A DNA stretch of 64,000 bases from Bradyrhizobium erythrophlei (GTDB lineage Bacteria > Pseudomonadota > Alphaproteobacteria > Rhizobiales > Xanthobacteraceae): contig NZ_LT670818.1 in assembly GCF_900129505.1 (NCBI RefSeq), positions 6,109,001 to 6,173,000 on the forward strand. Reading direction: 5' to 3'. This document shows, one piece after another, positions 1 to 64,000 of the stretch (position 1 is its first letter; every line of letters starts with the position of its first letter). A program made the position numbers and the translations under genes. Below the pieces are notes generated by a model. The model was given only the letters and a program-made list of their open reading frames with translations. It made no database searches and was not told where the DNA came from.

Positions 1-60
1 GCTCGAAGAAGTTAGCGCGCGCGACCAGTTCTCGGCGTCGATCACACGGTCGTAGATCGA

Positions 61-663
61 TTACTGCTCCTTCTTGAACAAATCCTGGAAGATGAGCTGG
101 CCCCAAGTGCGGCCGCGTGCGTGCACCAGCGCGCCACCCTCGTTGAGCTTTCCCAGCTTGACGGGTGCGAACCCGAGTTGTTTGGCCAAGGCCGCCACGG
201 GAGCGATCGCGTCCTCGTCGTCACCAGACAGAAAGACGACCCGGTGCCCGCCCTCGACGATCGGATCGGCAGCCAGGGTGGCCGCAACCAGGTGATTGAA
301 ACCTTTCACGAGCTTGGCGCCGGTGAACGCCTTCGCGACGAAGGCGGAGGACGGGAGGCCGTCCAGCTCTTCAAGGAGAACTCCAAACGCGTTCGTCGCG
401 TCGATGACTGTCTTGCCTTCCCAGCTCGGCAGGGCCTTCGCAACCTCGCGATACTCCCCGAACGGGACCGCCAAGATGATTGTGTCGGCCTCGAGTGCAT
501 CCCGCAGCGACTTGGCGACGATCGTGGGTCCAATCGCCCGAGCCTGCGGCGCCAACGCCTCGGGCGGCCGGCGGCTCGCGACGGCCACCTTGATGTTCTT
601 ACGGGCGAAGGCCCGGGCGAGAGCCTGGCCTACCGCACCGAATCCTACAATCGCATAGCTCAT
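61..663 (-). CDS. F420 reductase-like NADP-binding oxidoreductase
   Basis: A 200-aa single-domain dinucleotide-binding protein of the NADPH-dependent F420 reductase-like family. The N-terminus has the Rossmann glycine-rich turn (IVGFGAVGQALARAF, residues 5-19), followed by an SRRP segment that fits NADP phosphate recognition and by the ATNAF and VKGFNHL motifs typical of the family. In bacteria without F420 these proteins act as NADP-linked oxidoreductases of unknown substrate. It lies 41 bp downstream of the short-chain dehydrogenase at 705-1439 on the same strand, so the two probably form one transcript. The natural product or detoxification substrate cannot be read from the sequence. Confidence 0.85.
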   Translation of the reverse strand: MSYAIVGFGAVGQALARAFARKNIKVAVASRRPPEALAPQARAIGPTIVAKSLRDALEADTIILAVPFGEYREVAKALPSWEGKTVIDATNAFGVLLEELDGLPSSAFVAKAFTGAKLVKGFNHLVAATLAADPIVEGGHRVVFLSGDDEDAIAPVAALAKQLGFAPVKLGKLNEGGALVHARGRTWGQLIFQDLFKKEQ

Positions 664-704
664 AATACTTCTCCCATCCGCGTTGATATTGATTCCCCGG
701 CCCT

Positions 705-1439
705 TCAGATGGCCGAGAAGCCGCCGTCGACAGACAACTCCACTCCATTCACGAAGCTCGAATCGTCTGAAGCAAGGAACAGTGCGACCGCCGCAATTTC
801 CTCAGGACGACCCATCTTTCCCCGCGGGATCAGGGATTCGAACATCCGCTTCGCTTCCTCGGTGAGAACTTGGTCCTGCATCGGTGTGGCGATCGGCCCC
901 GGGCTCAGCACGTTCACCCGGATATTCCTGCCTTTCAGTTCGTTGAGCCAGGTGCGTGCGAATGAGCGCAACGCCGCCTTGCTCGCCGCATACACGCCGT
1001 AACCAGGAAAACCTTTCACCGAAGCAACTGACCCGGTCATGAAGATCGATCCGCCATCGTTGAACAGCGGCAACGCCTTCTGAACCGCAAACAGCGTGCC
1101 GCGCGTATTCAGGCCGAAGGTCGCATCGAAATGTTGCTCGGTAATCTCGCCCAGTGGGACGGCTTCGCCCGTGCCGGCGCTCGCGTACAGGACGTCGATC
1201 CTGCCCTTTTCCCGCTTGACCGTGTCGAACAGGCGGTCGAGGTCGTCGAGATTGGCCGCGTCGCCGCGCACGCCGGTCACGTTCCGGCCAATCAGCTTGA
1301 CGGCCTCGTCGAGCGCCTCCTGCCTCCGGCCCGTGATGAAAACATAGGCGCCTTCTTCAACGAACCGCTTGGCGCTCGCCAGCGCCATACCGCTCGATCC
1401 ACCCGTGATGACTGCAACCTTACCCTCAAGCTTTCCCAT
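705..1439 (-). CDS. Short-chain dehydrogenase/reductase (SDR)
   Basis: A 244-aa classical SDR. It has the TGGSSGM cofactor loop near residues 12-18, an NAG-type position replaced by SAG, a YAASK catalytic motif (Tyr-x-x-x-Lys) preceded by the catalytic Ser in the TGSVAS strand, and the PGPIATP and C-terminal NG-x-x-L-x-VDGG motifs. The frame stays open upstream to 1622, but the ATG ending at 1439 is preceded by AAGGAG at good spacing and starts exactly at the family N-terminus (GKLEGKVAVITGG). It is probably cotranscribed with the oxidoreductase at 61-663 and is divergent from the LysR gene at 1706, the likely regulator. Substrate unknown. Confidence 0.9.
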   Translation of the reverse strand: MGKLEGKVAVITGGSSGMALASAKRFVEEGAYVFITGRRQEALDEAVKLIGRNVTGVRGDAANLDDLDRLFDTVKREKGRIDVLYASAGTGEAVPLGEITEQHFDATFGLNTRGTLFAVQKALPLFNDGGSIFMTGSVASVKGFPGYGVYAASKAALRSFARTWLNELKGRNIRVNVLSPGPIATPMQDQVLTEEAKRMFESLIPRGKMGRPEEIAAVALFLASDDSSFVNGVELSVDGGFSAI

Positions 1440-1705
1440 GACTTCTCCTTTCGTGGTCGGGACAGCATCTGCCCCCGAGAACCTCGACATGGGTCTGCCG
1501 GCGTCAGGCGTTGAGTGCAGAAGCGCGCACATCGGTGGTGCAAAATCGATCCGGCTGGACGACTGACGCCAGCCGCGACGATCGGTGTCCGCCGTTCGGA
1601 ATTGGGCCGCGCTCGTCGACATAGGCTATGATGACCGCCCGTACTGCTGTACGACGCGTTAGATACGGGCTTTGGAAGGCGCACCGCGCGGTGCTAGATT
1701 GCACC

Positions 1706-2602
1706 ATGATCGAGTGGGACGACGTTCGCTACTTTCTTGCCGTCGCGCGTGGGGGCTCGGTCCGAGCCGCCGCCGAGCGCCTCGGGGTGAACCACACCAC
1801 AGTGCTGCGGCGCATTGCCCAACTGGAGGAGCGGCTGGGGGCGCAGATGTTCGAGAAGCTGCCCTCGGGCTACCGCCTGAGGGCTGCGGGCGAGGAGGTC
1901 CTCGAGTTCGCGGAGCAGATGGAGGCGTCGTCGAACCGGCTCGAGACGCGAATCTTCGGGCGCGACCACGGCGTACGCGGACTCCTGCGGGTGACACTGG
2001 CGCCGACCCTCGCGACGCACTTGCTCATGCCCGACTTCGCTGAGTTTGCGCGTCTGCATCCGGACATCGAGATGGAAATCCTGTCGTCCGGCGAGCTGGC
2101 AAATCTGACCAACCGAGAGGCCGACGTGGCGATCCGCGTCGTCTACGACCGCAAAACCCTGCCGCTCAATCTTCACGGCCTGAAGGGACCGGAGCTGTTC
2201 GGCGGCGTCTACATGTCCCGCGATCGACTAGCCGCATGGCGTGCGGGCGCGCCTGATCCCATCCGGTGGATCGTCATAAGCATTCATGGAATTCCGGACT
2301 GGGCCAGCGAGGGTGAGGTTCGCACCACGGGGGTTCCGTTCAGGACCACGGACGGCGAGGCGCAGATCGTTGCAGTACGGCAAGGGCTCGGGATGACGAC
2401 ACTGCCGTGCTTCGTCGGAGATGCCGACCCCCTACTGGTGAGGGTGCCGGGCACCGACCTGCACATGCATGGCACGCTCTGGCTTCTCACGCAGGGGGAG
2501 ACACGCAAGACGAAGCGCGTGCGGCTCTTTACGGAGTTCGTATCCCGCAGGCTCGCCGCGTACGCTCCGCTTCTCGCGGGGCTGTCCATATCGCGCGACT
2601 GA
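1706..2602 (+). CDS. LysR family transcriptional regulator
   Basis: A 298-aa LysR-type regulator with an N-terminal winged HTH (residues about 5-60, with GGSVRAAAERLGVNHTTVLRR) and a periplasmic-binding-protein-like effector domain. The ATG at 1706 begins the canonical start (MIEWDDVRYFLAVARGG); an in-frame ATG at 1628 would add a non-homologous 26 residues. The 266-bp gap to the divergent SDR gene is the usual position for LysR control of a neighbouring oxidoreductase operon, so regulation of 61-1439 is a reasonable inference. The inducer is unknown. Confidence 0.9.
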   Translation: MIEWDDVRYFLAVARGGSVRAAAERLGVNHTTVLRRIAQLEERLGAQMFEKLPSGYRLRAAGEEVLEFAEQMEASSNRLETRIFGRDHGVRGLLRVTLAPTLATHLLMPDFAEFARLHPDIEMEILSSGELANLTNREADVAIRVVYDRKTLPLNLHGLKGPELFGGVYMSRDRLAAWRAGAPDPIRWIVISIHGIPDWASEGEVRTTGVPFRTTDGEAQIVAVRQGLGMTTLPCFVGDADPLLVRVPGTDLHMHGTLWLLTQGETRKTKRVRLFTEFVSRRLAAYAPLLAGLSISRD

Positions 2603-2857
2603 CGCGCGGCAGGTAGCCGGCAACGCTTGCCGTAATCTGGTCGGAAGCCGAACTGCGATCGCTTGAAGCGGCGTCGTTCAATCCGCGAATGTTGCGCCGT
2701 ATCGCAATCGGCGCGAGGGCCACACTACTGACGGCGACGGACTTCACCATCGCTGACGGGGCAAGCTCGAGACGCCGCTTTTGCGGAGAACTCCGAGGAA
2801 AATAGACCAACCGATATCGATAGTCTTTGAAACCGAGCAAATCGCGGATCGCCGAAG

Positions 2858-2916
2858 TTAGCCCATCGGGTGCGCGCAAAGCGCGGCTTGATGACAGCCT
2901 CTGGCGTAATCCGCCA
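2858..2916. repeat. Degenerate intergenic repeat (GGTGG/GTAATCC family)
   Basis: In the 403-bp gap 2603-3005 I see no convincing gene. The stretch 2858-2916 resembles 13927-14062 and 5104-5196: a TTAGCCC..GGG..GCGCGGC.TGATG..AG.CT..GGCGTAATCC pattern. This is a Bradyrhizobium-type extragenic repeat. It forms the left flank of the accessory patch 3006-5017, whose right flank (5104-5196) is another member. Confidence 0.6.
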
Positions 2917-3005
2917 CGATTCATTGGTTTATATCCGTCTTTTGACGTGCTTGAATCATGACGTAAATTAATGTTTGTTGGAGGATGAGCTAAGTCGCTG
3001 ATTAT

Positions 3006-3737
3006 TTGAGGATTGGTGCCCGCTTGAAGCTGGCTGACAGCCTAAGGACGCCTGGATGGACGGCGTTGCTCGCCGGCGCTTTGATCTGGTTCGGCTTCAT
3101 CCTTATCAGGCGCGTGGCTGACCAACTGACCAGCATCATCTGCTTCGCGATCGCATCGCTGATCCTGTTCCACGTCCTGTTCTGGCTTCTGCGCGAGGCG
3201 ACCGACGACAAGGCACTCAAGATCATCGACTACATGTACCTCGGCCTAGCCTTGTGCGGCGTCTTCGGAATCATCGACCTCCAGTCGAAGATCGCCAAGG
3301 ACAGGTACCAGTTCGTCGTCTCCTATTATTTGCCGGACCTGCAGAAGGTGAAACCCTGTAGGAACCCCAAGGGCAAGGAATGCGATTTCGCTACGTCGAT
3401 GTTGAATATCATCACCACACCTGACCCCACGTATTTTGCAACGACCAAGCAGCTCTTCACGATGCTGAAGGGGTGGCAGGACTACAAGCTGAATGATGAA
3501 GACACGACGAAGTTCGTGAGCAAGTTCAGCGAAATGACAGCGGTGCTCGATGAGGACGTAATGCCCTACCTACGTCTCGCCCGATCCGGCGAAAACCAGT
3601 TCATCTGGTACTACATCCTCGCCGCAAGTCTTGCGCTGCGCTTGACCAAGGTGACGGTCGAGCTGTTCAAGTGGCATGTGCCCAAAGAAGATAAGGTAGC
3701 GCCTGAGCCAGCCGCGGAAGCCATCGCAACATCTTGA
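3006..3737 (+). CDS. Membrane protein, unknown function
   Basis: A 243-aa protein with hydrophobic segments near residues 17-35, 43-62 and 73-90 and another near 198-215, separated by a soluble region of about 100 residues with a possible disulfide pair (CRNPKGKEC). The best start is a TTG at 3006; a GGAGG at 2980-2984 lies rather far upstream, so the start is uncertain. The stop is one base from the stop of the convergent HEPN gene at 3739-4314. Family not recognised. Sequence composition is less GC-rich than the surrounding core genes, which suits an acquired patch. Association with the two HEPN-like genes suggests an accessory or defence-like locus, but that is inference. Confidence 0.7.
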   Translation: MRIGARLKLADSLRTPGWTALLAGALIWFGFILIRRVADQLTSIICFAIASLILFHVLFWLLREATDDKALKIIDYMYLGLALCGVFGIIDLQSKIAKDRYQFVVSYYLPDLQKVKPCRNPKGKECDFATSMLNIITTPDPTYFATTKQLFTMLKGWQDYKLNDEDTTKFVSKFSEMTAVLDEDVMPYLRLARSGENQFIWYYILAASLALRLTKVTVELFKWHVPKEDKVAPEPAAEAIATS

Positions 3738-3738
3738 G

Positions 3739-4314
3739 CTAGAAGCTGTCGGGCTTAACTCCGTAGGCGCGCTCCAGCAGGTAGTCTATCAACTCCTGCC
3801 CATCGGTCGCAAAGAGGTCGAAGCCTTCATTCGAAAAGATGTCGTGGTCCTTGTAGGTAACTGCCTTAGTCTCCCGGTAGCTCTTGCGGTTCTCGGGAAA
3901 GAAACTATGAGCGAGCGCGTTTCTGAGCGCGTTTAGCCTATTGAGGGTGTCCCTGATGTTTTTAGGGACAGGCTTGATCTCATGGATAAGGCTCATCTTC
4001 TGTAGCGGGTAAAGGTTATCGAGGACATGGTAGGCGAAAGCTGAAAATTTTTTGGTTCGCCACAGAGCCTTGTATGAAAAGCCTTTACCGGGCTTTTTGA
4101 AGTACACATGGCAGATGACGTTTGAAAGCAGTTCGTCGGCAAGTGTGTACAATGCGACCACGTCTCCGATTATCATCTGTTTCTTGATGATTCTGAGCTT
4201 CGGAGTACGTGCGGCTTCTTCGTACTCTTCGATGTGTCGATAGTCTTGTCCTGCGGACGATGCGATGTGTTCAATTTCGGTGATGAGCTTGCGTTGCAAT
4301 TTGGTCAGTGCCAC
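3739..4314 (-). CDS. HEPN-motif protein (candidate RNase/toxin)
   Basis: A 191-aa mostly helical protein. Residues 131-136 read RNALAH, an exact R-N-x3-H motif, the catalytic signature of many HEPN-domain ribonucleases, placed in a predicted helix (LNALRNALAHSFF). No transmembrane segment or second domain is visible. HEPN proteins serve as toxins, abortive-infection effectors and CRISPR or restriction-associated RNases; which of these applies is not known. It shares strand with 4421-5017, about 106 bp upstream, and is convergent with the membrane protein ending at 3737. The ATG at 4314 has no strong Shine-Dalgarno sequence. Confidence 0.7.
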   Translation of the reverse strand: MALTKLQRKLITEIEHIASSAGQDYRHIEEYEEAARTPKLRIIKKQMIIGDVVALYTLADELLSNVICHVYFKKPGKGFSYKALWRTKKFSAFAYHVLDNLYPLQKMSLIHEIKPVPKNIRDTLNRLNALRNALAHSFFPENRKSYRETKAVTYKDHDIFSNEGFDLFATDGQELIDYLLERAYGVKPDSF

Positions 4315-4420
4315 GGGACTTACCTACATCAATGGTGCGGTGAGCATAATCAGCGGGTGAACAGCGGAAAAGCAGTAGTGAAGAAACGATCGGAGGGTAT
4401 GCCAAGTGACGGCTGCTTCG

Positions 4421-5017
4421 CTAGGCGCTGTCTTGCGCAGATATGCGGCTGCTCTCCAGTGCGTACTCGATGCGTCCGTGCCAAGTGTCGGCTATGGCCG
4501 CGATCTTCTCGTTGTGAGCTTTCACCGTAGGCAGATTGATGGTGGACCATTCTTCAAGGTGCCGATTGCCCTTGATGCTCTCGGGGTATCGAAAGGTCTG
4601 GCCGTTGGTCTGGTCAACCTCGTCGATGCACGTTACGACCTTCTCGAAATAGGCGACATCCTCGTCGGTCGTCTCGATGTTCTTGAGGAGACTCTTTGCC
4701 GCGACCCAGTTTTTCCCGAGCGTATGGCCACCCGACTTGAAACGGTGGCCCGTTCCCTTGGCCTCCGAAAGGTCTTTGATGACGTACTTGAGGTAAAGCT
4801 CCATAGCGTGGCGGAAATTGAAGCAGATCGGGTATACGATAAGGTCGACGTGATTCCCATCATCCCGCACGTGGGCCAGTAGCGTTTTGGTCGCGTCAAA
4901 ATAGCCTTTGGCATAATCGTAAAGGTCGTATGGACCGCCGTTGTTACCGACACAGGCGTTCAACTGGTCAAAGTCGATGTGTTTGAACACGTCGTTCTGT
5001 TTGAAAGGCGGCTTCAT
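4421..5017 (-). CDS. HEPN-like helical protein
   Basis: A 198-aa protein with the FRHAMELYLKYVI helix (residues 68-80) followed by GHTLGKNW (97-104). This RH-x-hELYLK plus GH-x-L-x-x-W layout recurs in HEPN-like and nucleotidyltransferase-partner families (from memory; not searched here). Unlike the neighbour at 3739-4314 it lacks an RN-x3-H motif, so R69-H70 and H98 are the most notable conserved polar positions. It precedes the HEPN gene in the same direction and may be cotranscribed. A role as regulator, antitoxin or second effector is possible. Function unassigned. Confidence 0.65.
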   Translation of the reverse strand: MKPPFKQNDVFKHIDFDQLNACVGNNGGPYDLYDYAKGYFDATKTLLAHVRDDGNHVDLIVYPICFNFRHAMELYLKYVIKDLSEAKGTGHRFKSGGHTLGKNWVAAKSLLKNIETTDEDVAYFEKVVTCIDEVDQTNGQTFRYPESIKGNRHLEEWSTINLPTVKAHNEKIAAIADTWHGRIEYALESSRISAQDSA

Positions 5018-5103
5018 GCTGCGGTGCCGTTGGTTGTGTCCCTGACAAAGGGCTACCTGACGGGACCTTAAGCGTTCGACGTGAAAACGAAAAGCGACAG
5101 CTC

Positions 5104-5196
5104 GTAGGGTGGATTAGCCGCAGGCGTAATCCACCACCTCTTCTGATCAAGTCGTGTTTGCAATGGTGGGTTACGCTTTCGCTAACCCACCCTACG
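5104..5196. repeat. Intergenic inverted repeat (GTAGGGTGG family)
   Basis: A 93-bp extragenic element with complementary ends: it opens GTAGGGTGGATTAGC and closes GCTAACCCACCCTAC. Related to 13927-14062 and weakly to 2858-2916. It can fold into a long hairpin and bounds the accessory patch on its right side. Confidence 0.85.
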
Positions 5197-5308
5197 ATCC
5201 CGGTTATCCGTCACACCGACATGGCGGCGCGCAGTTTATGGCCGACCGCACTTCTGCGTAGCGGCGGCTCATGCTATTCTGAAAAACCTGGGGCGGAGAT
5301 TTTGCAGC

Positions 5309-5839
5309 GTGGCGAAGCTCGTCTTCGGATTGAACCAGTCCCTGGACGGCTATGTCGACCACCAGGAATTCGCGCCTGGTCCAGCGCTGTTTCGTCACTT
5401 CTACGAGCAAGTGCGCGACCTGACCGGCAGTGTCTACGGCCGCTGCATGTACGAGGTCATGCGCTATTGGGACGAAGACCATCCCGAGTGGGATGCGGAG
5501 GAACGCGACTTCGCGGCAGCGTGGCGGAGACAGCCGAAGTGGGTGGTGTCGCGCTCGCTGAAGTCGGTCGGCCCCAACGCCACACTGGTCGGGGATGATT
5601 TCGAGGCGGTGATACGCGGGCTGAAGGCTCAGCTCGTTGGGGAGATCGCCGTTGCCGGACCAGAGCTGGCACGAAGCCTGACTGATCTTGGCCTCATTGA
5701 TGAGTATCGACTCTACTTCCGCCCCATCGTGTTGGGTCGCGGCAAGCCCTTCTTCGCCGGCCCCCGGCCGCCGCTCCGCCTTGTTGCCAGCGATCTCATT
5801 GGCGAGGACGCGATCAGGTTGACGTACGTTCCTGCTTGA
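5309..5839 (+). CDS. Dihydrofolate reductase family protein (RibD C-terminal-like)
   Basis: A 176-aa protein of the DHFR/RibD-C superfamily: N-terminal MAKLVFGLNQSLDGYV matches the first strand and the S-x-DG motif, and the C-terminal region carries the VAGPELARSLTDLGLIDEYRLYFRPIVLGRGKPFF signature with the conserved GRG loop. GTG start at 5309. These proteins are NADPH-binding reductases of unknown substrate, distinct from housekeeping FolA. It stands alone, just downstream of the repeat at 5104-5196. Confidence 0.88.
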   Translation: MAKLVFGLNQSLDGYVDHQEFAPGPALFRHFYEQVRDLTGSVYGRCMYEVMRYWDEDHPEWDAEERDFAAAWRRQPKWVVSRSLKSVGPNATLVGDDFEAVIRGLKAQLVGEIAVAGPELARSLTDLGLIDEYRLYFRPIVLGRGKPFFAGPRPPLRLVASDLIGEDAIRLTYVPA

Positions 5840-5964
5840 TCACGCCACTGTGGCGGCCGGGTTGCAGCCTGGATCGATGATCAGGGCAATCACGGATTCC
5901 ATTATTCGCCCTGCCTCGGGAGGCCGTTATAAATGCAGTCGGTAATTGTTGGACGCGGATGGAG

Positions 5965-6915
5965 CTAGCGCTGCCTCCGCGCAGTTGTTCGGTCACCCCG
6001 AGCGCCGGTGCTCCGGTTTTTGATGTGCTCGATGAATGCGCGCAGTTTCGGCAAGACCTGGCGTTTGCCCGGGTGGTAGAGAAAAACCCCGGGTGTCGTG
6101 ACGGCGAAGCGCGTCAGGAGCGCTTGCAACCGGCCGTCGGCAATCGGCGCTTTGGTGAGCGGCCCAGGCACCAGCGCCAGCCCGACGCCTTGCATCGCCG
6201 CCCCGAGCAGGGTCGGATAGTCATGCGCGATCAGCGGCCCCGAGACGATCGCCTCGATCTCCTTGTTGCCGTCGATGAAGGACCAGGGCGCAATGGCGCC
6301 GTTCGAGCGGCGCAATCGCAAGCAGGCGTGGTGGCGCAATTCTTCGAGCCGCGCCGGGCGGCCGTGGTTCGCGAGATAACCGGGGCTGCCAACGACCACG
6401 AACGGGAACGGCCGCGTCAACGGCACCACGACCATATCAGGCGCTATGAACTGGCCGAGCCTGATACCGGCGTCGAAACGGCCCGCGGCGAGATCGACCA
6501 TCTCGTCGCTTGCGGCGATCTCCAGTTCGATTTCGGGGTGGGCCTGGCAGAACGAGGCGATCACCGGCTCCAGAATCAACGGAACGACCCCGCGTGGAGC
6601 GGCAAGGCGCAACAGGCCGGTGGGACGTTGCCCCAGTTCGCGCGCAGCCTCGCCGGCGGCGACAAGCTCGTCAAAGGCGGCTGCGGTGCGTTCGAGGAAG
6701 CGTTGGCCGGCCTCGGTCAGGCCGACGCTGCGGGTTGTGCGGATGAAGAGCGCTGCGCCGACGCGCGCCTCAAGTGTGCGTATCGTCTGGCTCATGGCCG
6801 ATGCGGTCACGCCAAGTTCCGCCGCCGCTTTGCGGAAATTACGGTGATGGGCAACGCTGAGGAACGCCTCTACGCCGTCGAGCGCGCCCCGCCTGACTGT
6901 GAAGTTTCGCTTCAT
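5965..6915 (-). CDS. LysR family transcriptional regulator
   Basis: A 316-aa LysR regulator. The HTH lies near residues 14-70 (NFRKAAAELGVTASAMSQTIRTLEARVGAALFIRTTRSVGLTEAG), then a substrate-binding domain in the GcvA/DsdC-like LysR branch. The C-terminal 20 residues are basic and probably disordered. It is divergent from the small secreted protein at 7073, with 157 bp between, a typical control region. Target and inducer are unknown. Confidence 0.9.
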   Translation of the reverse strand: MKRNFTVRRGALDGVEAFLSVAHHRNFRKAAAELGVTASAMSQTIRTLEARVGAALFIRTTRSVGLTEAGQRFLERTAAAFDELVAAGEAARELGQRPTGLLRLAAPRGVVPLILEPVIASFCQAHPEIELEIAASDEMVDLAAGRFDAGIRLGQFIAPDMVVVPLTRPFPFVVVGSPGYLANHGRPARLEELRHHACLRLRRSNGAIAPWSFIDGNKEIEAIVSGPLIAHDYPTLLGAAMQGVGLALVPGPLTKAPIADGRLQALLTRFAVTTPGVFLYHPGKRQVLPKLRAFIEHIKNRSTGARGDRTTARRQR

Positions 6916-7072
6916 AGTCTATCGACATTATCGCGGATAGTCGGCGGCGGGAAGCGGTAGTACATCGGGCTCGGAAATCAGGAGCCACAGTGATGTCGAG
7001 CCCCAACGTTCGCGACATCATGAGCTGTCCCAAAGAACAAAGGTGATCGCCGTGATTCGAGAAACGAGACCG

Positions 7073-7474
7073 ATGAGAACAATCCGAAATGCCGTCCTGG
7101 CACTCCCGCTGACTTTGATAGGTGTTACATCCATGGCCCATCCATCCGTTGCCCAAACACAGGCCACCTCGCCCACGGTCACCGGGGTGATGGTCATCCT
7201 CACGGTCAAGGCGGGCGTCACCCGCGAACAGGTTATGGCCGTCATGCCGGGCGAAATCCGGCAGACCGTGCAGCTTTATCTCAATGGGAAGGTTCGTGAA
7301 TGGTACTCGCGTGGCGATGGGCGCGGAGTCGTCTTCTTGCTGGATTCCAGCGATGTCGCCGAGGCGCAGGCGATCATGGAGGGCCTGCCGCTGGCGAAGC
7401 AAAATCTGATGGACCATGAATACATCGCAGTCGGTCCGCTTTTGCCGCTCCGCTTGCTCATCGCCAATCCCTGA
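7073..7474 (+). CDS. Small secreted protein, muconolactone-isomerase-like fold
   Basis: From the ATG at 7073 this is 133 aa with a Sec signal peptide (MRTIRNAVLALPLTLIGVTSMAHPSVAQ, cleavage after AQ). The mature part (VMVILTVKAGVTREQVM..., LLDSSDVAEAQAIMEGLPLA) looks like a dimeric alpha/beta-barrel domain of the YCII/muconolactone-isomerase kind, normally about 90 residues. An alternative in-frame GTG at 7043 would put ten charged residues before the signal peptide, so 7073 is preferred. Function unknown; possibly controlled by the divergent LysR at 5965-6915. Confidence 0.75.
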   Translation: MRTIRNAVLALPLTLIGVTSMAHPSVAQTQATSPTVTGVMVILTVKAGVTREQVMAVMPGEIRQTVQLYLNGKVREWYSRGDGRGVVFLLDSSDVAEAQAIMEGLPLAKQNLMDHEYIAVGPLLPLRLLIANP

Positions 7475-7598
7475 GCGCCCGCGAGCTGAACGCGTGCAAT
7501 GCCCGCTTCCTTACTTCCGCATCTGGCGGGGTTCTCCCTGCGGCCGGAGGATCGGCGAGGCCCGGTGCTGATCGGACATATCACCCAGGGAGGAACGC

Positions 7599-7985
7599 AT
7601 GACGCTCGAACTTAAGCTGCTGGTCTGGTCGATGGCGCTGGCTTTGGTTCAAATGCTCATCGCCCTCCTGGCCGCAATTGCGCAGGTTGGGATTTTGCCG
7701 CTCGTCGGCAACCGCGAAAAACTGCCGGCTTTTGACGGATGGGCAGGTCGCGCGCAGCGAGCGCACCGCAATATGCTGGAAAGCCTGACCATCTTCGCGG
7801 CACTCGTTCTGGTGGCACTGGTTGCGGGAAAGTCCAATGTCGTGACGGCGCTCGGTGCCCAATTGTTCTTCTGGAGCCGCCTGGCCTACGCGCCGGTTTA
7901 CGTCATCGGGATTCCGTGGCTTCGCACCGGCTTGTGGGGCGTTTCGTTCGCAGGGTTATTGCAAATCCTCTCGCAACTTCTGTAG
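7599..7985 (+). CDS. MAPEG family membrane protein
   Basis: A 128-aa integral membrane protein with four predicted helices. The family fingerprint is clear: REKLPAFDGWAGRAQRAHRNMLESLTIFAALVLVA (the RAQRAH-x-N-x-x-E motif of membrane-associated proteins in eicosanoid and glutathione metabolism) and the FFWSRLAYAPVYVIGIPWLRT segment. The start ATG follows a good AGGGAGGAACGC ribosome site. Bacterial members are usually uncharacterised or have glutathione transferase or peroxidase activity. Confidence 0.9.
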   Translation: MTLELKLLVWSMALALVQMLIALLAAIAQVGILPLVGNREKLPAFDGWAGRAQRAHRNMLESLTIFAALVLVALVAGKSNVVTALGAQLFFWSRLAYAPVYVIGIPWLRTGLWGVSFAGLLQILSQLL

Positions 7986-8020
7986 CAACACCAAATGCCG
8001 TCTCGCCTCCGACCAATCGA

Positions 8021-8553
8021 CCCGACGGGCAAATCACTTCTGATTTGCCGAAATCGTGTCAAGCCCGGAAATCGAAAAGAATCAAAAATATTTCGCTTCC
8101 GTCGTCGAGCAAATCACCGGCATGACTCCGGTTGTCTCACCCGAGAGAGGGGCGGGTCGCGATCGTCACGAACGTTGCGGTGAGATGCGGTGGACGCTGA
8201 GGTCACGAAGACGAACGTGGCCAAGGCGGACGGCGAAGTCGTGTGGTCCTGACGCCCCGACGCTGGCGTCAAGTTGCGTGGAAATATCCGCGCGGCGATG
8301 GTGGCAAGAAAGCCGGTCACCAGGGAGAGCGCGCTATAAGCCGTAAAACCATTGCGCAGGGAAGGCCGGATTGCCTCCGCTGGACCTGTATGCTCGTGTG
8401 CGCTTTCTTGTTTCCATTTGCGCACGAGACCGCGGGTGCAGCGCGCACCCGGCTTTCCCTGCGCCCTCTGCCATTAGGAGGCGCAAAATATGGGCATAAC
8501 TCGGGCGTCTCGCGCCGCGGGAACAAGCGCGCACATCTGTCAGCTGTTGAAAA
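8021..8553. repeat. Large intergenic repeat, uninterrupted copy
   Basis: This 533-bp stretch fills most of the 704-bp gap between 7985 and 8690. Its left part (8021-8251) matches 19273-19482 and its right part (8240-8553) matches 38433-38757, including CGTGTGGTCCTG at 8240-8251. It also contains short hairpins (GCAAATCACTTCTGATTTGC and GGGTGCAGCGCGCACCC). No coding potential is convincing. It acts here as the empty-site comparator for the island at 19471-38444. Confidence 0.85.
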
Positions 8554-8689
8554 CTGTGACCGGCGCGATCCCAGGCGACGCATGTCTTGTCCGGCGTTTA
8601 TCGGGCGGGCTATGATGGGACCTCGGAACCGCCGGGAACGACCAGTGGGCGTGATTTCGCAGCCTCGAATATGACCGGAGGGTTGCCAG

Positions 8690-11600
8690 ATGGCGACGCC
8701 TGTTCCGCAGCCGCGCACTGGATCGCGTGACATGCGGTCGAACATCCTGAGACAGGACGATCTTGTCGATTTCTTCAGCCGTTCGGCCTGGAGCAAGGGC
8801 GGCGTCTATCAGGCCCAGGGACGCGTTTTGGCGCTGGAGGTCAGCGACGACCTCACGGAGATGCATGCCAGCGTCCGCGGAACGGAGCGGAAACCCTATT
8901 TGGTCGATATTTCCCTGAGCTACCGGGACGGCGAACTCGACGATATGGCCAGCGACTGCACGTGTTTCATCGGTTCCAGTTGCAAGCATGTCGCGGCGAC
9001 CCTGCTCGAAGTCCTGCACGGGAAGGGAACGCTGACCGACGCGGCGCCCGCGTCGAAGCAGGGTACGCTTCCAGGTTTCGCCCGGCCTGAACCGCCGCCG
9101 GTGTTGGCGCCCGAACTAAACGACTGGCTGGAAAAGATCGGCAGTTCGATACGCGGCAACGACTACCCGGCGGATGTGCGCCAAAGGCTGCTCTATCGCG
9201 TACAACCTCATGCGCGGGAAGACCGGATGCCGCATCTGGCCGTGTCGCTGTTGTCGGTCAAGCTGCGCAAGGACGGTACGCTTTCCGACCATGTATCGCG
9301 TTCGAATCCAGGCACCAATATGGATCGGGCCCCGGCCTTCTACCGCGACGCGGACCTGGAGATCGTCAGTGGGCTGTCGCGGATATACCAGCCCTACGGA
9401 CATGATGACCTCTACCTCATTGGTTCGGCCGGGCTGTTGCGTCAAATTGTGGATACCGGGCGCGCCTATTGGCGCGACCATAGGAGTTCGCCGTTGCAAT
9501 GGGGCGGGATACGCGAAGGCCGCATCGAATGGCGTCAGGCCAGCAAGGCCGGCATGGCTTCATCCCTGGTCGTCGACGGCGCGGCCGCGCTGGGCGCCGA
9601 GCCGCCGGTCTATGTCGATGAAACATCCGGCACGGTCGGCACCGTCGAAACCGGTTTGCCGCCGCGTCTGGCGCACCGGATGCTGTCAGCCCCGCTGATT
9701 CCTCGCGCGCAGGTCGCGGAAGTGGCGCGTCGCCTCGGTCAGAAATTGCCGGCCGTCCATCATGGCGTCCTGCCGGCGCAGCCGGTCGCCGCGACGCCGA
9801 TTGACGAGGATCCGACGCCGGTGCTCCGCCTGAAGCTGGCGCAGCCCGAGGTGAGCGGTTACTACTATTACACTCACGACAAACTCAAGCCGATGCCGGT
9901 CGCGCATCTCAGCTTTCGTTACGGCCCGGTGGAAATCGAGCTTTCCGAACGGGCCACCAAGGTCGAGGTATTCTACGCCGGAAAGGTCTTTGCGGTCTCC
10001 CGGCGGCGCGCGAGGGAAAAGGAAGCGCTCGGCCGCTTGTCCGATCTGGGCTTCGTCGCGGCGATATCGGCTCATCCATTTCTCGACGCCCGTCATCGCC
10101 ATGATCTGACATTTCCGGAACCGTACGACTGGCTGGATTTTCTCAAGCTGGATGCCGGAGATTTGCGGGCACAAGGCTTCGAGATTCATGTCGACGATGA
10201 ATTTCCGTACCGCTTGGCAGAGTCTGCGAGTGCATTTGATGCGGAATTCGAGAGCAGCGGGATCGATTGGTTCGAGCTGGGGGTCGGCATCGAGATCGAC
10301 GGCGAGCGGCGCGACCTGACATCGATTTTGGCCGCCCTGGTCTCGACCCCAGGCTTCACCCCGGACCAGATCAGGTCTTTGGCCGAAAGCGGCGATCATT
10401 TTTATTTGCCGCTGGCTGATGGCCGGCATCTGTCACTGGCGGCGGATCGCTTCCTTCCGCTGGTGCTGGCGTTGCACACTTTGAATTTGAGCGGAGTTTT
10501 CGCCGGCGAGAGCGGCAAGATCAGGCTCTCGCGCGCGGATGTCGTGCCGCTTCTCGGCCTGGAAGGTCGGGACTTCGCTTTTAAAGGCGCCGACAATCTT
10601 CGCCGGATGGCTGGTTTGCTCCGCACCCAGGGGTTGGCCGACATCACTCTGCCACAGGCCTTCAAGGCCGAACTGCGGCCCTATCAGGCGCGCGGGGTGG
10701 CCTGGCTCGATCTGCTGCGTGAGAGCGGCCTGGGCGGTGTCCTGGCCGACGACATGGGTCTCGGCAAGACTATACAGACGCTGGCCTTGCTGGCGCTGGA
10801 AAATGAGCGGGGCAATCTGACAAGTCCGGCGCTCGTCGTGGCTCCCACCAGCCTGATGTCGAACTGGCTCAACGAGGCGCAGAAGTTTGCGCCCGAATTG
10901 AAGGTTCTCGTGCTTCATGGTGCCGGCCGCAAGCAGACCTTCGCGGCCATTGCCGAGCATGATGTGGTGCTGACCACTTATCCCTTGATCGCGCGCGATC
11001 ACGAGGTTCTGCTGTCCCGCGAATGGCACATCGCCGTCCTCGACGAAGCGCAGACCATCAAGAATCCGAATGCCGCCACGACCCGCTGGCTGCGCGATAT
11101 CAAGGCGAAACACCGCTTCTGCCTGACCGGGACTCCCATGGAAAATCATCTGGGGGAACTCTGGTCGATCATGAGTTTCGCCAATCCGGGTTTTCTCGGC
11201 GAAAAGGCCGCGTTCGCCCGCCAGTGGCGTACGCCAATCGAAAAGCGCGCCGACAAGAGCCGCGCGGCGGCACTGGCCCAGCGGGTCAAGCCGTTCCTGC
11301 TTCGCCGGACCAAGGCCGAGGTGGCGACCGAGCTGCCGCCCAAGACCGAGATCGTCGAGCGCATCATCCTGGAAGGCAGCCAGCGCGACCTCTACGATTC
11401 CGTTCGCCTGTCGATGTCGGCCAAGGTACGCGCGGCCATCAGGGAGCGCGGCCTCGGAAAGAGCCACATCGTGGTGCTCGAAGCCTTGTTGAGGATGCGG
11501 CAGGCGTGTTGCCATCCCGCGCTGCTGAAACTCGATGACGGGGTCGAGCGCCCGGCGGCCAAGCTCGACCGGCTGATGGAAATGGCGGACGAACTCCTGA

Positions 11601-12061
11601 GCGAGGGCCGCAAGATCATCATCTTCTCGCAATTCACGTCCATGATTGCGCTGATGCGCGTCAAGTTCGATGCAGCGAACGTCCGCTACAGCCTGCTGAC
11701 CGGAGAAACCAAGGACCGCAAGCGCGCCATCGACGACTTCCAGAATGGCGTGAGCGACGTTTTCCTGATCAGCCTGAAGGCGGGGGGAGTGGGTCTCAAC
11801 CTGACGGCGGCCGACACCGTGATTGTTTTCGATCCCTGGTGGAATCCGGCTGTCGAAGAGCAGGCGATCGACCGCGCGCACCGTATCGGGCAGGACAAGT
11901 CGGTGTTTGTCTACCGGCTGGTAGCTGCGGAGACCATCGAGGAGAAGATGGACGAACTCAAGGCCAGAAAGCGGGCGCTGGCCGACAGTCTGTTCGATCG
12001 CGACGGAGGCATCGGCTCGGCTCTCACGGAGGAAGACGTAAAGGCATTGTTCGACGTCTGA
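8690..12061 (+). CDS. SWIM-domain SNF2/Rad54-type DNA helicase-like ATPase
   Basis: An 1123-aa protein. Residues 90-100 form a SWIM zinc finger (CTC..., C90-x-C92-x5-C98-x-H100). The C-terminal half is a complete SNF2 motor: Walker A in DDMGLGKT (about 686-693), DEAQ box with LDEAQTIKNP (about 784), LTGTPMEN, and in lobe 2 FSQFTSM, SLKAGGVGLNLT and AHRIGQ. The middle section (about 130-640) holds the SNF2-associated helicase region of bacterial RapA/HepA-like proteins. Such proteins are dsDNA translocases thought to remodel nucleoprotein or transcription complexes; the specific role is unknown. ATG preceded by GGAGGGTTGCCAG. Full length, no damage seen. Confidence 0.93.
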   Translation: MATPVPQPRTGSRDMRSNILRQDDLVDFFSRSAWSKGGVYQAQGRVLALEVSDDLTEMHASVRGTERKPYLVDISLSYRDGELDDMASDCTCFIGSSCKHVAATLLEVLHGKGTLTDAAPASKQGTLPGFARPEPPPVLAPELNDWLEKIGSSIRGNDYPADVRQRLLYRVQPHAREDRMPHLAVSLLSVKLRKDGTLSDHVSRSNPGTNMDRAPAFYRDADLEIVSGLSRIYQPYGHDDLYLIGSAGLLRQIVDTGRAYWRDHRSSPLQWGGIREGRIEWRQASKAGMASSLVVDGAAALGAEPPVYVDETSGTVGTVETGLPPRLAHRMLSAPLIPRAQVAEVARRLGQKLPAVHHGVLPAQPVAATPIDEDPTPVLRLKLAQPEVSGYYYYTHDKLKPMPVAHLSFRYGPVEIELSERATKVEVFYAGKVFAVSRRRAREKEALGRLSDLGFVAAISAHPFLDARHRHDLTFPEPYDWLDFLKLDAGDLRAQGFEIHVDDEFPYRLAESASAFDAEFESSGIDWFELGVGIEIDGERRDLTSILAALVSTPGFTPDQIRSLAESGDHFYLPLADGRHLSLAADRFLPLVLALHTLNLSGVFAGESGKIRLSRADVVPLLGLEGRDFAFKGADNLRRMAGLLRTQGLADITLPQAFKAELRPYQARGVAWLDLLRESGLGGVLADDMGLGKTIQTLALLALENERGNLTSPALVVAPTSLMSNWLNEAQKFAPELKVLVLHGAGRKQTFAAIAEHDVVLTTYPLIARDHEVLLSREWHIAVLDEAQTIKNPNAATTRWLRDIKAKHRFCLTGTPMENHLGELWSIMSFANPGFLGEKAAFARQWRTPIEKRADKSRAAALAQRVKPFLLRRTKAEVATELPPKTEIVERIILEGSQRDLYDSVRLSMSAKVRAAIRERGLGKSHIVVLEALLRMRQACCHPALLKLDDGVERPAAKLDRLMEMADELLSEGRKIIIFSQFTSMIALMRVKFDAANVRYSLLTGETKDRKRAIDDFQNGVSDVFLISLKAGGVGLNLTAADTVIVFDPWWNPAVEEQAIDRAHRIGQDKSVFVYRLVAAETIEEKMDELKARKRALADSLFDRDGGIGSALTEEDVKALFDV

Positions 12062-12101
12062 GGCGATGGACCTCGATGTTGCTTTCGTGATGGGCAGCCC
12101 G

Positions 12102-13166
12102 TCACACCGCCCCGGAGCCTCCCGCCACGATCTTCTCGTTCAGTTTCTGATCGACGATTTCGACCGTGCGATCGATCTCGGCGTTGGGCATGCCGAGCTG
12201 CTGCGAGATCAGTTTTACCAGGAGGTCGACCCGCTCGATGAAGGGCGCGCCGCCGGCGACCGCGCGGGCCGCCGAGGAGGGTTTTAGGAGGCTTTCCGCC
12301 GCCTTGGCGTATTTTGCGAAGGGCACCTGGTCCGCAGGATCAGCGCCCAGGCGCCGGGCGATGGTGTCGACATGGTCATAGATCGACTGCGAGAGCGTGA
12401 GATCACTGTGCACGGCGTCGCGGATCGGCCGCGGCTCGTGCAGCGTGATGCAGCGGTAATTCCCGGTCAGCAGCATCGACCATTTTGCCAGCGGCACGAA
12501 CAGCGAATCGAATACCTTCAGCTTCACCGGAACGTCATGGCCGTCGAGCTTCACCGTATCGATGTCGGCTTCCAGCTCCCGCAGCAACTGGTTGTGTTTC
12601 TCGTCTTCGAAGGCCGCCGCCTTGAAGTTGGTCGGCAGGCCGACATGAAGCACATTCGCCGCTTCTTCCGGCGGACGGAAGGCCTGCGGATCGGGCGAGC
12701 ACAGCGTCACCAGTCCCGGCTTGAACCGCTCCCAGATCTGGGCATTGGTGTAGGCCTCCTCGAGGTCCATGTCCGCCAGCGCCGGGATGCGCTTGAGATA
12801 GGGCAAAGGCGGCATGTTCATGATCGAAAGACACGGCAGCTTGGCCTCGGCGATCTTGATCATCAGCACCCGGATCGTGTGGTTGGTGTATTGCGGCTCC
12901 TGCATGGCAAGACCAACCAGGTCATAACGGGAAATGTCGACGTCGCCGGGCACAACCGCGTCCAGTTTCCCGGGCAGATCGCGCGAGAAAATCGCCCGGT
13001 GCATCGCCTCGTCCCGCAGCTTGATGCGAACTTCGGTGCCGTCGCGGTTGATCAGTTCTGCGGTCTTCGTCCGGCAAACCAGGGTCACGTTGTGACCTGC
13101 CATCAGCAGCTTGGTCGCCAGCAATGAGCCATACGAGGCTCCGAGGATCAGGATGTTGCGCGCCAT
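12102..13166 (-). CDS. Ketopantoate reductase-like NADP-dependent oxidoreductase
   Basis: A 354-aa protein with the ApbA/PanE N-terminal Rossmann motif (ILILGASYGSLLATKLLMAGHNVTLVCR) and a long helical C-terminal domain. Length exceeds typical PanE (about 300 aa), and conservation outside the nucleotide domain is weak, so pantothenate synthesis is not assured even though panB lies in the same window at 56287. Start at 13166: ATG after GGAAAAGAGACAAT; the frame upstream to 13268 lacks similarity and crosses the deformylase remnant. It is convergent with the SNF2 gene. Confidence 0.82.
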   Translation of the reverse strand: MARNILILGASYGSLLATKLLMAGHNVTLVCRTKTAELINRDGTEVRIKLRDEAMHRAIFSRDLPGKLDAVVPGDVDISRYDLVGLAMQEPQYTNHTIRVLMIKIAEAKLPCLSIMNMPPLPYLKRIPALADMDLEEAYTNAQIWERFKPGLVTLCSPDPQAFRPPEEAANVLHVGLPTNFKAAAFEDEKHNQLLRELEADIDTVKLDGHDVPVKLKVFDSLFVPLAKWSMLLTGNYRCITLHEPRPIRDAVHSDLTLSQSIYDHVDTIARRLGADPADQVPFAKYAKAAESLLKPSSAARAVAGGAPFIERVDLLVKLISQQLGMPNAEIDRTVEIVDQKLNEKIVAGGSGAV

Positions 13167-13242
13167 ATTGTCTCTTTTCCACCGACGATCCAACGTCCCG
13201 ACCCAACGGCAGGTTGAAAATTTCAAGGATCCGCGTCGGTGC

Positions 13243-13365
13243 CTAGCGCAAATTGATAGACATGACAATCACGTAGCGGTTCTCCTGCGGATCCCTCAGC
13301 CGCTCGCGCTCGAGGCGGGACAGCCGCTTGATCCAGAACAGGCTGACGTCATGCGCGCGGCAGAC
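13243..13365 (-). pseudogene. Remnant of a deformylase-like gene C-terminus
   Basis: Read on the minus strand, 13243-13365 gives VCRAHDV..LFWIKRLSRLERERLR before leaving homology and reaching a TAG. This matches the C-terminus of the intact gene at 14057-14557 (VCHQHEIDQLNGLFWIKRLSRLKRERL) with a short internal deletion; the nucleotide identity is obvious across the CCGCTTGATCCAGAACAGG stretch. No start or N-terminal portion remains. It sits directly upstream of the ketopantoate-reductase-like gene, in a 363-bp gap with no other gene. Confidence 0.75.
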
Positions 13366-13529
13366 GTGGGTATCCGTCGAGCGACGTCAGGGTTGGCCGA
13401 TCGATCTGCAGCGTTCAGCGAGAGCGGTGCGAAACCTTTTGTTAACTCTCGCAAACTTGAAACGGCCTGAGGAACGACCAACGGCGGCAGCGATTTCTCC
13501 GCGGTGCATCCCAGAAATGGAGACTCCCC

Positions 13530-13823
13530 ATGACGCGTTTGAATCTACTGAGCGCGGTCGCCTTGCTGGCCGTGATTCTGCCGCTCTCCACATCGAGCAG
13601 TCTTGCCCAGGGACCGGGCCCGTGCACCCGACCTGGCAATTCTGCCGTTGGTCCGGAAGGGCCCGCGATGAACAGCGGCCAATTGATGGCCGGCGTCGGC
13701 CAATGCCGGCGCATTGGAGGCTGGCACGACGCGCGGCGTCCGTACTGGAGGGGTGCTTATGGCGCGTATCGCCGGGGGCCCGCGCCTGGCTGGGAGACAA
13801 CGGGTTTCGAGCGGGATTACTGA
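13530..13823 (+). CDS. Small secreted protein
   Basis: A 97-aa protein with an N-terminal signal peptide (MTRLNLLSAVALLAVILPLSTSSSLAQ, cleavage near AQ). The mature part is rich in Gly, Pro, Arg, Tyr and Trp (WHDARRPYWRGAYGAYRRGPAPGW) and carries two cysteines. Bradyrhizobium genomes have many such short exported proteins of unknown function. The ATG follows GGAGACTCCCC. Confidence 0.7.
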   Translation: MTRLNLLSAVALLAVILPLSTSSSLAQGPGPCTRPGNSAVGPEGPAMNSGQLMAGVGQCRRIGGWHDARRPYWRGAYGAYRRGPAPGWETTGFERDY

Positions 13824-13926
13824 ATAAACGGGGCTACCCTGTCCCGCCGGCTGTCCACGACGCGGCCGGTGCTCCCGGTAACGCCTTTAGCAAAACGAAA
13901 GTCGTGATCCGGGAGCAACCGGCTCG

Positions 13927-14062
13927 GAGGGTGGATTAGATCAGTAGCCCAACGGGTCCGTGCAAGGCGCGGCCTGATGGCAGGCTGCGGCGTGATCCAC
14001 CGCGTCCTCTCATCGGGTCGTGCCGGCAATGGTGGGCTACGCATTCGCCAGCCCGCCTACGG
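13927..14062. repeat. Intergenic repeat (GGTGG/GTAATCC family)
   Basis: A 136-bp element between the convergent genes 13530-13823 and 14057-14557: GGGTGGATTAGATCAGTAGC at the left, GGTGGGCTACGCATTCGCC at the right. It shares pattern with 5104-5196 and 2858-2916 and its end overlaps the stop of the deformylase-like gene. It probably also serves as a bidirectional terminator. Confidence 0.75.
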
Positions 14063-14557
14063 ACTCCGCGACACCTTCTCGAAGCGCTTGATCAGCCGCT
14101 CGCGCTTGAGGCGGGACAGCCGCTTGATCCAGAACAGGCCGTTCAGCTGATCGATCTCATGCTGGTGGCAGACCGCGCGCAGGCTCTCCGATTCCTCGGT
14201 CTGCAGGTTGCCGTGGAGGTCGCGATAGCTGATGCGGACGCGCGCATGACGCGTGACGTGGTCGTTGACGCCGGGCATCGAGACGCTGCCTTCCTGATGC
14301 AGGATCATCTCGGGCGAAGCCCAAACGATCTCCGGATTGACATAGGTCCGCGCATCGTCGACGGGGTCGAGGTCGAGCACCACGACCCGCAGCGAAATGC
14401 CGATGTGCGGCGCGGTGATCCCGATCCCCGGCGCGGCGTGCAGGGTCTCCAGCAGGTCGTGCGCCAGCTCGCGCAACGCGCCGTCGAACGCGGTCACCGG
14501 CTGCGCCGGGAGCGCGAGCCGGGGGTCGGGATAACGGATAATGGCGCGGATGGTCAT
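14057..14557 (-). CDS. Peptide deformylase-like protein lacking metal ligands
   Basis: A 166-aa protein aligned along its whole length with peptide deformylase. Motif 1 (normally GxGxAAxQ) reads GIGITAPH at residues 44-51. Motif 2 (EGCLS) reads EGSVS with Ser91 where the metal-binding Cys should be. Motif 3 (HEXDH) reads HEIDQ with Gln137 replacing the second metal His; H133 and E134 remain. Two of three metal ligands are therefore missing, so ordinary formyl-Met deformylation is unlikely and another bona fide def must exist elsewhere. Start at 14557 chosen over 14605 because family homology begins at MTIRAIIRYPDPRL. A decayed second copy lies at 13243-13365. Confidence 0.85.
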   Translation of the reverse strand: MTIRAIIRYPDPRLALPAQPVTAFDGALRELAHDLLETLHAAPGIGITAPHIGISLRVVVLDLDPVDDARTYVNPEIVWASPEMILHQEGSVSMPGVNDHVTRHARVRISYRDLHGNLQTEESESLRAVCHQHEIDQLNGLFWIKRLSRLKRERLIKRFEKVSRSP

Positions 14558-14845
14558 GATCTCTGCGATGGATGTCCGCGATGCTGGCTCCGTGCCGATG
14601 TACACGCAGGACCGACGTATCGATCACAGGTTTCCGGCAGATCGCGGCCGAGCGCAACACCAAATCCGTACATTGTCGGGGGCTTCCCACGGGCGTATCC
14701 TCAAGCCAATCCCCAATCGCCTGCAGCGTGGGGCGACACCGGATTGGCGCGATCGGCAATAGCGCCCTACATTTTAGAACAGCGTACAGCATAGTGAACT
14801 CAGTGGTCCCGAAATGACAGCCGGAAGCGTAGGTGGGAGATTGAG

Positions 14846-15241
14846 ATGGATGATCGAACCGTGTGGGCGGCGCTGGAGCGCCATTGGAATGCGTCGGACG
14901 CAAGCGATTTCGAGGTCGAACATGAAATCTACCGCGAGGATGCCGTGCTTGATTATCCGCAATCGGGCGAGCGGATCCGCGGACGGCACAACATTCAAGC
15001 AAGCCGGTTCGTCCAGCCGAACAAGAAGCGCTTTACGGTCCGGCGGATGATCGGCAGCGGCGATCTCTGGGTCACTGAGTTCATCCTTGCCTATGACGGC
15101 ACACCGTCCTACGCGGTGAGCATCATGGAATTTCGCGAAGGACTGGTGGCCAACGAAACGCAATATTTCGCCGATCGGTTTGACCCTGCACCGTCGCGTG
15201 CGCATCTCGTTGAGCGGGTGGACGAAATCAAATCATTCTAG
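14846..15241 (+). CDS. NTF2-like (SnoaL-type) protein
   Basis: A 131-aa protein of the nuclear-transport-factor-2-like superfamily: N-terminal helix WAALERHWNASDASDF, YREDAVLDYPQSGERIRGRHNI (the common loop of SnoaL-like domains), then beta strands ending SIMEFREGLVANETQYFADRFDPAPSR. These small cone-shaped domains act as isomerases, hydrolases or ligand binders; the substrate is not predictable. The start ATG follows GGTGGGAGATTGAG. Monocistronic. Confidence 0.85.
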   Translation: MDDRTVWAALERHWNASDASDFEVEHEIYREDAVLDYPQSGERIRGRHNIQASRFVQPNKKRFTVRRMIGSGDLWVTEFILAYDGTPSYAVSIMEFREGLVANETQYFADRFDPAPSRAHLVERVDEIKSF

Positions 15242-15392
15242 ATGCATCGCCGGGCAGAATCCGGATCGACGTTGATATAGACGAGATGTCGTTGGGGCTT
15301 GTCCCCCCTGCCTTCGACGACTGCTCGTGGCAAAGTTGAGACTGATGCGCAAGTCCACCACGCCCTCTCGTCGAGCAGGAGTTGTGTTCGTC

Positions 15393-16586
15393 TCAGAACA
15401 CGTCGATCGTCGGGAAACGAGGCTCCCCTGTGATGCAGTCCCAAAGGTAAATGGCAAGGCCGACGTCCCCGGTCCAAAGGGAATACCGCCCGCGGCCAAC
15501 GACGAGCTGAGAGCCGCGATACTGGACGATGGCCGTCATGGCGAATTGGCGTGCGCGGTCGAGCCAGATCGGGTCTTTGGTGCGGCGGTAGAGCTTGAGG
15601 AATGCGTAGCCGTTCCCACCCGTGCCGTGGCAAAGGTTCGAGCCCTTGGTCAGCGGTCCGGCGGCCCAGCTGAAGCGACCGGCATCCAAAAGAAGTGCGT
15701 CAAGCTCGGGGCTAGCGAAGGGCGCATCCGCAAAGGTCGTCACCATACCGGGCGCACCGTGACAGTGCTGGCACATCCTTGGCGGTGTCGCGCGCTTGCT
15801 TCTCGCGCCCCACGTGGTCCCAACTTCAGACCGCCACGCATTCGCCGCAAGGGTCTTCGGCACAAACTCGGCCACCTGCGCTTGCTGCGGCGGCGTCAAC
15901 CAATTCCACCCGCGCAACAACGGGATGACATTGCCGGCAAAACCGTGAACGGGCCCGAGCCAACGGTCGCGCTCACCATAAAGATCCTGCGTCCATAATG
16001 GACCTTGCCGCGTGTCCTCCAGATCGGCCAACAGGCGCGCCGCCTGCACTTCGAACAGGCCGCGCCATCGCGTTTCCTGCGTCATCTCGGCCATGTGGAT
16101 TGCGGCGACCATGGACCCGGGCATGCCCCACATCAGCTCCCGGATCGGCAGTCCAATATTTGCTTCGGCGCGCCGATGCACGAGATCAGCGAGGCTCGAT
16201 GTGGGCGCAAGGCGCATCGCGAGAAGGGCGGCGCCCATGTCGCCACGGAGCAGCGAGCCATGTTTCTCGTAATCGGCCGGCGAATTGGTTTCGAAGTCGG
16301 CGATCGTCCGCTCCAGAAGCTTCGGCAGAGCTGGGCGAAAGTCTTCAGCGACGCGGGTAGCACCGACGCGATGTAAATAGTCCAGCGCCCAAATGACACC
16401 GGCCGCGCCCTTGTAGAAACTGGGGTCACCGTCGCTGCCGCCATCGTCACTGGGGTGAGCCGGCCAGAACCTGTCGGGATCGAAATGGGCGATTGCATCG
16501 GCCGCGATTTCTTCGATCGCAGCCCGGACAGCCGATTCACTCCAGGCGTCATGGACAAGCGGACGATGACGACCGAGGACGATCAT
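15393..16586 (-). CDS. Stand-alone lanthionine synthetase C-like protein
   Basis: A 397-aa LanC-like alpha/alpha-barrel protein. The zinc site of LanC cyclases is complete: C275 in HCHGAPG and C319-H320 in LCHGTGGNG; GPVHGFAGN places H214 at the position of the catalytic His of nisin cyclase NisC. Repeated GxxG loops (FYKGAAGV, MGMPGSM, TGDVGLAIYL) fit the barrel. No lantibiotic precursor, LanB or LanM dehydratase, or exporter is visible nearby, so this may belong to the LanC-like proteins outside lantibiotic clusters (in eukaryotes such proteins add glutathione to dehydroamino acids). Start at 16586 avoids 50 non-homologous upstream residues. Confidence 0.88.
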   Translation of the reverse strand: MIVLGRHRPLVHDAWSESAVRAAIEEIAADAIAHFDPDRFWPAHPSDDGGSDGDPSFYKGAAGVIWALDYLHRVGATRVAEDFRPALPKLLERTIADFETNSPADYEKHGSLLRGDMGAALLAMRLAPTSSLADLVHRRAEANIGLPIRELMWGMPGSMVAAIHMAEMTQETRWRGLFEVQAARLLADLEDTRQGPLWTQDLYGERDRWLGPVHGFAGNVIPLLRGWNWLTPPQQAQVAEFVPKTLAANAWRSEVGTTWGARSKRATPPRMCQHCHGAPGMVTTFADAPFASPELDALLLDAGRFSWAAGPLTKGSNLCHGTGGNGYAFLKLYRRTKDPIWLDRARQFAMTAIVQYRGSQLVVGRGRYSLWTGDVGLAIYLWDCITGEPRFPTIDVF

Positions 16587-16918
16587 GCCTGAGGGCTTCC
16601 TGAGCTTCAGACGAGGGAAGTGAAGATCGCGCGATTGAACGGAACGTACGAGCGGGCCGTCGGGCCCTTTCTCGGACGGTCGCGGCCCAACCGATTTAAT
16701 GCTACGAATTGTAGCAGTGAACTTTTCACACCGCAAGGACCGCCGGCTTCGGCGTGCGTGTCGGCTGAACGGGCTGGTGTTGCGCGGGGGTTTGAAGTGA
16801 AGAGCCGCTTACGGGCGTTTTTTTGTTGGGCAAGAATGCTTGTAAACAACGTTATGTCTGGAGGTGGGCCGTGGAGAGACATTGAACTATGAATATCCGC
16901 GCGCAAATTGCCCAGCGT
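16587..16918. other. Intergenic region without recognised gene
   Basis: Between the LanC-like gene and the MFS remnant I see no supported gene. It contains the probable promoter region of the LanC-like gene and a run of seven T at about 16819-16825 behind a weak GCC/GGC stem, which could be a poor terminator. Confidence 0.4.
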
Positions 16919-17002
16919 CATGACCATCGGGTTCCTCGCGATGGCTTTCACTAGCGTGATCCGGGGCGCCTTGTCCGACCGGCTGGGGCCGCTGCCATTG
17001 GA
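16919..17002 (+). pseudogene. Fragment of an MFS transporter gene
   Basis: ATGACCATCGGGTTCCTCGC and the following sequence to 17002 match 17968-18051 within the intact MFS gene at 17822-19048 (encoding MTIGFLAMAFTSMIWGTLSD...LGPLP) with scattered substitutions. Neither start nor end of the gene is present. It is a leftover of a duplicated or recombined transporter copy about 1 kb upstream of the intact one. Confidence 0.75.
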
Positions 17003-17097
17003 CCTGGAATGGACCTAGGTCCTCGGAGCTTCGACAATCAAGATTCTGCCGAAAACGCCGGATATCTATAATGGCGTGTCAAAGAAAGAAAAATGGC

Positions 17098-17505
17098 ATG
17101 TCAAAGGACGAAAACCCCTTGGTGCCTGACGTTGTTGCTTTGCGACCTTTCGTGCCCGCCAAGGACTTTGAAACAAGCTTGCGCTTCTTTGTCGACCTCG
17201 GCTTTCGCGCCTATCGGCTTGGCGATCTGCTCGCCTCGATGCACATCGGACCGTTCGCGTTCCTGTTGCAGGGACGACCAAATGACGATGAGCGCTTCGC
17301 TACCAATTTCATGATGCACATGCTTGTAGATGACATCGATGCTTGGTGGTCGCGCATTGCTTCTCTTGACCTCTCAGAGCGCTACGGTGTGAAGGCTCCG
17401 AGTGCGCCTGCGCTGCAGCCATGGGGCCTCGTGGTCACTTATGTCTGGGATCCGTCGGGTGTGCTTTGGCATATCGCGAAAAAGCCAACCGACTCTGACA
17501 ATTGA
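17098..17505 (+). CDS. VOC (glyoxalase/bleomycin resistance-like) protein
   Basis: A 135-aa vicinal-oxygen-chelate domain: ALRPFVPAKDFETSLRFFVDLGF at the N-terminus, HMLVDDIDAWWSRI in the middle and YVWDPSGVLWHIA near the C-terminus, i.e. the beta-alpha-beta-beta-beta repeats of the superfamily. Metal-site residues are only partly preserved. The start is ambiguous: ATG at 17071 or 17098; the local sequence is a near-duplicate (ATGGCGTGTCAAAG / ATGGCATGTCAAAG), and 17098 gives the cleaner N-terminus. Such proteins include resistance-binding proteins and isomerases; role here unknown. Confidence 0.8.
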   Translation: MSKDENPLVPDVVALRPFVPAKDFETSLRFFVDLGFRAYRLGDLLASMHIGPFAFLLQGRPNDDERFATNFMMHMLVDDIDAWWSRIASLDLSERYGVKAPSAPALQPWGLVVTYVWDPSGVLWHIAKKPTDSDN

Positions 17506-17821
17506 CAGCCAATCCACGGTTATCGCGCAGTTCACGTGCAACAGGCTCCGGTTCACTTCCGGTCCGGCACATTTCGGATCTCGTGCGATGTCCGGCTTCA
17601 GTCCGGAATGCGCACCAAAGCGGACGTCCGACGACCATTCCGAATTTATGGGTTCATATCCTGGCATGACCGGGGGCTGGGTGCTTCACTATTGTGCGAT
17701 CCGCGCTAACATTGGTCGCAGCGACCCGTGCCCGGAAAAATAATCGGGCACGCCGATCAACCTGTCGGTTCCATCCCATCCCGTTCGTCTTGCATTCGGA
17801 AAGACGCATTGGAGATCAGGA
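17506..17821. other. Intergenic region upstream of MFS gene
   Basis: No gene is supported. The segment has several GTCCGG/CCGGAC and AGCGGACGTCCG motifs resembling the TGTCCGCTT repeat family seen in the island (28.4 and 30.2 kb), plus a CCCG..CGGG hairpin (GTGCCCGGAAAAATAATCGGGCAC, near 17728-17751) about 70 bp before the MFS start that could act in transcription or mRNA stability. Confidence 0.4.
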
Positions 17822-19048
17822 ATGACCAATTCTCTCTATCGGTGGGTGATTGTCGCGGCCGGGGGTCTGCTCGGCTGTGTCGCAATCGGCGGCATGTTCT
17901 CGTTGCCGGTGTTTCTGCAGCCGATCGCGCGCGATACCGGCTGGTCGGTCACCGGCGTGTCCAGCGCCATGACCATCGGCTTCCTTGCCATGGCTTTCAC
18001 CAGCATGATCTGGGGCACCTTGTCCGACCGGCTGGGGCCGCTGCCGGTGGTGCTGACCGGCTCGGTGGTGCTGGCGGCGAGCCTGGGGCTCGCGAGTCTC
18101 GCGACATCGCTGGTCGCGTTTCAGTTCATCTTCGGGCTGATGGTCGGTGCCGCCACCGCCGCGATCTTTGCGCCGATGATGGCATGCGTCACCGGCTGGT
18201 TCGACACCCATCGAAGCCTGGCGGTGTCGCTGGTTTCCGCGGGGATGGGTATGGCGCCGATGACCATGTCGCCGCTCGCCGCCTGGCTGGTCTCGCACCA
18301 TGACTGGCGCACCTCGATGCAGATCGTGGCCCTGGTCGTCGCTGCCATCATGATCCCGGTCTCGCTGCTGGTGCGCCGGGCGCCGGCGCTTGAAAGTGCG
18401 CCGTCCGCGCCATCGGGCGATCCGGCGAATACGGAGATGTCGCTGGCGCAGGCGCTGCGCTCGCCGCAATTCATCATCCTGCTGTTGACCAATTTCTTCT
18501 GCTGCGCCACCCATTCGGGTCCCATCATCCATACCGTCAGCTACGCCGTCAGTTGCGGCATACCGATGATCGCCGCCGTCACCATCTACAGTGTGGAAGG
18601 CCTCGCAGGAATGGGCGGCCGCATCGCCTTCGGCCTGCTCGGCGATCGCTTCGGCGCCAAGCGGGTGCTGGTGCTGGGCCTGCTGGCCCAGGCGTTCGGT
18701 GCGCTCGGTTACGTCTTCGTGCGCGAACTCGCCGCGTTCTACGCCGTGGCGGCGGTGTTCGGCTTCATCTATGCCGGGACCATGCCACTCTATTCCGTTT
18801 TGGCACGTGAGAACTTCCCGCTGCGGATGATGGGCACCGTGATCGGCGGCACGGCCATGGCCGGGAGCCTCGGCATGGCGACCGGACCGCTGGCCGGAGG
18901 TCTGATCTACGACACCTTTGCCAGCTACGCTTGGCTCTATATCGGCTCATGGATCATGGGATTAGGCGCTTTCCTGATCGCCTTGACGTTCAGGCCGGTG
19001 CCGACGGCGCATCCTGCGGCGGTGAAGTCCGGCGAAGCCTTGGCGTAG
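17822..19048 (+). CDS. MFS transporter
   Basis: A 408-aa major facilitator with 12 predicted helices. The loop 2-3 signature appears as GTLSDRLGPLPV and the second half carries AFGLLGDRFGAKRVLVLG. It resembles the oxalate/formate antiporter and monocarboxylate-like branch of bacterial MFS proteins. ATG preceded by GGAGATCAGGA. Substrate unknown. A decayed fragment homologous to codons 50-77 lies upstream at 16919-17002. Confidence 0.9.
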   Translation: MTNSLYRWVIVAAGGLLGCVAIGGMFSLPVFLQPIARDTGWSVTGVSSAMTIGFLAMAFTSMIWGTLSDRLGPLPVVLTGSVVLAASLGLASLATSLVAFQFIFGLMVGAATAAIFAPMMACVTGWFDTHRSLAVSLVSAGMGMAPMTMSPLAAWLVSHHDWRTSMQIVALVVAAIMIPVSLLVRRAPALESAPSAPSGDPANTEMSLAQALRSPQFIILLLTNFFCCATHSGPIIHTVSYAVSCGIPMIAAVTIYSVEGLAGMGGRIAFGLLGDRFGAKRVLVLGLLAQAFGALGYVFVRELAAFYAVAAVFGFIYAGTMPLYSVLARENFPLRMMGTVIGGTAMAGSLGMATGPLAGGLIYDTFASYAWLYIGSWIMGLGAFLIALTFRPVPTAHPAAVKSGEALA

Positions 19049-19097
19049 CCGGGTGACGGCGTGAGCTTGGCGCTCTTAGACACCGCTGATGCAGCTG

Positions 19098-19244
19098 TCA
19101 TTGCCTGCGACCTACGCCAAGCGTTTGCGCAGGGGAGCGATAGCGACGAAGCAATCCATGTTTCCGCCAGCTGCGCTATGGATTGCTTCGCGGAGCTTGT
19201 CATCGGGCGCGCGCATTCGCGCGACCCGTTGGCTCGCAATGAAA
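19098..19244. repeat. Intergenic inverted repeat (CGAAGCAATCCAT family)
   Basis: A Bradyrhizobium-type extragenic element with a perfect 13-bp inverted pair, CGAAGCAATCCAT at 19147-19159 and ATGGATTGCTTCG at 19178-19190, ending in the familiar CGACCCGTTGGCTCGCAATG. Just downstream of the MFS stop it may work as a terminator. No coding content. Confidence 0.75.
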
Positions 19245-19272
19245 AAGTTGAAGCTTCGGTGCGACAAAACAA

Positions 19273-19482
19273 CCCGACGGGCAAATCACCAAAAGTCTGT
19301 CCATCCCCTCGCGCAAAAATATTCCGCTTAACACGTCGGGCAAATCAGTGATTTTAATCCGCGCGTCTCACCCGAAAGAGGGGCGGCTCGCGATCGTCAC
19401 GAACGTTGCGGTGAGATGCGGTGGACGCTGAGGTCATGAAGACGAACGTGGCTTAAGCGGACGGCGAAGTCGTGTGGTCCTG
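19273..19482. repeat. Left half of the interrupted intergenic repeat
   Basis: Matches 8021-8251 of the uninterrupted copy: CCCGACGGGCAAATCAC at the start, then GTCTCACCCGA.AGAGGGGC and GATCGTCACGAACGTTGCGG, and ends exactly with GGCGAAGTCGTGTGGTCCTG at the att core. The remainder of the repeat resumes at 38433 on the other side of the island. Confidence 0.85.
19471..19482 (+). other. attL core
   Basis: CGTGTGGTCCTG, preceded by the chromosomal repeat (GGCGAAGT) and followed by island sequence (TAGTCCAG). Identical 12-mer at 38433-38444 (attR) and in the uninterrupted repeat at 8240-8251. Confidence 0.8.
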
Positions 19483-20050
19483 TAGTCCAGTGATTTTTTC
19501 GACGTGCGAAAAGTGATAGAAGCCCGTAAAAATCAGGTACTTATCCGACATGTGCTGAAAAACAAACGGCACGCTCTTTTCCGGGCAGGCCCCAATAGGC
19601 CCTAGACCGCTTGACCCTTGAAAGGGGACATCGAACGCTCGCACGGCGATGTCTGCTTTGTGCCATCACCGGACTCCTGCATCGCAGCAATTGTGTCCTC
19701 TTCGATCACCTTGCCGGGCGCGCCTGACGAGCAGTGCTGGAACGAGATCAGGCGTCGCCGACGGTTACTTTCCCCGCGCGTGCTGTCGAACACGCTCAGC
19801 ACGGCAAGTGTCATGGCCTCAACACCGGTTTCAATGGTCGGCTTCGGCACCGGCGCGAATAAGGGCGAGTTGGTTGCCCGGCAATTGCAGGCCGTCGCCC
19901 TCGCGGGCCGCGCGGCGACGCGCTCCGGCTCATAGACGCCGGAAGAACATCGAGGGCACGCCGCCCGCATCTCGGCAGCCAATTTAGCCGCGCGGTCTTC
20001 TCTTAGACCGGACGCAACAGCGGACATCGCGCTTCGTAACCCGCTGCCCC
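19483..20050. other. Left end of island, no confident gene
   Basis: The 568 bp between attL and the zinc-ribbon gene contain a minus-strand open frame (19602-20027) whose N-terminus lies near the TGTCTGCTT-type repeat (19645-19662). I could not recognise a family, and the other strand is also open, so I do not call a gene. Confidence 0.4.
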
Positions 20051-20290
20051 CTATGCCGCCAGGGCAAAAAACCGGAAACCGGCTACCGCGAGGTTGTCGG
20101 GAGATACCTGAACCGGCTCGCTAACCGTCTCTGACTCTGCCAACAGAAGGCAGGTCGGACAGTTGAACAGATGCAGATTGGTTGCCGGGATAAATCTAAC
20201 AAGCTCCGACCGACACCACTGCATCTCGATGCCGCAGGTTGGGCAGGTTGGCGCTTCACGGTCTTCCAGCGAGTGCTTCAGTCTGTCCAT
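20051..20290 (-). CDS. Small zinc-ribbon protein
   Basis: A 79-aa protein with two CPTC knuckles (CPTCGIEMQWC near residues 15-25 and NCPTC near 43-47), the layout of a zinc ribbon. ATG at 20290 is preceded by GGGGAGGGTTGTG, a good ribosome site; the frame continues upstream without support. Similar short zinc-ribbon proteins are common in Bradyrhizobium accessory DNA; function unknown. Confidence 0.7.
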   Translation of the reverse strand: MDRLKHSLEDREAPTCPTCGIEMQWCRSELVRFIPATNLHLFNCPTCLLLAESETVSEPVQVSPDNLAVAGFRFFALAA

Positions 20291-20696
20291 CACAACCCTC
20301 CCCAGGTCGAGTGATGAAAGCCCCAAGCCCAACAGGCAAAGCCTTGAGTCGCAGGTTTGACGCGTTATCTGCTACCTTGTTCACGACTTTTTCTAGGCGT
20401 CTTCTAGGCATCACTCGGACTGACCGTCGCCTGTTCCGGGAGGAGAACCCACGGTCTATGCAGCGAAAGTGCGTAGTGCGGCGGTCATCAACTTCACATA
20501 GGCAACACGACTCTTCTTGTTGGCGAATGCTACGGCCGCCGCTCGACGCCGAGCTTGCGCACGTGGCGGATGACTAGCCTTTACGAACAAATTAACTTCT
20601 GGTCAGGGTCAAAAGGCGACATTCCAACGTGACCAGCGCATGTCTGCTTCGCCCCAAAAGCAGAAACGGCTGGTTTTGGCATAAGCCCACGACGGA
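20291..20696. other. Intergenic region in island
   Basis: No convincing gene. It contains a CATGTCTGCTTCGCCCCAAAAGCAGA element near 20638-20664 belonging to the TGTCTGCTT..AAGCAGACA repeat family, and an open plus-strand frame (20239-20577) with no recognisable protein character. Confidence 0.4.
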
Positions 20697-20975
20697 CTAG
20701 GCGAAGCAGCGACGGCCTTTGCCCCGGCCACGGTTCGGATTGAATTCATCGACCGCGTGCTGCCACGCGATGATCTCATCCTCAAACCAAACCCTGCGGT
20801 TCGGCGAGATGTAAGTCGATTTGGGAAACCGGCCTGCCTTTTCCATCCGGTAGAGCGTGGTGCGGCCGACCGGGACGATCTCCAAAACCTGCTTTTCGCT
20901 CAGCATGCGACGCGGCGCTGATTTATCCGGTGCCACATCTTCCGTTTCGGCCTTCGGTTGTCTCGCAGCGATCAT
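20697..20975 (-). CDS. AlpA-like regulator/excisionase
   Basis: A 92-aa winged-helix protein of the AlpA (phage P4-type) family: RRMLSEKQVLEIVPVGRTTLYRMEKAGRFPKSTYISPNRRVWFEDEIIAWQ carries the MerR-like HTH and the wing (residues 20-70). AlpA-like proteins activate integrase transcription or act as directionality factors. ATG at 20975 follows AAGGAGTTGCG. It is divergent from the second AlpA-like gene and primase, with about 340 bp of repeat-containing DNA between. Confidence 0.85.
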   Translation of the reverse strand: MIAARQPKAETEDVAPDKSAPRRMLSEKQVLEIVPVGRTTLYRMEKAGRFPKSTYISPNRRVWFEDEIIAWQHAVDEFNPNRGRGKGRRCFA

Positions 20976-21089
20976 CGCAACTCCTTACCGTCAACCTATC
21001 AGGCCAACCGCAAAATCTCATTCGACCGTGTTATTTGGATTTGTGCATCCCACGCCACTCCGCGCAATCCACCTACAGAACGCCGCGCG

Positions 21090-21214
21090 CAAATTCCGTT
21101 CGATAACTACGTCGCAGGCCAGCGTTGCAACTGCCGATGCTCCTGATCTGTGAACAGCAATCGCGAATAGGCAACTTATCAACGGCAATTGCGCCAAATA
21201 GCGTTCGATAACTA
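21090..21214 (+). repeat. Two 20-bp direct repeats in the control region
   Basis: CAAATTCCGTTCGATAACTA (21090-21109) and CAAATAGCGTTCGATAACTA (21195-21214) differ at two bases and are 105 bp apart, in the divergent region between the two AlpA-like genes. They could be binding sites for an AlpA-like protein or replication-initiation iterons for the primase downstream. Confidence 0.6.
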
Positions 21215-21318
21215 TCTTCCCAAATCCCGAAAATGCTCTAGCTAGGACGCGCCCTGACGTGATGGGGCGCACGTCGAAATGCATTGGCGTGCTCACTCTA
21301 GAAGAAGGAGCGCGACTA

Positions 21319-21588
21319 ATGTCTCGCAAACTGCTTTTGTTTCCTGAACTGCGCGACCGCGGCGTTCCGTTTGGCCGCCGACACGTAGATCGTCTCGAAG
21401 CCGAAGGCAAATTCCCTAAACGCGTGCCCATCGGCATGCGTCGCGTCGGTTGGGTTGCCGCCGAGATCGATGATTGGGTGAACGCCGCGATCTCCGCGCG
21501 CGCGCAGCAGCCGGAAAACCGCGGCTCGCAAACTGCTCGCTCCATACGCGGCTGCGACCAGTCAGTCACCATCAGTTCGTTCATCTAG
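21319..21588 (+). CDS. Second AlpA-like DNA-binding protein
   Basis: An 89-aa protein: LLFPELRDRGVPFGRRHVDRLEAEGKFPKRVPIGMRRVGWVAAEIDDWV is the AlpA/helix-turn-helix_17 pattern. The start ATG follows AAGGAGCGCGACTA; the in-frame ATG at 21259 lacks a ribosome site. It stands directly before the primase-helicase, separated by the hairpin at 21598-21628. Carrying two AlpA-like proteins on one element suggests one excision factor and one transcription factor. Confidence 0.82.
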   Translation: MSRKLLLFPELRDRGVPFGRRHVDRLEAEGKFPKRVPIGMRRVGWVAAEIDDWVNAAISARAQQPENRGSQTARSIRGCDQSVTISSFI

Positions 21589-21597
21589 AACGCAAAA

Positions 21598-21628
21598 CCC
21601 CTAGGGCCTCGGGAAAGGCCGCTAGGGG
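21598..21628 (+). terminator. Hairpin between alpA-like and primase genes
   Basis: CCCCTAG (21598-21604) pairs with CTAGGGG (21622-21628) and an inner GGCCT/AGGCC stem extends it, with a short GGGAA-type loop. No U-tract follows, so it may be an attenuator, processing or pause site rather than a full terminator. Confidence 0.55.
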
Positions 21629-21661
21629 CGTAGATTTCTGTGAACTCTGGAAAGATCACCC

Positions 21662-23983
21662 ATGTTTGATACCACACAGACCGACATCATTGCAAAGCGC
21701 TTTGCGGACTTTGCGGCCAGCTCTGCCGAGTCCATCGCCAGCGCCCCCCTGTACGAGCCGTGGGAGAAATGGCCGCGCTCCGGCACGCCGGAAGCCATTG
21801 CACTCCAGTACACTCAGCGCGACTGGAACCCTGTGCCGATTGCGTTTCGGCAGAAAAAGCCGACCGGCAATGATTGGCAGCATCGCGTCATTACCGGAAG
21901 CCAGGTTCACCGCTTCTTCGGCGACAAGCCGCAGAACATCGGTGTGCAGCTCGGCCTGAAGTCGCGCGGGCTGACCGATATTGATCTGGACTGCAACGAA
22001 GCCATTGTGATCGCGTCGGCAGTGTTGCCGCCGACCACCGCGATCTTCGGTCGGGCGTCGAAGCGCAACAGTCACTTCTTGTATTACACGACGCTGGCCG
22101 CCAAGCAGGACAAGGCTGTCCTGCAGTTCAAGGACCCGGTTACTAAGGCAATGTTGCTTGAAGTCCGTATTGGCGGAGGTGACAAGGGCGCGCAAACCGT
22201 GTTCCCCGGTTCCGTACATGAGGACAGCGGCGAACCGATCAAATGGGAGCAAGACGGGGACCCGGAGCAGGTTGATGGTGAGGAGCTCGTGCGCCTCGCC
22301 AAGCGGCTCGCAGCGCTTTCGTCGTTCGCGCGCAATTGGCCTGCCGAAGGCGGCCGCCATGATGCGGCGCTGACCATTGGCGGCTTTCTCGCCCGGTGCG
22401 GGTTTGATCTCGCCTACGTCAAGCTGTGCGCCGAGTGGGTCGCCCGGGCAGCGAACGATGAAGATTGGCGTGATCGCATTAGAGCCGCTCACGACGCGGC
22501 AATTGCCTATCAGGGAGGCGACCGGACGCGCGGCTACCCTGCGATGAAGGAGCTGTTTGGCGAGAAGATCGCCGACCAGGCTGTCGAGTGGCTGGATTAC
22601 AAAGGAGCGCGTGAGGACGAACGTCAATCCGGGTTTCGTGATCAGGGTAATGGGGGGCGTTCCGCCGCTTCGGTGGCAGCCCCCAACGATATCGTGACAG
22701 AAGACAGCGCCGCACAGGAATTTGTGGACCAACACGGCAATGCTCTCCGTTACTGCCACACGCGAGGCTCTTGGTATCAATGGAATGGCACCTGCTGGAA
22801 GCTGGATGGCACCGGCCGCGCGTTTGACTTCGCTCGCAAGTTGGCCCGTCGGCTTTCGGAGGATCAGGACGTTCGGAAGCGCTACATTACCAACAAGACC
22901 AACTTCTCCGCTGGCGTCGAACGCTTTTCGAAGCACGATCAGACGGTTGCCGTGACGAGCGATTATTGGGACGGCGATCCGTGGTTGCTCGGCACGCCGG
23001 GAGGCACCGTCGATCTGCGGACCGGCAAGTTGCGCCCCAGCTCGCCTCAGGACGGCATCACGAAAACCACCGCCGTGTCCCCGGACAACAGCGGTTGTCC
23101 GCTCTGGCTCGCCTTCCTCAAGGAGGCGACCAACGGCGATGATGGTCTGATCCGCTTCTTGCAGCAGTGGTGCGGCTATTCACTGACCGGCGTCACGCTG
23201 GAGCACGCCTTGCTGTTCGTCTACGGCACGGGCGGCAATGGCAAGAGCGTGTATCTCAACACCACCACGTGGATCTTGAAGGACTACGCCGTCGCCTCCG
23301 CAATGGAGACGTTCACCGCCTCCAACAATGACAAGCATCCGACCGACCTCGCGATGCTGTGCGGTGCCCGGTTGGTGACGGCATCGGAGACGGAGGCAGG
23401 CCGCGCCTGGGCCGAAGCCCGCATCAAGCAGATGACCGGCGGTGACCCCATCACGGCCCGTTTCATGCGCCGCGACTTCTTCACCTATGTCCCCCAGTTC
23501 AAGCTGACCATCATCGGCAATCACAAGCCGACCCTGAACAACGTCGATGAGGCGGCACGCCGCCGCTTCAACATCGTGCCTTTCATCCACAAGCCCTCCG
23601 AGCCCGACCGGCAGCTTCCCGAAAAGCTGATGGCCGAAGCCCCTGCCATCCTGCGGTGGATGATCGACGGCTGCCTCGACTGGCAGGAGAACGGCCTTGT
23701 CCGTCCTACCAGCGTGATCGAGGCGACCGAGGAGTACTTCAGCGATCAGGAGGTCTTCCCGCGCTGGCTGGAGGAGGAATGCATCACGGGTGGCACCGTC
23801 TCCGAAGCCAGCAGTGTGCTCTACCGCGCTTGGTCGGAGTATGCACGGTCAGTCGGCGCTAAGCCCGGCACGCAGGCCGACTTCAAGGAAAGCATGCGCA
23901 AGGCGGGGTTCGCTTATCGCAAGCGGAACAACGTGCGGGAGTTTTGCAGCGTTAAGCTGAAAACGACCGACGTGGATGAGTAA
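21662..23983 (+). CDS. P4-type primase-helicase (prim-pol + SF3)
   Basis: A 773-aa replication protein. The N-terminal bifunctional primase/polymerase domain (about 45-220) has the catalytic DIDLD at 106-110 and SHFLYY at 137-142. A D5-N/primase-linker region follows, then an SF3 helicase with Walker A GTGGNGKS (about 522-529), a Walker B/SETEAGRAWAE region and the sensor IIGNHKP (about 617). The C-terminal EEYFSDQEVFPRWLEEE segment is usual for phage/plasmid primases of the P4 family. It supports autonomous replication of the excised element. Start ATG follows GGAAAGATCACCC. Intact. Confidence 0.93.
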   Translation: MFDTTQTDIIAKRFADFAASSAESIASAPLYEPWEKWPRSGTPEAIALQYTQRDWNPVPIAFRQKKPTGNDWQHRVITGSQVHRFFGDKPQNIGVQLGLKSRGLTDIDLDCNEAIVIASAVLPPTTAIFGRASKRNSHFLYYTTLAAKQDKAVLQFKDPVTKAMLLEVRIGGGDKGAQTVFPGSVHEDSGEPIKWEQDGDPEQVDGEELVRLAKRLAALSSFARNWPAEGGRHDAALTIGGFLARCGFDLAYVKLCAEWVARAANDEDWRDRIRAAHDAAIAYQGGDRTRGYPAMKELFGEKIADQAVEWLDYKGAREDERQSGFRDQGNGGRSAASVAAPNDIVTEDSAAQEFVDQHGNALRYCHTRGSWYQWNGTCWKLDGTGRAFDFARKLARRLSEDQDVRKRYITNKTNFSAGVERFSKHDQTVAVTSDYWDGDPWLLGTPGGTVDLRTGKLRPSSPQDGITKTTAVSPDNSGCPLWLAFLKEATNGDDGLIRFLQQWCGYSLTGVTLEHALLFVYGTGGNGKSVYLNTTTWILKDYAVASAMETFTASNNDKHPTDLAMLCGARLVTASETEAGRAWAEARIKQMTGGDPITARFMRRDFFTYVPQFKLTIIGNHKPTLNNVDEAARRRFNIVPFIHKPSEPDRQLPEKLMAEAPAILRWMIDGCLDWQENGLVRPTSVIEATEEYFSDQEVFPRWLEEECITGGTVSEASSVLYRAWSEYARSVGAKPGTQADFKESMRKAGFAYRKRNNVREFCSVKLKTTDVDE

Positions 23984-24595
23984 GCGGAGTTAGTGTGGCA
24001 GGCGTGGCAAGCGTGACGGCTCTTTCTATTAGCTCCTACACGCACGCGCGTGTGGAGGACTATAAGGGGGGAGCCTGTCACGGTTGTCACGGTTGCCACG
24101 CAGCGGCCGCACAGAAAGCCGTTCCCGGGCGGGTCCTTCCTGAAAGGGGCGCTGGGCGGGTCACGCCGCAGCGCAATACAAAAATAGTGATAGCCCGGCA
24201 TTGGGGCCTTGATAAGAAAAATGGCGACAACGGCTGACGCTGCGGCGATATCCAGCTCGCGTTGCGGACCACGCGAACAACGCCAGCAAATATTTTTTTA
24301 AAGAAGCTGTTTGCGCTGATCATTACCACCGACAATAGAGCAGCCTTGAACCGGCTCACAAATTTCATGTCTAAACTTGGGTAATCGGACATTTTGTCCG
24401 GTTTGTACTCGGTCGCGAGCTTCGTCCGACGTATTGACCCATCCAGTTGCTCAGGTGTTAAACGCGCCGAGCAGCGGGCGAGCGCCCGATGCTAACCCAA
24501 GAACTCCTCACGTGTGGGACTCCGAGAGCAGTAGCTCTATCGGCGAGCAAGAGCCTGTGTCCCACGTGAGCCGGTCAAGCATACGGAGCGAAGAA
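23984..24595. other. Gap after primase with inverted repeats
   Basis: No confident gene in 612 bp. It holds tandem-like GTCACGGTTGTCACGGTTGC (from about 24078), a CGGACATTTTGTCCG palindrome (24386-24400) and an inverted pair CTCACGTGTGGGAC (24507-24520)/GTCCCACGTGAG (24559-24570), both arms containing CACGTG, ending 25 bp before the next start. An 80-codon frame from a GTG at 23995 is possible but has no recognisable character. Confidence 0.5.
24507..24570 (+). promoter_or_regulatory. Inverted repeat upstream of the small-gene operon
   Basis: CTCACGTGTGGGAC and GTCCCACGTGAG flank 38 bp. The arms are complementary except for two extra bases in the left one. Position immediately ahead of the operon 24596-27411 suggests a regulator site or leader hairpin. 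Confidence 0.5.
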
Positions 24596-24943
24596 ATGGA
24601 CAATACCAAGACAGCTAGAAGTGCAATTGGAGCGCTTAAGACCGCTGCAGAGGAACTGGACGAGAAGGCAGGCTATCACGCGGGACGGTTTTGGGCCGAG
24701 AACGTAGCGGAACGTGGTTGGTTAGCGCGGCTGCGGGAGGTCGCGGGCGCTCGGGGCACAACCGCTCTGGACGCACTCCGCAAAGCCATTGACCCGAATA
24801 ACGAACTGAATGACGCCAAGTTGGCGGAGACCTGCTTTGGTGACGACGCCGATGATCATGATTTTTCGGCGCGTTATATCGAGAGCTTTGTCAAAGGAGC
24901 GGGGGAGTTCTTCGAGGAAATCGAGCCTGCTATCCCATTCTGA
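24596..24943 (+). CDS. Hypothetical helical protein
   Basis: A 115-aa acidic, mostly helical protein (MDNTKTARSAIGALKTAAEE...; C-terminal acidic tail GAGEFFEEIEPAIPF). ATG preceded by GGAGCGAAGAA. The stop overlaps the next start (TGATG), so it is translationally coupled to 24943-25329. Family not recognised; first gene of an operon that runs to the terminator at 27464. Confidence 0.65.
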   Translation: MDNTKTARSAIGALKTAAEELDEKAGYHAGRFWAENVAERGWLARLREVAGARGTTALDALRKAIDPNNELNDAKLAETCFGDDADDHDFSARYIESFVKGAGEFFEEIEPAIPF

Positions 24944-25329
24944 TGTCCCGTTCTCTGAAACTTGCCGACGAGCTGTTGAGCTTTGCTGATCGCTTCGCCA
25001 ATCGACTGCGACAACTTGAGCCTCATGGCGATGTTATCGACCAAATCCTCGCCGGCGGTCTCTTGACGACCGAGCAGGCAGCGGACGTGTGTGAACGCGA
25101 CAAAGAAACGATCCGCCGCTGGTGCGAGGATGCCGATCAGGAGGGACGACCGCTCGGCATAAAGCTGGCAAAGCTCTGGCTTGTCGGCACTGACCGGCTG
25201 TTCGAGTATGTCGAGCAGCATCAAGACAAGCATGCGCGTCTAGTCGCCGAGAGCCGGGCAAAGAAATACGCGCTGATGTGGTCATCGCCACAACAATCCT
25301 TGTCAAATCTGCCCGGGGCCACAGACTGA
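24943..25329 (+). CDS. Helix-turn-helix DNA-binding protein
   Basis: A 128-aa protein. LTTEQAADVCERDKETIRRWCEDADQEGRPLGIKLAKLWLVGTDRLFEYVEQH (residues about 40-93) matches the MerR/excisionase-type HTH with its wing. The N-terminal helical region (MSRSLKLADELLSFADRFANRLRQL) may mediate dimerisation. Coupled to the preceding gene through TGATG. Probably a regulator within the element. Confidence 0.7.
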   Translation: MSRSLKLADELLSFADRFANRLRQLEPHGDVIDQILAGGLLTTEQAADVCERDKETIRRWCEDADQEGRPLGIKLAKLWLVGTDRLFEYVEQHQDKHARLVAESRAKKYALMWSSPQQSLSNLPGATD

Positions 25330-25367
25330 TCCTTCGCAAACGATACCGGGTGCCCTAGACTCTCGGC

Positions 25368-26321
25368 ATGGCACTCTTCAAGCGAAAATCTAAAATGGAA
25401 AAATTGCAAAAGCACCTCACCGAGCTGCGTTCGCGCGCAGCCGCGCTCTCGGACAAGCGTGCGTCCGCGGAGACTGCTCTCGCGGAGGCGATGGTCGACC
25501 GCGAAAAGCACATGCTCACGGGTGACCTCGCCGATGAGCAGACCGCTCACAAGCTGCAGGCAAAGGTCGATAGTTATCAGTCGCAGTGGAGTGGCATTGC
25601 CGCTGCGCTTGTAGCGCTGCAGCCGCAGATCACCGACATCGAACAGAAGATCGCGGCCGAACAGGAGGGCATCCAGCGTGCTGCGGCTGCCAACAAGCTC
25701 GACCGGCAGATCGCGGCCATCGAGACGGCGCTGCCGAAATACCTGGAGCACTCGCGCGTTCTCGCCGACGCGCTGGCCGAGATCGCTCACTGGCACTTCG
25801 AGAGCGGTCAGATGACGAGCTTCATCGTCGGTGACATGGGCCAGGTCGAGGTCGCGGCGGGCTTCGCACTGGCGGAGCTGAAAAGGATGCCAGGCGCAAT
25901 CCGCGAGGGTCAGCAGGCAATCCCGCGCGATGTGCCGCAGTCCGGGCTTGTCGCAGAGATCAAACCGCTGCCGCCGACGCAGACGGTGTTCATGTTGCGG
26001 TCCGCGAAATACCACGACCATGACGGTCGTGCGCGGTTCGCGGGCCAGTACGAAGATGCCATGATGCCGGTGCCCACCGCACAGCGGGCCTTGCACCATG
26101 GCGTGGCGGTATCGGTGGCCGATCCGCGCCGCGCTCAGCTCCGTGGTGCGCGCGGCGGTGACTTCAACCCCTCCGCATCTGACGTTGTCGATCTTGACGC
26201 CATCGAGGAGCCCAAGGGCGTGCCGTACATTGGCTCCGATATTGCTGACCCCGTTCTCCGCGCCGCCAATTTCCAGCCGCTTGATCGCGGGCCTGAGCGC
26301 ATGCTGAAGGTGACGCCGTGA
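25368..26321 (+). CDS. Coiled-coil protein, unknown function
   Basis: A 317-aa protein. Residues 10-115 are a charged, Ala/Glu/Gln-rich coiled coil (KLQKHLTELRSRAAALSDKRASAETALAEA...), a helical middle follows, and the last 120 residues are soluble and Pro-rich. It begins MALFKRKSKMEK. The gene stop overlaps the following GTG start (GTGA). No family recognised. Such proteins occur in the small-gene block of rhizobial prophage-like islands; a structural or scaffold role is only a guess. Confidence 0.7.
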   Translation: MALFKRKSKMEKLQKHLTELRSRAAALSDKRASAETALAEAMVDREKHMLTGDLADEQTAHKLQAKVDSYQSQWSGIAAALVALQPQITDIEQKIAAEQEGIQRAAAANKLDRQIAAIETALPKYLEHSRVLADALAEIAHWHFESGQMTSFIVGDMGQVEVAAGFALAELKRMPGAIREGQQAIPRDVPQSGLVAEIKPLPPTQTVFMLRSAKYHDHDGRARFAGQYEDAMMPVPTAQRALHHGVAVSVADPRRAQLRGARGGDFNPSASDVVDLDAIEEPKGVPYIGSDIADPVLRAANFQPLDRGPERMLKVTP

Positions 26322-26527
26322 AGGCCGCGCCTCCGGGCTGGGAGCCGCACACAATCATGTCTCGCATTGATGGCTGGGTTGTCGATCCCGAGAACGAGGA
26401 TCGCATCCCGCCCGTTATCGCCGAGATGATCGCTCGCGCAATGCCGGAGCCGAATGAGATCGAGGTGATCCGCGCGCCCATGATCGCAGGCCAGCGCGTG
26501 GTCGAGCGCGAGCACACGTATGAATAG
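26318..26527 (+). CDS. Small hypothetical protein
   Basis: A 69-aa protein from a GTG overlapping the upstream TGA. Sequence MKAAPPGWEPHTIMSRIDGWVVDPENEDRIPPVI..., acidic, without membrane segments. The tight overlap with genes on both sides argues that it is real. Function unknown. Confidence 0.6.
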   Translation: MKAAPPGWEPHTIMSRIDGWVVDPENEDRIPPVIAEMIARAMPEPNEIEVIRAPMIAGQRVVEREHTYE

Positions 26528-26642
26528 CAGCTATCGACAGTACCTGGAGGCTGCGCCGCTAATCGCAGTTGGGCGGCGTACGGGTTTGTCGGTGAACGCG
26601 CCCAACTTGTCCCGTCCGGCGAGCTGGGCGCGCGAGATGTAG
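26520..26642 (+). CDS. Very small ORF filling the operon gap
   Basis: ATG at 26520 (overlapping the previous stop by 8 bp) opens 40 codons (MNSSYRQYLEAAPLIAVG...SWAREM) and ends at TAG 26640-26642, one base before the next ATG at 26644. The fit is exact on both sides, as in translationally coupled operons. No homology recognised. Confidence 0.5.
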   Translation: MNSSYRQYLEAAPLIAVGRRTGLSVNAPNLSRPASWAREM

Positions 26643-26643
26643 A

Positions 26644-27411
26644 ATGACAGATCAGGTCGAGGAGTTCGTCGAGACCGACGAGGACGATGAATATTACAAA
26701 ATGCTCACCCTGATCGGTCGTTCGCCGGAAGAGGATGAGCGGATCAGCATCCACGAGGCGGGGCACGCGCTTGCTGCGCGGCTGCTCGGTCATCCGCTCG
26801 GCGGTGCGACCGTCGATCCCGATCCGAACGGCAAGTACGGCGGACTTGTTTGGGGTCCGCGCCACAGCGTTGCCTTTGGAAAGCACGGTGACTGCGACGA
26901 TGTGCCCGAACTCTGCGACAAGATCGCGGCATTGATGCCGAACGACGGCGAGCTGCGCAACGATACTGCGGACATCTATTTGCATGCGATGAACCGCTGT
27001 ATCGAGCTGGCCGCAGCCGCCGTGGCCGAACGCATGTTGCTGCCGGGCGAGCCTGTGCCGAGCGTCAGCGATGTTGAACATACGATCAAGTATGCAGCGC
27101 TGGTGTGCCGCTCGCCCGAAGCTGCCGAGAAGTTTATCAGTCTCTGTGAGACGATGGCGCGTGATCTGCTGCGGCCTTATGCCTTTATTCTGATCGCGCT
27201 ATCGACCGTGCTGAAAATTCGCCGCACGTTGACCGGCAAAGAGATCGACGACCTAATCGCAAACACCTGTGCAGGCTTCAAGCTGGCTGCCGAGCACGGT
27301 CGCCGCGCCGACTGGCGCGCGCGAGAACTGGCCGCCAATAGCTTTCAGATTGAATGTGGTCACGTCAATTTCGCATCGCTGCCACAATCTGCACCAGATC
27401 GGGTGGGGTAA
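26644..27411 (+). CDS. M41-like zinc metallopeptidase-domain protein
   Basis: A 255-aa protein with ISIHEAGHALAARLLG: the HEAGH zincin motif at residues 37-41, as in FtsH-type (M41) peptidases, but with no AAA ATPase domain or transmembrane anchor. Downstream helices (AAAAVAERMLLPGEP) resemble M41 C-terminal helices, and an Asp/Glu third ligand is plausible in VSDVEHTIKYA. Last gene of the operon, followed by the terminator at 27464-27495. Stand-alone M41-like proteins occur in mobile elements of alphaproteobacteria; substrate and ATP-dependence are unknown. Confidence 0.8.
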   Translation: MTDQVEEFVETDEDDEYYKMLTLIGRSPEEDERISIHEAGHALAARLLGHPLGGATVDPDPNGKYGGLVWGPRHSVAFGKHGDCDDVPELCDKIAALMPNDGELRNDTADIYLHAMNRCIELAAAAVAERMLLPGEPVPSVSDVEHTIKYAALVCRSPEAAEKFISLCETMARDLLRPYAFILIALSTVLKIRRTLTGKEIDDLIANTCAGFKLAAEHGRRADWRARELAANSFQIECGHVNFASLPQSAPDRVG

Positions 27412-27799
27412 TCAGCGACCCTAGATCAGACGGCTCGGCGGATGTACCCGGCCGATGATCTTGAAAGGCCCCGGCCTGCTGACCGGGGCCTTTTTCGTGA
27501 TACCTTGGTTCCGCTCATCGGGGCAAAAGCAGACATCCCGCCGACGGGCTGACACTTCCGGTTTTGACAACGGACATCGAAACGCAAACTGGAACCCGCT
27601 GGTTCCGTGACAGGAACAATCTGTTTTCACCGCTTGCGTCAGGAACCGGACACATCGCCATCGCTTATCCAAACGATCTACCGAACCGGAGTTCAACCGG
27701 CATCCTGAAAAAACCGACCGTTATTGATCCGGCTTGGGAAAACTGGTCGCTTCACGACCTTCAAGATCAAACAACCAAAAATAATCTTGGGAGGTTCTC
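27412..27799. other. Terminator and repeat zone
   Basis: Besides the terminator at 27464-27495 this gap has a GGGGCAAAAGCAGACATC...ACGGACATCG element (27519-27578) of the TGTCCGCTT repeat family. No gene supported. Confidence 0.5.
27464..27495 (+). terminator. Rho-independent terminator
   Basis: AAAGGCCCCGG / CCGGGGCCTTT stem with an eight-base loop followed by T residues; about 50 bp downstream of the M41-like gene, so it ends the 24596-27411 operon. Confidence 0.9.
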
Positions 27800-28051
27800 A
27801 TGCCCCCACGCAACGAAACGATGCGCGCGTTCGAACGGCTTCGATTGGCAACGCCAATTTGTGATGATGCGAGCTTGGCGAAAGTGGAGGAAGACGTTGC
27901 CGAATATTTGCGTGAAGCAAAGCGCCATGATGCATCAGGATCTGATGAACTAATCTCGACGGTGTTAGATAGGGTCGCACGTAAATATTTTCGGCACATC
28001 CTTCTAAAGCAAGCGCGCGTGACGCACCTTCGGCGTCGAACGCGCGACTAA
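27800..28051 (+). CDS. Small helical protein
   Basis: An 83-aa protein (MPPRNETMRAFERLRLATPICDDASLAKVEEDVAEYLREAK..., basic C-terminus RVTHLRRRTRD). ATG follows GGGAGGTTCTC. Followed 7 bp later by a 44-codon membrane peptide gene. Unknown function. Confidence 0.55.
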   Translation: MPPRNETMRAFERLRLATPICDDASLAKVEEDVAEYLREAKRHDASGSDELISTVLDRVARKYFRHILLKQARVTHLRRRTRD

Positions 28052-28058
28052 GATCGCC

Positions 28059-28193
28059 ATGGAAGCCCGCTATATTCCGCCTCGTCGCTGGCGCGATAGG
28101 ACACCGCGCCGTTATCCGTGGCCCGCACGTACCGCCGCTGTTGTGATTGTCGTTGCGCTGATCCTACTTGTTCTGATTTGTCGGTCTGCGTAA
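28059..28193 (+). CDS. Small single-pass membrane peptide
   Basis: A 44-codon ORF: basic Arg/Pro-rich N-terminus (MEARYIPPRRWRDRTPRRYP) and one hydrophobic helix (AAVVIVVALILLVLICRSA). It starts 7 bp after the previous gene stop, suggesting cotranscription. Such topology is seen in small toxins and stress membrane peptides, but no family was recognised. Confidence 0.5.
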   Translation: MEARYIPPRRWRDRTPRRYPWPARTAAVVIVVALILLVLICRSA

Positions 28194-28397
28194 CTAACAA
28201 TGTAGGACCGCCGTCCCCAATGACGATCCTCTATGCGACGGATCGAGGACTCTTGGGACGTGCCGGGTCAGCCCCCGCATCACTTCTAAGCTCCGTGCGG
28301 TAAGCCCCTCGCATTGAGGATTGACTCTGACTCAAAGTGCCGTCCAGCACTCCCAAGCGGTGGACTGTCACTGCTGCGGTGCATTGGCCATCATTGG

Positions 28398-28492
28398 CAC
28401 GAACCCGACATGCCGCAGCAGTCGCTGTATGTCCGTTGTCGGGGCCAGAGCGGACGTCATTTGCTCGTAGCGAGTATTTCGCCTTTTGACCC
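28398..28492. repeat. TGTCCGTTG intergenic repeat, copy 1
   Basis: Matches 30206-30300: CGA.C..GACATGCCG, then GTCCGTTGT.GGGGCCA.AG and GCGAGTATTTCGCCTTTTGA. A Bradyrhizobium-type extragenic repeat; the rest of the 567-bp gap 28194-28760 shows no supported gene. Confidence 0.8.
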
Positions 28493-28760
28493 TTCTCGGA
28501 AATGGCCGACTCGTCATGATTTTGGGTTCGAGGATTTCCGTCGCTTGCGTGCCAACGACGCGGCCGGTCACAAGCAATCCTCAATAGATGATCCCGCACA
28601 TCATCAGTTGGCCCGAAGGGGGCATGCAAAGTGAGCAAGTCGCATTTAGCAGCGCGATGGTTGGACAGCCGCCGACGGCGCGAACGCAACGGCGAACGCA
28701 CAGAACTACAGCCCCGCGGCGACGCTACTATACGTTCAGCGTCTTACTGCAGACGGCCGA

Positions 28761-29045
28761 TTAGCGGCAGACATACGCCCCGTTCACCAGCACGCGGTGG
28801 TGACAGGCTGTGGCTGCACCTACTGTGGCCGCACCTACCGCCGCTCCTCCCACGACCGCTCGACGAGTCGTTCGGCGCGCAACGCCGGCCACGCTCACAG
28901 GCGTCCCGGGCCGGCCGACCCGGGCCTGCGCGCTACTTACGGACAATGAGAGACCTTGGCTTTGCGACCAGTCGACGGAACCGAAAACTCCGCAGACGAC
29001 AACGGCGGCAATCAAGAATGTTTGTTTCAAGCCGACTCGTTTCAT
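28761..29045 (-). CDS. Small secreted protein
   Basis: A 94-aa protein with signal peptide (MKRVGLKQTFLIAAVVVCGVFG) and an Ala/Gly/Val-rich mature part ending CHHRVLVNGAYVCR with two cysteines. ATG at 29045 follows GGGAGGTTGCT. This C-terminal motif (CHHR...NGxYVCR) is common in short exported proteins of rhizobia. Function unknown. Confidence 0.7.
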   Translation of the reverse strand: MKRVGLKQTFLIAAVVVCGVFGSVDWSQSQGLSLSVSSAQARVGRPGTPVSVAGVARRTTRRAVVGGAAVGAATVGAATACHHRVLVNGAYVCR

Positions 29046-29539
29046 AGCAACCTCCCTTAAGGAGCATCTTGCAACAAACCTGCTCATCCTTGATTTGTTT
29101 CACGCTCAATCCTGCGGGTCAAACGCAATTCGCAATCCTCCGGTGTTCGATCTCCGCCGATTGAGCACGTCAGTGCGGCTTACCCTTGTGCGGCGTGCGC
29201 TGGGAACGGATGGGATAAGTCGCGCCACTTCCGTTCATGGCGCGTTTGAGACATGCCAGCGGCTTACAGGAACGTCCGTTTATCGGGGTAGAGCGGAAGT
29301 CATGGGCCCACGGTCAGAATGACGCGATTGACCCAACGCAGACATCGCAACTGCAGCCGCGCGGTCGTTGACACCCCCTCGGACCGGGTCCATGCTCGGT
29401 TAGCGCGTTCGGCATTCGAGGCAGTGTCGGCGACGAACCTCGTTCCAATAAACGACCGTGCCGAGCCCTTCAGCATCCGCTTGATGACGGATCAGTTCGG
29501 CTTCGAATGGGCACGCGCTCCTGAACCGGAGGGAACGCT
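29046..29539. other. Gap without a recognised gene
   Basis: The 494 bp contain a degenerate repeat of the TGTCCGTTT family (about 29265-29350) and open frames without protein-like character. Nothing else seen. Confidence 0.4.
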
Positions 29540-30106
29540 ATGTCAAACAAGACACCCTTTATTTACGCCATATCTTTCGGTCTGGCGCTAACCCCAATCT
29601 GTTGCTCCACAGTGTCGGCCCAAGAAAGATGCAAGGTCAGTGAGGAGGCCACGGCCGCTAAATCCAACTATACTCAGCAACAGGTGCTGGACGTCGGTGA
29701 TGTATCTGGGCATCAGATCCGCGTCTTCGAGCTCCACCGTACCTATGCGAACGACAAGCCAAACTGCGAGCACCTTAAGCGCACCGAGTCATGGACCCGA
29801 GGTTATTCCGACTACATCGATCGCAATGGCCGAGCCTGGGGATACGACGTGACCTCGCTCGAAAATGGTGACAAGATCTTTTCTCAATTTGATGGAACCA
29901 GCCAAACCACGGTCGCACCCGATGGTTCAAAGAAAAGCACCTTCACAGGTGTCACCCGATACACCGGCGGCACCGGAAAATACGAGGGTATTCGCGGCTT
30001 CTTGAGGACCAGCGTTGTGTTTGACCCCGACAAGAACGTGAACCAGCAGCAGACTGAGGGTGAGTACTGGTTGCCAGCTTCAACGGTGGGTCAGAGTCAG
30101 AAGTGA
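29540..30106 (+). CDS. Exported beta-barrel-like protein
   Basis: A 188-aa protein with signal peptide (MSNKTPFIYAISFGLALTPICCSTVSAQ). The mature part has SWTRGYSDYIDRNGRAWGYDVTSLENGDKIFSQFDGTSQTT and RYTGGTGKYEGIRGFLRTSV, a pattern of small calycin or allene-oxide-cyclase-like barrels. ATG preceded by GGAGGGAACGCT. Probable periplasmic protein of unknown ligand. Confidence 0.75.
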   Translation: MSNKTPFIYAISFGLALTPICCSTVSAQERCKVSEEATAAKSNYTQQQVLDVGDVSGHQIRVFELHRTYANDKPNCEHLKRTESWTRGYSDYIDRNGRAWGYDVTSLENGDKIFSQFDGTSQTTVAPDGSKKSTFTGVTRYTGGTGKYEGIRGFLRTSVVFDPDKNVNQQQTEGEYWLPASTVGQSQK

Positions 30107-30205
30107 CGACCAGCGCGGAGCACGTCCGCTTTACCCCCGGTAGCCGCCACGAACGGATTTGATCCTGGCGGAACGATCCGCCGTTCCGTCAATGTCCGTT
30201 CGTGG

Positions 30206-30300
30206 CACCGAACGGACATGCCGACCCTATTGAGCGATGTCCGTTGTTGGGGCCAAAGCGGAAAACATCTACTCGCAGCGAGTATTTCGCCTTTTGACCC
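30206..30300. repeat. TGTCCGTTG intergenic repeat, copy 2
   Basis: Second copy of the element at 28398-28492, about 1.8 kb away in the same orientation; homologous recombination between the two would delete 28.4-30.3 kb. Confidence 0.8.
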
Positions 30301-30403
30301 CAACTCGGACATCCGCCAGCATTTCATGCTTCAACAGCGAGGGCGGTTTTCAGCCCCCATCGGGCACTCGCTTGAGCCGATAGGGTGCGGCTGTATGACT
30401 CGC

Positions 30404-30559
30404 TCAACCAGACTTCATGTCTTCGTCCAGCATCACCAGCACCCAGGCCAGAAGCAGAAGCATCGCGGCAATAACGGGATGCCCCCCAAACATGAAGGCC
30501 ACCCCAAAGATTGCAATGATCAGTCCAACCAGTGTCACCCGGCTATTTCCAAGTAGCAT
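30404..30559 (-). CDS. Small membrane protein
   Basis: From the ATG at 30559, 51 aa with two hydrophobic segments (VTLVGLIIAIFGVAFMF and VIAAMLLLLAWVLVML) and an acidic-basic tail DEDMKSG. No good ribosome site; the frame is open further upstream. Included for its clear membrane character; confidence limited. Confidence 0.4.
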   Translation of the reverse strand: MLLGNSRVTLVGLIIAIFGVAFMFGGHPVIAAMLLLLAWVLVMLDEDMKSG

Positions 30560-30733
30560 TCGTTCACATACTGCAACAGGAGCAAGACTACGCGCCAATG
30601 ACGTCATCGAGTAAGACGGCAATGTCTGCTTGTGGCACTTTACGGACATGGCGCGATCCCCAACTTGAGTCCGCTGTGCGAGCAAAAGCAGACATCGGCG
30701 AGAGCAACTGAAATTGAACCGTGGCTGCGGTCC

Positions 30734-30889
30734 TTACCCGCCCGTCAGATGGTCCTCGATATTATTGGCGACCTCCTCGCAGACCGACGCCAACTCAAGC
30801 AGCTCGTTCTTGACGACAGGATCGTCGGCCTGCTCGGCAAGTTGCCGATACATGGCCGCTTCGTCCCGGAGATAGTCAGGCCAATCCAT
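30734..30889 (-). CDS. Small helical protein (paralogue of 31388-31627)
   Basis: A 51-aa protein: DYLRDEAAMYRQLAEQADDPVVKNELLELASVCEEVANNIEDHLTGG. The sequence from Tyr-Leu to the GG end is closely repeated in 31388-31627. Starts MDWPDYL at 30889. Short helical bundle; such proteins are frequent in Bradyrhizobium and uncharacterised. Confidence 0.65.
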   Translation of the reverse strand: MDWPDYLRDEAAMYRQLAEQADDPVVKNELLELASVCEEVANNIEDHLTGG

Positions 30890-30976
30890 GCCGCACAATC
30901 CCAATGAGTTGGGTCGTGATAGCGAACGCAAGGCCAAAAAGCGGTCCGCGTCCGCCAATAGACCTTACTTGGCACC

Positions 30977-31207
30977 TCAGTCCAAAAGCCAGCCTTCTGC
31001 GGACACCGCCGCCCGGAAGGTTCGCCAAGCCCAAATTTCGCTTACGTCTGACGCGCACACGTTATCGAGTGCTTGCCTAGCTGCCTGCCAATGAGGTTTG
31101 GATTGATAGGAGAGCCGCAGGTGCGCCATGAATGAGTAGGCGTCATCGGCGCTCCTAATCCGATTAGCGCCCGACTCCGGCTTCAATTTCATTGGGGTAA
31201 AGGACAT
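30977..31207 (-). CDS. DUF982-like protein
   Basis: A 76-aa protein. SADDAYSFMAHLRLSYQSKPHWQAARQALDNVCASDVSEIWAWRTFRAAVSAEGWLL follows the DUF982 pattern common in rhizobia (aromatic-rich helix pair, A-x-x-x-F-x-x-A). Start either 31207 or the ATG at 31192. Unknown function. Confidence 0.55.
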   Translation of the reverse strand: MSFTPMKLKPESGANRIRSADDAYSFMAHLRLSYQSKPHWQAARQALDNVCASDVSEIWAWRTFRAAVSAEGWLLD

Positions 31208-31362
31208 TTGCGGTCCGGTACGTTACCCAATTGAACTGTTGCCCATCATCTTATCGCGGCCTGACGCCGTCTGTCGACAAAGACCTAAGTCGGCAAGCCT
31301 ACCCGCCACATGATGAGCGGGTCGCTGTGGTATTTCAATACGTAAGGGCGCGCCCTTGGCTC

Positions 31363-31388
31363 AGGCCGCCTCAGGTGGCGGCCTTTTT
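31363..31388 (+). terminator. Rho-independent terminator
   Basis: AGGCCGCC (31363-31370) pairs with GGCGGCCT (31377-31384), then a T-run. It overlaps the end of the minus-strand gene 31388-31627; no clear plus-strand gene precedes it, so its transcript is unidentified (possibly a small RNA). Confidence 0.75.
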
Positions 31389-31627
31389 CATGACAGCCTT
31401 GACAGCGGGCCACGCGGCGCATGGTCTTCACCGCCCGTCAGATGATCTTCGATGTTATCGGCGATCTCGTCGCAGACTGATGCCAACGCAAGCAGTTCGG
31501 TTTTAATGAAAGGATCATCGGCCCGCTCGACAAGTTTCCGATACACGGCGGCTTGGCTCTGTAGATAGTCAAGCCAATCATGGATGCCGAACACAGTACC
31601 GTTGAGCTTGGAGTGGTCACAATCCAT
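31388..31627 (-). CDS. Small helical protein (paralogue of 30734-30889)
   Basis: A 79-aa protein: DWLDYLQSQAAVYRKLVERADDPFIKTELLALASVCDEIADNIEDHL, then a longer tail. Strong similarity to 30734-30889 shows a duplication within the island. Starts MDCDHSKLN at 31627; no strong ribosome site. Confidence 0.6.
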   Translation of the reverse strand: MDCDHSKLNGTVFGIHDWLDYLQSQAAVYRKLVERADDPFIKTELLALASVCDEIADNIEDHLTGGEDHAPRGPLSRLS

Positions 31628-31731
31628 GGTGGAGCTTTCACTAGAACGCCGAATGCGTGAAGTTGATGTAGGTTCGCAATCTGCCGACACCATTAAATTG
31701 AGTTTTAGAAGCCAACTGTTTTGAAATGGCG

Positions 31732-31820
31732 AGTGGCCTAATTCGGCCAGTACTGGCCTGTTTTGACCCTCAGTGGCCTATTGAATTTCGCAGTGGCCTA
31801 ATTTGATTTACAGGGCCGTA
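31732..31820 (+). repeat. 20-bp-period array (AGTGGCCTA)
   Basis: Five units start exactly 20 bp apart: AGTGGCCTA at 31732, ACTGGCCTG at 31752, AGTGGCCTA at 31772 and 31792, AGGGCCGTA at 31812, with AT-rich intervals (AATTTGATTT, TTGAATTT). The spacing equals about two DNA turns, as in iterons or arrays of regulator sites. It precedes the 37-codon gene at 31948. Confidence 0.75.
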
Positions 31821-31947
31821 AATTTGTCGCGCCCCGTTCTTAGTTTCGCCCACGTCCCCTAAATACACTTTTGTACAATTCTGCCCGGAGCGAAATCCCG
31901 GTTCCCGCGTCATGTATCTGGATGGGACAATTGCAGGGGGAAGTGCA

Positions 31948-32061
31948 ATGCCTGACAAACAGATCAATTCGGAAGGCGTCATGGCCGGTCTTTATCTCGG
32001 CATCGCCGTTGGTGGCGTAAACGCCCTGGTCGCGATGGGGCTAGTTATCGCGTTTATGTAA
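31948..32061 (+). CDS. Very small membrane peptide
   Basis: A 37-codon ORF: MPDKQINSEGVMAGLYLGIA then VGGVNALVAMGLVIAFM, i.e. a short soluble head and one hydrophobic helix. ATG follows GGGGGAAGTGCA, an excellent ribosome site, and the stop runs directly into the terminator at 32062-32089. The compact promoter-array/ORF/terminator unit supports a real transcript. Function unknown. Confidence 0.65.
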   Translation: MPDKQINSEGVMAGLYLGIAVGGVNALVAMGLVIAFM

Positions 32062-32089
32062 GGGGCCGCCTCAGTCGGCGGCCTCTTTC
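32062..32089 (+). terminator. Rho-independent terminator
   Basis: GGCCGCC (32064-32070) and GGCGGCC (32077-32083) form the stem, followed by TCTTTC. Ends the small peptide gene at 31948-32061; nearly the same hairpin as 31363-31388. Confidence 0.8.
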
Positions 32090-32192
32090 ATTCGACCCCG
32101 GCTGTCTGCGTTCAGAATAACAATGTGCCGCTCTGGATCGACCGCGCTTGTCGAGAGAAACGCCGATGACGAGCAGCGTCCTCTTAGGAAAT

Positions 32193-32434
32193 GATTAGCT
32201 CATATCAAATGGACGGTCCCACGGCACGGCCTTGGGATGGATGGGCTCGGCGATGGCGTTGGGCGCGGTCGTCAGGAAGCCGTAGACGAGATGCGGACCG
32301 GGGTATCGGCTTCGACTTGGTGCCACGGTCGCCCCTCGGTGACCGCGTTCCGCACGACCGGTGCGGGATAATCGGGAAAGACGCCGGGCATCGGAGGTAG
32401 GTTGCCGACGTAGCGATTGATGACTCGGAACAGC
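32193..32434 (-). pseudogene. Decayed SRAP/YedK (SOS response-associated peptidase) gene
   Basis: The minus strand encodes IRALFRVINRYVGNLPPMPG and VFPDYPAPVVRN, which match the region after the N-terminus of rhizobial SRAP proteins, then after an internal deletion and frameshift PGPHLVYGFLTTAPNAIAEP and IHPKA, the C-terminal region before the usual MPVIL. The N-terminal catalytic Cys2, the central domain and the C-terminus are missing. SRAP proteins crosslink abasic sites in ssDNA. The remnant abuts the stop of the HEPN gene at 32442. Confidence 0.8.
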
Positions 32435-32441
32435 GCTCGGA

Positions 32442-33611
32442 TTACCAATCCATATTCGCTGCACGGTCAAATTGGTGGCTCAGATAATCGATTAATGTTG
32501 TCATTTCATCGATTGAGAGCATCGCGCGAGAGTACGAGCCATCGGACACACGGGTCAATATTACGGGCAATTGGCTTTCGTGAATGTACAGTTTGGCCGG
32601 GGCCCGAGGTCCGCTCCATAGATGAGTTAGGAATGACTTTATCGTGCTGAGTGCTGTAGCGTCGTCGAACGACAAGCGCTCGGTCATTCTTACCCTGCGC
32701 TTGGTCGCGCGATGAGGCAGCATGAGCGGAACTGCCCCAGCACCCGAATGAAATTCAAATGCCTCGCCATCTTTTCCGAATGCGCCGTGCGCCACAAAAT
32801 TTCTGAGTGTCTGCCGAAGCTCGATGAGCTTGTCATAAAACTCCTTGGAAACCGGATCGGTAAGATCGAAAGAAGCCTTGAACTTCTCGGACCAGTCCGC
32901 CCTAGCAAGCTGAGCGATGCCAACGCCTGTCGTAACTTTGCTACGCAATATAGCGATGTGGATAAAAATATGTTCGGTCCAACTAAAGAAAGACTCAATT
33001 GCAGCAAGGGCCAGCCATCCCGCTTCAATCCGCAACCCGAAAGAGGGACGAGAGACCGACTCCCATCCGTTTCCTTTCTTGACGATCCTTTCGTCCTTCC
33101 GCCGTTCGGCTTCTTCCGCTTTTTTCTCATACTCGCTCTGAAAGAAAGTAAATCGGTGATGCAGAGCCGCACTGTTGTTTACAACATTGAGCTTAGAACT
33201 TTGAAGCGCCTCATCCGCGAGCCAATCGAAATATGGTTCCGCGGTCTTGATCGCTTTCTTTATGTACTTAACGATTTCTTTAGCGTCTTCCTCATCTGCT
33301 TCGGGATTTCGAACAAACACGCCAACACCGAACTTCCGGTGCTCGATCAAAAAAGCGCGACCGTGATAGTCAACAGGTACTGACCACGATAATTTTTCGA
33401 ACTGACCCAAATTCTTGAAGCCCAATAGGTCTACCAATACGAAGTAGATTAGGTAATAAGGCGGCAGATCACGACTAGCTTCGGAGCGCTGCGCATCAAA
33501 CAGGAGGTTTTGGTCGGCTGAAGTGGACTTGCTGACAGGGAGCACTGGGCCGAGAGCGCGTCTAGCGGCCTCGCGAACGCGCTCTAGCTCCGCAGGAAGC
33601 TGTTTTGGCAT
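32442..33611 (-). CDS. HEPN-motif protein in island cargo
   Basis: A 389-aa protein (from ATG 33611 after GGAAAGGTGATCTA). Residues 270-275 read RNFVAH followed by G, the R-N-x3-H catalytic motif of HEPN ribonucleases, in helix ELRQTLRNFVAHGAF. Upstream are helical segments and a charged linker EKKAEEAERRKDERIVKKG (about 163-180); the region 200-225 (ALAAIESFFSWTEHIFIHIAIL) is hydrophobic and probably part of the HEPN bundle. Visibly less GC-rich than the chromosomal genes, indicating transfer. It is divergent from the tcmP/gp68 pair, a layout suggestive of a defence or abortive-infection module. The exact family is not recognised. Confidence 0.75.
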   Translation of the reverse strand: MPKQLPAELERVREAARRALGPVLPVSKSTSADQNLLFDAQRSEASRDLPPYYLIYFVLVDLLGFKNLGQFEKLSWSVPVDYHGRAFLIEHRKFGVGVFVRNPEADEEDAKEIVKYIKKAIKTAEPYFDWLADEALQSSKLNVVNNSAALHHRFTFFQSEYEKKAEEAERRKDERIVKKGNGWESVSRPSFGLRIEAGWLALAAIESFFSWTEHIFIHIAILRSKVTTGVGIAQLARADWSEKFKASFDLTDPVSKEFYDKLIELRQTLRNFVAHGAFGKDGEAFEFHSGAGAVPLMLPHRATKRRVRMTERLSFDDATALSTIKSFLTHLWSGPRAPAKLYIHESQLPVILTRVSDGSYSRAMLSIDEMTTLIDYLSHQFDRAANMDW

Positions 33612-33796
33612 TAGATCACCTTTCCCCCGGCACCTATGCGATGGCGGATCGCTCGCCGAAATCTTGCTGGTCCGCAGCGCCACTAGATGGCTCCGCTTGT
33701 ACGGATAAGCGCAGCTGATCAGACCTTCCCGCACAGCCCCGGCGTTAACCCTCTGGTTGTGGCGATGTGCTTTATTCCATTCTTTGGGAATAACCA

Positions 33797-34633
33797 ATGG
33801 CCAAAAAGCCAGTAGTTTTAGACCCAGCTGACGGGTTGATCGTGGATGAGGTCGGTGAATGGGCACCTAAGAAGCATGCTCGCGTGCAGCAATACATCGA
33901 AATCGCGAGCGCAACGCGAGCCAAGTATCTGCCCCCGCCATCATGGCGCGCCGGGGCAAGTTATATTGAACTATTTTCCGGCTCCGGCCGTTCGCTGATC
34001 AGGGGCACCAATCGCATTATCGATGGGAGCCCTGTCGTCGCCTACAACGCCGCGGAGGCCAGCGGCGTGCCCTTCACGAAAATCCATCTCAACGATTTTG
34101 ATGCGGCAAAATCGGCGGCCGTCGAGAAGCGTATTCGTACTCTAGGAGGCTCTCCGGTTTGCTACAACGACACGGCTGATGTGGCCGTTGATAAGATCGT
34201 CGCAGCAGTAAATCCGAAGGGACTCCATTTCGCCTTCTTGGACCCGTATAATCTTGAAGGGTTGTCGTTCGACATCATTAGGAAGCTGTCGAAATTGAAG
34301 GTCGATCTGCTCATTCATGTCAGCGTGCACGATCTTCAGCGCAATCTTGACGACTACAGCAGGCCCGGGGACGTCTTGGATACCTTTGCTCCTGGATGGC
34401 GCGATCAAGTTGACCCGAACCAATCGATAAACTCATTTCGGGCGGCGCTGATGGATTATTGGCTGGCCGAAATTCGGAAGCTGGGCAAATTGCCTGCAAA
34501 AGGCGTGGAGCTTGTTGAAGGTCCGACCGGACAGCGGCTTTATTGGCTCGTGTTTGCGAGTGAGCACGGCCTTGCGCGAAAGTTCTGGGAAGCAATCCGC
34601 GATCCCATGCGACAGACAACAATGGATTTCTGA
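33797..34633 (+). CDS. tcmP: Three-Cys-motif partner protein TcmP
   Basis: A 278-aa protein of the TcmP family. YIELFSGSGRS (residues 56-66) resembles the SAM-binding motif I of Rossmann methyltransferases and FAFLDPYNLEG (145-155) the motif IV D-P-Y, so a methyltransferase-like fold is inferred. TcmP proteins are known as regular neighbours of three-Cys-motif Gp37/Gp68 proteins, and here the next gene is exactly that, overlapping at the stop/start (TGATGG at 34632-34637). ATG after GGGAATAACCA. Confidence 0.9.
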   Translation: MAKKPVVLDPADGLIVDEVGEWAPKKHARVQQYIEIASATRAKYLPPPSWRAGASYIELFSGSGRSLIRGTNRIIDGSPVVAYNAAEASGVPFTKIHLNDFDAAKSAAVEKRIRTLGGSPVCYNDTADVAVDKIVAAVNPKGLHFAFLDPYNLEGLSFDIIRKLSKLKVDLLIHVSVHDLQRNLDDYSRPGDVLDTFAPGWRDQVDPNQSINSFRAALMDYWLAEIRKLGKLPAKGVELVEGPTGQRLYWLVFASEHGLARKFWEAIRDPMRQTTMDF

Positions 34634-35397
34634 TGGCTGACACCTCAATCGAATGGACCGACGCGACATGGAACCCGGTCGCTGGCTGCACGGTGATCTC
34701 TCCCGGTTGCACGAATTGCTATGCGATGCGGATGGCTGCCCGGTTAGATGCGATGGGTGTGAAGAAATATCACGGACTGACCCGCAAGAGCGGCAAGCGA
34801 GCGGTCTGGACCGGCAAAGTCAGGCTTGATCGCAAGGCGCTCGATATCCCTGCAGATTGGAAAAAACCGCGCCGGATTTTTGTGAATTCGATGTCGGACC
34901 TATTTCACGAAGCCGTTCCCGCGAAGTTTGTTGCCGCTGTCTGGCGTGCAATGGAGGCAACTCCGCAGCACACCTATCAAATTCTGACGAAGCGACCGGA
35001 TCGGATGGCGGAGATCACCGCATCGCTGCCAGTGCTGCCGAACGTATGGCTCGGGACAAGCGTCGAAAGCGCCGACTATCTGGGGCGCATTGACGACCTG
35101 CGTGGGGTCAATGCTGTTGTGAAGTTTGTTTCGTTCGAGCCTTTACTGGGCTCTGTGGCTGCAGCTGACTTGACTGGTATCCAATGGGCAATCGTCGGCG
35201 GCGAAAGTGGCCCGCGTGCGCGACCCATGGCAGAGGAATGGGTCGGTGAGATCGAGATGGCATGCCGCAAGGCAAGGGCGGCATTTTTCTTCAAGCAGTG
35301 GGGCGGCGTTCGCAAAAAGATCACCGGTCGGCACTATCGCGGGCGCACATTCGATGAGATGCCCCGCGGCGTAGTCGCGCCCGTAAACTGCCATTAG
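34633..35397 (+). CDS. Phage Gp37/Gp68 family three-Cys-motif protein (DUF5131)
   Basis: A 254-aa protein with WNPVAGCTVISPGCTNCYA: Cys19, Cys26, Cys29 form the C-x6-C-x2-C motif of the Gp37/Gp68 (DUF5131) family, reminiscent of a radical-SAM iron-sulfur site though with longer first spacing. Family strands follow: IFVNSMSDLFHE, YQILTKRPDRM, NVWLGTSVES, VSFEPLLG, WAIVGGESGPRARP, FFFKQWG. Overlaps tcmP by one base. The pair occurs widely in phages and mobile elements; its chemistry is not established. Confidence 0.93.
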   Translation: MADTSIEWTDATWNPVAGCTVISPGCTNCYAMRMAARLDAMGVKKYHGLTRKSGKRAVWTGKVRLDRKALDIPADWKKPRRIFVNSMSDLFHEAVPAKFVAAVWRAMEATPQHTYQILTKRPDRMAEITASLPVLPNVWLGTSVESADYLGRIDDLRGVNAVVKFVSFEPLLGSVAAADLTGIQWAIVGGESGPRARPMAEEWVGEIEMACRKARAAFFFKQWGGVRKKITGRHYRGRTFDEMPRGVVAPVNCH

Positions 35398-35438
35398 GTT
35401 AACGACCGCTTTTAGGCCCTGCATTCTGGAGAGAGTTC

Positions 35439-35933
35439 TTGACAAGAATGACAGACCCATTCGATGCGCTGCAATCGTTCCAACAGGCTCTTGTTGATGG
35501 TGAAATAGATCTGCAACGTGGACAAATTGATCCAGAACTTTTTGTGCACCTCGATCACCCCAATGGCCAACCAAGGTTCACCTATGTGCGTCTTCAGCGC
35601 CAGACGGTAACTGCGATGGTGAACTTCGCCATCAGTGATCCCATTGAGGGGGTTCGATGCTTCCAAATTGGGGTTGCCGTCCCGGAAGCATACCGCAGCC
35701 AACGGCGCGCCAAGTGCACTGTTGGTGCCGCTATTACTGAGTTGCAACACGGACTCGCGAGAAACAAAGTCTCCACGTTTTACGTGGAGGCGGTCGTCGG
35801 GATTGACAACGAGGCATCCAAGCATGTCGCCGCGGCGACTATCTCGACTACGCCCGTCGAGGTGACAGACCAAGTCTCAGGGCTTCCCGCACTCCATTAC
35901 GTTCGGAAGATCGGAGAGGTTGCTGCTGGCTGA
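35439..35933 (+). CDS. GNAT-like protein
   Basis: A 164-aa protein. FQIGVAVPEAYRSQRRAKCTVGAAITELQHGLARNKVSTFYVEAVVGIDNEASKHVAAATI is compatible with a GNAT acetyltransferase core (the R/Q-x-x-G/A region is degenerate, and the VxxxNxAS-x-x-VA element is typical). TTG start at 35439 has GGAGAG at the right distance; ATG at 35448 is the alternative. Possibly cotranscribed with the Gp37/Gp68 gene, 41 bp upstream. Assignment moderate. Confidence 0.55.
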   Translation: MTRMTDPFDALQSFQQALVDGEIDLQRGQIDPELFVHLDHPNGQPRFTYVRLQRQTVTAMVNFAISDPIEGVRCFQIGVAVPEAYRSQRRAKCTVGAAITELQHGLARNKVSTFYVEAVVGIDNEASKHVAAATISTTPVEVTDQVSGLPALHYVRKIGEVAAG

Positions 35934-35999
35934 CCATCGAAGCCTTCGCCTAGAAGCTGAAGCAGCGAATACGCCACGCCGCGCGGTGGCAGAGCCTCT

Positions 36000-36587
36000 T
36001 CATCGAGATGCCGCTACTCTCATCACAGGCGCGGGCTCGATGATGCAGTCGATGATCTTCGACGGCGGGATGTCGCCGCGATAGAACCTCCATGTTCGCA
36101 TCGCGCGTTGGATCATGATGTCATCAGGATCAGGCAGGTCGTCGATGCGGTGATGATTGGCGCGCAGCCATGGTCCGTACTGCTTCAGCTTGCGGTCGCT
36201 CGATGCGAGGCGAACCGTGAACCTCGCGAGCGGCTCCTCGCTGAAGGGTCTGAGCCATCGCTGGCTGCGGATCGGCGGTGTGTCTGGATGGCGCTGTAGT
36301 AACACCTCCAACTCGGCGTCGGTGATGGCTGAGGTCGGCGTGTCGCACAGGAAGACGGCGGGCGGGCCGAGGCCGATCATGCTCAGGCTGTCGCCGGTGT
36401 GGGTCGCCCGGAAACCCTCGCGCTTGATCGCTGCGACATTTTCAAGGATGGTGAAGTGATACAGGTTCGCGCGGCTGGCTCCTTCGCTGAGCGCAGAGAT
36501 GCAGGCGAAATTTGTTGTCAGTTTGTCTGGGGTACTATGCTGGTCGGTACGAGTTGACCTGCCTTCTTCCCCTTGCGATTGGGACAC
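36000..36587 (-). CDS. Possible ADP-ribosyltransferase-like protein
   Basis: A 195-aa protein. NLYHFTILENVAAIKREGF (residues 41-59) resembles the first core strand and helix of DarT-like and other ADP-ribosyltransferase-fold proteins (Y/L-H-x-T...I-x-x-x-G). The rest (SMIGLGPPAVFLCDTP, WLRPFSEEPLARFTVRL) is compatible with the beta core, but a clear catalytic Glu is not evident. Start assigned to GTG at 36587; the first 40 residues are low complexity and the true start may lie inside. If correct it could be a toxin-like cargo protein. Confidence 0.5.
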   Translation of the reverse strand: MSQSQGEEGRSTRTDQHSTPDKLTTNFACISALSEGASRANLYHFTILENVAAIKREGFRATHTGDSLSMIGLGPPAVFLCDTPTSAITDAELEVLLQRHPDTPPIRSQRWLRPFSEEPLARFTVRLASSDRKLKQYGPWLRANHHRIDDLPDPDDIMIQRAMRTWRFYRGDIPPSKIIDCIIEPAPVMRVAASR

Positions 36588-36841
36588 TATCGGGACACTG
36601 AGCGGTCTGGATGTTGATATCGCTCAGCTTTTTCGGTTCTCTAAGGTCCCACAGAGGGGGTGCTTCGCGCTGCTGTCTTTGTCAGCACTGCAACGATCTG
36701 CAGCACCGCGTCGGGCAAGGGGTACCATCCTCCGTGGGTCGCCTGAGCCGAACCTCGGCCAAGGCTTTAATCCACGGTGGATGATCTTCCATCGGTGTTT
36801 TAAACCAAGGCCCGACTTGGAGAATGGGCCCGGACTAACAG

Positions 36842-38233
36842 TCAGGCGACCAGACGCAGCGCGGTTTCAGCATGCGCCGCTGGTGTAGGCTCGCCGATGA
36901 TGCGTCGCAGCTCGGCTGCAACACCGTCCAGCACCGCACGCTTTTCCTTCATCCGCTTCGAGTGATTGTAGACCTTGCCGGTGACGCTGGGCACGATCTG
37001 CTCCTGTTTCCTGCTCGCGGCGTGATCGAGACACTTCGCGATCCATGCATCGTCAAAGCCGAGATCGCCCGCCAGTGTCGCCGCCGAGCGGCGCAGATCG
37101 TGCGGCGTGAACGGCCGCAGACCGAGCAGCGCGCAGATGCCCGGCGTTTTCACCTTGCCCTTGACCTTGGTGCCGCGCAGGGCCGTTGCCATGACCTTCC
37201 GGTTCATTGGCTGATCGCCAAGCGGACTGGCGAAAACGTATTGCTGCTCGTCGCTGATCAACGCTTCCCGAATGATCTCCACCGCCAGTTCGGAAAGCGG
37301 CTGCTGGATCACGCGGCGCTTCTTGACCCGCTTCAGCGGCACGTCAAAGCGCGGATTTTCGCCATCGAGATCGAACAGTTCATCGCGGTGCGCGGCCAGC
37401 AGTTCCCCCGAGCGCAGCATGGTGACCAGTTCGAATTTCAGCGCGAGACGGGTCTTGCGATCCCAAGGCAGGTCGTCCCGGTCGAGGCCGTGCCAGAAAA
37501 TCCTGATCTCGTCCTCGGAGAGAACGCGCGTGCGCGGATGCTCCGGGTCGAGCTTCGGCAGGTTGACGCAGGGGCTGGCGGTTACATAGTCGCGGCCCGC
37601 TTCCGCCGCCCAGTTGAACAGGCCCGAGGCGGCGCGCCGCATGTGGCGGGCGTTGGCTACCGACGGAACGCCGAGTTTGCCTGCAACGAGATCGTTCGAC
37701 AGCGTTGCAATGTCGTGCTTGGTGACTTCGCTGGCGATCTTCTTGCCGAGCCGCGGGCTGATAAAGCGCCGCAGGTGGCTGGCGACGTTGCCCCACGTTT
37801 CGATCCGGGGCCGCATTTCCCCATCCGGCTTGCGGACCGGCGTCTTCATCCACTCGATCCGCTCTTCGATGATCTCATCGACGGTCGTGCCCCGCTTGGC
37901 CTGCCGCACTTTCCGGTCGCGGAAGGTCTCGGCGAGTGCCGCAGCGCCCGTGCCCCGCAGGCCGTAGACCCGGCTGCGGGCGTCCTCGACGGCGAAGGTC
38001 GGACTGTAGACGCCAAGCCAGCCGGTGCGCTGCTTGCCGGTCTCTGGGTCGGTGAACTTGAACGAGAAGGTCGCCGCGCCAGCGGTGGTGATGCTGACGT
38101 AAAGGCCGGGGCATTTGCGGTCGTAGATTTTGACCCGCTCAGTGACCCGCTTCTCGCACATGCGGTCGGTGAGGATGACGCTGCCGCTGCGACCGCGTTT
38201 GCCAGCGGGTTCGCTGGTGATAGTCTCTGTCAT
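36842..38233 (-). CDS. Site-specific tyrosine recombinase (integrase)
   Basis: A 463-aa phage-type integrase with an N-terminal arm-binding DUF4102-like region (about 20-100), a core-binding SAM-like domain (about 115-225) and a catalytic domain. Catalytic residues: R274 in TMLRSGE, H378-x-x-R381 in HDLRRS, H404 in CLDHAA, nucleophile Y422 in GKVYNHS. ATG preceded by GGAGCCTGAAACC. It lies 200 bp from attR and is transcribed into the island, the standard arrangement. Full length, so the element may be able to excise. Confidence 0.93.
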   Translation of the reverse strand: MTETITSEPAGKRGRSGSVILTDRMCEKRVTERVKIYDRKCPGLYVSITTAGAATFSFKFTDPETGKQRTGWLGVYSPTFAVEDARSRVYGLRGTGAAALAETFRDRKVRQAKRGTTVDEIIEERIEWMKTPVRKPDGEMRPRIETWGNVASHLRRFISPRLGKKIASEVTKHDIATLSNDLVAGKLGVPSVANARHMRRAASGLFNWAAEAGRDYVTASPCVNLPKLDPEHPRTRVLSEDEIRIFWHGLDRDDLPWDRKTRLALKFELVTMLRSGELLAAHRDELFDLDGENPRFDVPLKRVKKRRVIQQPLSELAVEIIREALISDEQQYVFASPLGDQPMNRKVMATALRGTKVKGKVKTPGICALLGLRPFTPHDLRRSAATLAGDLGFDDAWIAKCLDHAASRKQEQIVPSVTGKVYNHSKRMKEKRAVLDGVAAELRRIIGEPTPAAHAETALRLVA

Positions 38234-38432
38234 GGTTTCAGGCTCCGTGAGGGTTTGGGACCACGGGCTCGGCCTTGGGCCTCTCAGTCCTTGGAGGGTC
38301 GAGAGAGGCTTAGGGCCGGGCCCTGCTTTTGGCGAAACGCGCTGAAACGCCTCGGATCAGGCTAGTCGAAAAGCGCTTGTTTTAAAGGGTTTTCTTAGTT
38401 TCGGCGTGTTTCACCGAATACCAAAATATAGA

Positions 38433-38444
38433 CGTGTGGTCCTG
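38433..38444 (+). other. attR core
   Basis: CGTGTGGTCCTG, preceded by island DNA (AATATAGA) and followed by the right half of the chromosomal repeat (ACGCCCCGACGCTGG). Direct repeat of attL at 19471-19482. Confidence 0.8.
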
Positions 38445-38757
38445 ACGCCCCGACGCTGGCGTCAAGTTCCTGGGAAGCAAGCTTCTCAGGGGCGACGGTG
38501 GCAAGAAAGCCCGGTCACCGGGGAGAGCGCGAAGGAAACCGTTAAAACCATTGCGCAGGGAAGGCCGGATTGCCTCCGCTGAACCTGTATGCTCGTGTGC
38601 GCATTTCATTGTGCATCTTGCACACGAGACCGCGGGTGCAGCGCGCACCCGGCTTTCCCTGCGCCCTCTGTCTATCGGGAGGGCGAAAAGTTACGCAAGA
38701 CTCGGGCAGTTCATGCCGCGAGATCGAACGCGCATATCTGCCGGCTGTTTGAAAATT
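38433..38757. repeat. Right half of the interrupted intergenic repeat
   Basis: Matches 8240-8553: ACGCCCCGACGCTGGCGTCA, AGGGAAGGCCGGATTGCCTC, GAGACCGCGGGTGCAGCGCG and the GCGCATATCTG..GGCTG end. Together with 19273-19482 it reconstitutes one repeat of about 520 bp. Confidence 0.85.
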
Positions 38758-38774
38758 GAATCGGTGCTTCCCCC

Positions 38775-38831
38775 TTGACATTGGTACCGCATAGTACCAA
38801 TTCTTCTCGGAAGGTGGTACCATATGGTACC
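38775..38831 (+). promoter_or_regulatory. Promoter-proximal pair of palindromic operators
   Basis: TTGACA at 38775-38780 is followed by TTGGTACCGCATAGTACCAA (38781-38800, 7-bp perfect arms) and by GGTACCATATGGTACC (38816-38831, perfect palindrome). The shared 16-bp form GGTACC-N4-(A/G)GTACC has centres 33 bp apart, about three helical turns. Probably binding sites for a TetR-type repressor controlling the gene at 38879; no such regulator is adjacent. Confidence 0.7.
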
Positions 38832-38878
38832 TCCGTGTGCTCGACAATAACCGGGAATTCCAACCAGGGAGACGTTTC

Positions 38879-39388
38879 ATGTCGCCGCAACTCTACTTTT
38901 TCGCGAGCATCGCATTCAGCCTCGTCGCGTGGGGGATGGTCGCCTTCAGCTACATCTGGCCGGCATTACGGCACCGGCCACGGGCCGACGCGTTGCGGCC
39001 TCTGCTCATCCTGCACAGCTTCCGCTTCATGGGATTGGCGTTCCTGGTCCCCGGCGTCGTGTCGCCCGACCTGCCGGCCTCCTTCGCGCAAGCTGCGGCC
39101 TTTGGGGACATCATCGCGGCGATGTCAGCGCTGCTTGCGCTGCTGTTGCTGCCGCGTGGGGCCGGCGTTGTCGCCGCATGGATTTTCAATCTCTGGGGTT
39201 CGGCGGATATCCTGAACGCCTTCTACCAGGCCAATCATGCCGGACTGCTGGCGGGGCAGTTGGGAGCCGCCTACTTCATCCCGACATTTGTCGTGCCGCT
39301 ATTGCTGATCACCCACGGATTGGCTTTCCGGATTCTTCTGCAGCATCAAAATGAGTCCGCCATGCGGGAAAGCCGGCAGCCCGCATGA
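38879..39388 (+). CDS. Polytopic membrane protein
   Basis: A 169-aa protein with about five hydrophobic segments (YFFASIAFSLVAWGMVAFSYI, LLILHSFRFMGLAFLVPGVV, GDIIAAMSALLALLLLP, GVVAAWIFNLWGSADIL, YFIPTFVVPLLLITHGLAFRIL). ATG follows AGGGAGACGTTTC; the upstream in-frame start at 38837 lies too close to the operator. Family not recognised. The twin palindromes at 38781-38831 imply tight repressor control, as seen for efflux or stress membrane proteins. Confidence 0.75.
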   Translation: MSPQLYFFASIAFSLVAWGMVAFSYIWPALRHRPRADALRPLLILHSFRFMGLAFLVPGVVSPDLPASFAQAAAFGDIIAAMSALLALLLLPRGAGVVAAWIFNLWGSADILNAFYQANHAGLLAGQLGAAYFIPTFVVPLLLITHGLAFRILLQHQNESAMRESRQPA

Positions 39389-39398
39389 GCCGCTTCGA

Positions 39399-40070
39399 CT
39401 ATTTGCGTGTGGTGTCGGCGGCAGCCGCCGCAGGGCCTCGCTTCGGCCGGCGGACGGCGCGCACCTTGCCGCTGCTTCCGCCGCCGCAGAAAAACCGGTC
39501 GCCGCCATCGGACTCGAGCCCGGACACGGCGACCCCGGGCGGCATCTCGAGCCGCTCCAGCACCTCGCCCGTTTGCGGATCGATGTGCCTTACATCGCTC
39601 TCGTCGCCTTCCCAGGTGCCGTGCCAGAGTTCGCCGTCGACCCAGGTGACTCCCGTGACGAAGCGGCTGGACTCGATGGTGCGAAGGATTGCGCCGGTTT
39701 CGGGATCGACCTGATGGATCTTCCGTTCGCGGTATTGCCCCACCCAGAGCGTCCCTTCGGCCCAGGCCATGCCGGAATCGCCGCCGCCGCCGGGGGCGGG
39801 GATGGTGGCGAGCACACGGCCCGACTTCGGATCGATCTTCTGGATGCGGTCCTCGGCGATCTGGAACAGGTGCTCCCCGTCGAAGGCGGTGCCGGCGTGC
39901 GCGGCGACCTCGATCGAGCGCAGCGTCTTGCCATCGGCGGGATCGAAGGCGTTCAGCCTGTCGCCGGCTGCAATCCACACCTGCTGGCCGTCATAGGTGA
40001 CGCCACCGACACGCTCGACCCCCGGAAAGGGTCCATACTCCCTGACGATTTCGGCCGATGATCGCTTCAT
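39399..40070 (-). CDS. Beta-propeller (PQQ/YVTN-like) protein
   Basis: A 223-aa cytoplasmic protein with repeats of strand-rich blades: VGGVTYDGQQVWIAAGDRLNAFDPADGKTLRSI, AFDGEHLFQIAEDRIQKIDPKSGRVLATI, AWAEGTLWVGQYRERKIHQVDPETGAILRTI, TWVDGELWHGTWEG...DPQTGEVLERL. Each D-P-x-T/S-G-x-x-L unit closes a blade. No signal peptide. ATG follows GAGAGGATGGATGC. It lies 33 bp behind the TPR/HTH regulator on the same strand. Ligand unknown; short for a full propeller, so it may dimerise. Confidence 0.8.
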   Translation of the reverse strand: MKRSSAEIVREYGPFPGVERVGGVTYDGQQVWIAAGDRLNAFDPADGKTLRSIEVAAHAGTAFDGEHLFQIAEDRIQKIDPKSGRVLATIPAPGGGGDSGMAWAEGTLWVGQYRERKIHQVDPETGAILRTIESSRFVTGVTWVDGELWHGTWEGDESDVRHIDPQTGEVLERLEMPPGVAVSGLESDGGDRFFCGGGSSGKVRAVRRPKRGPAAAAADTTRK

Positions 40071-40103
40071 GCATCCATCCTCTCACTTGCTGCATGCTCC
40101 AAC

Positions 40104-41324
40104 CTAGTCGCTCGGCAGCGGACCGGGGAGTAACAAGATTGTCGGGAATCCCGGCACCAGCGGGGTCATCCAGCGGCGCGCGCGGCCGCGGCCGAACCAC
40201 TGCACCTTGCCCGCCGCTCCCAGCTCCTCGAGCGCCCGCTGCACGGTGCGGGGGCTGGCGCCAAGCGCAATCGCCAGCGCCGAGCTCGACCACGACTCAC
40301 CGTCGGCAAGGAAGGCGAGCACCTCCGCATGCGGCTCCTCGACGGGCGGCGCCAGCACGGCGATTTCGCGGGCGCGGCGCGGCGCCAGCGCAAAGCCCTG
40401 GCTGGTGGCGCTGACGTCGGCCAGATGTCGTAACTCGGCGCGAAGCCTGCCGATTTCGACCCGCAACCGCGCGCGATGCGATTCATCGGCGTGCTTCGCC
40501 CGGAAGGCGCGGGCGACCAGCGTGTTGCGAGGCACGTCGCCGGGCCACGCTTCGGCGAGCGCGCGTACGAGCGCGAACAAGACCGGGCGCGTCGCGAGCG
40601 AGACCACCGTATCGGCGTCGCGCACGACATAACGGCAGGCGTCGATCACCAGCGCCTTCGAGGTCAGCAGCGCCTCGACCTCCTCGAGCAGGAGCAACCT
40701 CTCCTCGCCACGCGCTATCAGGCGCGCCGCTGGCGTGTCGAGGGCGAGGGCGGCGGTTTCGACCTCCGCCGTCAGCGCGGGGATATTGGCATCGCGCGCG
40801 GCGTGCCTGGCGAAGGCCAGCGCAGTGCGCGCGGCCCTGGTCCGCAGGCGCCGCATCGCGATGCCTGCAACGACCAGTTCGTGGGCGGCGCGGAACGCGG
40901 GCGGGAAGGAGGCGGGGTCGTGATCGGCGAGCGCGCGCTCGGCCTCGTCGAGACGGCCGATCAGCAGCAACCGCCGGACGCCGAGATTGCGCGCATGCGC
41001 GGCGTTGACGCGGTCGCCATGCGCCTCCAGCGTCGCCCGCGCGGCGTCGAGCGCCTTCGCGGGCCAGCCGAGATCGCGCGAGACCAGCGCGATCTCGGCC
41101 TCGGCGACCACGCATCGCGCCCGCGCCACGGCCTCCTTCGGGCCGAACACGCGCGCCGCGCTTTTCAGCAGCGCCTTGGCCCGGACAAAATCCCCGAGCT
41201 GCGCCATCGCGATGCCGCGCAGCGCCAGTGCGGGCGCGTCGTCGCGCAGCGCGACCCGCTTCAGCGCGCCGAGCGGGTCACCCGCTGCGAGTGCGCGGCC
41301 TGCGGCCGTGATCAGCGAGTCCAT
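40104..41324 (-). CDS. TPR-like and HTH-domain transcriptional regulator
   Basis: A 406-aa protein. The first 200 residues are Ala/Arg-rich helical repeats (ALRGIAMAQLGDFVRAKALLKSAARVFGPKEAVARARC, TPR-like). The middle has a winged HTH similar to OmpR-type or BTAD-like DNA-binding domains (FRAKHADESHRARLRVEIGRLRAELRHL), and a second HTH (WSSSALAIALGASPRTVQRALEELGAAGKVQWFGRGRARRWM) is at 340-390. It is divergent from the DUF899 gene at 41546, whose expression it may control through the inverted repeat at 41466-41521. Confidence 0.8.
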   Translation of the reverse strand: MDSLITAAGRALAAGDPLGALKRVALRDDAPALALRGIAMAQLGDFVRAKALLKSAARVFGPKEAVARARCVVAEAEIALVSRDLGWPAKALDAARATLEAHGDRVNAAHARNLGVRRLLLIGRLDEAERALADHDPASFPPAFRAAHELVVAGIAMRRLRTRAARTALAFARHAARDANIPALTAEVETAALALDTPAARLIARGEERLLLLEEVEALLTSKALVIDACRYVVRDADTVVSLATRPVLFALVRALAEAWPGDVPRNTLVARAFRAKHADESHRARLRVEIGRLRAELRHLADVSATSQGFALAPRRAREIAVLAPPVEEPHAEVLAFLADGESWSSSALAIALGASPRTVQRALEELGAAGKVQWFGRGRARRWMTPLVPGFPTILLLPGPLPSD

Positions 41325-41465
41325 TTGAATCCCGCCACACTTGTCACTCTCACTCCCCGATATCCGGTCCTAATCTATCACACGACGACAAACCAGTGCG
41401 TTAGCGAGAAGGCCATAGTCATGGTTGACTGGACGATCCTCTCCCCAACATTTCTCACAGCCATG

Positions 41466-41521
41466 GTCGAGTGGGCTGGAGCCGTTGTGACTGTGCTTGC
41501 CGTCGGCCCAGCCCACTCGAC
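41466..41521 (+). promoter_or_regulatory. Perfect 14-bp inverted repeat upstream of DUF899 gene
   Basis: GTCGAGTGGGCTGG (41466-41479) and CCAGCCCACTCGAC (41508-41521) are exact complements around 28 bp, ending 24 bp before the DUF899 start. It can be a 5'-UTR hairpin or a wide operator for the divergent regulator. Confidence 0.65.
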
Positions 41522-41545
41522 AAAGCAACGCAACGGAGAACAACG

Positions 41546-42310
41546 ATGACGAAACACAGGACTGGAACACGTCAAGAGTGGCTGGCGGCCCGGCTGGAAC
41601 TGCTCGAGGCCGAGAAGGCGCTGACGCGGCAGGGCGACGAAGTGGCCCAGCGGCGGCAGGAACTGCCCTGGGTTCGCATCGACAAGGACTATGTTTTCGA
41701 CACCGACCGGGGAAAGCAGTCGCTGCCCGATTTGTTCGCGGGCCGCTCGCAGCTCCTCGTCTACCACTTCATGTTCGGGCCCGACTACAAGGCGGGCTGT
41801 CCGTCCTGCTCGGCGATCGCGGACGGGTTCGACGGCGTGGTCGTCCACCTCGCCAACCACGACGTCATGCTGTCGGCGGTATCGCGGGCGCCGCTTGCAA
41901 AACTGCAGGCCTACAAGCAGCGGATGGGGTGGAAATTTCCCTGGGCGTCGTCGTTCGGCAACGACTTCAACTTCGACTTCAACATCGCGTTCACCGAGCA
42001 GCAACAGCGCGATGGCACGATCGAGTACAACTACCGGCGCGGCGGCCACGCGATGGACGCGACACAGATCCCGGAGCCCGTCGCCCAGTTCGCGGCCACC
42101 TGCGGAACCGACGGGCTCACCTATGTGCGCGATCGGCCGGGCCTGAGCGCGTTCGTGCGCGAGGACGGCGTCGTCTATCACACCTATTCGAGCTATGCGC
42201 GCGGCGTGGACGGCATCTGGGGCATGTACCAATGGCTCGACCGCGCGCCCAAGGGGCGCAACGAGACCGGCGTGTGGTGGCGCCGCCATGATGAGTACGA
42301 CAAGCGCTGA
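41546..42310 (+). CDS. DUF899 family thioredoxin-like protein
   Basis: A 254-aa DUF899 protein. MTKHRTGTRQEWLAARLELLEAEKALTRQGDEVAQRRQELPWV is the family N-terminus, and FGPDYKAGCPSCSAIADGFDG provides a CPSC pair at the thioredoxin active-site position. Later motifs include SSFGNDFNFDFNIAF and VVYHTYSSYARGVDGIWGMYQWLDRAPKGR. ATG after GGAGAACAACG. Family members are putative redox proteins of unknown partner. Confidence 0.92.
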   Translation: MTKHRTGTRQEWLAARLELLEAEKALTRQGDEVAQRRQELPWVRIDKDYVFDTDRGKQSLPDLFAGRSQLLVYHFMFGPDYKAGCPSCSAIADGFDGVVVHLANHDVMLSAVSRAPLAKLQAYKQRMGWKFPWASSFGNDFNFDFNIAFTEQQQRDGTIEYNYRRGGHAMDATQIPEPVAQFAATCGTDGLTYVRDRPGLSAFVREDGVVYHTYSSYARGVDGIWGMYQWLDRAPKGRNETGVWWRRHDEYDKR

Positions 42311-42391
42311 GCCGTGACGGGAGTGGGGCGGGTGGCACGACCGGCGTTGAAGCCCCGGGGAAGTCATAGCGGGTTATTGCTGGAGAGAAAC

Positions 42392-42682
42392 ATGAGCGAA
42401 GCTCATTCGAGCGGATGCGCCCGCGATACGATCCCCCATGAACGCGGTCAAGCGGCCGCCCGCGGCCCAGCCGACTGGCTGTCCCTCGCGGCCGCGCCGA
42501 CATTCGCGATCATGGCGCTGTTGACGGGCATTCTTGGCGGCGGACCGGGAGATATGCTCTGCTCGGCTGCGCCGGATACGTCACCGCTGAGCGGAATGGT
42601 CCCGATGTACGTGCTGATGAGTGCCTTCCATTCGGCGCCCTGGCTGAAGCTGATCTTCGGCGGGCGAAGCGGCCCCGGGTAG
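42392..42682 (+). CDS. Small membrane protein
   Basis: A 96-aa protein with one clear hydrophobic helix (WLSLAAAPTFAIMALLTGIL) and a second weaker one (GMVPMYVLMSAFHSAPWLKLIFG). ATG follows GGAGAGAAAC. Lies 81 bp after the DUF899 gene and may share its transcript. Family of short rhizobial membrane proteins, function unknown. Confidence 0.7.
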   Translation: MSEAHSSGCARDTIPHERGQAAARGPADWLSLAAAPTFAIMALLTGILGGGPGDMLCSAAPDTSPLSGMVPMYVLMSAFHSAPWLKLIFGGRSGPG

Positions 42683-42780
42683 CGCAGATCAGGGCTGACG
42701 CGACGAGAGCCAGGATGGATTGGCGCAACCACACCGAAGTTGTAGACATCCTGTGGAGCATAACCAAAACAGGAGCCCAG

Positions 42781-43125
42781 ATGGCACGCGTGCGCTGTAT
42801 CACCGAGATGGGCATGGGCGTTGATGTTCACGGAAAAGACGCCACCAAGGCGGCGAAGCGCGCGGTATCCGACGCCATCCGCCACAGTAGCCTCGGCTTC
42901 TTCCGGATGCTGGGCAAGACGGCGAAGGACATGTTCGTCGATGTCACCATCGCCGTGCCGGACCCCGGCGCGGTCGACACCGCGGCGGTCGCGAAGGAAT
43001 TGCCTTACGGAACGGTGACCGTCGCCGCGGTCAAGGGCGGACTCGAAATTCCGGCCGAGCAGGGCACCGATTCCATCCTCATCGCCAATGCCGCCGTGAT
43101 CGTGAGCCTGGACGATGGGACGTAG
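42781..43125 (+). CDS. Lin0512 family protein
   Basis: A 114-aa protein matching the Lin0512 family: MARVRCITEMGMGVDVHGKDATKAAKRAVSDAIRHSSLGFFRML, then VDVTIAVPDPGAVDTAAVAKELPYG and the GTDSILIANAAVIVSLDD end. ATG at 42781 after CAGGAGCCCAG, rather than 42715. Structured small proteins of unknown function with a conserved DH/RHSS motif. Terminator at 43152-43174 follows. Confidence 0.88.
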   Translation: MARVRCITEMGMGVDVHGKDATKAAKRAVSDAIRHSSLGFFRMLGKTAKDMFVDVTIAVPDPGAVDTAAVAKELPYGTVTVAAVKGGLEIPAEQGTDSILIANAAVIVSLDDGT

Positions 43126-43151
43126 GATGGATCGCAAGCTCCGCGTCAGTG

Positions 43152-43174
43152 AGGCCAGGTTTGGCTTGGCCTTT
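43152..43174 (+). terminator. Rho-independent terminator
   Basis: AGGCCA (43152-43157) pairs with TGGCCT (43167-43172) and is followed by TT; 26 bp after the Lin0512 gene. Confidence 0.65.
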
Positions 43175-43263
43175 ATCATCCATCGATGGTGCCGGCCCTT
43201 GTCACGTCAGGCGATCCCCGTACATTCGCTACGCGACAGAGTTGCAGCAAAGAGCGAATCGTG

Positions 43264-43968
43264 ATGCCCGACCTTTCCGCCTTTCCGATCACCGCGCGGT
43301 GGCCGGCAAAATATCCGAACCGCCTTCAGCTCTATTCGCTGCCGACGCCAAACGGCGTCAAGGTATCGATCGCGCTGGAGGAGATCGGGCTGCCTTACGA
43401 AGTGCATCTGGTCGACTTCAACAAAGACGACCAGAAGACGGCGGAATTCCTGTCGCTGAACCCTAACGGCAAAATCCCCGCCATCCTCGATCCGGACGGA
43501 CCGGGCGGCAAGCCGCTCGGGTTGTTCGAATCCGGTGCGATCCTGGAATATCTCGCTGAGAAAACCGGAAAGCTGCTGCCTGCGGATGCGGCCCGCCGAT
43601 ATGGAACCATCCAATGGGTGCACTTCCAGATGGGTGGGATCGGACCGATGTTTGGTCAGGTCGGCTACTTCCACAAATTCGCCGGCAAAGAGATCGCCGA
43701 CAAACGGCCGCTTGAGCGCTATGTCGCCGAATCCAGGCGTTTGCTTGCAGTGATGGAGCAGCACCTCGCTAGACGGCAGTGGTTCATGGATGACGACTTC
43801 ACGATTGCCGATATTTCGATGCTCGGCTGGGTACGCAATTTGATCGGCTTTTACGGCGCGCGCGAACTCGTCGGGTTCGACGGCTTCAAGAGCGTCTCGG
43901 CCTGGCTCGATCGCGGCCTTGCGCGCCCTGCCGTGCAACGCGGGCTTGAAATCCCGAAGCGGCCGTGA
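43264..43968 (+). CDS. Glutathione S-transferase family protein
   Basis: A 234-aa GST of the YfcG/Ure2-like (nu-class) type: N-terminal thioredoxin-fold with LYSLPTPNGVKVSIALEEIGLPYEVHLVDF (TPNG at the catalytic loop), NPNGKIPAILDPDGP, ESGAILEYLA (Glu-Ser glutathione anchor), and the helical C-domain with WVHFQMGGIGPMFGQ. ATG at 43264 is preceded by a GTG codon. Likely disulfide reductase or conjugating enzyme. Confidence 0.93.
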   Translation: MPDLSAFPITARWPAKYPNRLQLYSLPTPNGVKVSIALEEIGLPYEVHLVDFNKDDQKTAEFLSLNPNGKIPAILDPDGPGGKPLGLFESGAILEYLAEKTGKLLPADAARRYGTIQWVHFQMGGIGPMFGQVGYFHKFAGKEIADKRPLERYVAESRRLLAVMEQHLARRQWFMDDDFTIADISMLGWVRNLIGFYGARELVGFDGFKSVSAWLDRGLARPAVQRGLEIPKRP

Positions 43969-43974
43969 ACGGCA

Positions 43975-44700
43975 ATGGATCTGCAGAAGGCACAGCGCCC
44001 CATGCCTGCTTCCGGCATCTCGATGCATCCGCTTGATCATCCCGTCTGGCACGCGCTGACCACGCGGCAGGCCGCGCTGGCCGAAGGCGGCGCGCTGGCG
44101 CGGCGCTACCCCTCCGACATCGCGCCGTTCGCGGACATGCCGGAGATATCAGCGCAAAATTTCGCGGCGCTCGCCGCACTGATGTCGCCATCCGATTTTG
44201 TCGTGCTGTTCACGCCGGATCCGGTGACCGTTCCGGCGGAGTTCAAAACCCTGCTCGCCAAGACCGGCGAGCAAATGATAGGGATGCCCGCCGAAACCTC
44301 AGGCCGCGCCGCCGACATCGTCACGCTCGGCGCCGATGACGTTCCGGCGATGATGGAGCTGACAAAACTCACCAATCCCGGTCCGTTCGCCGCGCGCACC
44401 CGCGAATTGGGGACGTTTCTCGGCGTCAAGGTCGGCGGCAGGCTGGTGGCGATGGCGGGCGAACGCATGAAGCCGGCCAATTTCACCGAGATCACGGCGG
44501 TCTGCGTCCACCCCGACCATCGCGGCCGCGGTTACGCGCAGATGCTGCTCGGGGCCGTCGCGCGGCAGATTTCGGCGCGCGGCGAAATTCCGTTCCTGCA
44601 TGTGTTTTCCGATAATGACAGCGCGATTGCGCTGTATCGGCGGCAGGGAATGGAAATCCGGCGCCGCCTGTACGTGACCGTGTTGGGGAGGGCTGATTGA
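43975..44700 (+). CDS. GNAT family N-acetyltransferase
   Basis: A 241-aa protein. The C-terminal half is a GNAT domain of the FR47-like kind: FTEITAVCVHPDHRGRGYAQMLLGAVARQISARGEIPFLHVFSDNDSAIALYRRQGME, with R-G-R-G-Y-A as the acetyl-CoA pyrophosphate loop. The N-terminal 100 residues form an additional domain. Starts 6 bp after the GST stop (ATG 43975; ATG at 44002 alternative), so the two are cotranscribed. Substrate unknown. Confidence 0.88.
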   Translation: MDLQKAQRPMPASGISMHPLDHPVWHALTTRQAALAEGGALARRYPSDIAPFADMPEISAQNFAALAALMSPSDFVVLFTPDPVTVPAEFKTLLAKTGEQMIGMPAETSGRAADIVTLGADDVPAMMELTKLTNPGPFAARTRELGTFLGVKVGGRLVAMAGERMKPANFTEITAVCVHPDHRGRGYAQMLLGAVARQISARGEIPFLHVFSDNDSAIALYRRQGMEIRRRLYVTVLGRAD

Positions 44701-44873
44701 ACCGTACGGTTGCCAGCCAGGTCGAGCGAAGCACGAAGCAGAGGTCATCGGCGGCTCGACAAAATGACCGGTGGGAAACCGGATGACAATCTCCAGCGAA
44801 TCATTTTCGATAGTTGGCGCGGCGCCCACGGATGCACGAATACGTGTGCTTGCCGAAGCTAGGACCGGCGAAC

Positions 44874-45572
44874 ATGCCTCAGGCATTTCAAGCGTCGTTG
44901 GAGCTTCGCGGCGGGGAGACGCATGTGCTCAGCCGCACCGATGTTCTCAACCGCTATCGGCGCTACAGCGATCTTCGCAAGTCGATCCAGACCGCGGTAC
45001 TAGATATCATTCCGCATTCGAGGTTTCTTGCCCACGCGAAGCGGATCGGTCTGTCGGACGGCAAGGTTCTTTTTACCGACGATTTTGTCGAACTGACGCT
45101 TGCCTTCGATCTCGCGGTTTATACAGCCGAGCCGGGGCGGACGCGCGCCATCGACCGCATGGCCAGAAACCGGCTGACGGCCTCCGCGCCGGAGGAGGCG
45201 CTTGTTCTGCGGGGCTTGCAGGCGGCGCGGTTCTCCGTCTTCCGCGTGATCGGTTGCTGCGAGCCGGCCGGCATTCTGTTCGAGGATCTGATGCGCGGCG
45301 GCGCCGCAACTATTCTCGATGAGGGGTTGGAACTATCGGCAAAGGACGGCGAGGTTTTCGCGATGAGGGTTGCTCCCATTGAGGAGTTTGCGATCACCTG
45401 CGGCGCCGTCGTGCCACTCGACATGGGGACGTCTGACGAGATCATCTTGTTTCTTACTGATGGCGTGCCCAATCCCGAACTCTCCGCCTTGGCCGATGAC
45501 CGGCGTTTTGCAGCCTCCCTCTACCGACTTGCGATCGAGCTCGGCCTGATGGATTTTGTTGCCTATCGATAG
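44874..45572 (+). CDS. Hypothetical protein
   Basis: A 232-aa soluble protein (start ATG 44874 with AGGACC upstream; 44832 or TTG 44814 are alternatives). Sequence features: VLNRYRRYSDLRKSIQTAVLDIIPHSRFLAHAKRIGL, RNRLTASAPEEALVLRGLQAARFSVFRVIGCCEPAGILFEDLM, then a beta-rich part (MRVAPIEEFAITCGAVVPL). Acidic, no membrane segment. I do not recognise the family; the last third resembles proteins that carry a small ligand-binding barrel, but this is uncertain. Confidence 0.7.
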   Translation: MPQAFQASLELRGGETHVLSRTDVLNRYRRYSDLRKSIQTAVLDIIPHSRFLAHAKRIGLSDGKVLFTDDFVELTLAFDLAVYTAEPGRTRAIDRMARNRLTASAPEEALVLRGLQAARFSVFRVIGCCEPAGILFEDLMRGGAATILDEGLELSAKDGEVFAMRVAPIEEFAITCGAVVPLDMGTSDEIILFLTDGVPNPELSALADDRRFAASLYRLAIELGLMDFVAYR

Positions 45573-45691
45573 GGTACGTGGATATTCGGTGTCTGGGATG
45601 TACCAACTGAATATCAGGGCTGCTGGCGCTTTCGCGGGCGGCCCACGTTCGGCCATCGGCTGTTGGCCGCAAATTCATGTGAGGATAGGCT

Positions 45692-46063
45692 TTGCCAATT
45701 ACGATCTACGGCATCAAGAATTGCGACACCATGAAGAAGGCGCGCGCCTGGCTCGACGGCCACGGCGTGCCCTACAGTTTTCATGACTACAAGAGTGAAG
45801 GCATCGCCAAGGACAAGCTGAAAGTCTGGAGCGATGAGGTCGGCTGGGAGACCCTGCTCAATCGCGCCGGCACCACCTTCCGCAAATTGCCCGACGGTGA
45901 CAAGGAGGGCCTCAACGAGCGCAAGGCGCTCGCCTTGATGCTGGCGCAGCCCTCGATGATCAAGCGGCCGGTGCTCGAATTCGGTGGCAAATTGCTGGTC
46001 GGTTTCAAGCCGGAAATCTATGAGAAGGAAGTCAAGCCTTCGGGCGCGACGCGGAAACGCTAG
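45692..46063 (+). CDS. ArsC/Spx family reductase (YffB-like)
   Basis: A 123-aa ArsC-family protein: ITIYGIKNCDTMKKARAWLDGHGVPYSFHDY with the single active Cys11, RAGTTFRKLPD, and the C-terminal MIKRPVLEFGGKLLVGFKPEIYE (the IKRPV signature; Arg-x-Pro cis loop). It belongs to the YffB-like subgroup, which probably uses glutathione-linked chemistry rather than arsenate reduction. TTG start at 45692. Confidence 0.9.
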   Translation: MPITIYGIKNCDTMKKARAWLDGHGVPYSFHDYKSEGIAKDKLKVWSDEVGWETLLNRAGTTFRKLPDGDKEGLNERKALALMLAQPSMIKRPVLEFGGKLLVGFKPEIYEKEVKPSGATRKR

Positions 46064-46167
46064 AGTGTTTTCGAGCGAAGTGGAGACCAGGTCACGCCAA
46101 GACAACGCGTCAAATCAGGAATCTAGAGCTTCCGTTTCGATTCCATCGAAACGGAAAGGGCTCTACT
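46063..46167. repeat. Rhizobial intergenic repeat with perfect hairpin
   Basis: TAGAGTGTTTTCGAGCGAAG at the left, AATCTAGAGC, then TTCCGTTTCGAT (46130-46141) / ATCGAAACGGAA (46145-46156) with a 3-base loop. A very common element in Bradyrhizobium. Lies between the convergent ArsC-like and PAS genes and probably terminates both; it overlaps the stop of 46163-46786. Confidence 0.85.
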
Positions 46168-46786
46168 CCAGTTCGACGATATCTTCCGCCGCGCGGATGT
46201 GGGTGGAACCGCGAACGATGTCCTGATCGATGATCGCCCTCAGGATGATTTCCGGCACGGCCCGGGGCCGGATTCCCATCAGGTTGCTGACCTTGAAATG
46301 GCCCTCGATGCTGATGGCCTTGTAGGATCCGACGATCTGCTCGACGCTGTCGGCACTGCCGAACGGCAGCAGCAGGCGTTCATATTGCACGTCCTTGCCG
46401 TCGGGGTCCTGCACCATGGAAATCGAATAGGTCGGCCGCTTGCAGGCAAGACAGGTGCGATACAAGGTGACCACGCGCTCGTAGCGCTCAGGCCCGATCG
46501 CGTCGTCGAGGTAGCGGTTGGTCCGCCGCACGGGATCGATGTGCTCGTTGCCATAGGCCTTGGTCAGCGTCGCGCCCTCCTGGGTGATCACGAAGCGCGC
46601 GCCGTCGCCACTGCCTTCGACGTCGAATCTCATCATGTCCGGAAGCTCGTCGGCGATGCATTCGGGCTGGTAATCGGCCACACGGGGCAGCGGGTGTGGC
46701 CTGACCAACGCACGCAGCCAGGTGTTGAGCAGATCGCGTTGCCGGATCGATCTGACAACCGAGGGATTGGCGCTTTCGAATTGCAT
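46163..46786 (-). CDS. PAS_5-like protein
   Basis: A 207-aa alphaproteobacterial PAS-type protein: QRDLLNTWLRALVRPHPLPRVADYQPECIADELPDMMRFDVEG, YERVVTLYRTCLACKRPTYSISMV and YERLLLPFGSADSVEQIVGSYK. The same scaffold is present in the next gene upstream (46794-47396), showing a tandem duplication. No output domain is present. PAS_5 proteins are often linked to cell-envelope or second-messenger circuits, but the ligand is unknown. Confidence 0.82.
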   Translation of the reverse strand: MQFESANPSVVRSIRQRDLLNTWLRALVRPHPLPRVADYQPECIADELPDMMRFDVEGSGDGARFVITQEGATLTKAYGNEHIDPVRRTNRYLDDAIGPERYERVVTLYRTCLACKRPTYSISMVQDPDGKDVQYERLLLPFGSADSVEQIVGSYKAISIEGHFKVSNLMGIRPRAVPEIILRAIIDQDIVRGSTHIRAAEDIVELE

Positions 46787-46793
46787 TCCAGCG

Positions 46794-47396
46794 TCAGCCG
46801 AATTCGATCAGGTCGCCGGACGGAATGCGGCCGGGGGCGCGGTGGAACAGGTCGCGGTCGATCACGGTGCGGAGTTTCGGCGTCGGCAGCGCGTCGTTGC
46901 CTCGCATCAGGTTCCTGATCTCGAAACCGCCGTCTTCGGAAATGGTCTTCAGCGAGGCGATCATGTGGCTGACGCCTTCGCCGTCCGAGAACGGCAGCAG
47001 CAGCCGCTCATAGGCGACGATCCGTCCATAGAGGTCGTCGATGTTGGAGATGGTGTAGACGGGCAAAGCGCGCTCGATGCACTTGTAGTAGACCGGCATC
47101 ACCACGGGCACGAGTCTGGCGCCGAGATATTCATCGAGAAATTTACCCTTGCCGGTGTGGCCGTAGGCATTCGACATCCGCGTGCCGTCGCTCTGGATCG
47201 TCAGGCGCGGGGGCAACACGGCGGCATCGACGGTATAATAGACCAGGTCGGGCAACTCGTCGGCGAGACGCGCAGGCAGGTATTCCTCAGGGCGAGGCAA
47301 TTTCTGCTCGCGGCAGTAGAGCCGCAGCCAGGTGTTCAACAGGTCACGCTGCTTGATCGATTTGACGACCGACGGGTTGGCGCTCTCGAAATCCAC
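46794..47396 (-). CDS. PAS_5-like protein, tandem paralogue
   Basis: A 200-aa protein sharing the N-terminus ESANPSVVKSIKQRDLLNTWLR and the YERLLLPFSDGEGVSHMIASLKTI end with 46163-46786. It is the promoter-proximal member, 7 bp upstream of the second. The middle has diverged (TDELPDLVYYTVDAA-like against MMRFDVEG), which suggests differing ligands. Confidence 0.82.
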   Translation of the reverse strand: MDFESANPSVVKSIKQRDLLNTWLRLYCREQKLPRPEEYLPARLADELPDLVYYTVDAAVLPPRLTIQSDGTRMSNAYGHTGKGKFLDEYLGARLVPVVMPVYYKCIERALPVYTISNIDDLYGRIVAYERLLLPFSDGEGVSHMIASLKTISEDGGFEIRNLMRGNDALPTPKLRTVIDRDLFHRAPGRIPSGDLIEFG

Positions 47397-47783
47397 CGCT
47401 GCGATCCGTTTTCAATACTGCAATAAATCAAACGCCGAACCATCGGCCGGATCGGCAAATATTCTATGAACCGGTAAGATTGCATCTAAACACCGTTAAT
47501 GGCGGCTTTCCGTCCCCCGGTGCGAAGGGCTGCCGAAAACCTCGCGCAACTACTCAAAAATGCACCCCAAGCAATTGGACTTAGGGCTATTCCGCAGGGG
47601 CCGCTCGGCCCGCCGAATGCCCAGCTTTCCACCTTGCGCAAGGCAGCCCGTTGACGGCATATTCCGGCCCGGAGGGGCAGGTCCGGGGGCGCAGTCCAAG
47701 CTGCGTCTGAAAGAGAACCTGCCGGTCAGGAAAAATTAGCCATGCGCGGGGGCTTCGCGACAGGGTTGATGGGGGAAATTTGA
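47397..47783. other. Divergent intergenic region, PAS pair/Liv transporter
   Basis: A 387-bp region with promoters expected in both directions. No gene, hairpin terminator or repeat recognised with confidence. GC-rich stretches around 47600-47700 include CCGGCCCGGAGGGGC. Confidence 0.4.
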
Positions 47784-48539
47784 TTGGCTGACGAGTTCAT
47801 TCTCGAGACCCGCGGATTGACCAAGGAATTCGCGGGGTTTTTCGCTGTTCGCGATGTCGATCTTCGGGTCCGCCGCGGCAGCATTCACGCGCTGATCGGT
47901 CCGAACGGGGCCGGCAAGACCACGTGCTTCAACCTGTTGACCAAGTTCCTGACGCCCTCGGCCGGCCAGATCCTGTACAAGGGACAGGACATCTCGGCGA
48001 CGGCGCCGGCCGACGTGGCGCGCCTTGGCCTGGTGCGCTCATTCCAGATTTCGGCGGTGTTTCCGCATCTGACCGCGCTCGAAAATGTCAGGGTCGCGCT
48101 GCAGCGCCAGCACGGGCATTCGTTCGATTTCTGGCGTTCCAAATCGGTGCTCGACCGCTTCAACGGCCGCGCCCTCGAGCTGCTCGACGATGTCGGCTTG
48201 AGCGAGTTCGCCAAGACACCGGCGGTCGAAATGCCCTATGGCCGCAAGCGCGCGCTTGAAATCGCGACCACGCTGGCGCTCGACCCGGAAATGATGCTGC
48301 TCGACGAGCCGATGGCCGGGATGGGGCACGAGGACATCGACAAGATCGCCGCCCTGATCAAGCGCATCTCGGCCAAATACACCATCCTGATGGTCGAACA
48401 TAATCTCAACGTCGTGGCCAACCTGTCCGACATCATCACCGTATTGACGCGCGGCCAGGTGCTGGCGGAAGGCAATTATACCGAGTTGACCAAGGACGAG
48501 CGCGTCAAGGAAGCCTATCTGGGAGCGGGGCATGGCTGA
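47784..48539 (+). CDS. livG: HAAT-family ABC transporter ATP-binding protein (LivG-like)
   Basis: A 251-aa ATPase: Walker A GPNGAGKTTCFNLL (about 36-49), Q-loop SFQISAVFPHLTALENV, signature region MPYGRKRALEIATTLA, Walker B MMLLDEPMAGM and the H-loop VEHNLNVV. The MAGM-GHEDI element is characteristic of LivG. TTG start at 47784 (TTGGCTGACGAG). It energises uptake of branched-chain amino acids, amides or aromatic compounds; the substrate depends on an unlinked binding protein. Overlaps the next gene by 8 bp. Confidence 0.9.
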   Translation: MADEFILETRGLTKEFAGFFAVRDVDLRVRRGSIHALIGPNGAGKTTCFNLLTKFLTPSAGQILYKGQDISATAPADVARLGLVRSFQISAVFPHLTALENVRVALQRQHGHSFDFWRSKSVLDRFNGRALELLDDVGLSEFAKTPAVEMPYGRKRALEIATTLALDPEMMLLDEPMAGMGHEDIDKIAALIKRISAKYTILMVEHNLNVVANLSDIITVLTRGQVLAEGNYTELTKDERVKEAYLGAGHG

Positions 48540-49287
48540 TTTGAAAATGGCCGGCGCCGCGACAATACCGACACCGGCGTCAGGCGCTGCGCCGGTGCTG
48601 GCGGTGCAGGACCTGCAGGCCTGGTACGGCGAGTCCCACATCCTTCACGGCGTCAACTTCAACGTGAATGCCGGCGAGGTCGTCACCTTGCTCGGCCGCA
48701 ACGGCGCCGGCAAGACTACCACGCTGAAGTCGGTAATGGGGATCATCGGCAAGCGCACCGGCTCGGTCCGTTTCGACGGCCAGGAGATCATCCGCGCGTC
48801 TTCAGACCGGATCGCGCGCATGGGCATCGCGTTTTGCCCGGAGGAGCGGGGGATTTTCGCCAGCCTCGACGTCCGCGAAAACCTGCTGTTGCCGCCGATC
48901 GTGCGCCCCGGCGGCCTGTCGCTGGACCAGATCTTCGATCTCTTCCCCAATCTCAAGGAGCGGCTCAACAGCCAGGGCACCAAATTGTCCGGCGGCGAGC
49001 AGCAGATGCTGGCGATTGCGCGAATCCTGCGGACAGGCGCGCGGTTCCTGATGCTGGACGAGCCGACCGAGGGGCTGGCGCCGGTCATCATCCAGCAGAT
49101 CGGCCACACCATCGCGCGGCTCAAGAAGGAAGGTTTTACGATTCTTCTGGTCGAGCAGAATTTCCGCTTCGCGGCCACCGTGGCCGACCGCTACTACATC
49201 GTCGAGCATGGCAAGGTGATCGACGGCTTCGCCAACGCCGATCTGCAGGCCAATATGGACAAACTGCACACCTATCTCGGCGTCTGA
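48532..49287 (+). CDS. livF: HAAT-family ABC transporter ATP-binding protein (LivF-like)
   Basis: A 251-aa ATPase with a 20-residue Ala/Pro N-terminal extension, Walker A GRNGAGKTTTLKS, FCPEERGIFASLDVRENLLLP, signature LSGGEQQMLAIARILR, Walker B LMLDEPTEGLAP and VEQNFRFA. Typical LivF. ATG inside the livG-like end, so translation is coupled. Second motor subunit of the transporter. Confidence 0.92.
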   Translation: MADLKMAGAATIPTPASGAAPVLAVQDLQAWYGESHILHGVNFNVNAGEVVTLLGRNGAGKTTTLKSVMGIIGKRTGSVRFDGQEIIRASSDRIARMGIAFCPEERGIFASLDVRENLLLPPIVRPGGLSLDQIFDLFPNLKERLNSQGTKLSGGEQQMLAIARILRTGARFLMLDEPTEGLAPVIIQQIGHTIARLKKEGFTILLVEQNFRFAATVADRYYIVEHGKVIDGFANADLQANMDKLHTYLGV

Positions 49288-49323
49288 AGCCGCAGGAACA
49301 GTTCGTTACGAAAGATCCGATCG

Positions 49324-50187
49324 ATGCAAGCTCTCTACGCACAGCTCTTGGTGGGACTGATCAACGGCTCGTTTTACGCGCTGCTCAGTCTCGGGCTCGC
49401 CGTGATCTTCGGCATGCTCAACATCATCAATTTCGCCCATGGCGCGGTCTACATGATGGGCGCCTTCGTTGCCTATTTCCTGTTGAACGTAGCGGGCATC
49501 GGCTATTGGCCGGCGCTGATCATCGCGCCCATCGTGGTCGGCATCTTCGGCATGATCCTGGAGCGGACCATGCTGCAATGGCTTGCCGGCCTCGATCATC
49601 TCTACGGACTGTTGCTCACCTTCGGGCTGGCGCTGATCATTCAGGGCGTATTCCAGAATTACTTCGGCTCGTCCGGTTTGCCTTATTCGATCCCGGACGA
49701 ACTGAAGGGCGGCATGAATCTCGGCTTCATGTACCTGCCGATCTATCGTGGCTGGGTGGTGATCTTTTCGCTGATCGTCTGTATTGGAACCTGGTATCTG
49801 ATCGAACGCACCCGGCTCGGAGCCTATCTGCGCGCGGCGACCGAAAACCCGACCCTGGTCCGCGCCTTCGGCATCAACGTGCCGCGCATGATCACCCTGA
49901 CCTACGGGCTTGGCGTCGGTCTTGCCGCGCTGGCCGGGGTGCTGTCGGCGCCGATCAACCAGGTGCGGCCGCTGATGGGTGAAAATGTCATCATCGTGGT
50001 GTTCGCGGTGGTGGTGATCGGCGGCATGGGTTCGATCATGGGATCGATCATCACCGGCTTTGCGCTCGGGGTGATCGAGGGTTTGACGAAATACTTTTAT
50101 CCGGAGGCTTCCAACACCGTGGTGTTTGTTCTCATGGTGCTGGTGCTGCTGGTGAAGCCTACAGGATTGACAGGACGGGCGGCCTAA
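49324..50187 (+). CDS. livH: HAAT-family ABC transporter permease (LivH-like)
   Basis: A 287-aa inner-membrane permease with eight or nine helices: GLINGSFYALLSLGLAVIFGMLNIINFAHGAVYMMGAF is the LivH start, and GLGVGLAALAGVLSAPINQVRPLMG plus VVVIGGMGSIMGSIITGFALGVIEGL are the conserved cytoplasmic coupling region. Lies 36 bp after livF. Confidence 0.93.
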   Translation: MQALYAQLLVGLINGSFYALLSLGLAVIFGMLNIINFAHGAVYMMGAFVAYFLLNVAGIGYWPALIIAPIVVGIFGMILERTMLQWLAGLDHLYGLLLTFGLALIIQGVFQNYFGSSGLPYSIPDELKGGMNLGFMYLPIYRGWVVIFSLIVCIGTWYLIERTRLGAYLRAATENPTLVRAFGINVPRMITLTYGLGVGLAALAGVLSAPINQVRPLMGENVIIVVFAVVVIGGMGSIMGSIITGFALGVIEGLTKYFYPEASNTVVFVLMVLVLLVKPTGLTGRAA

Positions 50188-50188
50188 C

Positions 50189-51157
50189 ATGACGGCGATG
50201 ACCGACGATTCGATTCCGGTGACCCCACGCGCCATCCACGACGAGATGATCGCGTTCGGTATCATGGCCGCGCTGCTGCTGATAGTGCCGTTGACCGGCA
50301 TCTATCCATTCTTCGTCATGCAGGCGCTGTGCTTTGCGCTGCTCGCCTGCGCTTTCAACCTCCTGATCGGTTACGGCGGTTTGCTGTCATTCGGCCACGC
50401 GATGTTCCTGGGCACAGCCGGTTATTGCACGGCGCACGCGCTGAAAGTGTGGGGGCTGTCGCCCGAACTCGGAATCCTGGTCGGCACCGCCGGCGCCGCG
50501 GCGCTGGCCGTGATCACCGGCCTTATAGCAATTCGCCGCCAGGGCATCTATTTCGCGATGATCACGCTGGCGCTGTCGCAGCTTCTGTACTTCATCTACC
50601 TGCAGGCGCCGTTTACCCACGGCGAAGACGGCATTCAGGGCATCCCGCAGGGCCGCCTGTTCGGGATTTTCAATCTCTCCAACCCGACCATCCTCTATTA
50701 CGTCATCCTCGCCGGCTTCCTGTTCGGTTTTCTGGTGATTTTCCGCACCATCAACTCTCCGTTCGGCGAGGTGCTGAAGGCGATACGCGAGAACGAGCCG
50801 CGCGCGATATCGCTCGGCTACAAGACGGATCAGTACAAGCTGCTCGCCTTTATCCTGTCGGGAACGCTGGCAGGATTGGCCGGCGCGCTGAAGGTGTTTG
50901 TCGCGCAAAATGCGTCGCTGACGGACGTCGAAGTGGGCATGTCAGGGCAAATCGTGCTGATGACGCTGGTCGGCGGTCTCGGCACCGTGTTTGGCCCGGT
51001 GGTTGGCGCTTTCATTATTGTCGCCATGCAACAATACCTGTCCGGTCTCGGGCAATGGGTGACGGTGATCCAGGGCACGGTGTTCGTGGTCTGCGTGCTG
51101 ACGTTCCGCCGCGGCATCATCGGCGAGATCGCGCATTATTTCCGCCGATCGCTCTGA
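50189..51157 (+). CDS. livM: HAAT-family ABC transporter permease (LivM-like)
   Basis: A 322-aa permease: FNLLIGYGGLLSFGHAMFLGTAGYCTAHAL (LivM signature), RRQGIYFAMITLALSQLLYFIY, VLKAIRENEPRAISLGYKTDQYKLLAFILSGTLAGLAGAL, and GQIVLMTLVGGLGTVFGPVVGAF. Start one base after the livH stop; ATG at 50198 is an alternative. The operon ends at the terminator near 51267. No substrate-binding protein gene accompanies the four. Confidence 0.93.
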   Translation: MTAMTDDSIPVTPRAIHDEMIAFGIMAALLLIVPLTGIYPFFVMQALCFALLACAFNLLIGYGGLLSFGHAMFLGTAGYCTAHALKVWGLSPELGILVGTAGAAALAVITGLIAIRRQGIYFAMITLALSQLLYFIYLQAPFTHGEDGIQGIPQGRLFGIFNLSNPTILYYVILAGFLFGFLVIFRTINSPFGEVLKAIRENEPRAISLGYKTDQYKLLAFILSGTLAGLAGALKVFVAQNASLTDVEVGMSGQIVLMTLVGGLGTVFGPVVGAFIIVAMQQYLSGLGQWVTVIQGTVFVVCVLTFRRGIIGEIAHYFRRSL

Positions 51158-51252
51158 GAGAGCCGGTTTTCGGAACATTTTCGGCCTATAAAGCGGTGGA
51201 TGACCGGGTTCCATGACACGGCTGGCTACCCGCTTGGCCGGCAAAATGTTCT

Positions 51253-51270
51253 ATGACAGTTATGTGAAAG
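51253..51270 (-). promoter_or_regulatory. Candidate PHO box
   Basis: On the minus strand CTTTCAC-ATAA-CTGTCAT follows the 7-4-7 PHO-box plan (CTGTCAT-AWAW-CTGTCAT): one half perfect, the spacer fits, the other half 5 of 7. It lies 45 bp upstream of the PhoU-like gene. In Sinorhizobium meliloti the homologous orfA-pit operon is known to be repressed by PhoB. Confidence 0.5.
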
Positions 51271-51293
51271 GCCGGGCTTGCCCGGCCTTTTCC
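51267..51293 (+). terminator. Rho-independent terminator of Liv operon
   Basis: AAAGGCCGGG / CCCGGCCTTT with CTTG loop and trailing T; 110 bp after livM. Its position within the long open frame upstream of 51315 shows that the PhoU-like protein cannot start at 51213. Confidence 0.85.
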
Positions 51294-51314
51294 ATCAATT
51301 TGGGACATCTTCCG

Positions 51315-51959
51315 ATGCTGCGTTGGTTTCGCGCGTTTCTACCCAGAGAGGAGCGGTTTTTCGAGCTGTTCGCCCGGCACTCCCAGACCTGCGTGCAGGG
51401 CGCGCTCGCCTTGCAGGGCATGTTGCGCGGTGGCGCGGAAACCCCGGTCTACTGCCAGCGCGTCAACCAGTTCGAAAACGACGCCGACAACATCACCCGC
51501 GAGGTACTGACCGCGGTGCGCCGCACCTTCATCACCCCGTTCGACCGCGGCGACATCAAGAACCTGATCACCGCGATGGATGATGCCATCGACCAGATGC
51601 AGCAGACCGCCAAGGCCGTGATCCTGTTCGAGGTTCGCACCTTCGAGCCGCCGATGCGCGAAATGGGGACGCTGCTCGTGGAATGCGCCAATCTGGTCGA
51701 CCGCGCGCTGCCGCTGCTGCAGTCGATCGGCGACAATGTCGCTATGCTGACAGCGATCACCGAGGAACTGACCAAGCTCGAAGGCAGGGTCGACGATCTC
51801 CACGACATCGGGCTGAAGGAACTGTTCCTCAAGCACCGTAATGCCAACACCATGGATTTCATCGTCGGCGCCGAGATCTACGACCATCTCGAGAAAGTCG
51901 CCGACCGTTTCGACGACGTCGCCAATGAGATCAACAGCATCGTGATCGAACAGGTATAG
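51315..51959 (+). CDS. DUF47/PhoU-like protein linked to Pit
   Basis: A 214-aa helical protein of the DUF47 family: FFELFARHSQTCVQGALALQGML, FENDADNITREVLTAVRRTFITPFDRGDIKNLITAMDDAIDQMQQTAKAV (with the E/D-x-x-A-D metal-cluster motif of PhoU proteins) and EIYDHLEKVADRFDDVANEI. Corresponds to orfA of the orfA-pit pair, probably a regulator of the phosphate carrier. Start ATG 51315 (MLRWFRAFLP) chosen because upstream lies a terminator. 14 bp before pit. Confidence 0.9.
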   Translation: MLRWFRAFLPREERFFELFARHSQTCVQGALALQGMLRGGAETPVYCQRVNQFENDADNITREVLTAVRRTFITPFDRGDIKNLITAMDDAIDQMQQTAKAVILFEVRTFEPPMREMGTLLVECANLVDRALPLLQSIGDNVAMLTAITEELTKLEGRVDDLHDIGLKELFLKHRNANTMDFIVGAEIYDHLEKVADRFDDVANEINSIVIEQV

Positions 51960-51973
51960 GGCAGGGCCATCAA

Positions 51974-52984
51974 TTGGACGCCGCGATTGGTCTTCCTATC
52001 CTGGTCGGATTGATTGCGGTCGCGCTGCTGTTCGACTTCCTCAACGGATTGCACGACGCCGCCAACTCGATCGCGACCATCGTCTCCACCCGGGTACTGC
52101 GGCCGCATTACGCGGTGTTCTGGGCGGCGTTCTTCAATTTCGTCGCCTTCACGGTGTTCGGGCTCAACGTCGCCCGCACCATCGGCACCGGCATCGTCGA
52201 ACCCAGCGTGATCGACACGCAGGTGATTTTTGCGGCTCTCATCGGCGCTATCGTCTGGAACCTGATCACGTGGGCGCTGGGTATCCCGTCCTCCAGTTCG
52301 CACGCCTTGATCGGAGGACTGGTCGGCGGCGGCATGGCCAAGGCCGGACTTTCGGCGGCGGTCTGGAGCGGGCTTTCCAAGACCCTGGTCGCAATCGTGC
52401 TGTCGCCGGTGGTGGGATTCCTGCTGGCGATGGTGCTGGTCGCGATCGTGTCCTGGGCCTCGGTGCGCTCCACGCCGTTCGCGGTCGACCGCGCCTTCCG
52501 CATCCTGCAATTCGCCTCGGCGTCGCTGTATTCGCTCGGCCATGGCGGCAACGACGCGCAGAAGACCATGGGCATTATCGCGGTGCTGCTGTATTCGCAG
52601 GGCCAGCTTGGCACCGAGTTCCTCGTCCCCTTCTGGGTCGTGCTGGCGTGCCAGGCGGCGATGGCGCTGGGCACCCTGATGGGCGGCTGGCGGATCGTCC
52701 GCACCATGGGCCTGCGGATTACCAAGCTGACGCCGATGCAGGGATTTTGCGCCGAGACCGGCGGAGCCGCGACCTTGTTCATGGCGACTTTTCTCGGCGT
52801 TCCCGTCTCGACCACCCATACCATCACCGGCGCCATCGTCGGCGTCGGCGCGGCGCGGCGGGTCTCGGCGGTGCGCTGGAACGTGGCAAGTTCGATCGTC
52901 TATGCCTGGATCATCACCATTCCGGCTTCCGCCGGCGTCGCCGCGCTGGCGTATTGGGGGGTGAAGCTGCTGCATTTCCACTGA
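51974..52984 (+). CDS. pit: Low-affinity inorganic phosphate transporter Pit
   Basis: A 336-aa PiT-family symporter with two inverted PD001131-type signatures: FDFLNGLHDAANSIATIVSTRVL at the N-terminus and YSLGHGGNDAQKTMGIIAVLL in the middle, plus ETGGAATLFMATFLGVPVSTTHTITGAIVGVG. About ten membrane helices. Start TTG 51974. Carries metal-phosphate with protons across the inner membrane. Operon with the PhoU-like gene. Confidence 0.93.
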   Translation: MDAAIGLPILVGLIAVALLFDFLNGLHDAANSIATIVSTRVLRPHYAVFWAAFFNFVAFTVFGLNVARTIGTGIVEPSVIDTQVIFAALIGAIVWNLITWALGIPSSSSHALIGGLVGGGMAKAGLSAAVWSGLSKTLVAIVLSPVVGFLLAMVLVAIVSWASVRSTPFAVDRAFRILQFASASLYSLGHGGNDAQKTMGIIAVLLYSQGQLGTEFLVPFWVVLACQAAMALGTLMGGWRIVRTMGLRITKLTPMQGFCAETGGAATLFMATFLGVPVSTTHTITGAIVGVGAARRVSAVRWNVASSIVYAWIITIPASAGVAALAYWGVKLLHFH

Positions 52985-53066
52985 TTGGAACCTGGCCGCG
53001 CAATCCCTATATGGAAGCTGCGGATTCCCTTGATCCAACCCGGTTTCCCTGCCAAACGCTCGATTC

Positions 53067-54689
53067 ATGTCCGACCTCGCCATTGCCGCCGCCGAATCGC
53101 CGTCCCGCACGCCGCTTGCCGCCGAAGTCGCGCGGCGGCGGACCTTTGCCATCATCTCCCATCCCGACGCCGGCAAGACCACGCTGACCGAAAAACTGCT
53201 GCTGTTCGGCGGCGCCATCAATCTCGCGGGCCAAGTCAAGGCCAAGGGCGAGCGGCGCAACACCCGTTCCGACTGGATGAAGATCGAACGCGAGCGCGGC
53301 ATCTCCGTCGTCACCTCGGTCATGACCTTCGAGTTCGAAGGGCTGGTGTTCAACCTCCTGGACACGCCGGGCCACGAGGACTTTTCAGAAGACACCTACC
53401 GCACGCTGACCGCGGTCGATTCCGCCGTCATGGTGATCGACGCCGCCAAGGGCATCGAGGCGCGGACGCGAAAGCTGTTCGAGGTCTGCCGCCTGCGCGA
53501 CATTCCCATCATCACCTTCATCAACAAGATGGACCGCGAGAGCCGCGACACCTTCGATCTGCTCGATGAAATCGAAAAGACGCTGGCGCTCGACACCACC
53601 CCGATGACCTGGCCGGTCGGCCGCGGCCGAGATTTCCTCGGCACCTACGATCTCGCCACCGGCGGCGTGCGGCTGCTGGAAGGCGGCGGCGCCAAGACCG
53701 GCGCGGCGCTCAAGATCGACATCGCCGATCTCGCCGGCCGCAACGCCAATCTCGACGTCGGCGAGATCAGGGAAGAACTCGCGCTGGTGTCGGAAGCCTG
53801 CAAGCCGTTCGAGCTCGAGGCGTTCCGCGAAGGCCATCTGACCCCGGTCTATTTCGGCAGCGCGCTGCGCAATTTCGGCGTCGGCGATCTGCTGGAGGGG
53901 TTGGGGCGTTTCGCGCCGGAGCCGCGCGCGCAGGAAAGCAATTTGCGCAAGGTCGAGGCGTCGGAGCCGCGCATGAGCGCCTTCGTCTTCAAGATACAGG
54001 CCAATATGGATCCGAACCATCGCGACCGCATCGCCTTTGCGCGGCTGTGCTCGGGCAAACTCACGCGAGGCATGAAGGCAAAGCTGGTGCGCACCGGCAA
54101 GAACATGTCGCTGTCCAGTCCGCAATTCTTCTTCGCCCAGGATCGCGCGCTGGCGGATGAGGCCTTTGCCGGCGATGTCGTCGGCATTCCCAACCACGGT
54201 ACGCTGCGGATCGGCGATACGCTCACCGAAGGCGAGGACCTCACCTTCGTCGGCGTTCCCTCGTTCGCGCCGGAAATCGTCCGCCGCGTCCGCCTGACCG
54301 ACGCGATGAAGGCCAAGAAGTTGAAAGAGGCCTTGCAGCAGATGTCGGAAGAGGGCGTCGTGCAGGTGTTCCGTCCGCGCGACGGCGCCCCGGCGCTGGT
54401 CGGCGTGGTCGGCCCGCTGCAGCTCGATGTGCTGAAGGCGCGGCTCGATGCCGAATATTCGCTGCCGGTGGAATTCGAGGTCTCCGAATTCCAGCTGGCG
54501 CGCTGGATCTCGTGCGACGACCGCAAGAAGCTGGAGGCCTTCATCGCCGCCAACGGCTCCGGTGTCGCCGACGATGTCGACGGCGATCCGGTATTCCTGG
54601 CCAAGAACGAATTTTACTTGGGCTACACCAAGGAACGCGCCGAAGGCATCGTCTTCTCCAGCGTCAAGGACGTGAAGAAGAAGGCGTGA
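53067..54689 (+). CDS. prfC: Peptide chain release factor 3
   Basis: A 540-aa translational GTPase: G1 SHPDAGKTTLTE, the RF3-specific GERRNTRSDWMKIERERGISV (G2), G3 DTPGHEDFSEDTYRT, G4 NKMDRESRD, then domains II (YFGSALRNFGVGDLLE) and III, ending with FYLGYTKERAEGIVFSSVKD. It removes RF1/RF2 from the ribosome after termination. ATG 53067 (MSDLAIAAAESPSRTPLAAEVARRRTFAIISH), 82 bp after pit. Intact full length. Confidence 0.96.
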   Translation: MSDLAIAAAESPSRTPLAAEVARRRTFAIISHPDAGKTTLTEKLLLFGGAINLAGQVKAKGERRNTRSDWMKIERERGISVVTSVMTFEFEGLVFNLLDTPGHEDFSEDTYRTLTAVDSAVMVIDAAKGIEARTRKLFEVCRLRDIPIITFINKMDRESRDTFDLLDEIEKTLALDTTPMTWPVGRGRDFLGTYDLATGGVRLLEGGGAKTGAALKIDIADLAGRNANLDVGEIREELALVSEACKPFELEAFREGHLTPVYFGSALRNFGVGDLLEGLGRFAPEPRAQESNLRKVEASEPRMSAFVFKIQANMDPNHRDRIAFARLCSGKLTRGMKAKLVRTGKNMSLSSPQFFFAQDRALADEAFAGDVVGIPNHGTLRIGDTLTEGEDLTFVGVPSFAPEIVRRVRLTDAMKAKKLKEALQQMSEEGVVQVFRPRDGAPALVGVVGPLQLDVLKARLDAEYSLPVEFEVSEFQLARWISCDDRKKLEAFIAANGSGVADDVDGDPVFLAKNEFYLGYTKERAEGIVFSSVKDVKKKA

Positions 54690-54736
54690 GGGGCAAGGCG
54701 CACGGCGCCCGCGCCGCAAGCCGCTTGCATCGCTTG

Positions 54737-54845
54737 TCGTCCCCGCGAAGGCGGGGACCCAGTACGCCGCGGCCTCTCGTTTCCATCAGTGACGCCGCGG
54801 AATACTGGGTCGCCCGGTCAAGCCGGGCGATGACACCGATAGCTG
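54737..54845. repeat. Intergenic double-hairpin repeat
   Basis: GTCCCCGC-GAAG-GCGGGGAC (54739-54758) and CGCCCGG-TCAAG-CCGGGCG (54821-54839) hairpins around CCCAGTA...TACTGGG: the familiar Bradyrhizobium GGGGACCCAGTA..ACTGGGTCGCCCGG element. Probably the prfC terminator or mRNA stabiliser. Confidence 0.85.
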
Positions 54846-54973
54846 TGGCGATGCGCCTGCAGAATTGTCGGCTATGAACGCAGGGTTGTGAACGGCGCCG
54901 GCCTTGATCCCGCCCGCAAAGCACATCATTTCGGTGACGCACCCGGGTTGAACTGCTTCGAGGAGCCTGCGTC

Positions 54974-55582
54974 ATGGTTCGGCGCGTCGTTATTTGCCTG
55001 ATGATAGCGTTTGCCGGAATGATCGTTGCCGGCAGCGCCGACGCGCGGCCGCGCCACATCGATGCCACGCCGTTTGCGCACGCGCCCTGCAGCGTCTTGA
55101 GCGGCCGGCCCTGCACGCCCTACACCTGCAGCGTGTTCAACCGCGGCCCCTGCATTCCCGAAATCGATTATCCCTATGGCGAAAATCTTCAGCTCACGGT
55201 CCAAACCGTGCCGCCGCAGGACGATAAGGCGCAATACCAAAAACCCGACCATGATCTCGACACCATCGGCGACCTCTTTGCGGCGCTGCGCTCCTGCTGG
55301 TCGCCGCCGCCGGCCGATTCAGCCCGCGAGAACATGCAGATGACGGTGCGCTTCAGTTTTAACCGGTCGGGGGCGATGATCGGCGCTCCGCGCATGACTT
55401 ATGCCACCGCGGGAGCTCCTGCTGACGTGCGCGCGGCCTATCTCAAGGCCATCAACGCCTCGCTCAACGCCTGCGCGCCGCTGAAATTTTCCGACGGACT
55501 CGGCGGTGCGCTGGCCGGGCGGCCGATCGCGATCCGCTATGTCGATAATCGCAATTTGGGCACGCAGCAGGGCGCGAAGTGA
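54974..55582 (+). CDS. Secreted protein with TonB/TolA-C-like domain
   Basis: A 202-aa protein with signal peptide (MVRRVVICLMIAFAGMIVAGSADA). A Cys-rich stretch (CSVLSGRPCTPYTCSVFNRGPCIPE) follows, then from about 100 the pattern LRSCWSPPPADSARENMQMTVRFSFNRSGAMIGAPRMTYATA ... AYLKAINASLNACAPLKFSDGLGGALAGRPIAIRYV, which is the TonB C-terminal-like domain found in periplasmic proteins. Role unknown; probably an envelope protein. Confidence 0.8.
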   Translation: MVRRVVICLMIAFAGMIVAGSADARPRHIDATPFAHAPCSVLSGRPCTPYTCSVFNRGPCIPEIDYPYGENLQLTVQTVPPQDDKAQYQKPDHDLDTIGDLFAALRSCWSPPPADSARENMQMTVRFSFNRSGAMIGAPRMTYATAGAPADVRAAYLKAINASLNACAPLKFSDGLGGALAGRPIAIRYVDNRNLGTQQGAK

Positions 55583-55696
55583 CGCGCGTGTGACCCCCGC
55601 GCAATGCTAGCGCATTGCAGGCTGCGCCTCTAAAGTGATACCCGAAAGTGATACCCGAAGCTGACAAGAAACCGGCGCTTTTCGGAGGAGACCGTC

Positions 55697-56281
55697 ATGG
55701 CACTGGCGATAATGATCGTGGGCCTCGTGCTGTTCCTCGGCGTCCACACGCTCACCACGCAGCGCGATCTGCGCGCCCGAATGATCGCCTCGACGGGCGA
55801 GGGCGTCTACAAGGCTGGCTATGCGCTGGTCTCGCTTCTAGGCCTCGTGTTGATCGTCAGGGGTTTTGCGCATTATCACAGCGAGGGCTTGATCGAGCTC
55901 TGGACCCCGCCGAGGGCCTTGAAACACCTCACGATGGCGCTGATGCTGCCGGCCGTCATATTGGTGGTCGCGGCCTATATCCGCGGCCGCATTTACACGG
56001 CGGTGAAGCATCCGATGCTGTCGGGCGTGAAATTGTGGGCGGCGGCGCATCTGATCGCCAATGGCGATCTCGGCGGCATCATCCTGTTCGGCTCGTTCCT
56101 GGGCTGGGCGGTGTTCGACCGTATCTCGCTGAAAGGCCGCGCCGATGCCGGCGGGCCGCCGATCCCCGTCGGCGGCTGGGGTAACGACCTGATCGCGGTG
56201 GCGGTGGGGATCGTCGCCTATCTGGCGCTCGTCTTCGCGTTCCACCCCGTCGTGATGGGGATCCCTGTCGTCGGAGTATAA
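55697..56281 (+). CDS. NnrU family membrane protein
   Basis: A 194-aa protein with five or six helices: [43 protein letters not shown] (NnrU signature) and [28 protein letters not shown] (HPxLxGVxLWAxxHLxxNGD). ATG after GGAGGAGACCGTC. NnrU is linked to denitrification in some bacteria and related proteins to carotenoid or quinone membrane chemistry; no nitrogen-oxide genes are nearby, so the specific role is open. 5 bp before panB. Confidence 0.9.
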
Positions 56282-56286
56282 GCCGC

Positions 56287-57111
56287 ATGTCCGTTCAATC
56301 AGCCATCAGGCGCAAGACCGCGCCGGACATCCGCGCCCGCAAGAACGGCGAGCCGATCGTGATGCTGACTTCGTATCACGCCCACACCGCGGCTCTGGTC
56401 GATCGCCATTGCGACGTCATTCTGGTCGGCGATTCCCTCGGCAACGTCATGCACGGTTTCGAGACCACGGTGCCGGTGACTCTCGACATGATGATCCTGC
56501 AGGGCCGTGCGGTGATGCGCGGCTCGCAAGCCGCGCTGGTCGTGGTCGACATGCCCTTCGGTTCCTATGAGGCCTCCAGGGAGCAGGCGTTTCATTCCGC
56601 TGTGCGGATCGTTAAAGAGACCCATTGCGGCGCGGTGAAACTCGAGGGCGGGGCGCGGATGGCTGAGACGGTGGCTTTCCTGAGCGAACGCGGCATTCCC
56701 GTGATGGGCCATATCGGGCTGACACCGCAATCGATCAACACGCTCGGCTCGTTTCGCGCCCAGGGCCGCGAGGAGGGCAGCTGGGAGCCGATCGAGAACG
56801 ATGCGGTCGCGATCGCGCAGGCCGGCGCCTTCTCGGTCGTGATCGAGGCCGTCGCCGAACCGCTGGCGCGCAAGATCACCGAGACCATCGCCATTCCCAC
56901 CATCGGCATCGGCGCCAGTGCGGCCTGCGACGGCCAGGTGCTGGTGCTGGAGGACATGCTCGGGCTGTCGCCGCGGACGCCGAAATTCGTCCGTCGCTAC
57001 GGCGATCTCAGACCGGCGATCGAGGCCGCGATCGAGGGTTATGCCAGGGACGTGCGCTCGCGCGCATTCCCCGGGCCGGAGCACGTCTACGGCATGAAGG
57101 CGAAAAACTAG
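56287..57111 (+). CDS. panB: 3-methyl-2-oxobutanoate hydroxymethyltransferase
   Basis: A 274-aa PanB, first enzyme of pantothenate synthesis (ketoisovalerate to ketopantoate with methylene-tetrahydrofolate). Key regions: [33 protein letters not shown] (metal Asp), [21 protein letters not shown] (catalytic Glu region), [15 protein letters not shown] and [23 protein letters not shown]. Length as usual. Likely one transcript with the NnrU-like gene and the ligase downstream. Confidence 0.96.
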
Positions 57112-57126
57112 AACGAGGACGCGACG

Positions 57127-58728
57127 ATGGACTGGTCGCATTATCCCATTCCAGCCATGCGGTTGGAGGCGCGCTTCGGTGACCGCGTGGTGCCGGCGTT
57201 TTGCGAACGGCCATTGAGCCTCTGGGCGATGATCGCGGAAGCGGCTGCACGAAATCCGGACGGCGAGGCACTGGTCTGCGACAACAGGCGCATGGACTGG
57301 CGCGAGGTTGCGCAGCAATCGGCGCAGATCGCTGCGGGCCTCCGTAAGATCGGCGTGCGACGCGGCGACCGGATCGCGCTGTTGCTCGGCAACCGCATCG
57401 AGTTCGTGCTGGCGCTGTTCGGCGCGGCACATCTCGGCGCGGTGACGGTGCTGCTCAGCACCCGGCAGCAAAAGCCCGAGATCGCCTATGTCCTCAACGA
57501 TTGCGGCGCGACATTATTGATCCACGAGGCGGCGCTGTCCGATCGCGTGCCTGACGCGCGCGACGTCCCTGAATTGACGCACCGCGTTGCCGTCGATGAG
57601 ACCAGCGCGTCGCTATTCGCCGATTTGGTCCGCGACGAACCGTTGCCCGCGCCCGCCGATGTCGGCGAACAGGACACGGCGATGATCCTCTACACTTCCG
57701 GCACCACCGGAAGGCCCAAGGGTGCGATGCTGGCGCATTGCAACATCATCCACTCCGCGATGATCTATGAAGCCTGCATGCAGCTGACCCGAGCCGACCG
57801 GTCGATCGCGGCGGTGCCGCTCGCCCACGTCACCGGCGTTGTCGCCAACATCATGAGCATGGCGCGCTGCGCGGGCACGCTGATCATTGTCGCTGAATTC
57901 AAGGCCGCCGATTACCTGAAGGTCGCCGCGCGCGAACGCGTGACGCAGACGGTGATGGTGCCGGCGATGTATAATCTCTGCCTGCTGCAGGCGGATTTTG
58001 ATCATTACGATCTGTCGGCGTGGCGGATCGGCGGCTATGGCGGCGCGCCGATGCCGATCGCGACCATCGAAAAGCTCGCCGTCAAGGTGCCCGGCCTCAA
58101 GCTGATCAACGCCTATGGTTCGACGGAAACCACGTCGCCTTCGACGATCATGCCGCCGGAATTGACGTCAGCCCATATCGACAGCGTCGGTCTGCCCTGT
58201 CCGGGCGCCGAGATTATCGTGGTCGATGCCGCGGGCCGTGAACTGCCGCGCGGCGAAATCGGCGAGATCTGGATTCGCTCAGGGTCAGTGATCAAGGGCT
58301 ACTGGAACAATCCGAACGCGACGGCCGAGAGCTTTACCGGCGGCTTCTGGCATTCCGGCGATCTCGGCTCGATCGACAAGAACGATTTCGTGCGCGTGTT
58401 CGACCGCCAGAAGGACATGATCAACCGCGGCGGCCTGAAGATCTATTCGGCCGAAGTCGAATCCGTGCTCGCGGGCCATCCCGGCGTGCTTGAAAGTGCG
58501 ATTATTGCAAAGCCGTGCCCGGTGCTGGGCGAGCGCGTGCATGCGGTGATCGTGACGCGGGCCGGAGATGTCAGCGAGGCTATGCTACGCGCCTGGTGCG
58601 CCGAGCGGCTCTCGGACTACAAGGTGCCGGAGACGATGACGTTGACATCAGAGCCGCTGCCCCGCAACGCCAACGGCAAGGTGCTGAAGCGCCAGCTGCG
58701 CGAGGGCTGGGCGGCGGGGCAGGCGTGA
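57127..58728 (+). CDS. AMP-dependent acyl-CoA synthetase/ligase
   Basis: A 533-aa class I adenylating enzyme: A3 motif ILYTSGTTGRPKGAML (about 188-203), A5 NAYGSTETTSP, A7 GGFWHSGDLGSIDKNDFVRVFDRQKDMINRGG and the A10 lysine in PRNANGKVLKRQL. It activates a carboxylic acid via acyl-AMP and CoA thioester. Medium-chain or aromatic acids are possible; the acid cannot be read from the sequence. 15 bp after panB, so coexpression is likely, although a link to pantothenate is not obvious. Confidence 0.92.
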   Translation: MDWSHYPIPAMRLEARFGDRVVPAFCERPLSLWAMIAEAAARNPDGEALVCDNRRMDWREVAQQSAQIAAGLRKIGVRRGDRIALLLGNRIEFVLALFGAAHLGAVTVLLSTRQQKPEIAYVLNDCGATLLIHEAALSDRVPDARDVPELTHRVAVDETSASLFADLVRDEPLPAPADVGEQDTAMILYTSGTTGRPKGAMLAHCNIIHSAMIYEACMQLTRADRSIAAVPLAHVTGVVANIMSMARCAGTLIIVAEFKAADYLKVAARERVTQTVMVPAMYNLCLLQADFDHYDLSAWRIGGYGGAPMPIATIEKLAVKVPGLKLINAYGSTETTSPSTIMPPELTSAHIDSVGLPCPGAEIIVVDAAGRELPRGEIGEIWIRSGSVIKGYWNNPNATAESFTGGFWHSGDLGSIDKNDFVRVFDRQKDMINRGGLKIYSAEVESVLAGHPGVLESAIIAKPCPVLGERVHAVIVTRAGDVSEAMLRAWCAERLSDYKVPETMTLTSEPLPRNANGKVLKRQLREGWAAGQA

Positions 58729-58933
58729 GATGCCGACGGGCGGCGTCCGGACGGGCGAGCGGCGGGGCCCGCGAATCGGCGCCCGGCCCGGCCTACCCGC
58801 GTTAACGCTTTGATCCGGCTGGTTTTGCCTTGCCTCCGCCATATCACTAGGGTATCGCCGCCGCACCGAGGGGGCCGGGGCAGTGGCGGGCCTTCGCTCC
58901 GGATTCGGTCCATCGGGGATGGGATACCTTTAA

Positions 58934-59587
58934 GTGTCTGAATTATTTGATGAAGTCGACGAGGAAGTACGTCGCGACCAGCTCAAAAAGCTGTGGGACA
59001 AATATTCGATCTTCATTATTGCCGGCGCGCTGCTGATCATCGCCGGGGTCGGCGGCTGGCGCGGCTATCAGTATTTCGAGGCCAAGAAAGCGGCCGAGGC
59101 GGGGGCTGCCTTCGACAAGGCGGTCGAGCTGTCGGAAGCGAACAAGCACACCGAAGCGGAGGCGGCCTTCAACGATCTCGCTGCGAAAGCGCCGTCGGGC
59201 TATCGCATGCTGGCGCGGCTGCGGGCGGCGGCGGAAGTAGCCAGCCACGATCCAAAGGCCGCGGCGAAACTATACGATGACATTGCCGCCGATCGCAGCA
59301 TCGGCACCGAACAGCAGGACCTCGCCAGGGTCCGCGCCGCCGGATTGCTGGTCGATAGCGCCGCCTATTCCGAGATGCTGCAGCGCCTGGAATCCTCGAC
59401 CGGTCCGCAGGCGACCTTTCGCCATACCGCGCGCGAACTGCTCGCTTTGTCGGCCTGGCGCGCCAACGACACGGCGGCGGCGCGCAAATGGCTGGATCTG
59501 ATTGCCAATGACGGTGAGACACCGCCTTCCTTGCGCTCGCGCGCCGAGGCCCTGCAGGCGTTGCTTCCGCCGGTCGCGAAAAGCTGA
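58934..59587 (+). CDS. YfgM-like membrane-anchored TPR protein
   Basis: A 217-aa type-II membrane protein: cytosolic N-terminus SELFDEVDEEVRRDQLKKLWDKY, one helix (IFIIAGALLIIAGVGGW, about 24-40) and a periplasmic helical TPR_21-type domain (AGAAFDKAVELSEANKHTEAEAAFNDLAAKAP). GTG start at 58934. In E. coli yfgM-bamB-der are neighbours; here the order is yfgM-like, lipoprotein, der, which supports an ancillary role at the Sec translocon or envelope assembly. Confidence 0.87.
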   Translation: MSELFDEVDEEVRRDQLKKLWDKYSIFIIAGALLIIAGVGGWRGYQYFEAKKAAEAGAAFDKAVELSEANKHTEAEAAFNDLAAKAPSGYRMLARLRAAAEVASHDPKAAAKLYDDIAADRSIGTEQQDLARVRAAGLLVDSAAYSEMLQRLESSTGPQATFRHTARELLALSAWRANDTAAARKWLDLIANDGETPPSLRSRAEALQALLPPVAKS

Positions 59588-59602
59588 CCGCGGGAAAATG
59601 AG

Positions 59603-60175
59603 TTGAGTGAGAAATCGACCATGCGCCGCTCGCAACGTCTGATCGCAGCTATCGTCCTGATCGCGCTGTCGAGCGCGCTCGCCGGCTGCTCCAGCATTTA
59701 CAGCTGGGATCCGAGCGATCTGCTCGATTTCCTCGACACCAAGAAGAAGCTGCCGGGCGAGCGCAAGCCGGTCTTCCCCGAGGGCGTGCCGGGCCTCGAG
59801 CAGGGCGTTCCGAAGGACCTTTACAAGGGCAACGCCGAGCAGCAGCAACAGCAGGCCGCGCAGCAAGCGGCTGCCGCCGCCGCGGCGCCGGCGCCCGAAG
59901 AGCCGAAGGCAAAGCACGCGGCGAAATCCAAGGGCAAGACCAGTCCGCCGGCGACCGCCGCCACCGAGCCCGCCGCCGCGCCCGATCCTGACGCCGCACC
60001 TGAGGAGGACGGCTCGACAGCAGCGGCGCCGCCGGCCCCGAAACCGAAAAAGATCGTCCGCAAACGCACCACCGCGCCGCCGTCCGACCAAACCGCCGCT
60101 CAGCCCGCGCAGCAGCCGCAACAATCGGCGGCGCCTTTCCCGGCGCCGATGCCGAGCGGTACTTTCACGCGCTAA
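59603..60175 (+). CDS. Lipoprotein with Ala/Pro/Gln-rich tail
   Basis: A 190-aa protein (TTG start 59603; ATG 59621 alternative). Signal sequence MRRSQRLIAAIVLIALSSALAGC ends in a lipobox (LAGC). After a short conserved head (SIYSWDPSDLLDFLDTKKKLPGERKPVFPEGVPGLEQGVPKDLYKG) the rest is a low-complexity tail with a Gln run, alternating Ala/Pro and Lys clusters, suited to spanning the periplasm. The position between yfgM-like and der corresponds to bamB elsewhere, but no beta-propeller is present. Confidence 0.8.
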   Translation: MSEKSTMRRSQRLIAAIVLIALSSALAGCSSIYSWDPSDLLDFLDTKKKLPGERKPVFPEGVPGLEQGVPKDLYKGNAEQQQQQAAQQAAAAAAAPAPEEPKAKHAAKSKGKTSPPATAATEPAAAPDPDAAPEEDGSTAAAPPAPKPKKIVRKRTTAPPSDQTAAQPAQQPQQSAAPFPAPMPSGTFTR

Positions 60176-60289
60176 TCTCGTTTTCATCGCTTGGACGTGC
60201 GCCAAACCCGGATATTTGGCGCGTATTCTGATCGCAAAGCCGCTAGATACTTTTGCGGAACACGCGCCCAGGGCGCGCACGGATTCTTC

Positions 60290-61675
60290 ATGCCTTTCAC
60301 GTTTGCCATCATCGGCCGGCCCAATGTCGGAAAATCGACGCTGTTCAACCGGCTGGTTGGGCAGAAGCTCGCATTGGTCGACGACGTCCCCGGCGTCACC
60401 CGCGACCGCCGCGAAGGCAATGGTCGTCTCGGCGATCTCGAATTCACCGTCATCGATACCGCCGGCCTCGACGAGGGCGCCAAGGGCTCGCTGACCGCGC
60501 GGATGCAGGAACAGACCGAAACCGCGATCGGGCTTGCCGATGCCCTGATGTTCGTGATCGACGCGCGCGCCGGCCTCACGCCGAACGATCGCGCCTTCGC
60601 CGATTTCGCGCGCCGCGCCAACAAGCCGGTGGTGCTGGTCGCCAACAAGAGCGAGGGCAAGCACGGCGAAATCGGCGCCATGGAATCCTACGCGCTCGGG
60701 CTCGGCGATCCGGTGCAGATTTCCGCCGAGCACGGCGAGGGCCTGAGCGATCTCTACGACGCGTTGCGCGCGCTGATGCCGGAGCCCGCCAGCGAGGACG
60801 AGACGTTCGACGACGACGACATCATCGAAACCGACGAGGAGATCGCAAAGCGGCCGATCCGCGTCGCCATCGTCGGCCGTCCCAACGCCGGCAAGTCGAC
60901 GCTGATCAATCACCTGCTGGGCGAGGAGCGGCTCCTGACCAGCGCGGAGGCCGGCACCACGCGCGACTCGATTTCGGTCGAGGTCACCTGGCAGGGCCGT
61001 GATTTCCGCGTGTTCGATACCGCGGGCCTGCGGCGGCGTTCGCGTATCGAGGAGAAGCTGGAAAAACTCTCGGTAGCGGACTCGCTGCGCGCCATTCGCT
61101 TCGCCGAAGTCGTTGTGCTGATGATGGACGCGCAGAACAAGTTCGAAGAGCAGGATATGCGCATCGCCGACCTGATCGAACGCGAGGGCCGGGCGCTGGT
61201 GATCGCGGTCAACAAATGGGATCTGATGGGACAGAGGGCGAACCTCATCTCCGCGCTGCGCGCCGAGGCCGATCACGCGCTGCCGCAGGTCAAGGGCGTG
61301 CCGATCGTTGCGGTGTCCGGCCTGATGGGCGAGGGCATCGACCGCCTGATGAGCGCGGTCGAGCAGGCCTACGCAGTATGGAACAAGCGGGTGCCGACCG
61401 CCTCGCTCAATCGCTGGTTCGAGCAGGCGGTGGACGCCAACCCGCCGCCGGCGGTGTCGGGCCGGCGGCTGAAGCTCAACTACATCACGCAGGCGAAGGC
61501 GCGGCCGCCGAGTTTCATCCTGTTCTGTTCGCGCGCCGATGCCGTTCCGCAATCCTATTTGCGCTATCTCGTCAACTCGCTGCGCGAGTTCTTCGAGCTG
61601 CCGGGCACGCCGGTGCGCATCAGCTTGCGCGAGAAGGCCAATCCCTTCGCCCATAAGCGCAGGCGGCCGTCCTGA
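60290..61675 (+). CDS. der: Ribosome biogenesis GTPase Der (EngA)
   Basis: A 461-aa double-G-domain GTPase. Domain 1: [32 protein letters not shown]. Domain 2: [33 protein letters not shown]-like domain follows ([40 protein letters not shown]), finishing [12 protein letters not shown]. Acidic linker [16 protein letters not shown] between the G domains. Essential for 50S assembly. ATG at 60290 (MPFTFAIIG); the frame upstream to 60191 is not homologous. Confidence 0.96.
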
Positions 61676-61870
61676 GCCGGCGGTACGCGTAAGTCGCGCC
61701 TGCGTCCGCTTCGCCGTCGCTTCCGTCCAAGTCCCGGCCCGTCGTCGCGTTTATGGTGCGGGGCTGTGATCGGCGAGTGCTGCGTCTCGCCGATGACGCC
61801 AGCGGCCCTGGGTAATTCGGCTATGGTTGTGTCGACGACGATCTCCGACCCGGGTCATCGAGGATGGACC

Positions 61871-63004
61871 ATGGGTGACGAAGAGAACGTCTTCGAACTG
61901 ATCGGCGAGATCTATGATGCGGCGCTTGACCTCACGCTGTGGAGCGATGTCGTCGGCAAGGCCGGACATTTCGTCGGCGGCGCGGCGGCGGCGATTTTCT
62001 CCAAGAACCCGATCGCCGGGACCGGCAACGTCTATTACGAGTCGGGCATCGACCCGTATTATCGCGAACTCTATTTCGAGAAATACGTGAAGCTCGACCC
62101 GGCCACGACCGGGCATTACTTCGCCGATATCGGGCAACCGATCGCGATGGCGGACCTGATGCCCCATGACGAGTTCCTGGAAACGCAGTTCTACAGGGAG
62201 TGGGCCAAACCGCAGGGCCTGGTGGATTTCGTATCGGCGGTGCTGGACAAGTCGGTGACCTCGGCGGCGCTGTTCGGGGTGTTTCGCCACGAACGCGACG
62301 GGACCGTCGACGGCGAGGCGCGCAGGCGCATGCGCCTGATCGTTCCGCACATCCGCCGCGCGGTGCTGGTCGGCAGGCTGATCGATCTCAAATCCGCGGA
62401 GGCTGCGACCTTTGCCGATACGCTCGATGGCCTTAGCGTCGGGATCTGCCTGGTCGATGCGGCGGGGCGCATCGTCCATGCCAACGCGGCCTGTCACGTC
62501 ATGCTCGACGCCGGCGACCTGTTTTCCACCTCTGGCGGGCGGATCGTCGCGCGTGACGCGGAGATCGATCAAACCCTGCAGCAGCTGTTTGCGGCGGCGA
62601 GCGACGGCGACGTGGCGGTCGGGACCCAGGGCATCGCCCTGCCGCTGATCGGGCGGGACGGCGCCCGTTGCGTCGCCCATGTGCTGCCGCTGACCTCGGG
62701 CGCAAGGCGCCGGACCGGCGTTGCCTACACCGCAACCGTGGCTTTGTTCATCCGCAAGGTCGCGCTGGAAACTCCTTCGCCTCCGGAAGTCATCGCCCGG
62801 ACCTACAGGCTGACCCCGACCGAGTTGCGCGTGCTGCTCGCCATCGTCGAGGTCGGCGGTGTTCCGGAAGTCGCGGTAGCGCTCGGCGTCGCCGAAACCA
62901 CGATCAAGACTCATCTCGGCCGCCTGTTCGTCAAGACCGGTGCGGTTCGTCAGGCCGATCTGGTCAAGATCGTCGCGGGATATGCCTCGCCGCTGATCGG
63001 CTAG
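61871..63004 (+). CDS. LuxR-type regulator with PAS-like domain
   Basis: A 377-aa protein. The middle resembles a PAS fold (DTLDGLSVGICLVDAAGRIVHANAACHVML, about 180-210), and the C-terminus is a LuxR HTH (YRLTPTELRVLLAIVEVGGVPEVAVALGVAETTIKTHLGRLFVKTG). No receiver or acyl-homoserine-lactone-binding domain is evident. ATG 61871 follows GAGGATGGACC; ATG 61823 is the alternative. Targets unknown. Confidence 0.85.
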   Translation: MGDEENVFELIGEIYDAALDLTLWSDVVGKAGHFVGGAAAAIFSKNPIAGTGNVYYESGIDPYYRELYFEKYVKLDPATTGHYFADIGQPIAMADLMPHDEFLETQFYREWAKPQGLVDFVSAVLDKSVTSAALFGVFRHERDGTVDGEARRRMRLIVPHIRRAVLVGRLIDLKSAEAATFADTLDGLSVGICLVDAAGRIVHANAACHVMLDAGDLFSTSGGRIVARDAEIDQTLQQLFAAASDGDVAVGTQGIALPLIGRDGARCVAHVLPLTSGARRRTGVAYTATVALFIRKVALETPSPPEVIARTYRLTPTELRVLLAIVEVGGVPEVAVALGVAETTIKTHLGRLFVKTGAVRQADLVKIVAGYASPLIG

Positions 63005-63129
63005 GCGTGCCCATGTTCGGTCAAGCCCAACGTGTCGTTCTCGAAGCGGAATACAGGGGCGTTTGCCGGCGCGATCGCAAGCCGCTAGACTTGCGACGTT
63101 GGCTTGCGAGGACAACTTGCGAGGACAAA

Positions 63130-63630
63130 ATGAGCAGCGTCATTGACGACTATCTCGTGGATCCCAAGGCATCCCTGCTGGATAAGACACGCATGCAGGC
63201 TCAGGTTCTGGTGCCGGTGCTTCGTGCGCTTCGTGCCGAGCTGGGCAAGGGCAAGGCCGACGCCATCGTGAAGCAGGCGTTGCGCGACTGGTCGAGGCAG
63301 TTGTTCGCCGCGATCGGCGATAGCATCGAGGGCAGCCCGCGGCGCAAATGGGCGACTATCAATAGCGTGTTCGGCGAGGTTTCGGGCTGAGAGGTCGAGG
63401 TCGAAATTCTGCGCCATGACAAGGAGGCGCTGGACATCGACGTGACGCGCTGCCGCTTTGCCGAATTCTTCCGTGCCCTCGGCGAACCCGAACTCGGTGC
63501 GCTGTTGATTTGCGAGGCGGATTTCGACATCGCAGCGGTCGGCGCAGGCGAGGTCAGCCTGGACCGTGCCCAGACGCTGATGCAGGGCGCGCCGAGCTGC
63601 ACCTTCCGCTACAAATTCGCGCCGAGGTGA
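63130..63630 (+). pseudogene. ATC hydrolase family gene with in-frame TGA
   Basis: Codons 1-86 (MSSVIDDYLVDPKASLLDKT...FGEVSG) end at TGA 63388-63390, and the same frame continues to 63630 with EVEILRHDKEALDIDVTRCRFAEFFRALGEPELGALLICEADFD...RAQTLMQGAPSCTFRYKFAPR. That second part is the conserved core of the L-2-amino-thiazoline-4-carboxylic acid hydrolase family (TRC-x-x-A-E-x-x-x-x-LG-x-x-ELG...C-x-x-D; R-x-Q-T-x-x-x-G-x-x-C-x-F-R-Y). A single base change would restore a full 166-aa gene, so this is a nonsense pseudogene, a readthrough product or a sequencing error. Confidence 0.8.
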
Positions 63631-63922
63631 TCCTCTCCGCAAGGTCGCCGTGAACGGCGTTGGCAAACATCGTGGCCGCCGATGTGATGTCAGTGGCCTC
63701 CTCCGATCGGAGGACGAGGGAAGCCGGGACAGTTCGAGTTTCCTCCGAAGTGTCATACTTGGGCGCAGCGCTCGCCGCGCGCTCGGCTCTATTTTGAAAA
63801 AGCCGCCGCCATGGAATTGCCTTTCGATTCCTGCGTATGGTCCCCAGATTGCCATCCCCGCGGCTGCGTGGCTTAGTCTTTTGCCCCCGCAGCCGATCCC
63901 GCAGCAAACCCACGCGACGAGC

Positions 63923-64000
63923 ATGAGCGACGAACCGCCCGCGAACACCATCGTGGCGCCATTGCCGGGCGCACCGCGCCGCGGCGCGGTGGCTTTCATC
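63923..64000 (+). CDS. Partial gene at window end
   Basis: An open frame starts at ATG 63923 (MSDEPPANTIVAPLPGAPRR, then GAVAFI) and runs off the window. The Pro/Ala-rich cytosolic head turning hydrophobic suggests the beginning of a membrane protein. The 292 bp between 63631 and 63922 show no supported gene. Confidence 0.35.
   Translation, partial: MSDEPPANTIVAPLPGAPRRGAVAFI

Follow-up and report, generated by a model that had tools for sequence, protein, structure and literature searches.

A 19-kb Bradyrhizobium island very probably placed by its own tyrosine integrase in one copy of a dispersed, structured repeat

Introduction

Integrases of the textbook kind use one or a few conserved sites in a genome. 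Tyrosine recombinases of the CTnDOT and Tn916 type use several sites per genome with relaxed specificity, and integrons combine a tyrosine recombinase with structured, repeated attC sites. In the stretch of DNA analysed here (the window, 64,000 nucleotides of Bradyrhizobium erythrophlei, from a one-contig genome of 9.18 Mb), a 19-kb element carrying an integrase lies inside an intergenic repeat, an intact copy of which stands in the same window. This locus raises the question of whether the integrase itself put the element there, and, if so, what it recognises in a target present in many copies.

Results

The element ends at one core inside a split repeat

The following features define the insertion; R1 is a covariance model of the repeat.

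8021..8553, plus strand: intact copy of the dispersed repeat, comparator and potential attB (core 8240-8251; R1 match 8240-8468, 250.9 bits)
19262..19482, plus strand: left half of the disrupted repeat copy (BLASTN to 8010-8037 and 8083-8251)
19471..19482, plus strand: attL core CGTGTGGTCCTG
19471..38432, no strand: integrated element, 18,962 bp with one core counted
38421..38432, plus strand: integrase-side attP arm CCAAAATATAGA, conserved in relatives
38433..38444, plus strand: attR core CGTGTGGTCCTG
38433..38757, plus strand: right half of the disrupted repeat copy, structured domain whole (R1 match 38433-38668, 250.3 bits)

The sequence-only reading had placed a junction core at 8240, 19471 and 38433, had taken the flanks of the element for the two halves of the repeat that is intact at 8021-8553, and had held that the joined outer flanks reproduce the intact copy, and all three statements were confirmed. 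The 12-bp core CGTGTGGTCCTG occurs exactly at the three positions on the plus strand and nowhere else on either strand of the window, where a random 12-mer is expected 0.008 times by chance. The left flank (19314-19482) aligns with 8083-8251 at 87% identity (BLASTN, E about 1e-50), with an additional 28-bp piece (19262-19289 against 8010-8037), and the right flank (38430-38755) aligns with 8237-8553 at 84% (E about 1e-81). Each flank is thus one half of the repeat, both end at the core, and the exact run common to the two junctions is 12 bp. When the outer flanks were joined and compared with the intact copy, 105 of 132 bases around the core were identical without gaps.

The element has a GC content of 58.4%, against 62.6% in the remaining window, and it has the layout of a tyrosine-integrase island, with a direct-repeat att core at both ends and the integrase adjoining one of them. 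ARAGORN found no tRNA gene in the 64-kb window, and the att core lies in none. The R1 score at attR (250.3 bits) is nearly that of the intact copy (250.9 bits), indicating that the 3' domain of the repeat is whole after insertion, because the element brings its own copy of the core. This restoration may be the reason why the insertion is tolerated.

An empty site was sought at 30 loci that have the left flank of the window, one of which is the window itself, by comparison with the joined flanks. In one relative (G155) a single alignment at 84.5% runs across the junction without the element, and in another (G167) a weaker alignment at 71% also covers the junction without it, in agreement with the expectation that element-free strains have a continuous repeat here. 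Because 27 of the 30 loci gave no alignment across the junction, the empty site rests on these two relatives, one of them at 71%. At nine of the 27, the left-flank gene is followed by the gene that lies right of the element in the window, and the sequence separating the two has no repeat match; the repeat itself is therefore present or absent at this locus.

Genes carried by the element

The assigned genes of the element are as follows.

21662..23983, plus strand: P4-type primase/helicase (PF08706, PF09250, TIGR01613)
24943..25329, plus strand: small protein, helix-turn-helix-like by eye (no match in Pfam, NCBIfam, PADLOC or PHROGs)
25368..26321, plus strand: open reading frame without a confident family, with relatives in two other elements
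33797..34633, plus strand: TcmP-like protein (TIGR04474)
34633..35397, plus strand: DUF5131 protein (PF07505)
36842..38233, minus strand: tyrosine integrase, 463 aa (PF00589, E 5e-13), about 200 bp from attR

Besides its PF00589 match, the integrase has R274, H378, R381, H404 and Y422, which are invariant in all 46 integrases with an att site in the repeat; we take these R, H-x-x-R, H and Y residues to be the catalytic residues of tyrosine recombinases. A 497-aa plus-strand frame overlapping the integrase has no Pfam match.

The cargo varies among the elements. The integrase is the sole gene common to all 8 complete elements compared. The primase is of the kind found in P4-like satellites (TIGR01613, PF08706), but a relative of it is present in only one of the seven other complete elements, and capsid or packaging families gave no match among the 10 window proteins scanned in PHROGs, so a family-wide combination of primase and capsid hijacking was not found. 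Pfam searches of 19 element proteins, of the integrase and of one frame of the overlapping region gave no relaxase or conjugation gene. Against the candidate models of PADLOC, the TcmP-DUF5131 pair gave a strong match to PDC-M41B and a weak one to PDC-M41A.

The target is a many-copy repeat of the genus

A DNA search of the genome, with 40 of 120 candidates scored, found at least 55 matching pieces of the repeat, 75-85% alike, and R1, with 150 candidates scored, found at least 148 copies. The sequence GTGTGGTCCTGRC, which is the core plus two bases, matches 53 times in this genome, attR included, against one match for the reversed control. R1 also detected 135, 111, 38 and 24 copies in G063, G088, G027 and G193, respectively. 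Across the genus, CGTGTGGTCCTGRC is present in 249 of 265 genomes in 1 to 87 copies, with reversed controls at no more than 1 per strand. In 284 genomes of the family that lie outside the genus, the 13-base pattern is found 0-4 times per genome.

The repeat matched no Rfam family at the gathering score, nor did the window, and relaxed thresholds gave nothing credible. Dispersed palindromic intergenic repeats have been reported for Bradyrhizobium, namely Br-REP1 and Br-REP2 (PMC5082802) and the CGTC/GTAG REPs (PMC3733652), as far as the accessible parts of these papers describe them. With mismatches allowed, neither the Br-REP1 nor the Br-REP2 consensus was found in 7901-8700 or anywhere on the window's plus strand, and identity with a known Bradyrhizobium REP was rejected, as the repeat here differs in sequence and is about 500 bp long. 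Judged with a crude frame caller, the gene context of 28 copies showed no long coding-like frame through any of them and no fixed orientation. A published description of the repeat was not found in the literature searched, in which subscription journals are thinly covered.

The 3' domain of the repeat covaries strongly, judging from an alignment (A1) of 35 copies of the 3' part. This genome supplied 19 of them, chosen from 28 of which 3 were misanchored, and the other 16 came from a set of 31 att-side copies. The A1 fold has 59 pairs, and compensatory changes occur in 24 of these. Paired cells amount to 96.9% against 87.1% in shuffled alignments, two-sided changes to 196 against 56.3 and the covariation score to 0.351 against 0.158; none of 500 shuffles attained the paired fraction, the two-sided changes or the covariation score of A1, with the structure being derived from A1 itself and the shuffles not preserving relatedness. 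When structures were slid along A1, the paired fraction dropped to 36-54%. In this fold the helix closing the first domain pairs columns 2-12 with 131-141, and its 5' strand is the att core. The 5' half of the repeat folds more weakly, with two-sided changes in 6 of 22 pairs.

Related integrases at the same core, in two orientations

A match to the integrase at E <= 1e-20, distant relatives included, was found in 95 of 265 genus genomes, and a scan of species genomes gave 43 integrase loci, 42 of them in Bradyrhizobium. Close relatives mostly show CCAAAATATAGA followed by the core and the right half of the repeat, about 200 bp from the start codon (type A). In type B, what comes after this arm is CCACACGACTTCGCCGT or a sequence close to it: the other strand of the repeat, in the opposite orientation. 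Three integrases have CCTGTGGTTATGGGTCCC in place of the core (type C). Type A elements have the identity block AGGACCACACG, i.e. CGTGTGGTCCT, and type B elements AAGTCGTGTGG; the 7 bp CGTGTGG in which the two blocks overlap is the probable crossover.

After hits spanning fewer than 370 residues and exact duplicates had been dropped, a tree of 65 integrases contained one clade of 55 (support 100/99). Its targets are of type A in 39 rows, type B in nine and type C in three, with four rows lacking an assigned type; 48 of the 55 are thus at the main repeat, 39 in one orientation and nine inverted, as the sequence-only reading had anticipated in asking for homologous integrases at the same core. 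The tree as built was labelled with 34 A, 9 B, 3 C and nine rows without type, and the counts of changes rest on these labels; for five of the nine, the repeat with its type A core was located 2.0-3.4 kb upstream. The remaining rows have an arm without an adjoining core (L035), another sequence beside the integrase (L037), a contig end (L074) and a decayed core (L152). Type B required 4 changes on the tree, at least 3 of them on starred branches, with some placements resting on long branches. The orientation of insertion has flipped more than once. Targeting of the same core in both orientations holds down to about 45% integrase identity. Related integrases across the genus therefore appear, from their att sequences, to use the same repeat and not the usual single-copy sites.

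Rows labelled tRNA and surE fall outside the clade of 55. Among nine Bradyrhizobium relatives below 40% identity, six were at a tRNA-like 3' end, two at what by eye is an apparent surE start, and one had no assigned target. ARAGORN found no whole tRNA beside these outgroup integrases; in three of the six tRNA-end cases, including the second integrase of this genome, a complete tRNA-Pro elsewhere in the genome carries the identical 3' end, and a tRNA-Ser-like reading of this target was rejected on the evidence of these three genomes. One relative of 54% identity (L231) lies on a viral contig and adjoins baseplate genes. No att site was found in about 3 kb upstream on the viral contigs L230 and L231, and searches of 19 kb for each of two phage-like elements did not locate a far end.

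A second repeat as target

The three type C integrases form one clade inside type A (85/98, not starred), and since they are one lineage, they represent one switch of target and not three. Their hosts (G053, G109 and G071) have no exact core and no R1 match. When R1 was run on 27 genomes, mostly picked for few or no cores, six gave no match, namely these three hosts and G212, G247 and G076, and one (G206) gave a single weak match (E 0.0015). In the genus scan at E <= 1e-20, G212, G247 and G076 had no integrase match. A small palindromic repeat contains the type C target TGTGGTTATGGGTC, which is present in 30, 12 and 19 copies in G053, G109 and G071, respectively; the target is not special to its hosts, because it has 2-25 copies in seven other genomes searched. 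The far ends of the type C elements were not found in G071 (33 kb) or in the fetched parts of G053 and G109.

Many insertion sites

The expectation that a repeat used as attB offers many sites per genome was borne out by the 53 matches of the core plus two bases and by the insertions themselves. Att flanks of at least 250 bp numbered 77, or 46 after deduplication, and were grouped into sites by BLASTN with the demand that alignment extend beyond the repeat's own tail. The 46 flanks gave 38 insertion sites, which is an upper bound, since orthologous flanks that have diverged can go unrecognised. In seven cases, two or three genomes have their insertion at one site. G193 carries a pair of elements whose sequences are identical over 13,576 bp counted from the core; they occupy separate repeat copies some 4.4 Mb from each other, and neither the left nor the right flank is the same in both. 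Besides the window, 22 elements were fetched; 8 of them (13.6-31.6 kb) could be delimited at both ends, all with the two repeat halves. Both ends were not found in the other 14, 4 of which have 20 kb of sequence or less.

Discussion

Our observations are very probably explained by conservative site-specific recombination, in which the island was placed by its own tyrosine integrase in one copy of a dispersed, structured, Bradyrhizobium-wide repeat. The integrase would join attP (AAAATATAGA/CGTGTGG/TCCTG) to the core CGTGTGGTCCTG; the element would carry its own copy of the core, so that the 3' part of the repeat is whole again at attR, and any of dozens of repeat copies could act as attB. The element may still be active at present and may move between cells. 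Homologous recombination between repeat copies, or a transposase, might instead have bracketed the element with the integrase as a passenger, and the repeats are indeed numerous and alike enough for homologous exchange to be possible. However, each flank holds only one half of the repeat and both break off at one and the same base; in many genomes it is at this base that the conserved arm joins, in agreement with the integrase tree; and no other gene is common to the complete elements, which makes a passenger integrase extremely improbable. An assembly artefact or chance deserves almost no credence: multicopy repeats can mislead assemblers, but the genome is one contig and the same architecture recurs in many genomes, some of them complete. 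It is also very unlikely that one hotspot copy is favoured and the many sites are noise; the seven groups of genomes with a shared site would suit such a hotspot, yet even as an upper bound 38 sites from 46 flanks, and two sites occupied at once in G193, argue against it.

As to what the integrase recognises in the repeat, we lean towards a short, frequent sequence, with the fold and function of the repeat being irrelevant to the enzyme. In types A and B the orientation of insertion follows the direction of the 7 bp, which is how ordinary double-stranded recombination behaves. That the core lies in a strand of a conserved helix and that the type C target is palindromic speak against this, though not decisively, as both may reflect chance or conservation. 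Recognition of a folded single strand, as integron integrases do with attC, would suit a strongly structured target in which one of the two strands of the closing helix is the core; we consider it very unlikely, as clean direct repeats bound the insertions in either orientation, which fits a double-stranded attP x attB reaction. A tyrosine recombinase and structured, repeated sites are common to integrons and this system, but an IntI-type integron layout was not seen here.

Compared with CTnDOT and Tn916, the element likewise has more than one site per genome, but with a fixed core and a target that is itself present in many copies. The tRNA islands of Bradyrhizobium USDA6 and USDA110, in the accessible part of their description (PMC3927601), are similar in having an integrase beside one att, a direct-repeat core, lower GC and varied cargo; they differ in that the target here is a dispersed intergenic repeat of many copies with no tRNA gene. 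The neisserial filamentous phage Nf (MDA) is also alike as a phage-type element that enters a dispersed intergenic repeat, dRS3, of hundreds of copies. From what is accessible of the reports (PMC3898611, PMC4471427), dRS3 is 20 bp and the Nf recombinase is listed as a transposase, whereas the enzyme here is a tyrosine integrase and its target a structured repeat about 500 bp long. In the literature searched, with partial coverage, no case of a tyrosine integrase at a dispersed repeat was found, Nf at dRS3 being the nearest precedent. The Bradyrhizobium REPs, so far as those papers could be consulted, are likewise dispersed, palindromic and intergenic. The type C target resembles them in looking like a small palindromic repeat ending in GACGACG; the main repeat is about 500 bp and of other sequence. 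The same partial coverage applies to the strongly covarying structured repeat, for which no description was found.

An integrase clade acting on a repeat of up to about 150 copies per genome would come close to targeted transposition with tight specificity. The change of integrase target becomes testable within one genus, with two orientations at one core and a second repeat as target, and the switch to the second repeat is seen only in hosts without the first repeat detected. The accessible part of the published survey counted islands by tRNA duplications (PMC3927601). The insertions described here point to a kind of Bradyrhizobium island that would escape surveys based on tRNA genes. More speculatively, and in our view less likely than not, the genus-wide structured and perhaps transcribed repeats might form a chromosome-wide docking array for a guild of islands and phage-like elements, whose integrases would have followed the repeat through orientation flips on the same 7 bp and a move to a second palindromic repeat in hosts without the first, and might also recombine repeat copies and thereby reshape the chromosome.

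Gene content and a second integrase

window 33797-35397, a TcmP-like gene overlapping a DUF5131 gene, match to candidate defence models in PADLOC
window 26644-27411, 255-aa protein, HEAGH motif spotted by eye
G000:C1:7177444-7178697, second integrase (L144) of the same genome, 34-37% identity

In PADLOC, the TcmP-like/DUF5131 pair matched PDC-M41B strongly and PDC-M41A weakly. The HEAGH motif of the 255-aa protein looks metalloprotease-like by eye, and searches of Pfam and NCBIfam with this protein gave no match. The L144 integrase adjoins a copied 3′ end of tRNA-Pro(GGG); because the complete tRNA-Pro(GGG) (L240) lies ~405 kb away, the two may be separated by an island of very large size or by a rearrangement.

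Unusual att arrangements

Five related loci (L145-L148 and L150, with L232-L236) form a sublineage in which the gap of 2.0-3.4 kb between integrase and att is filled by other genes. Since the related viral contig L231 has baseplate genes, some members may be prophages. For the L035 integrase (G237:C1:6896593-6897984; 82% identity), the sequence after the attP arm, the conserved integrase-side end of the element, lacks the 12-bp core, for which a secondary site and a rearrangement are candidate readings.

Dispersed repeats

Type C integrases target a second repeat that is both dispersed and palindromic, TGTGGTTATGGGTC...GGGACGACG (L203-L222), with 2-30 exact copies in each of the ten genomes searched. 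The main repeat is ~500 bp long, with a copy at window 8021-8553 and further copies genus-wide, at least 148 of them in the window's genome. An Rfam search with it gave no match, its 3′ part shows strong covariation, and it may be a structured element, RNA or DNA, that has not been described before.
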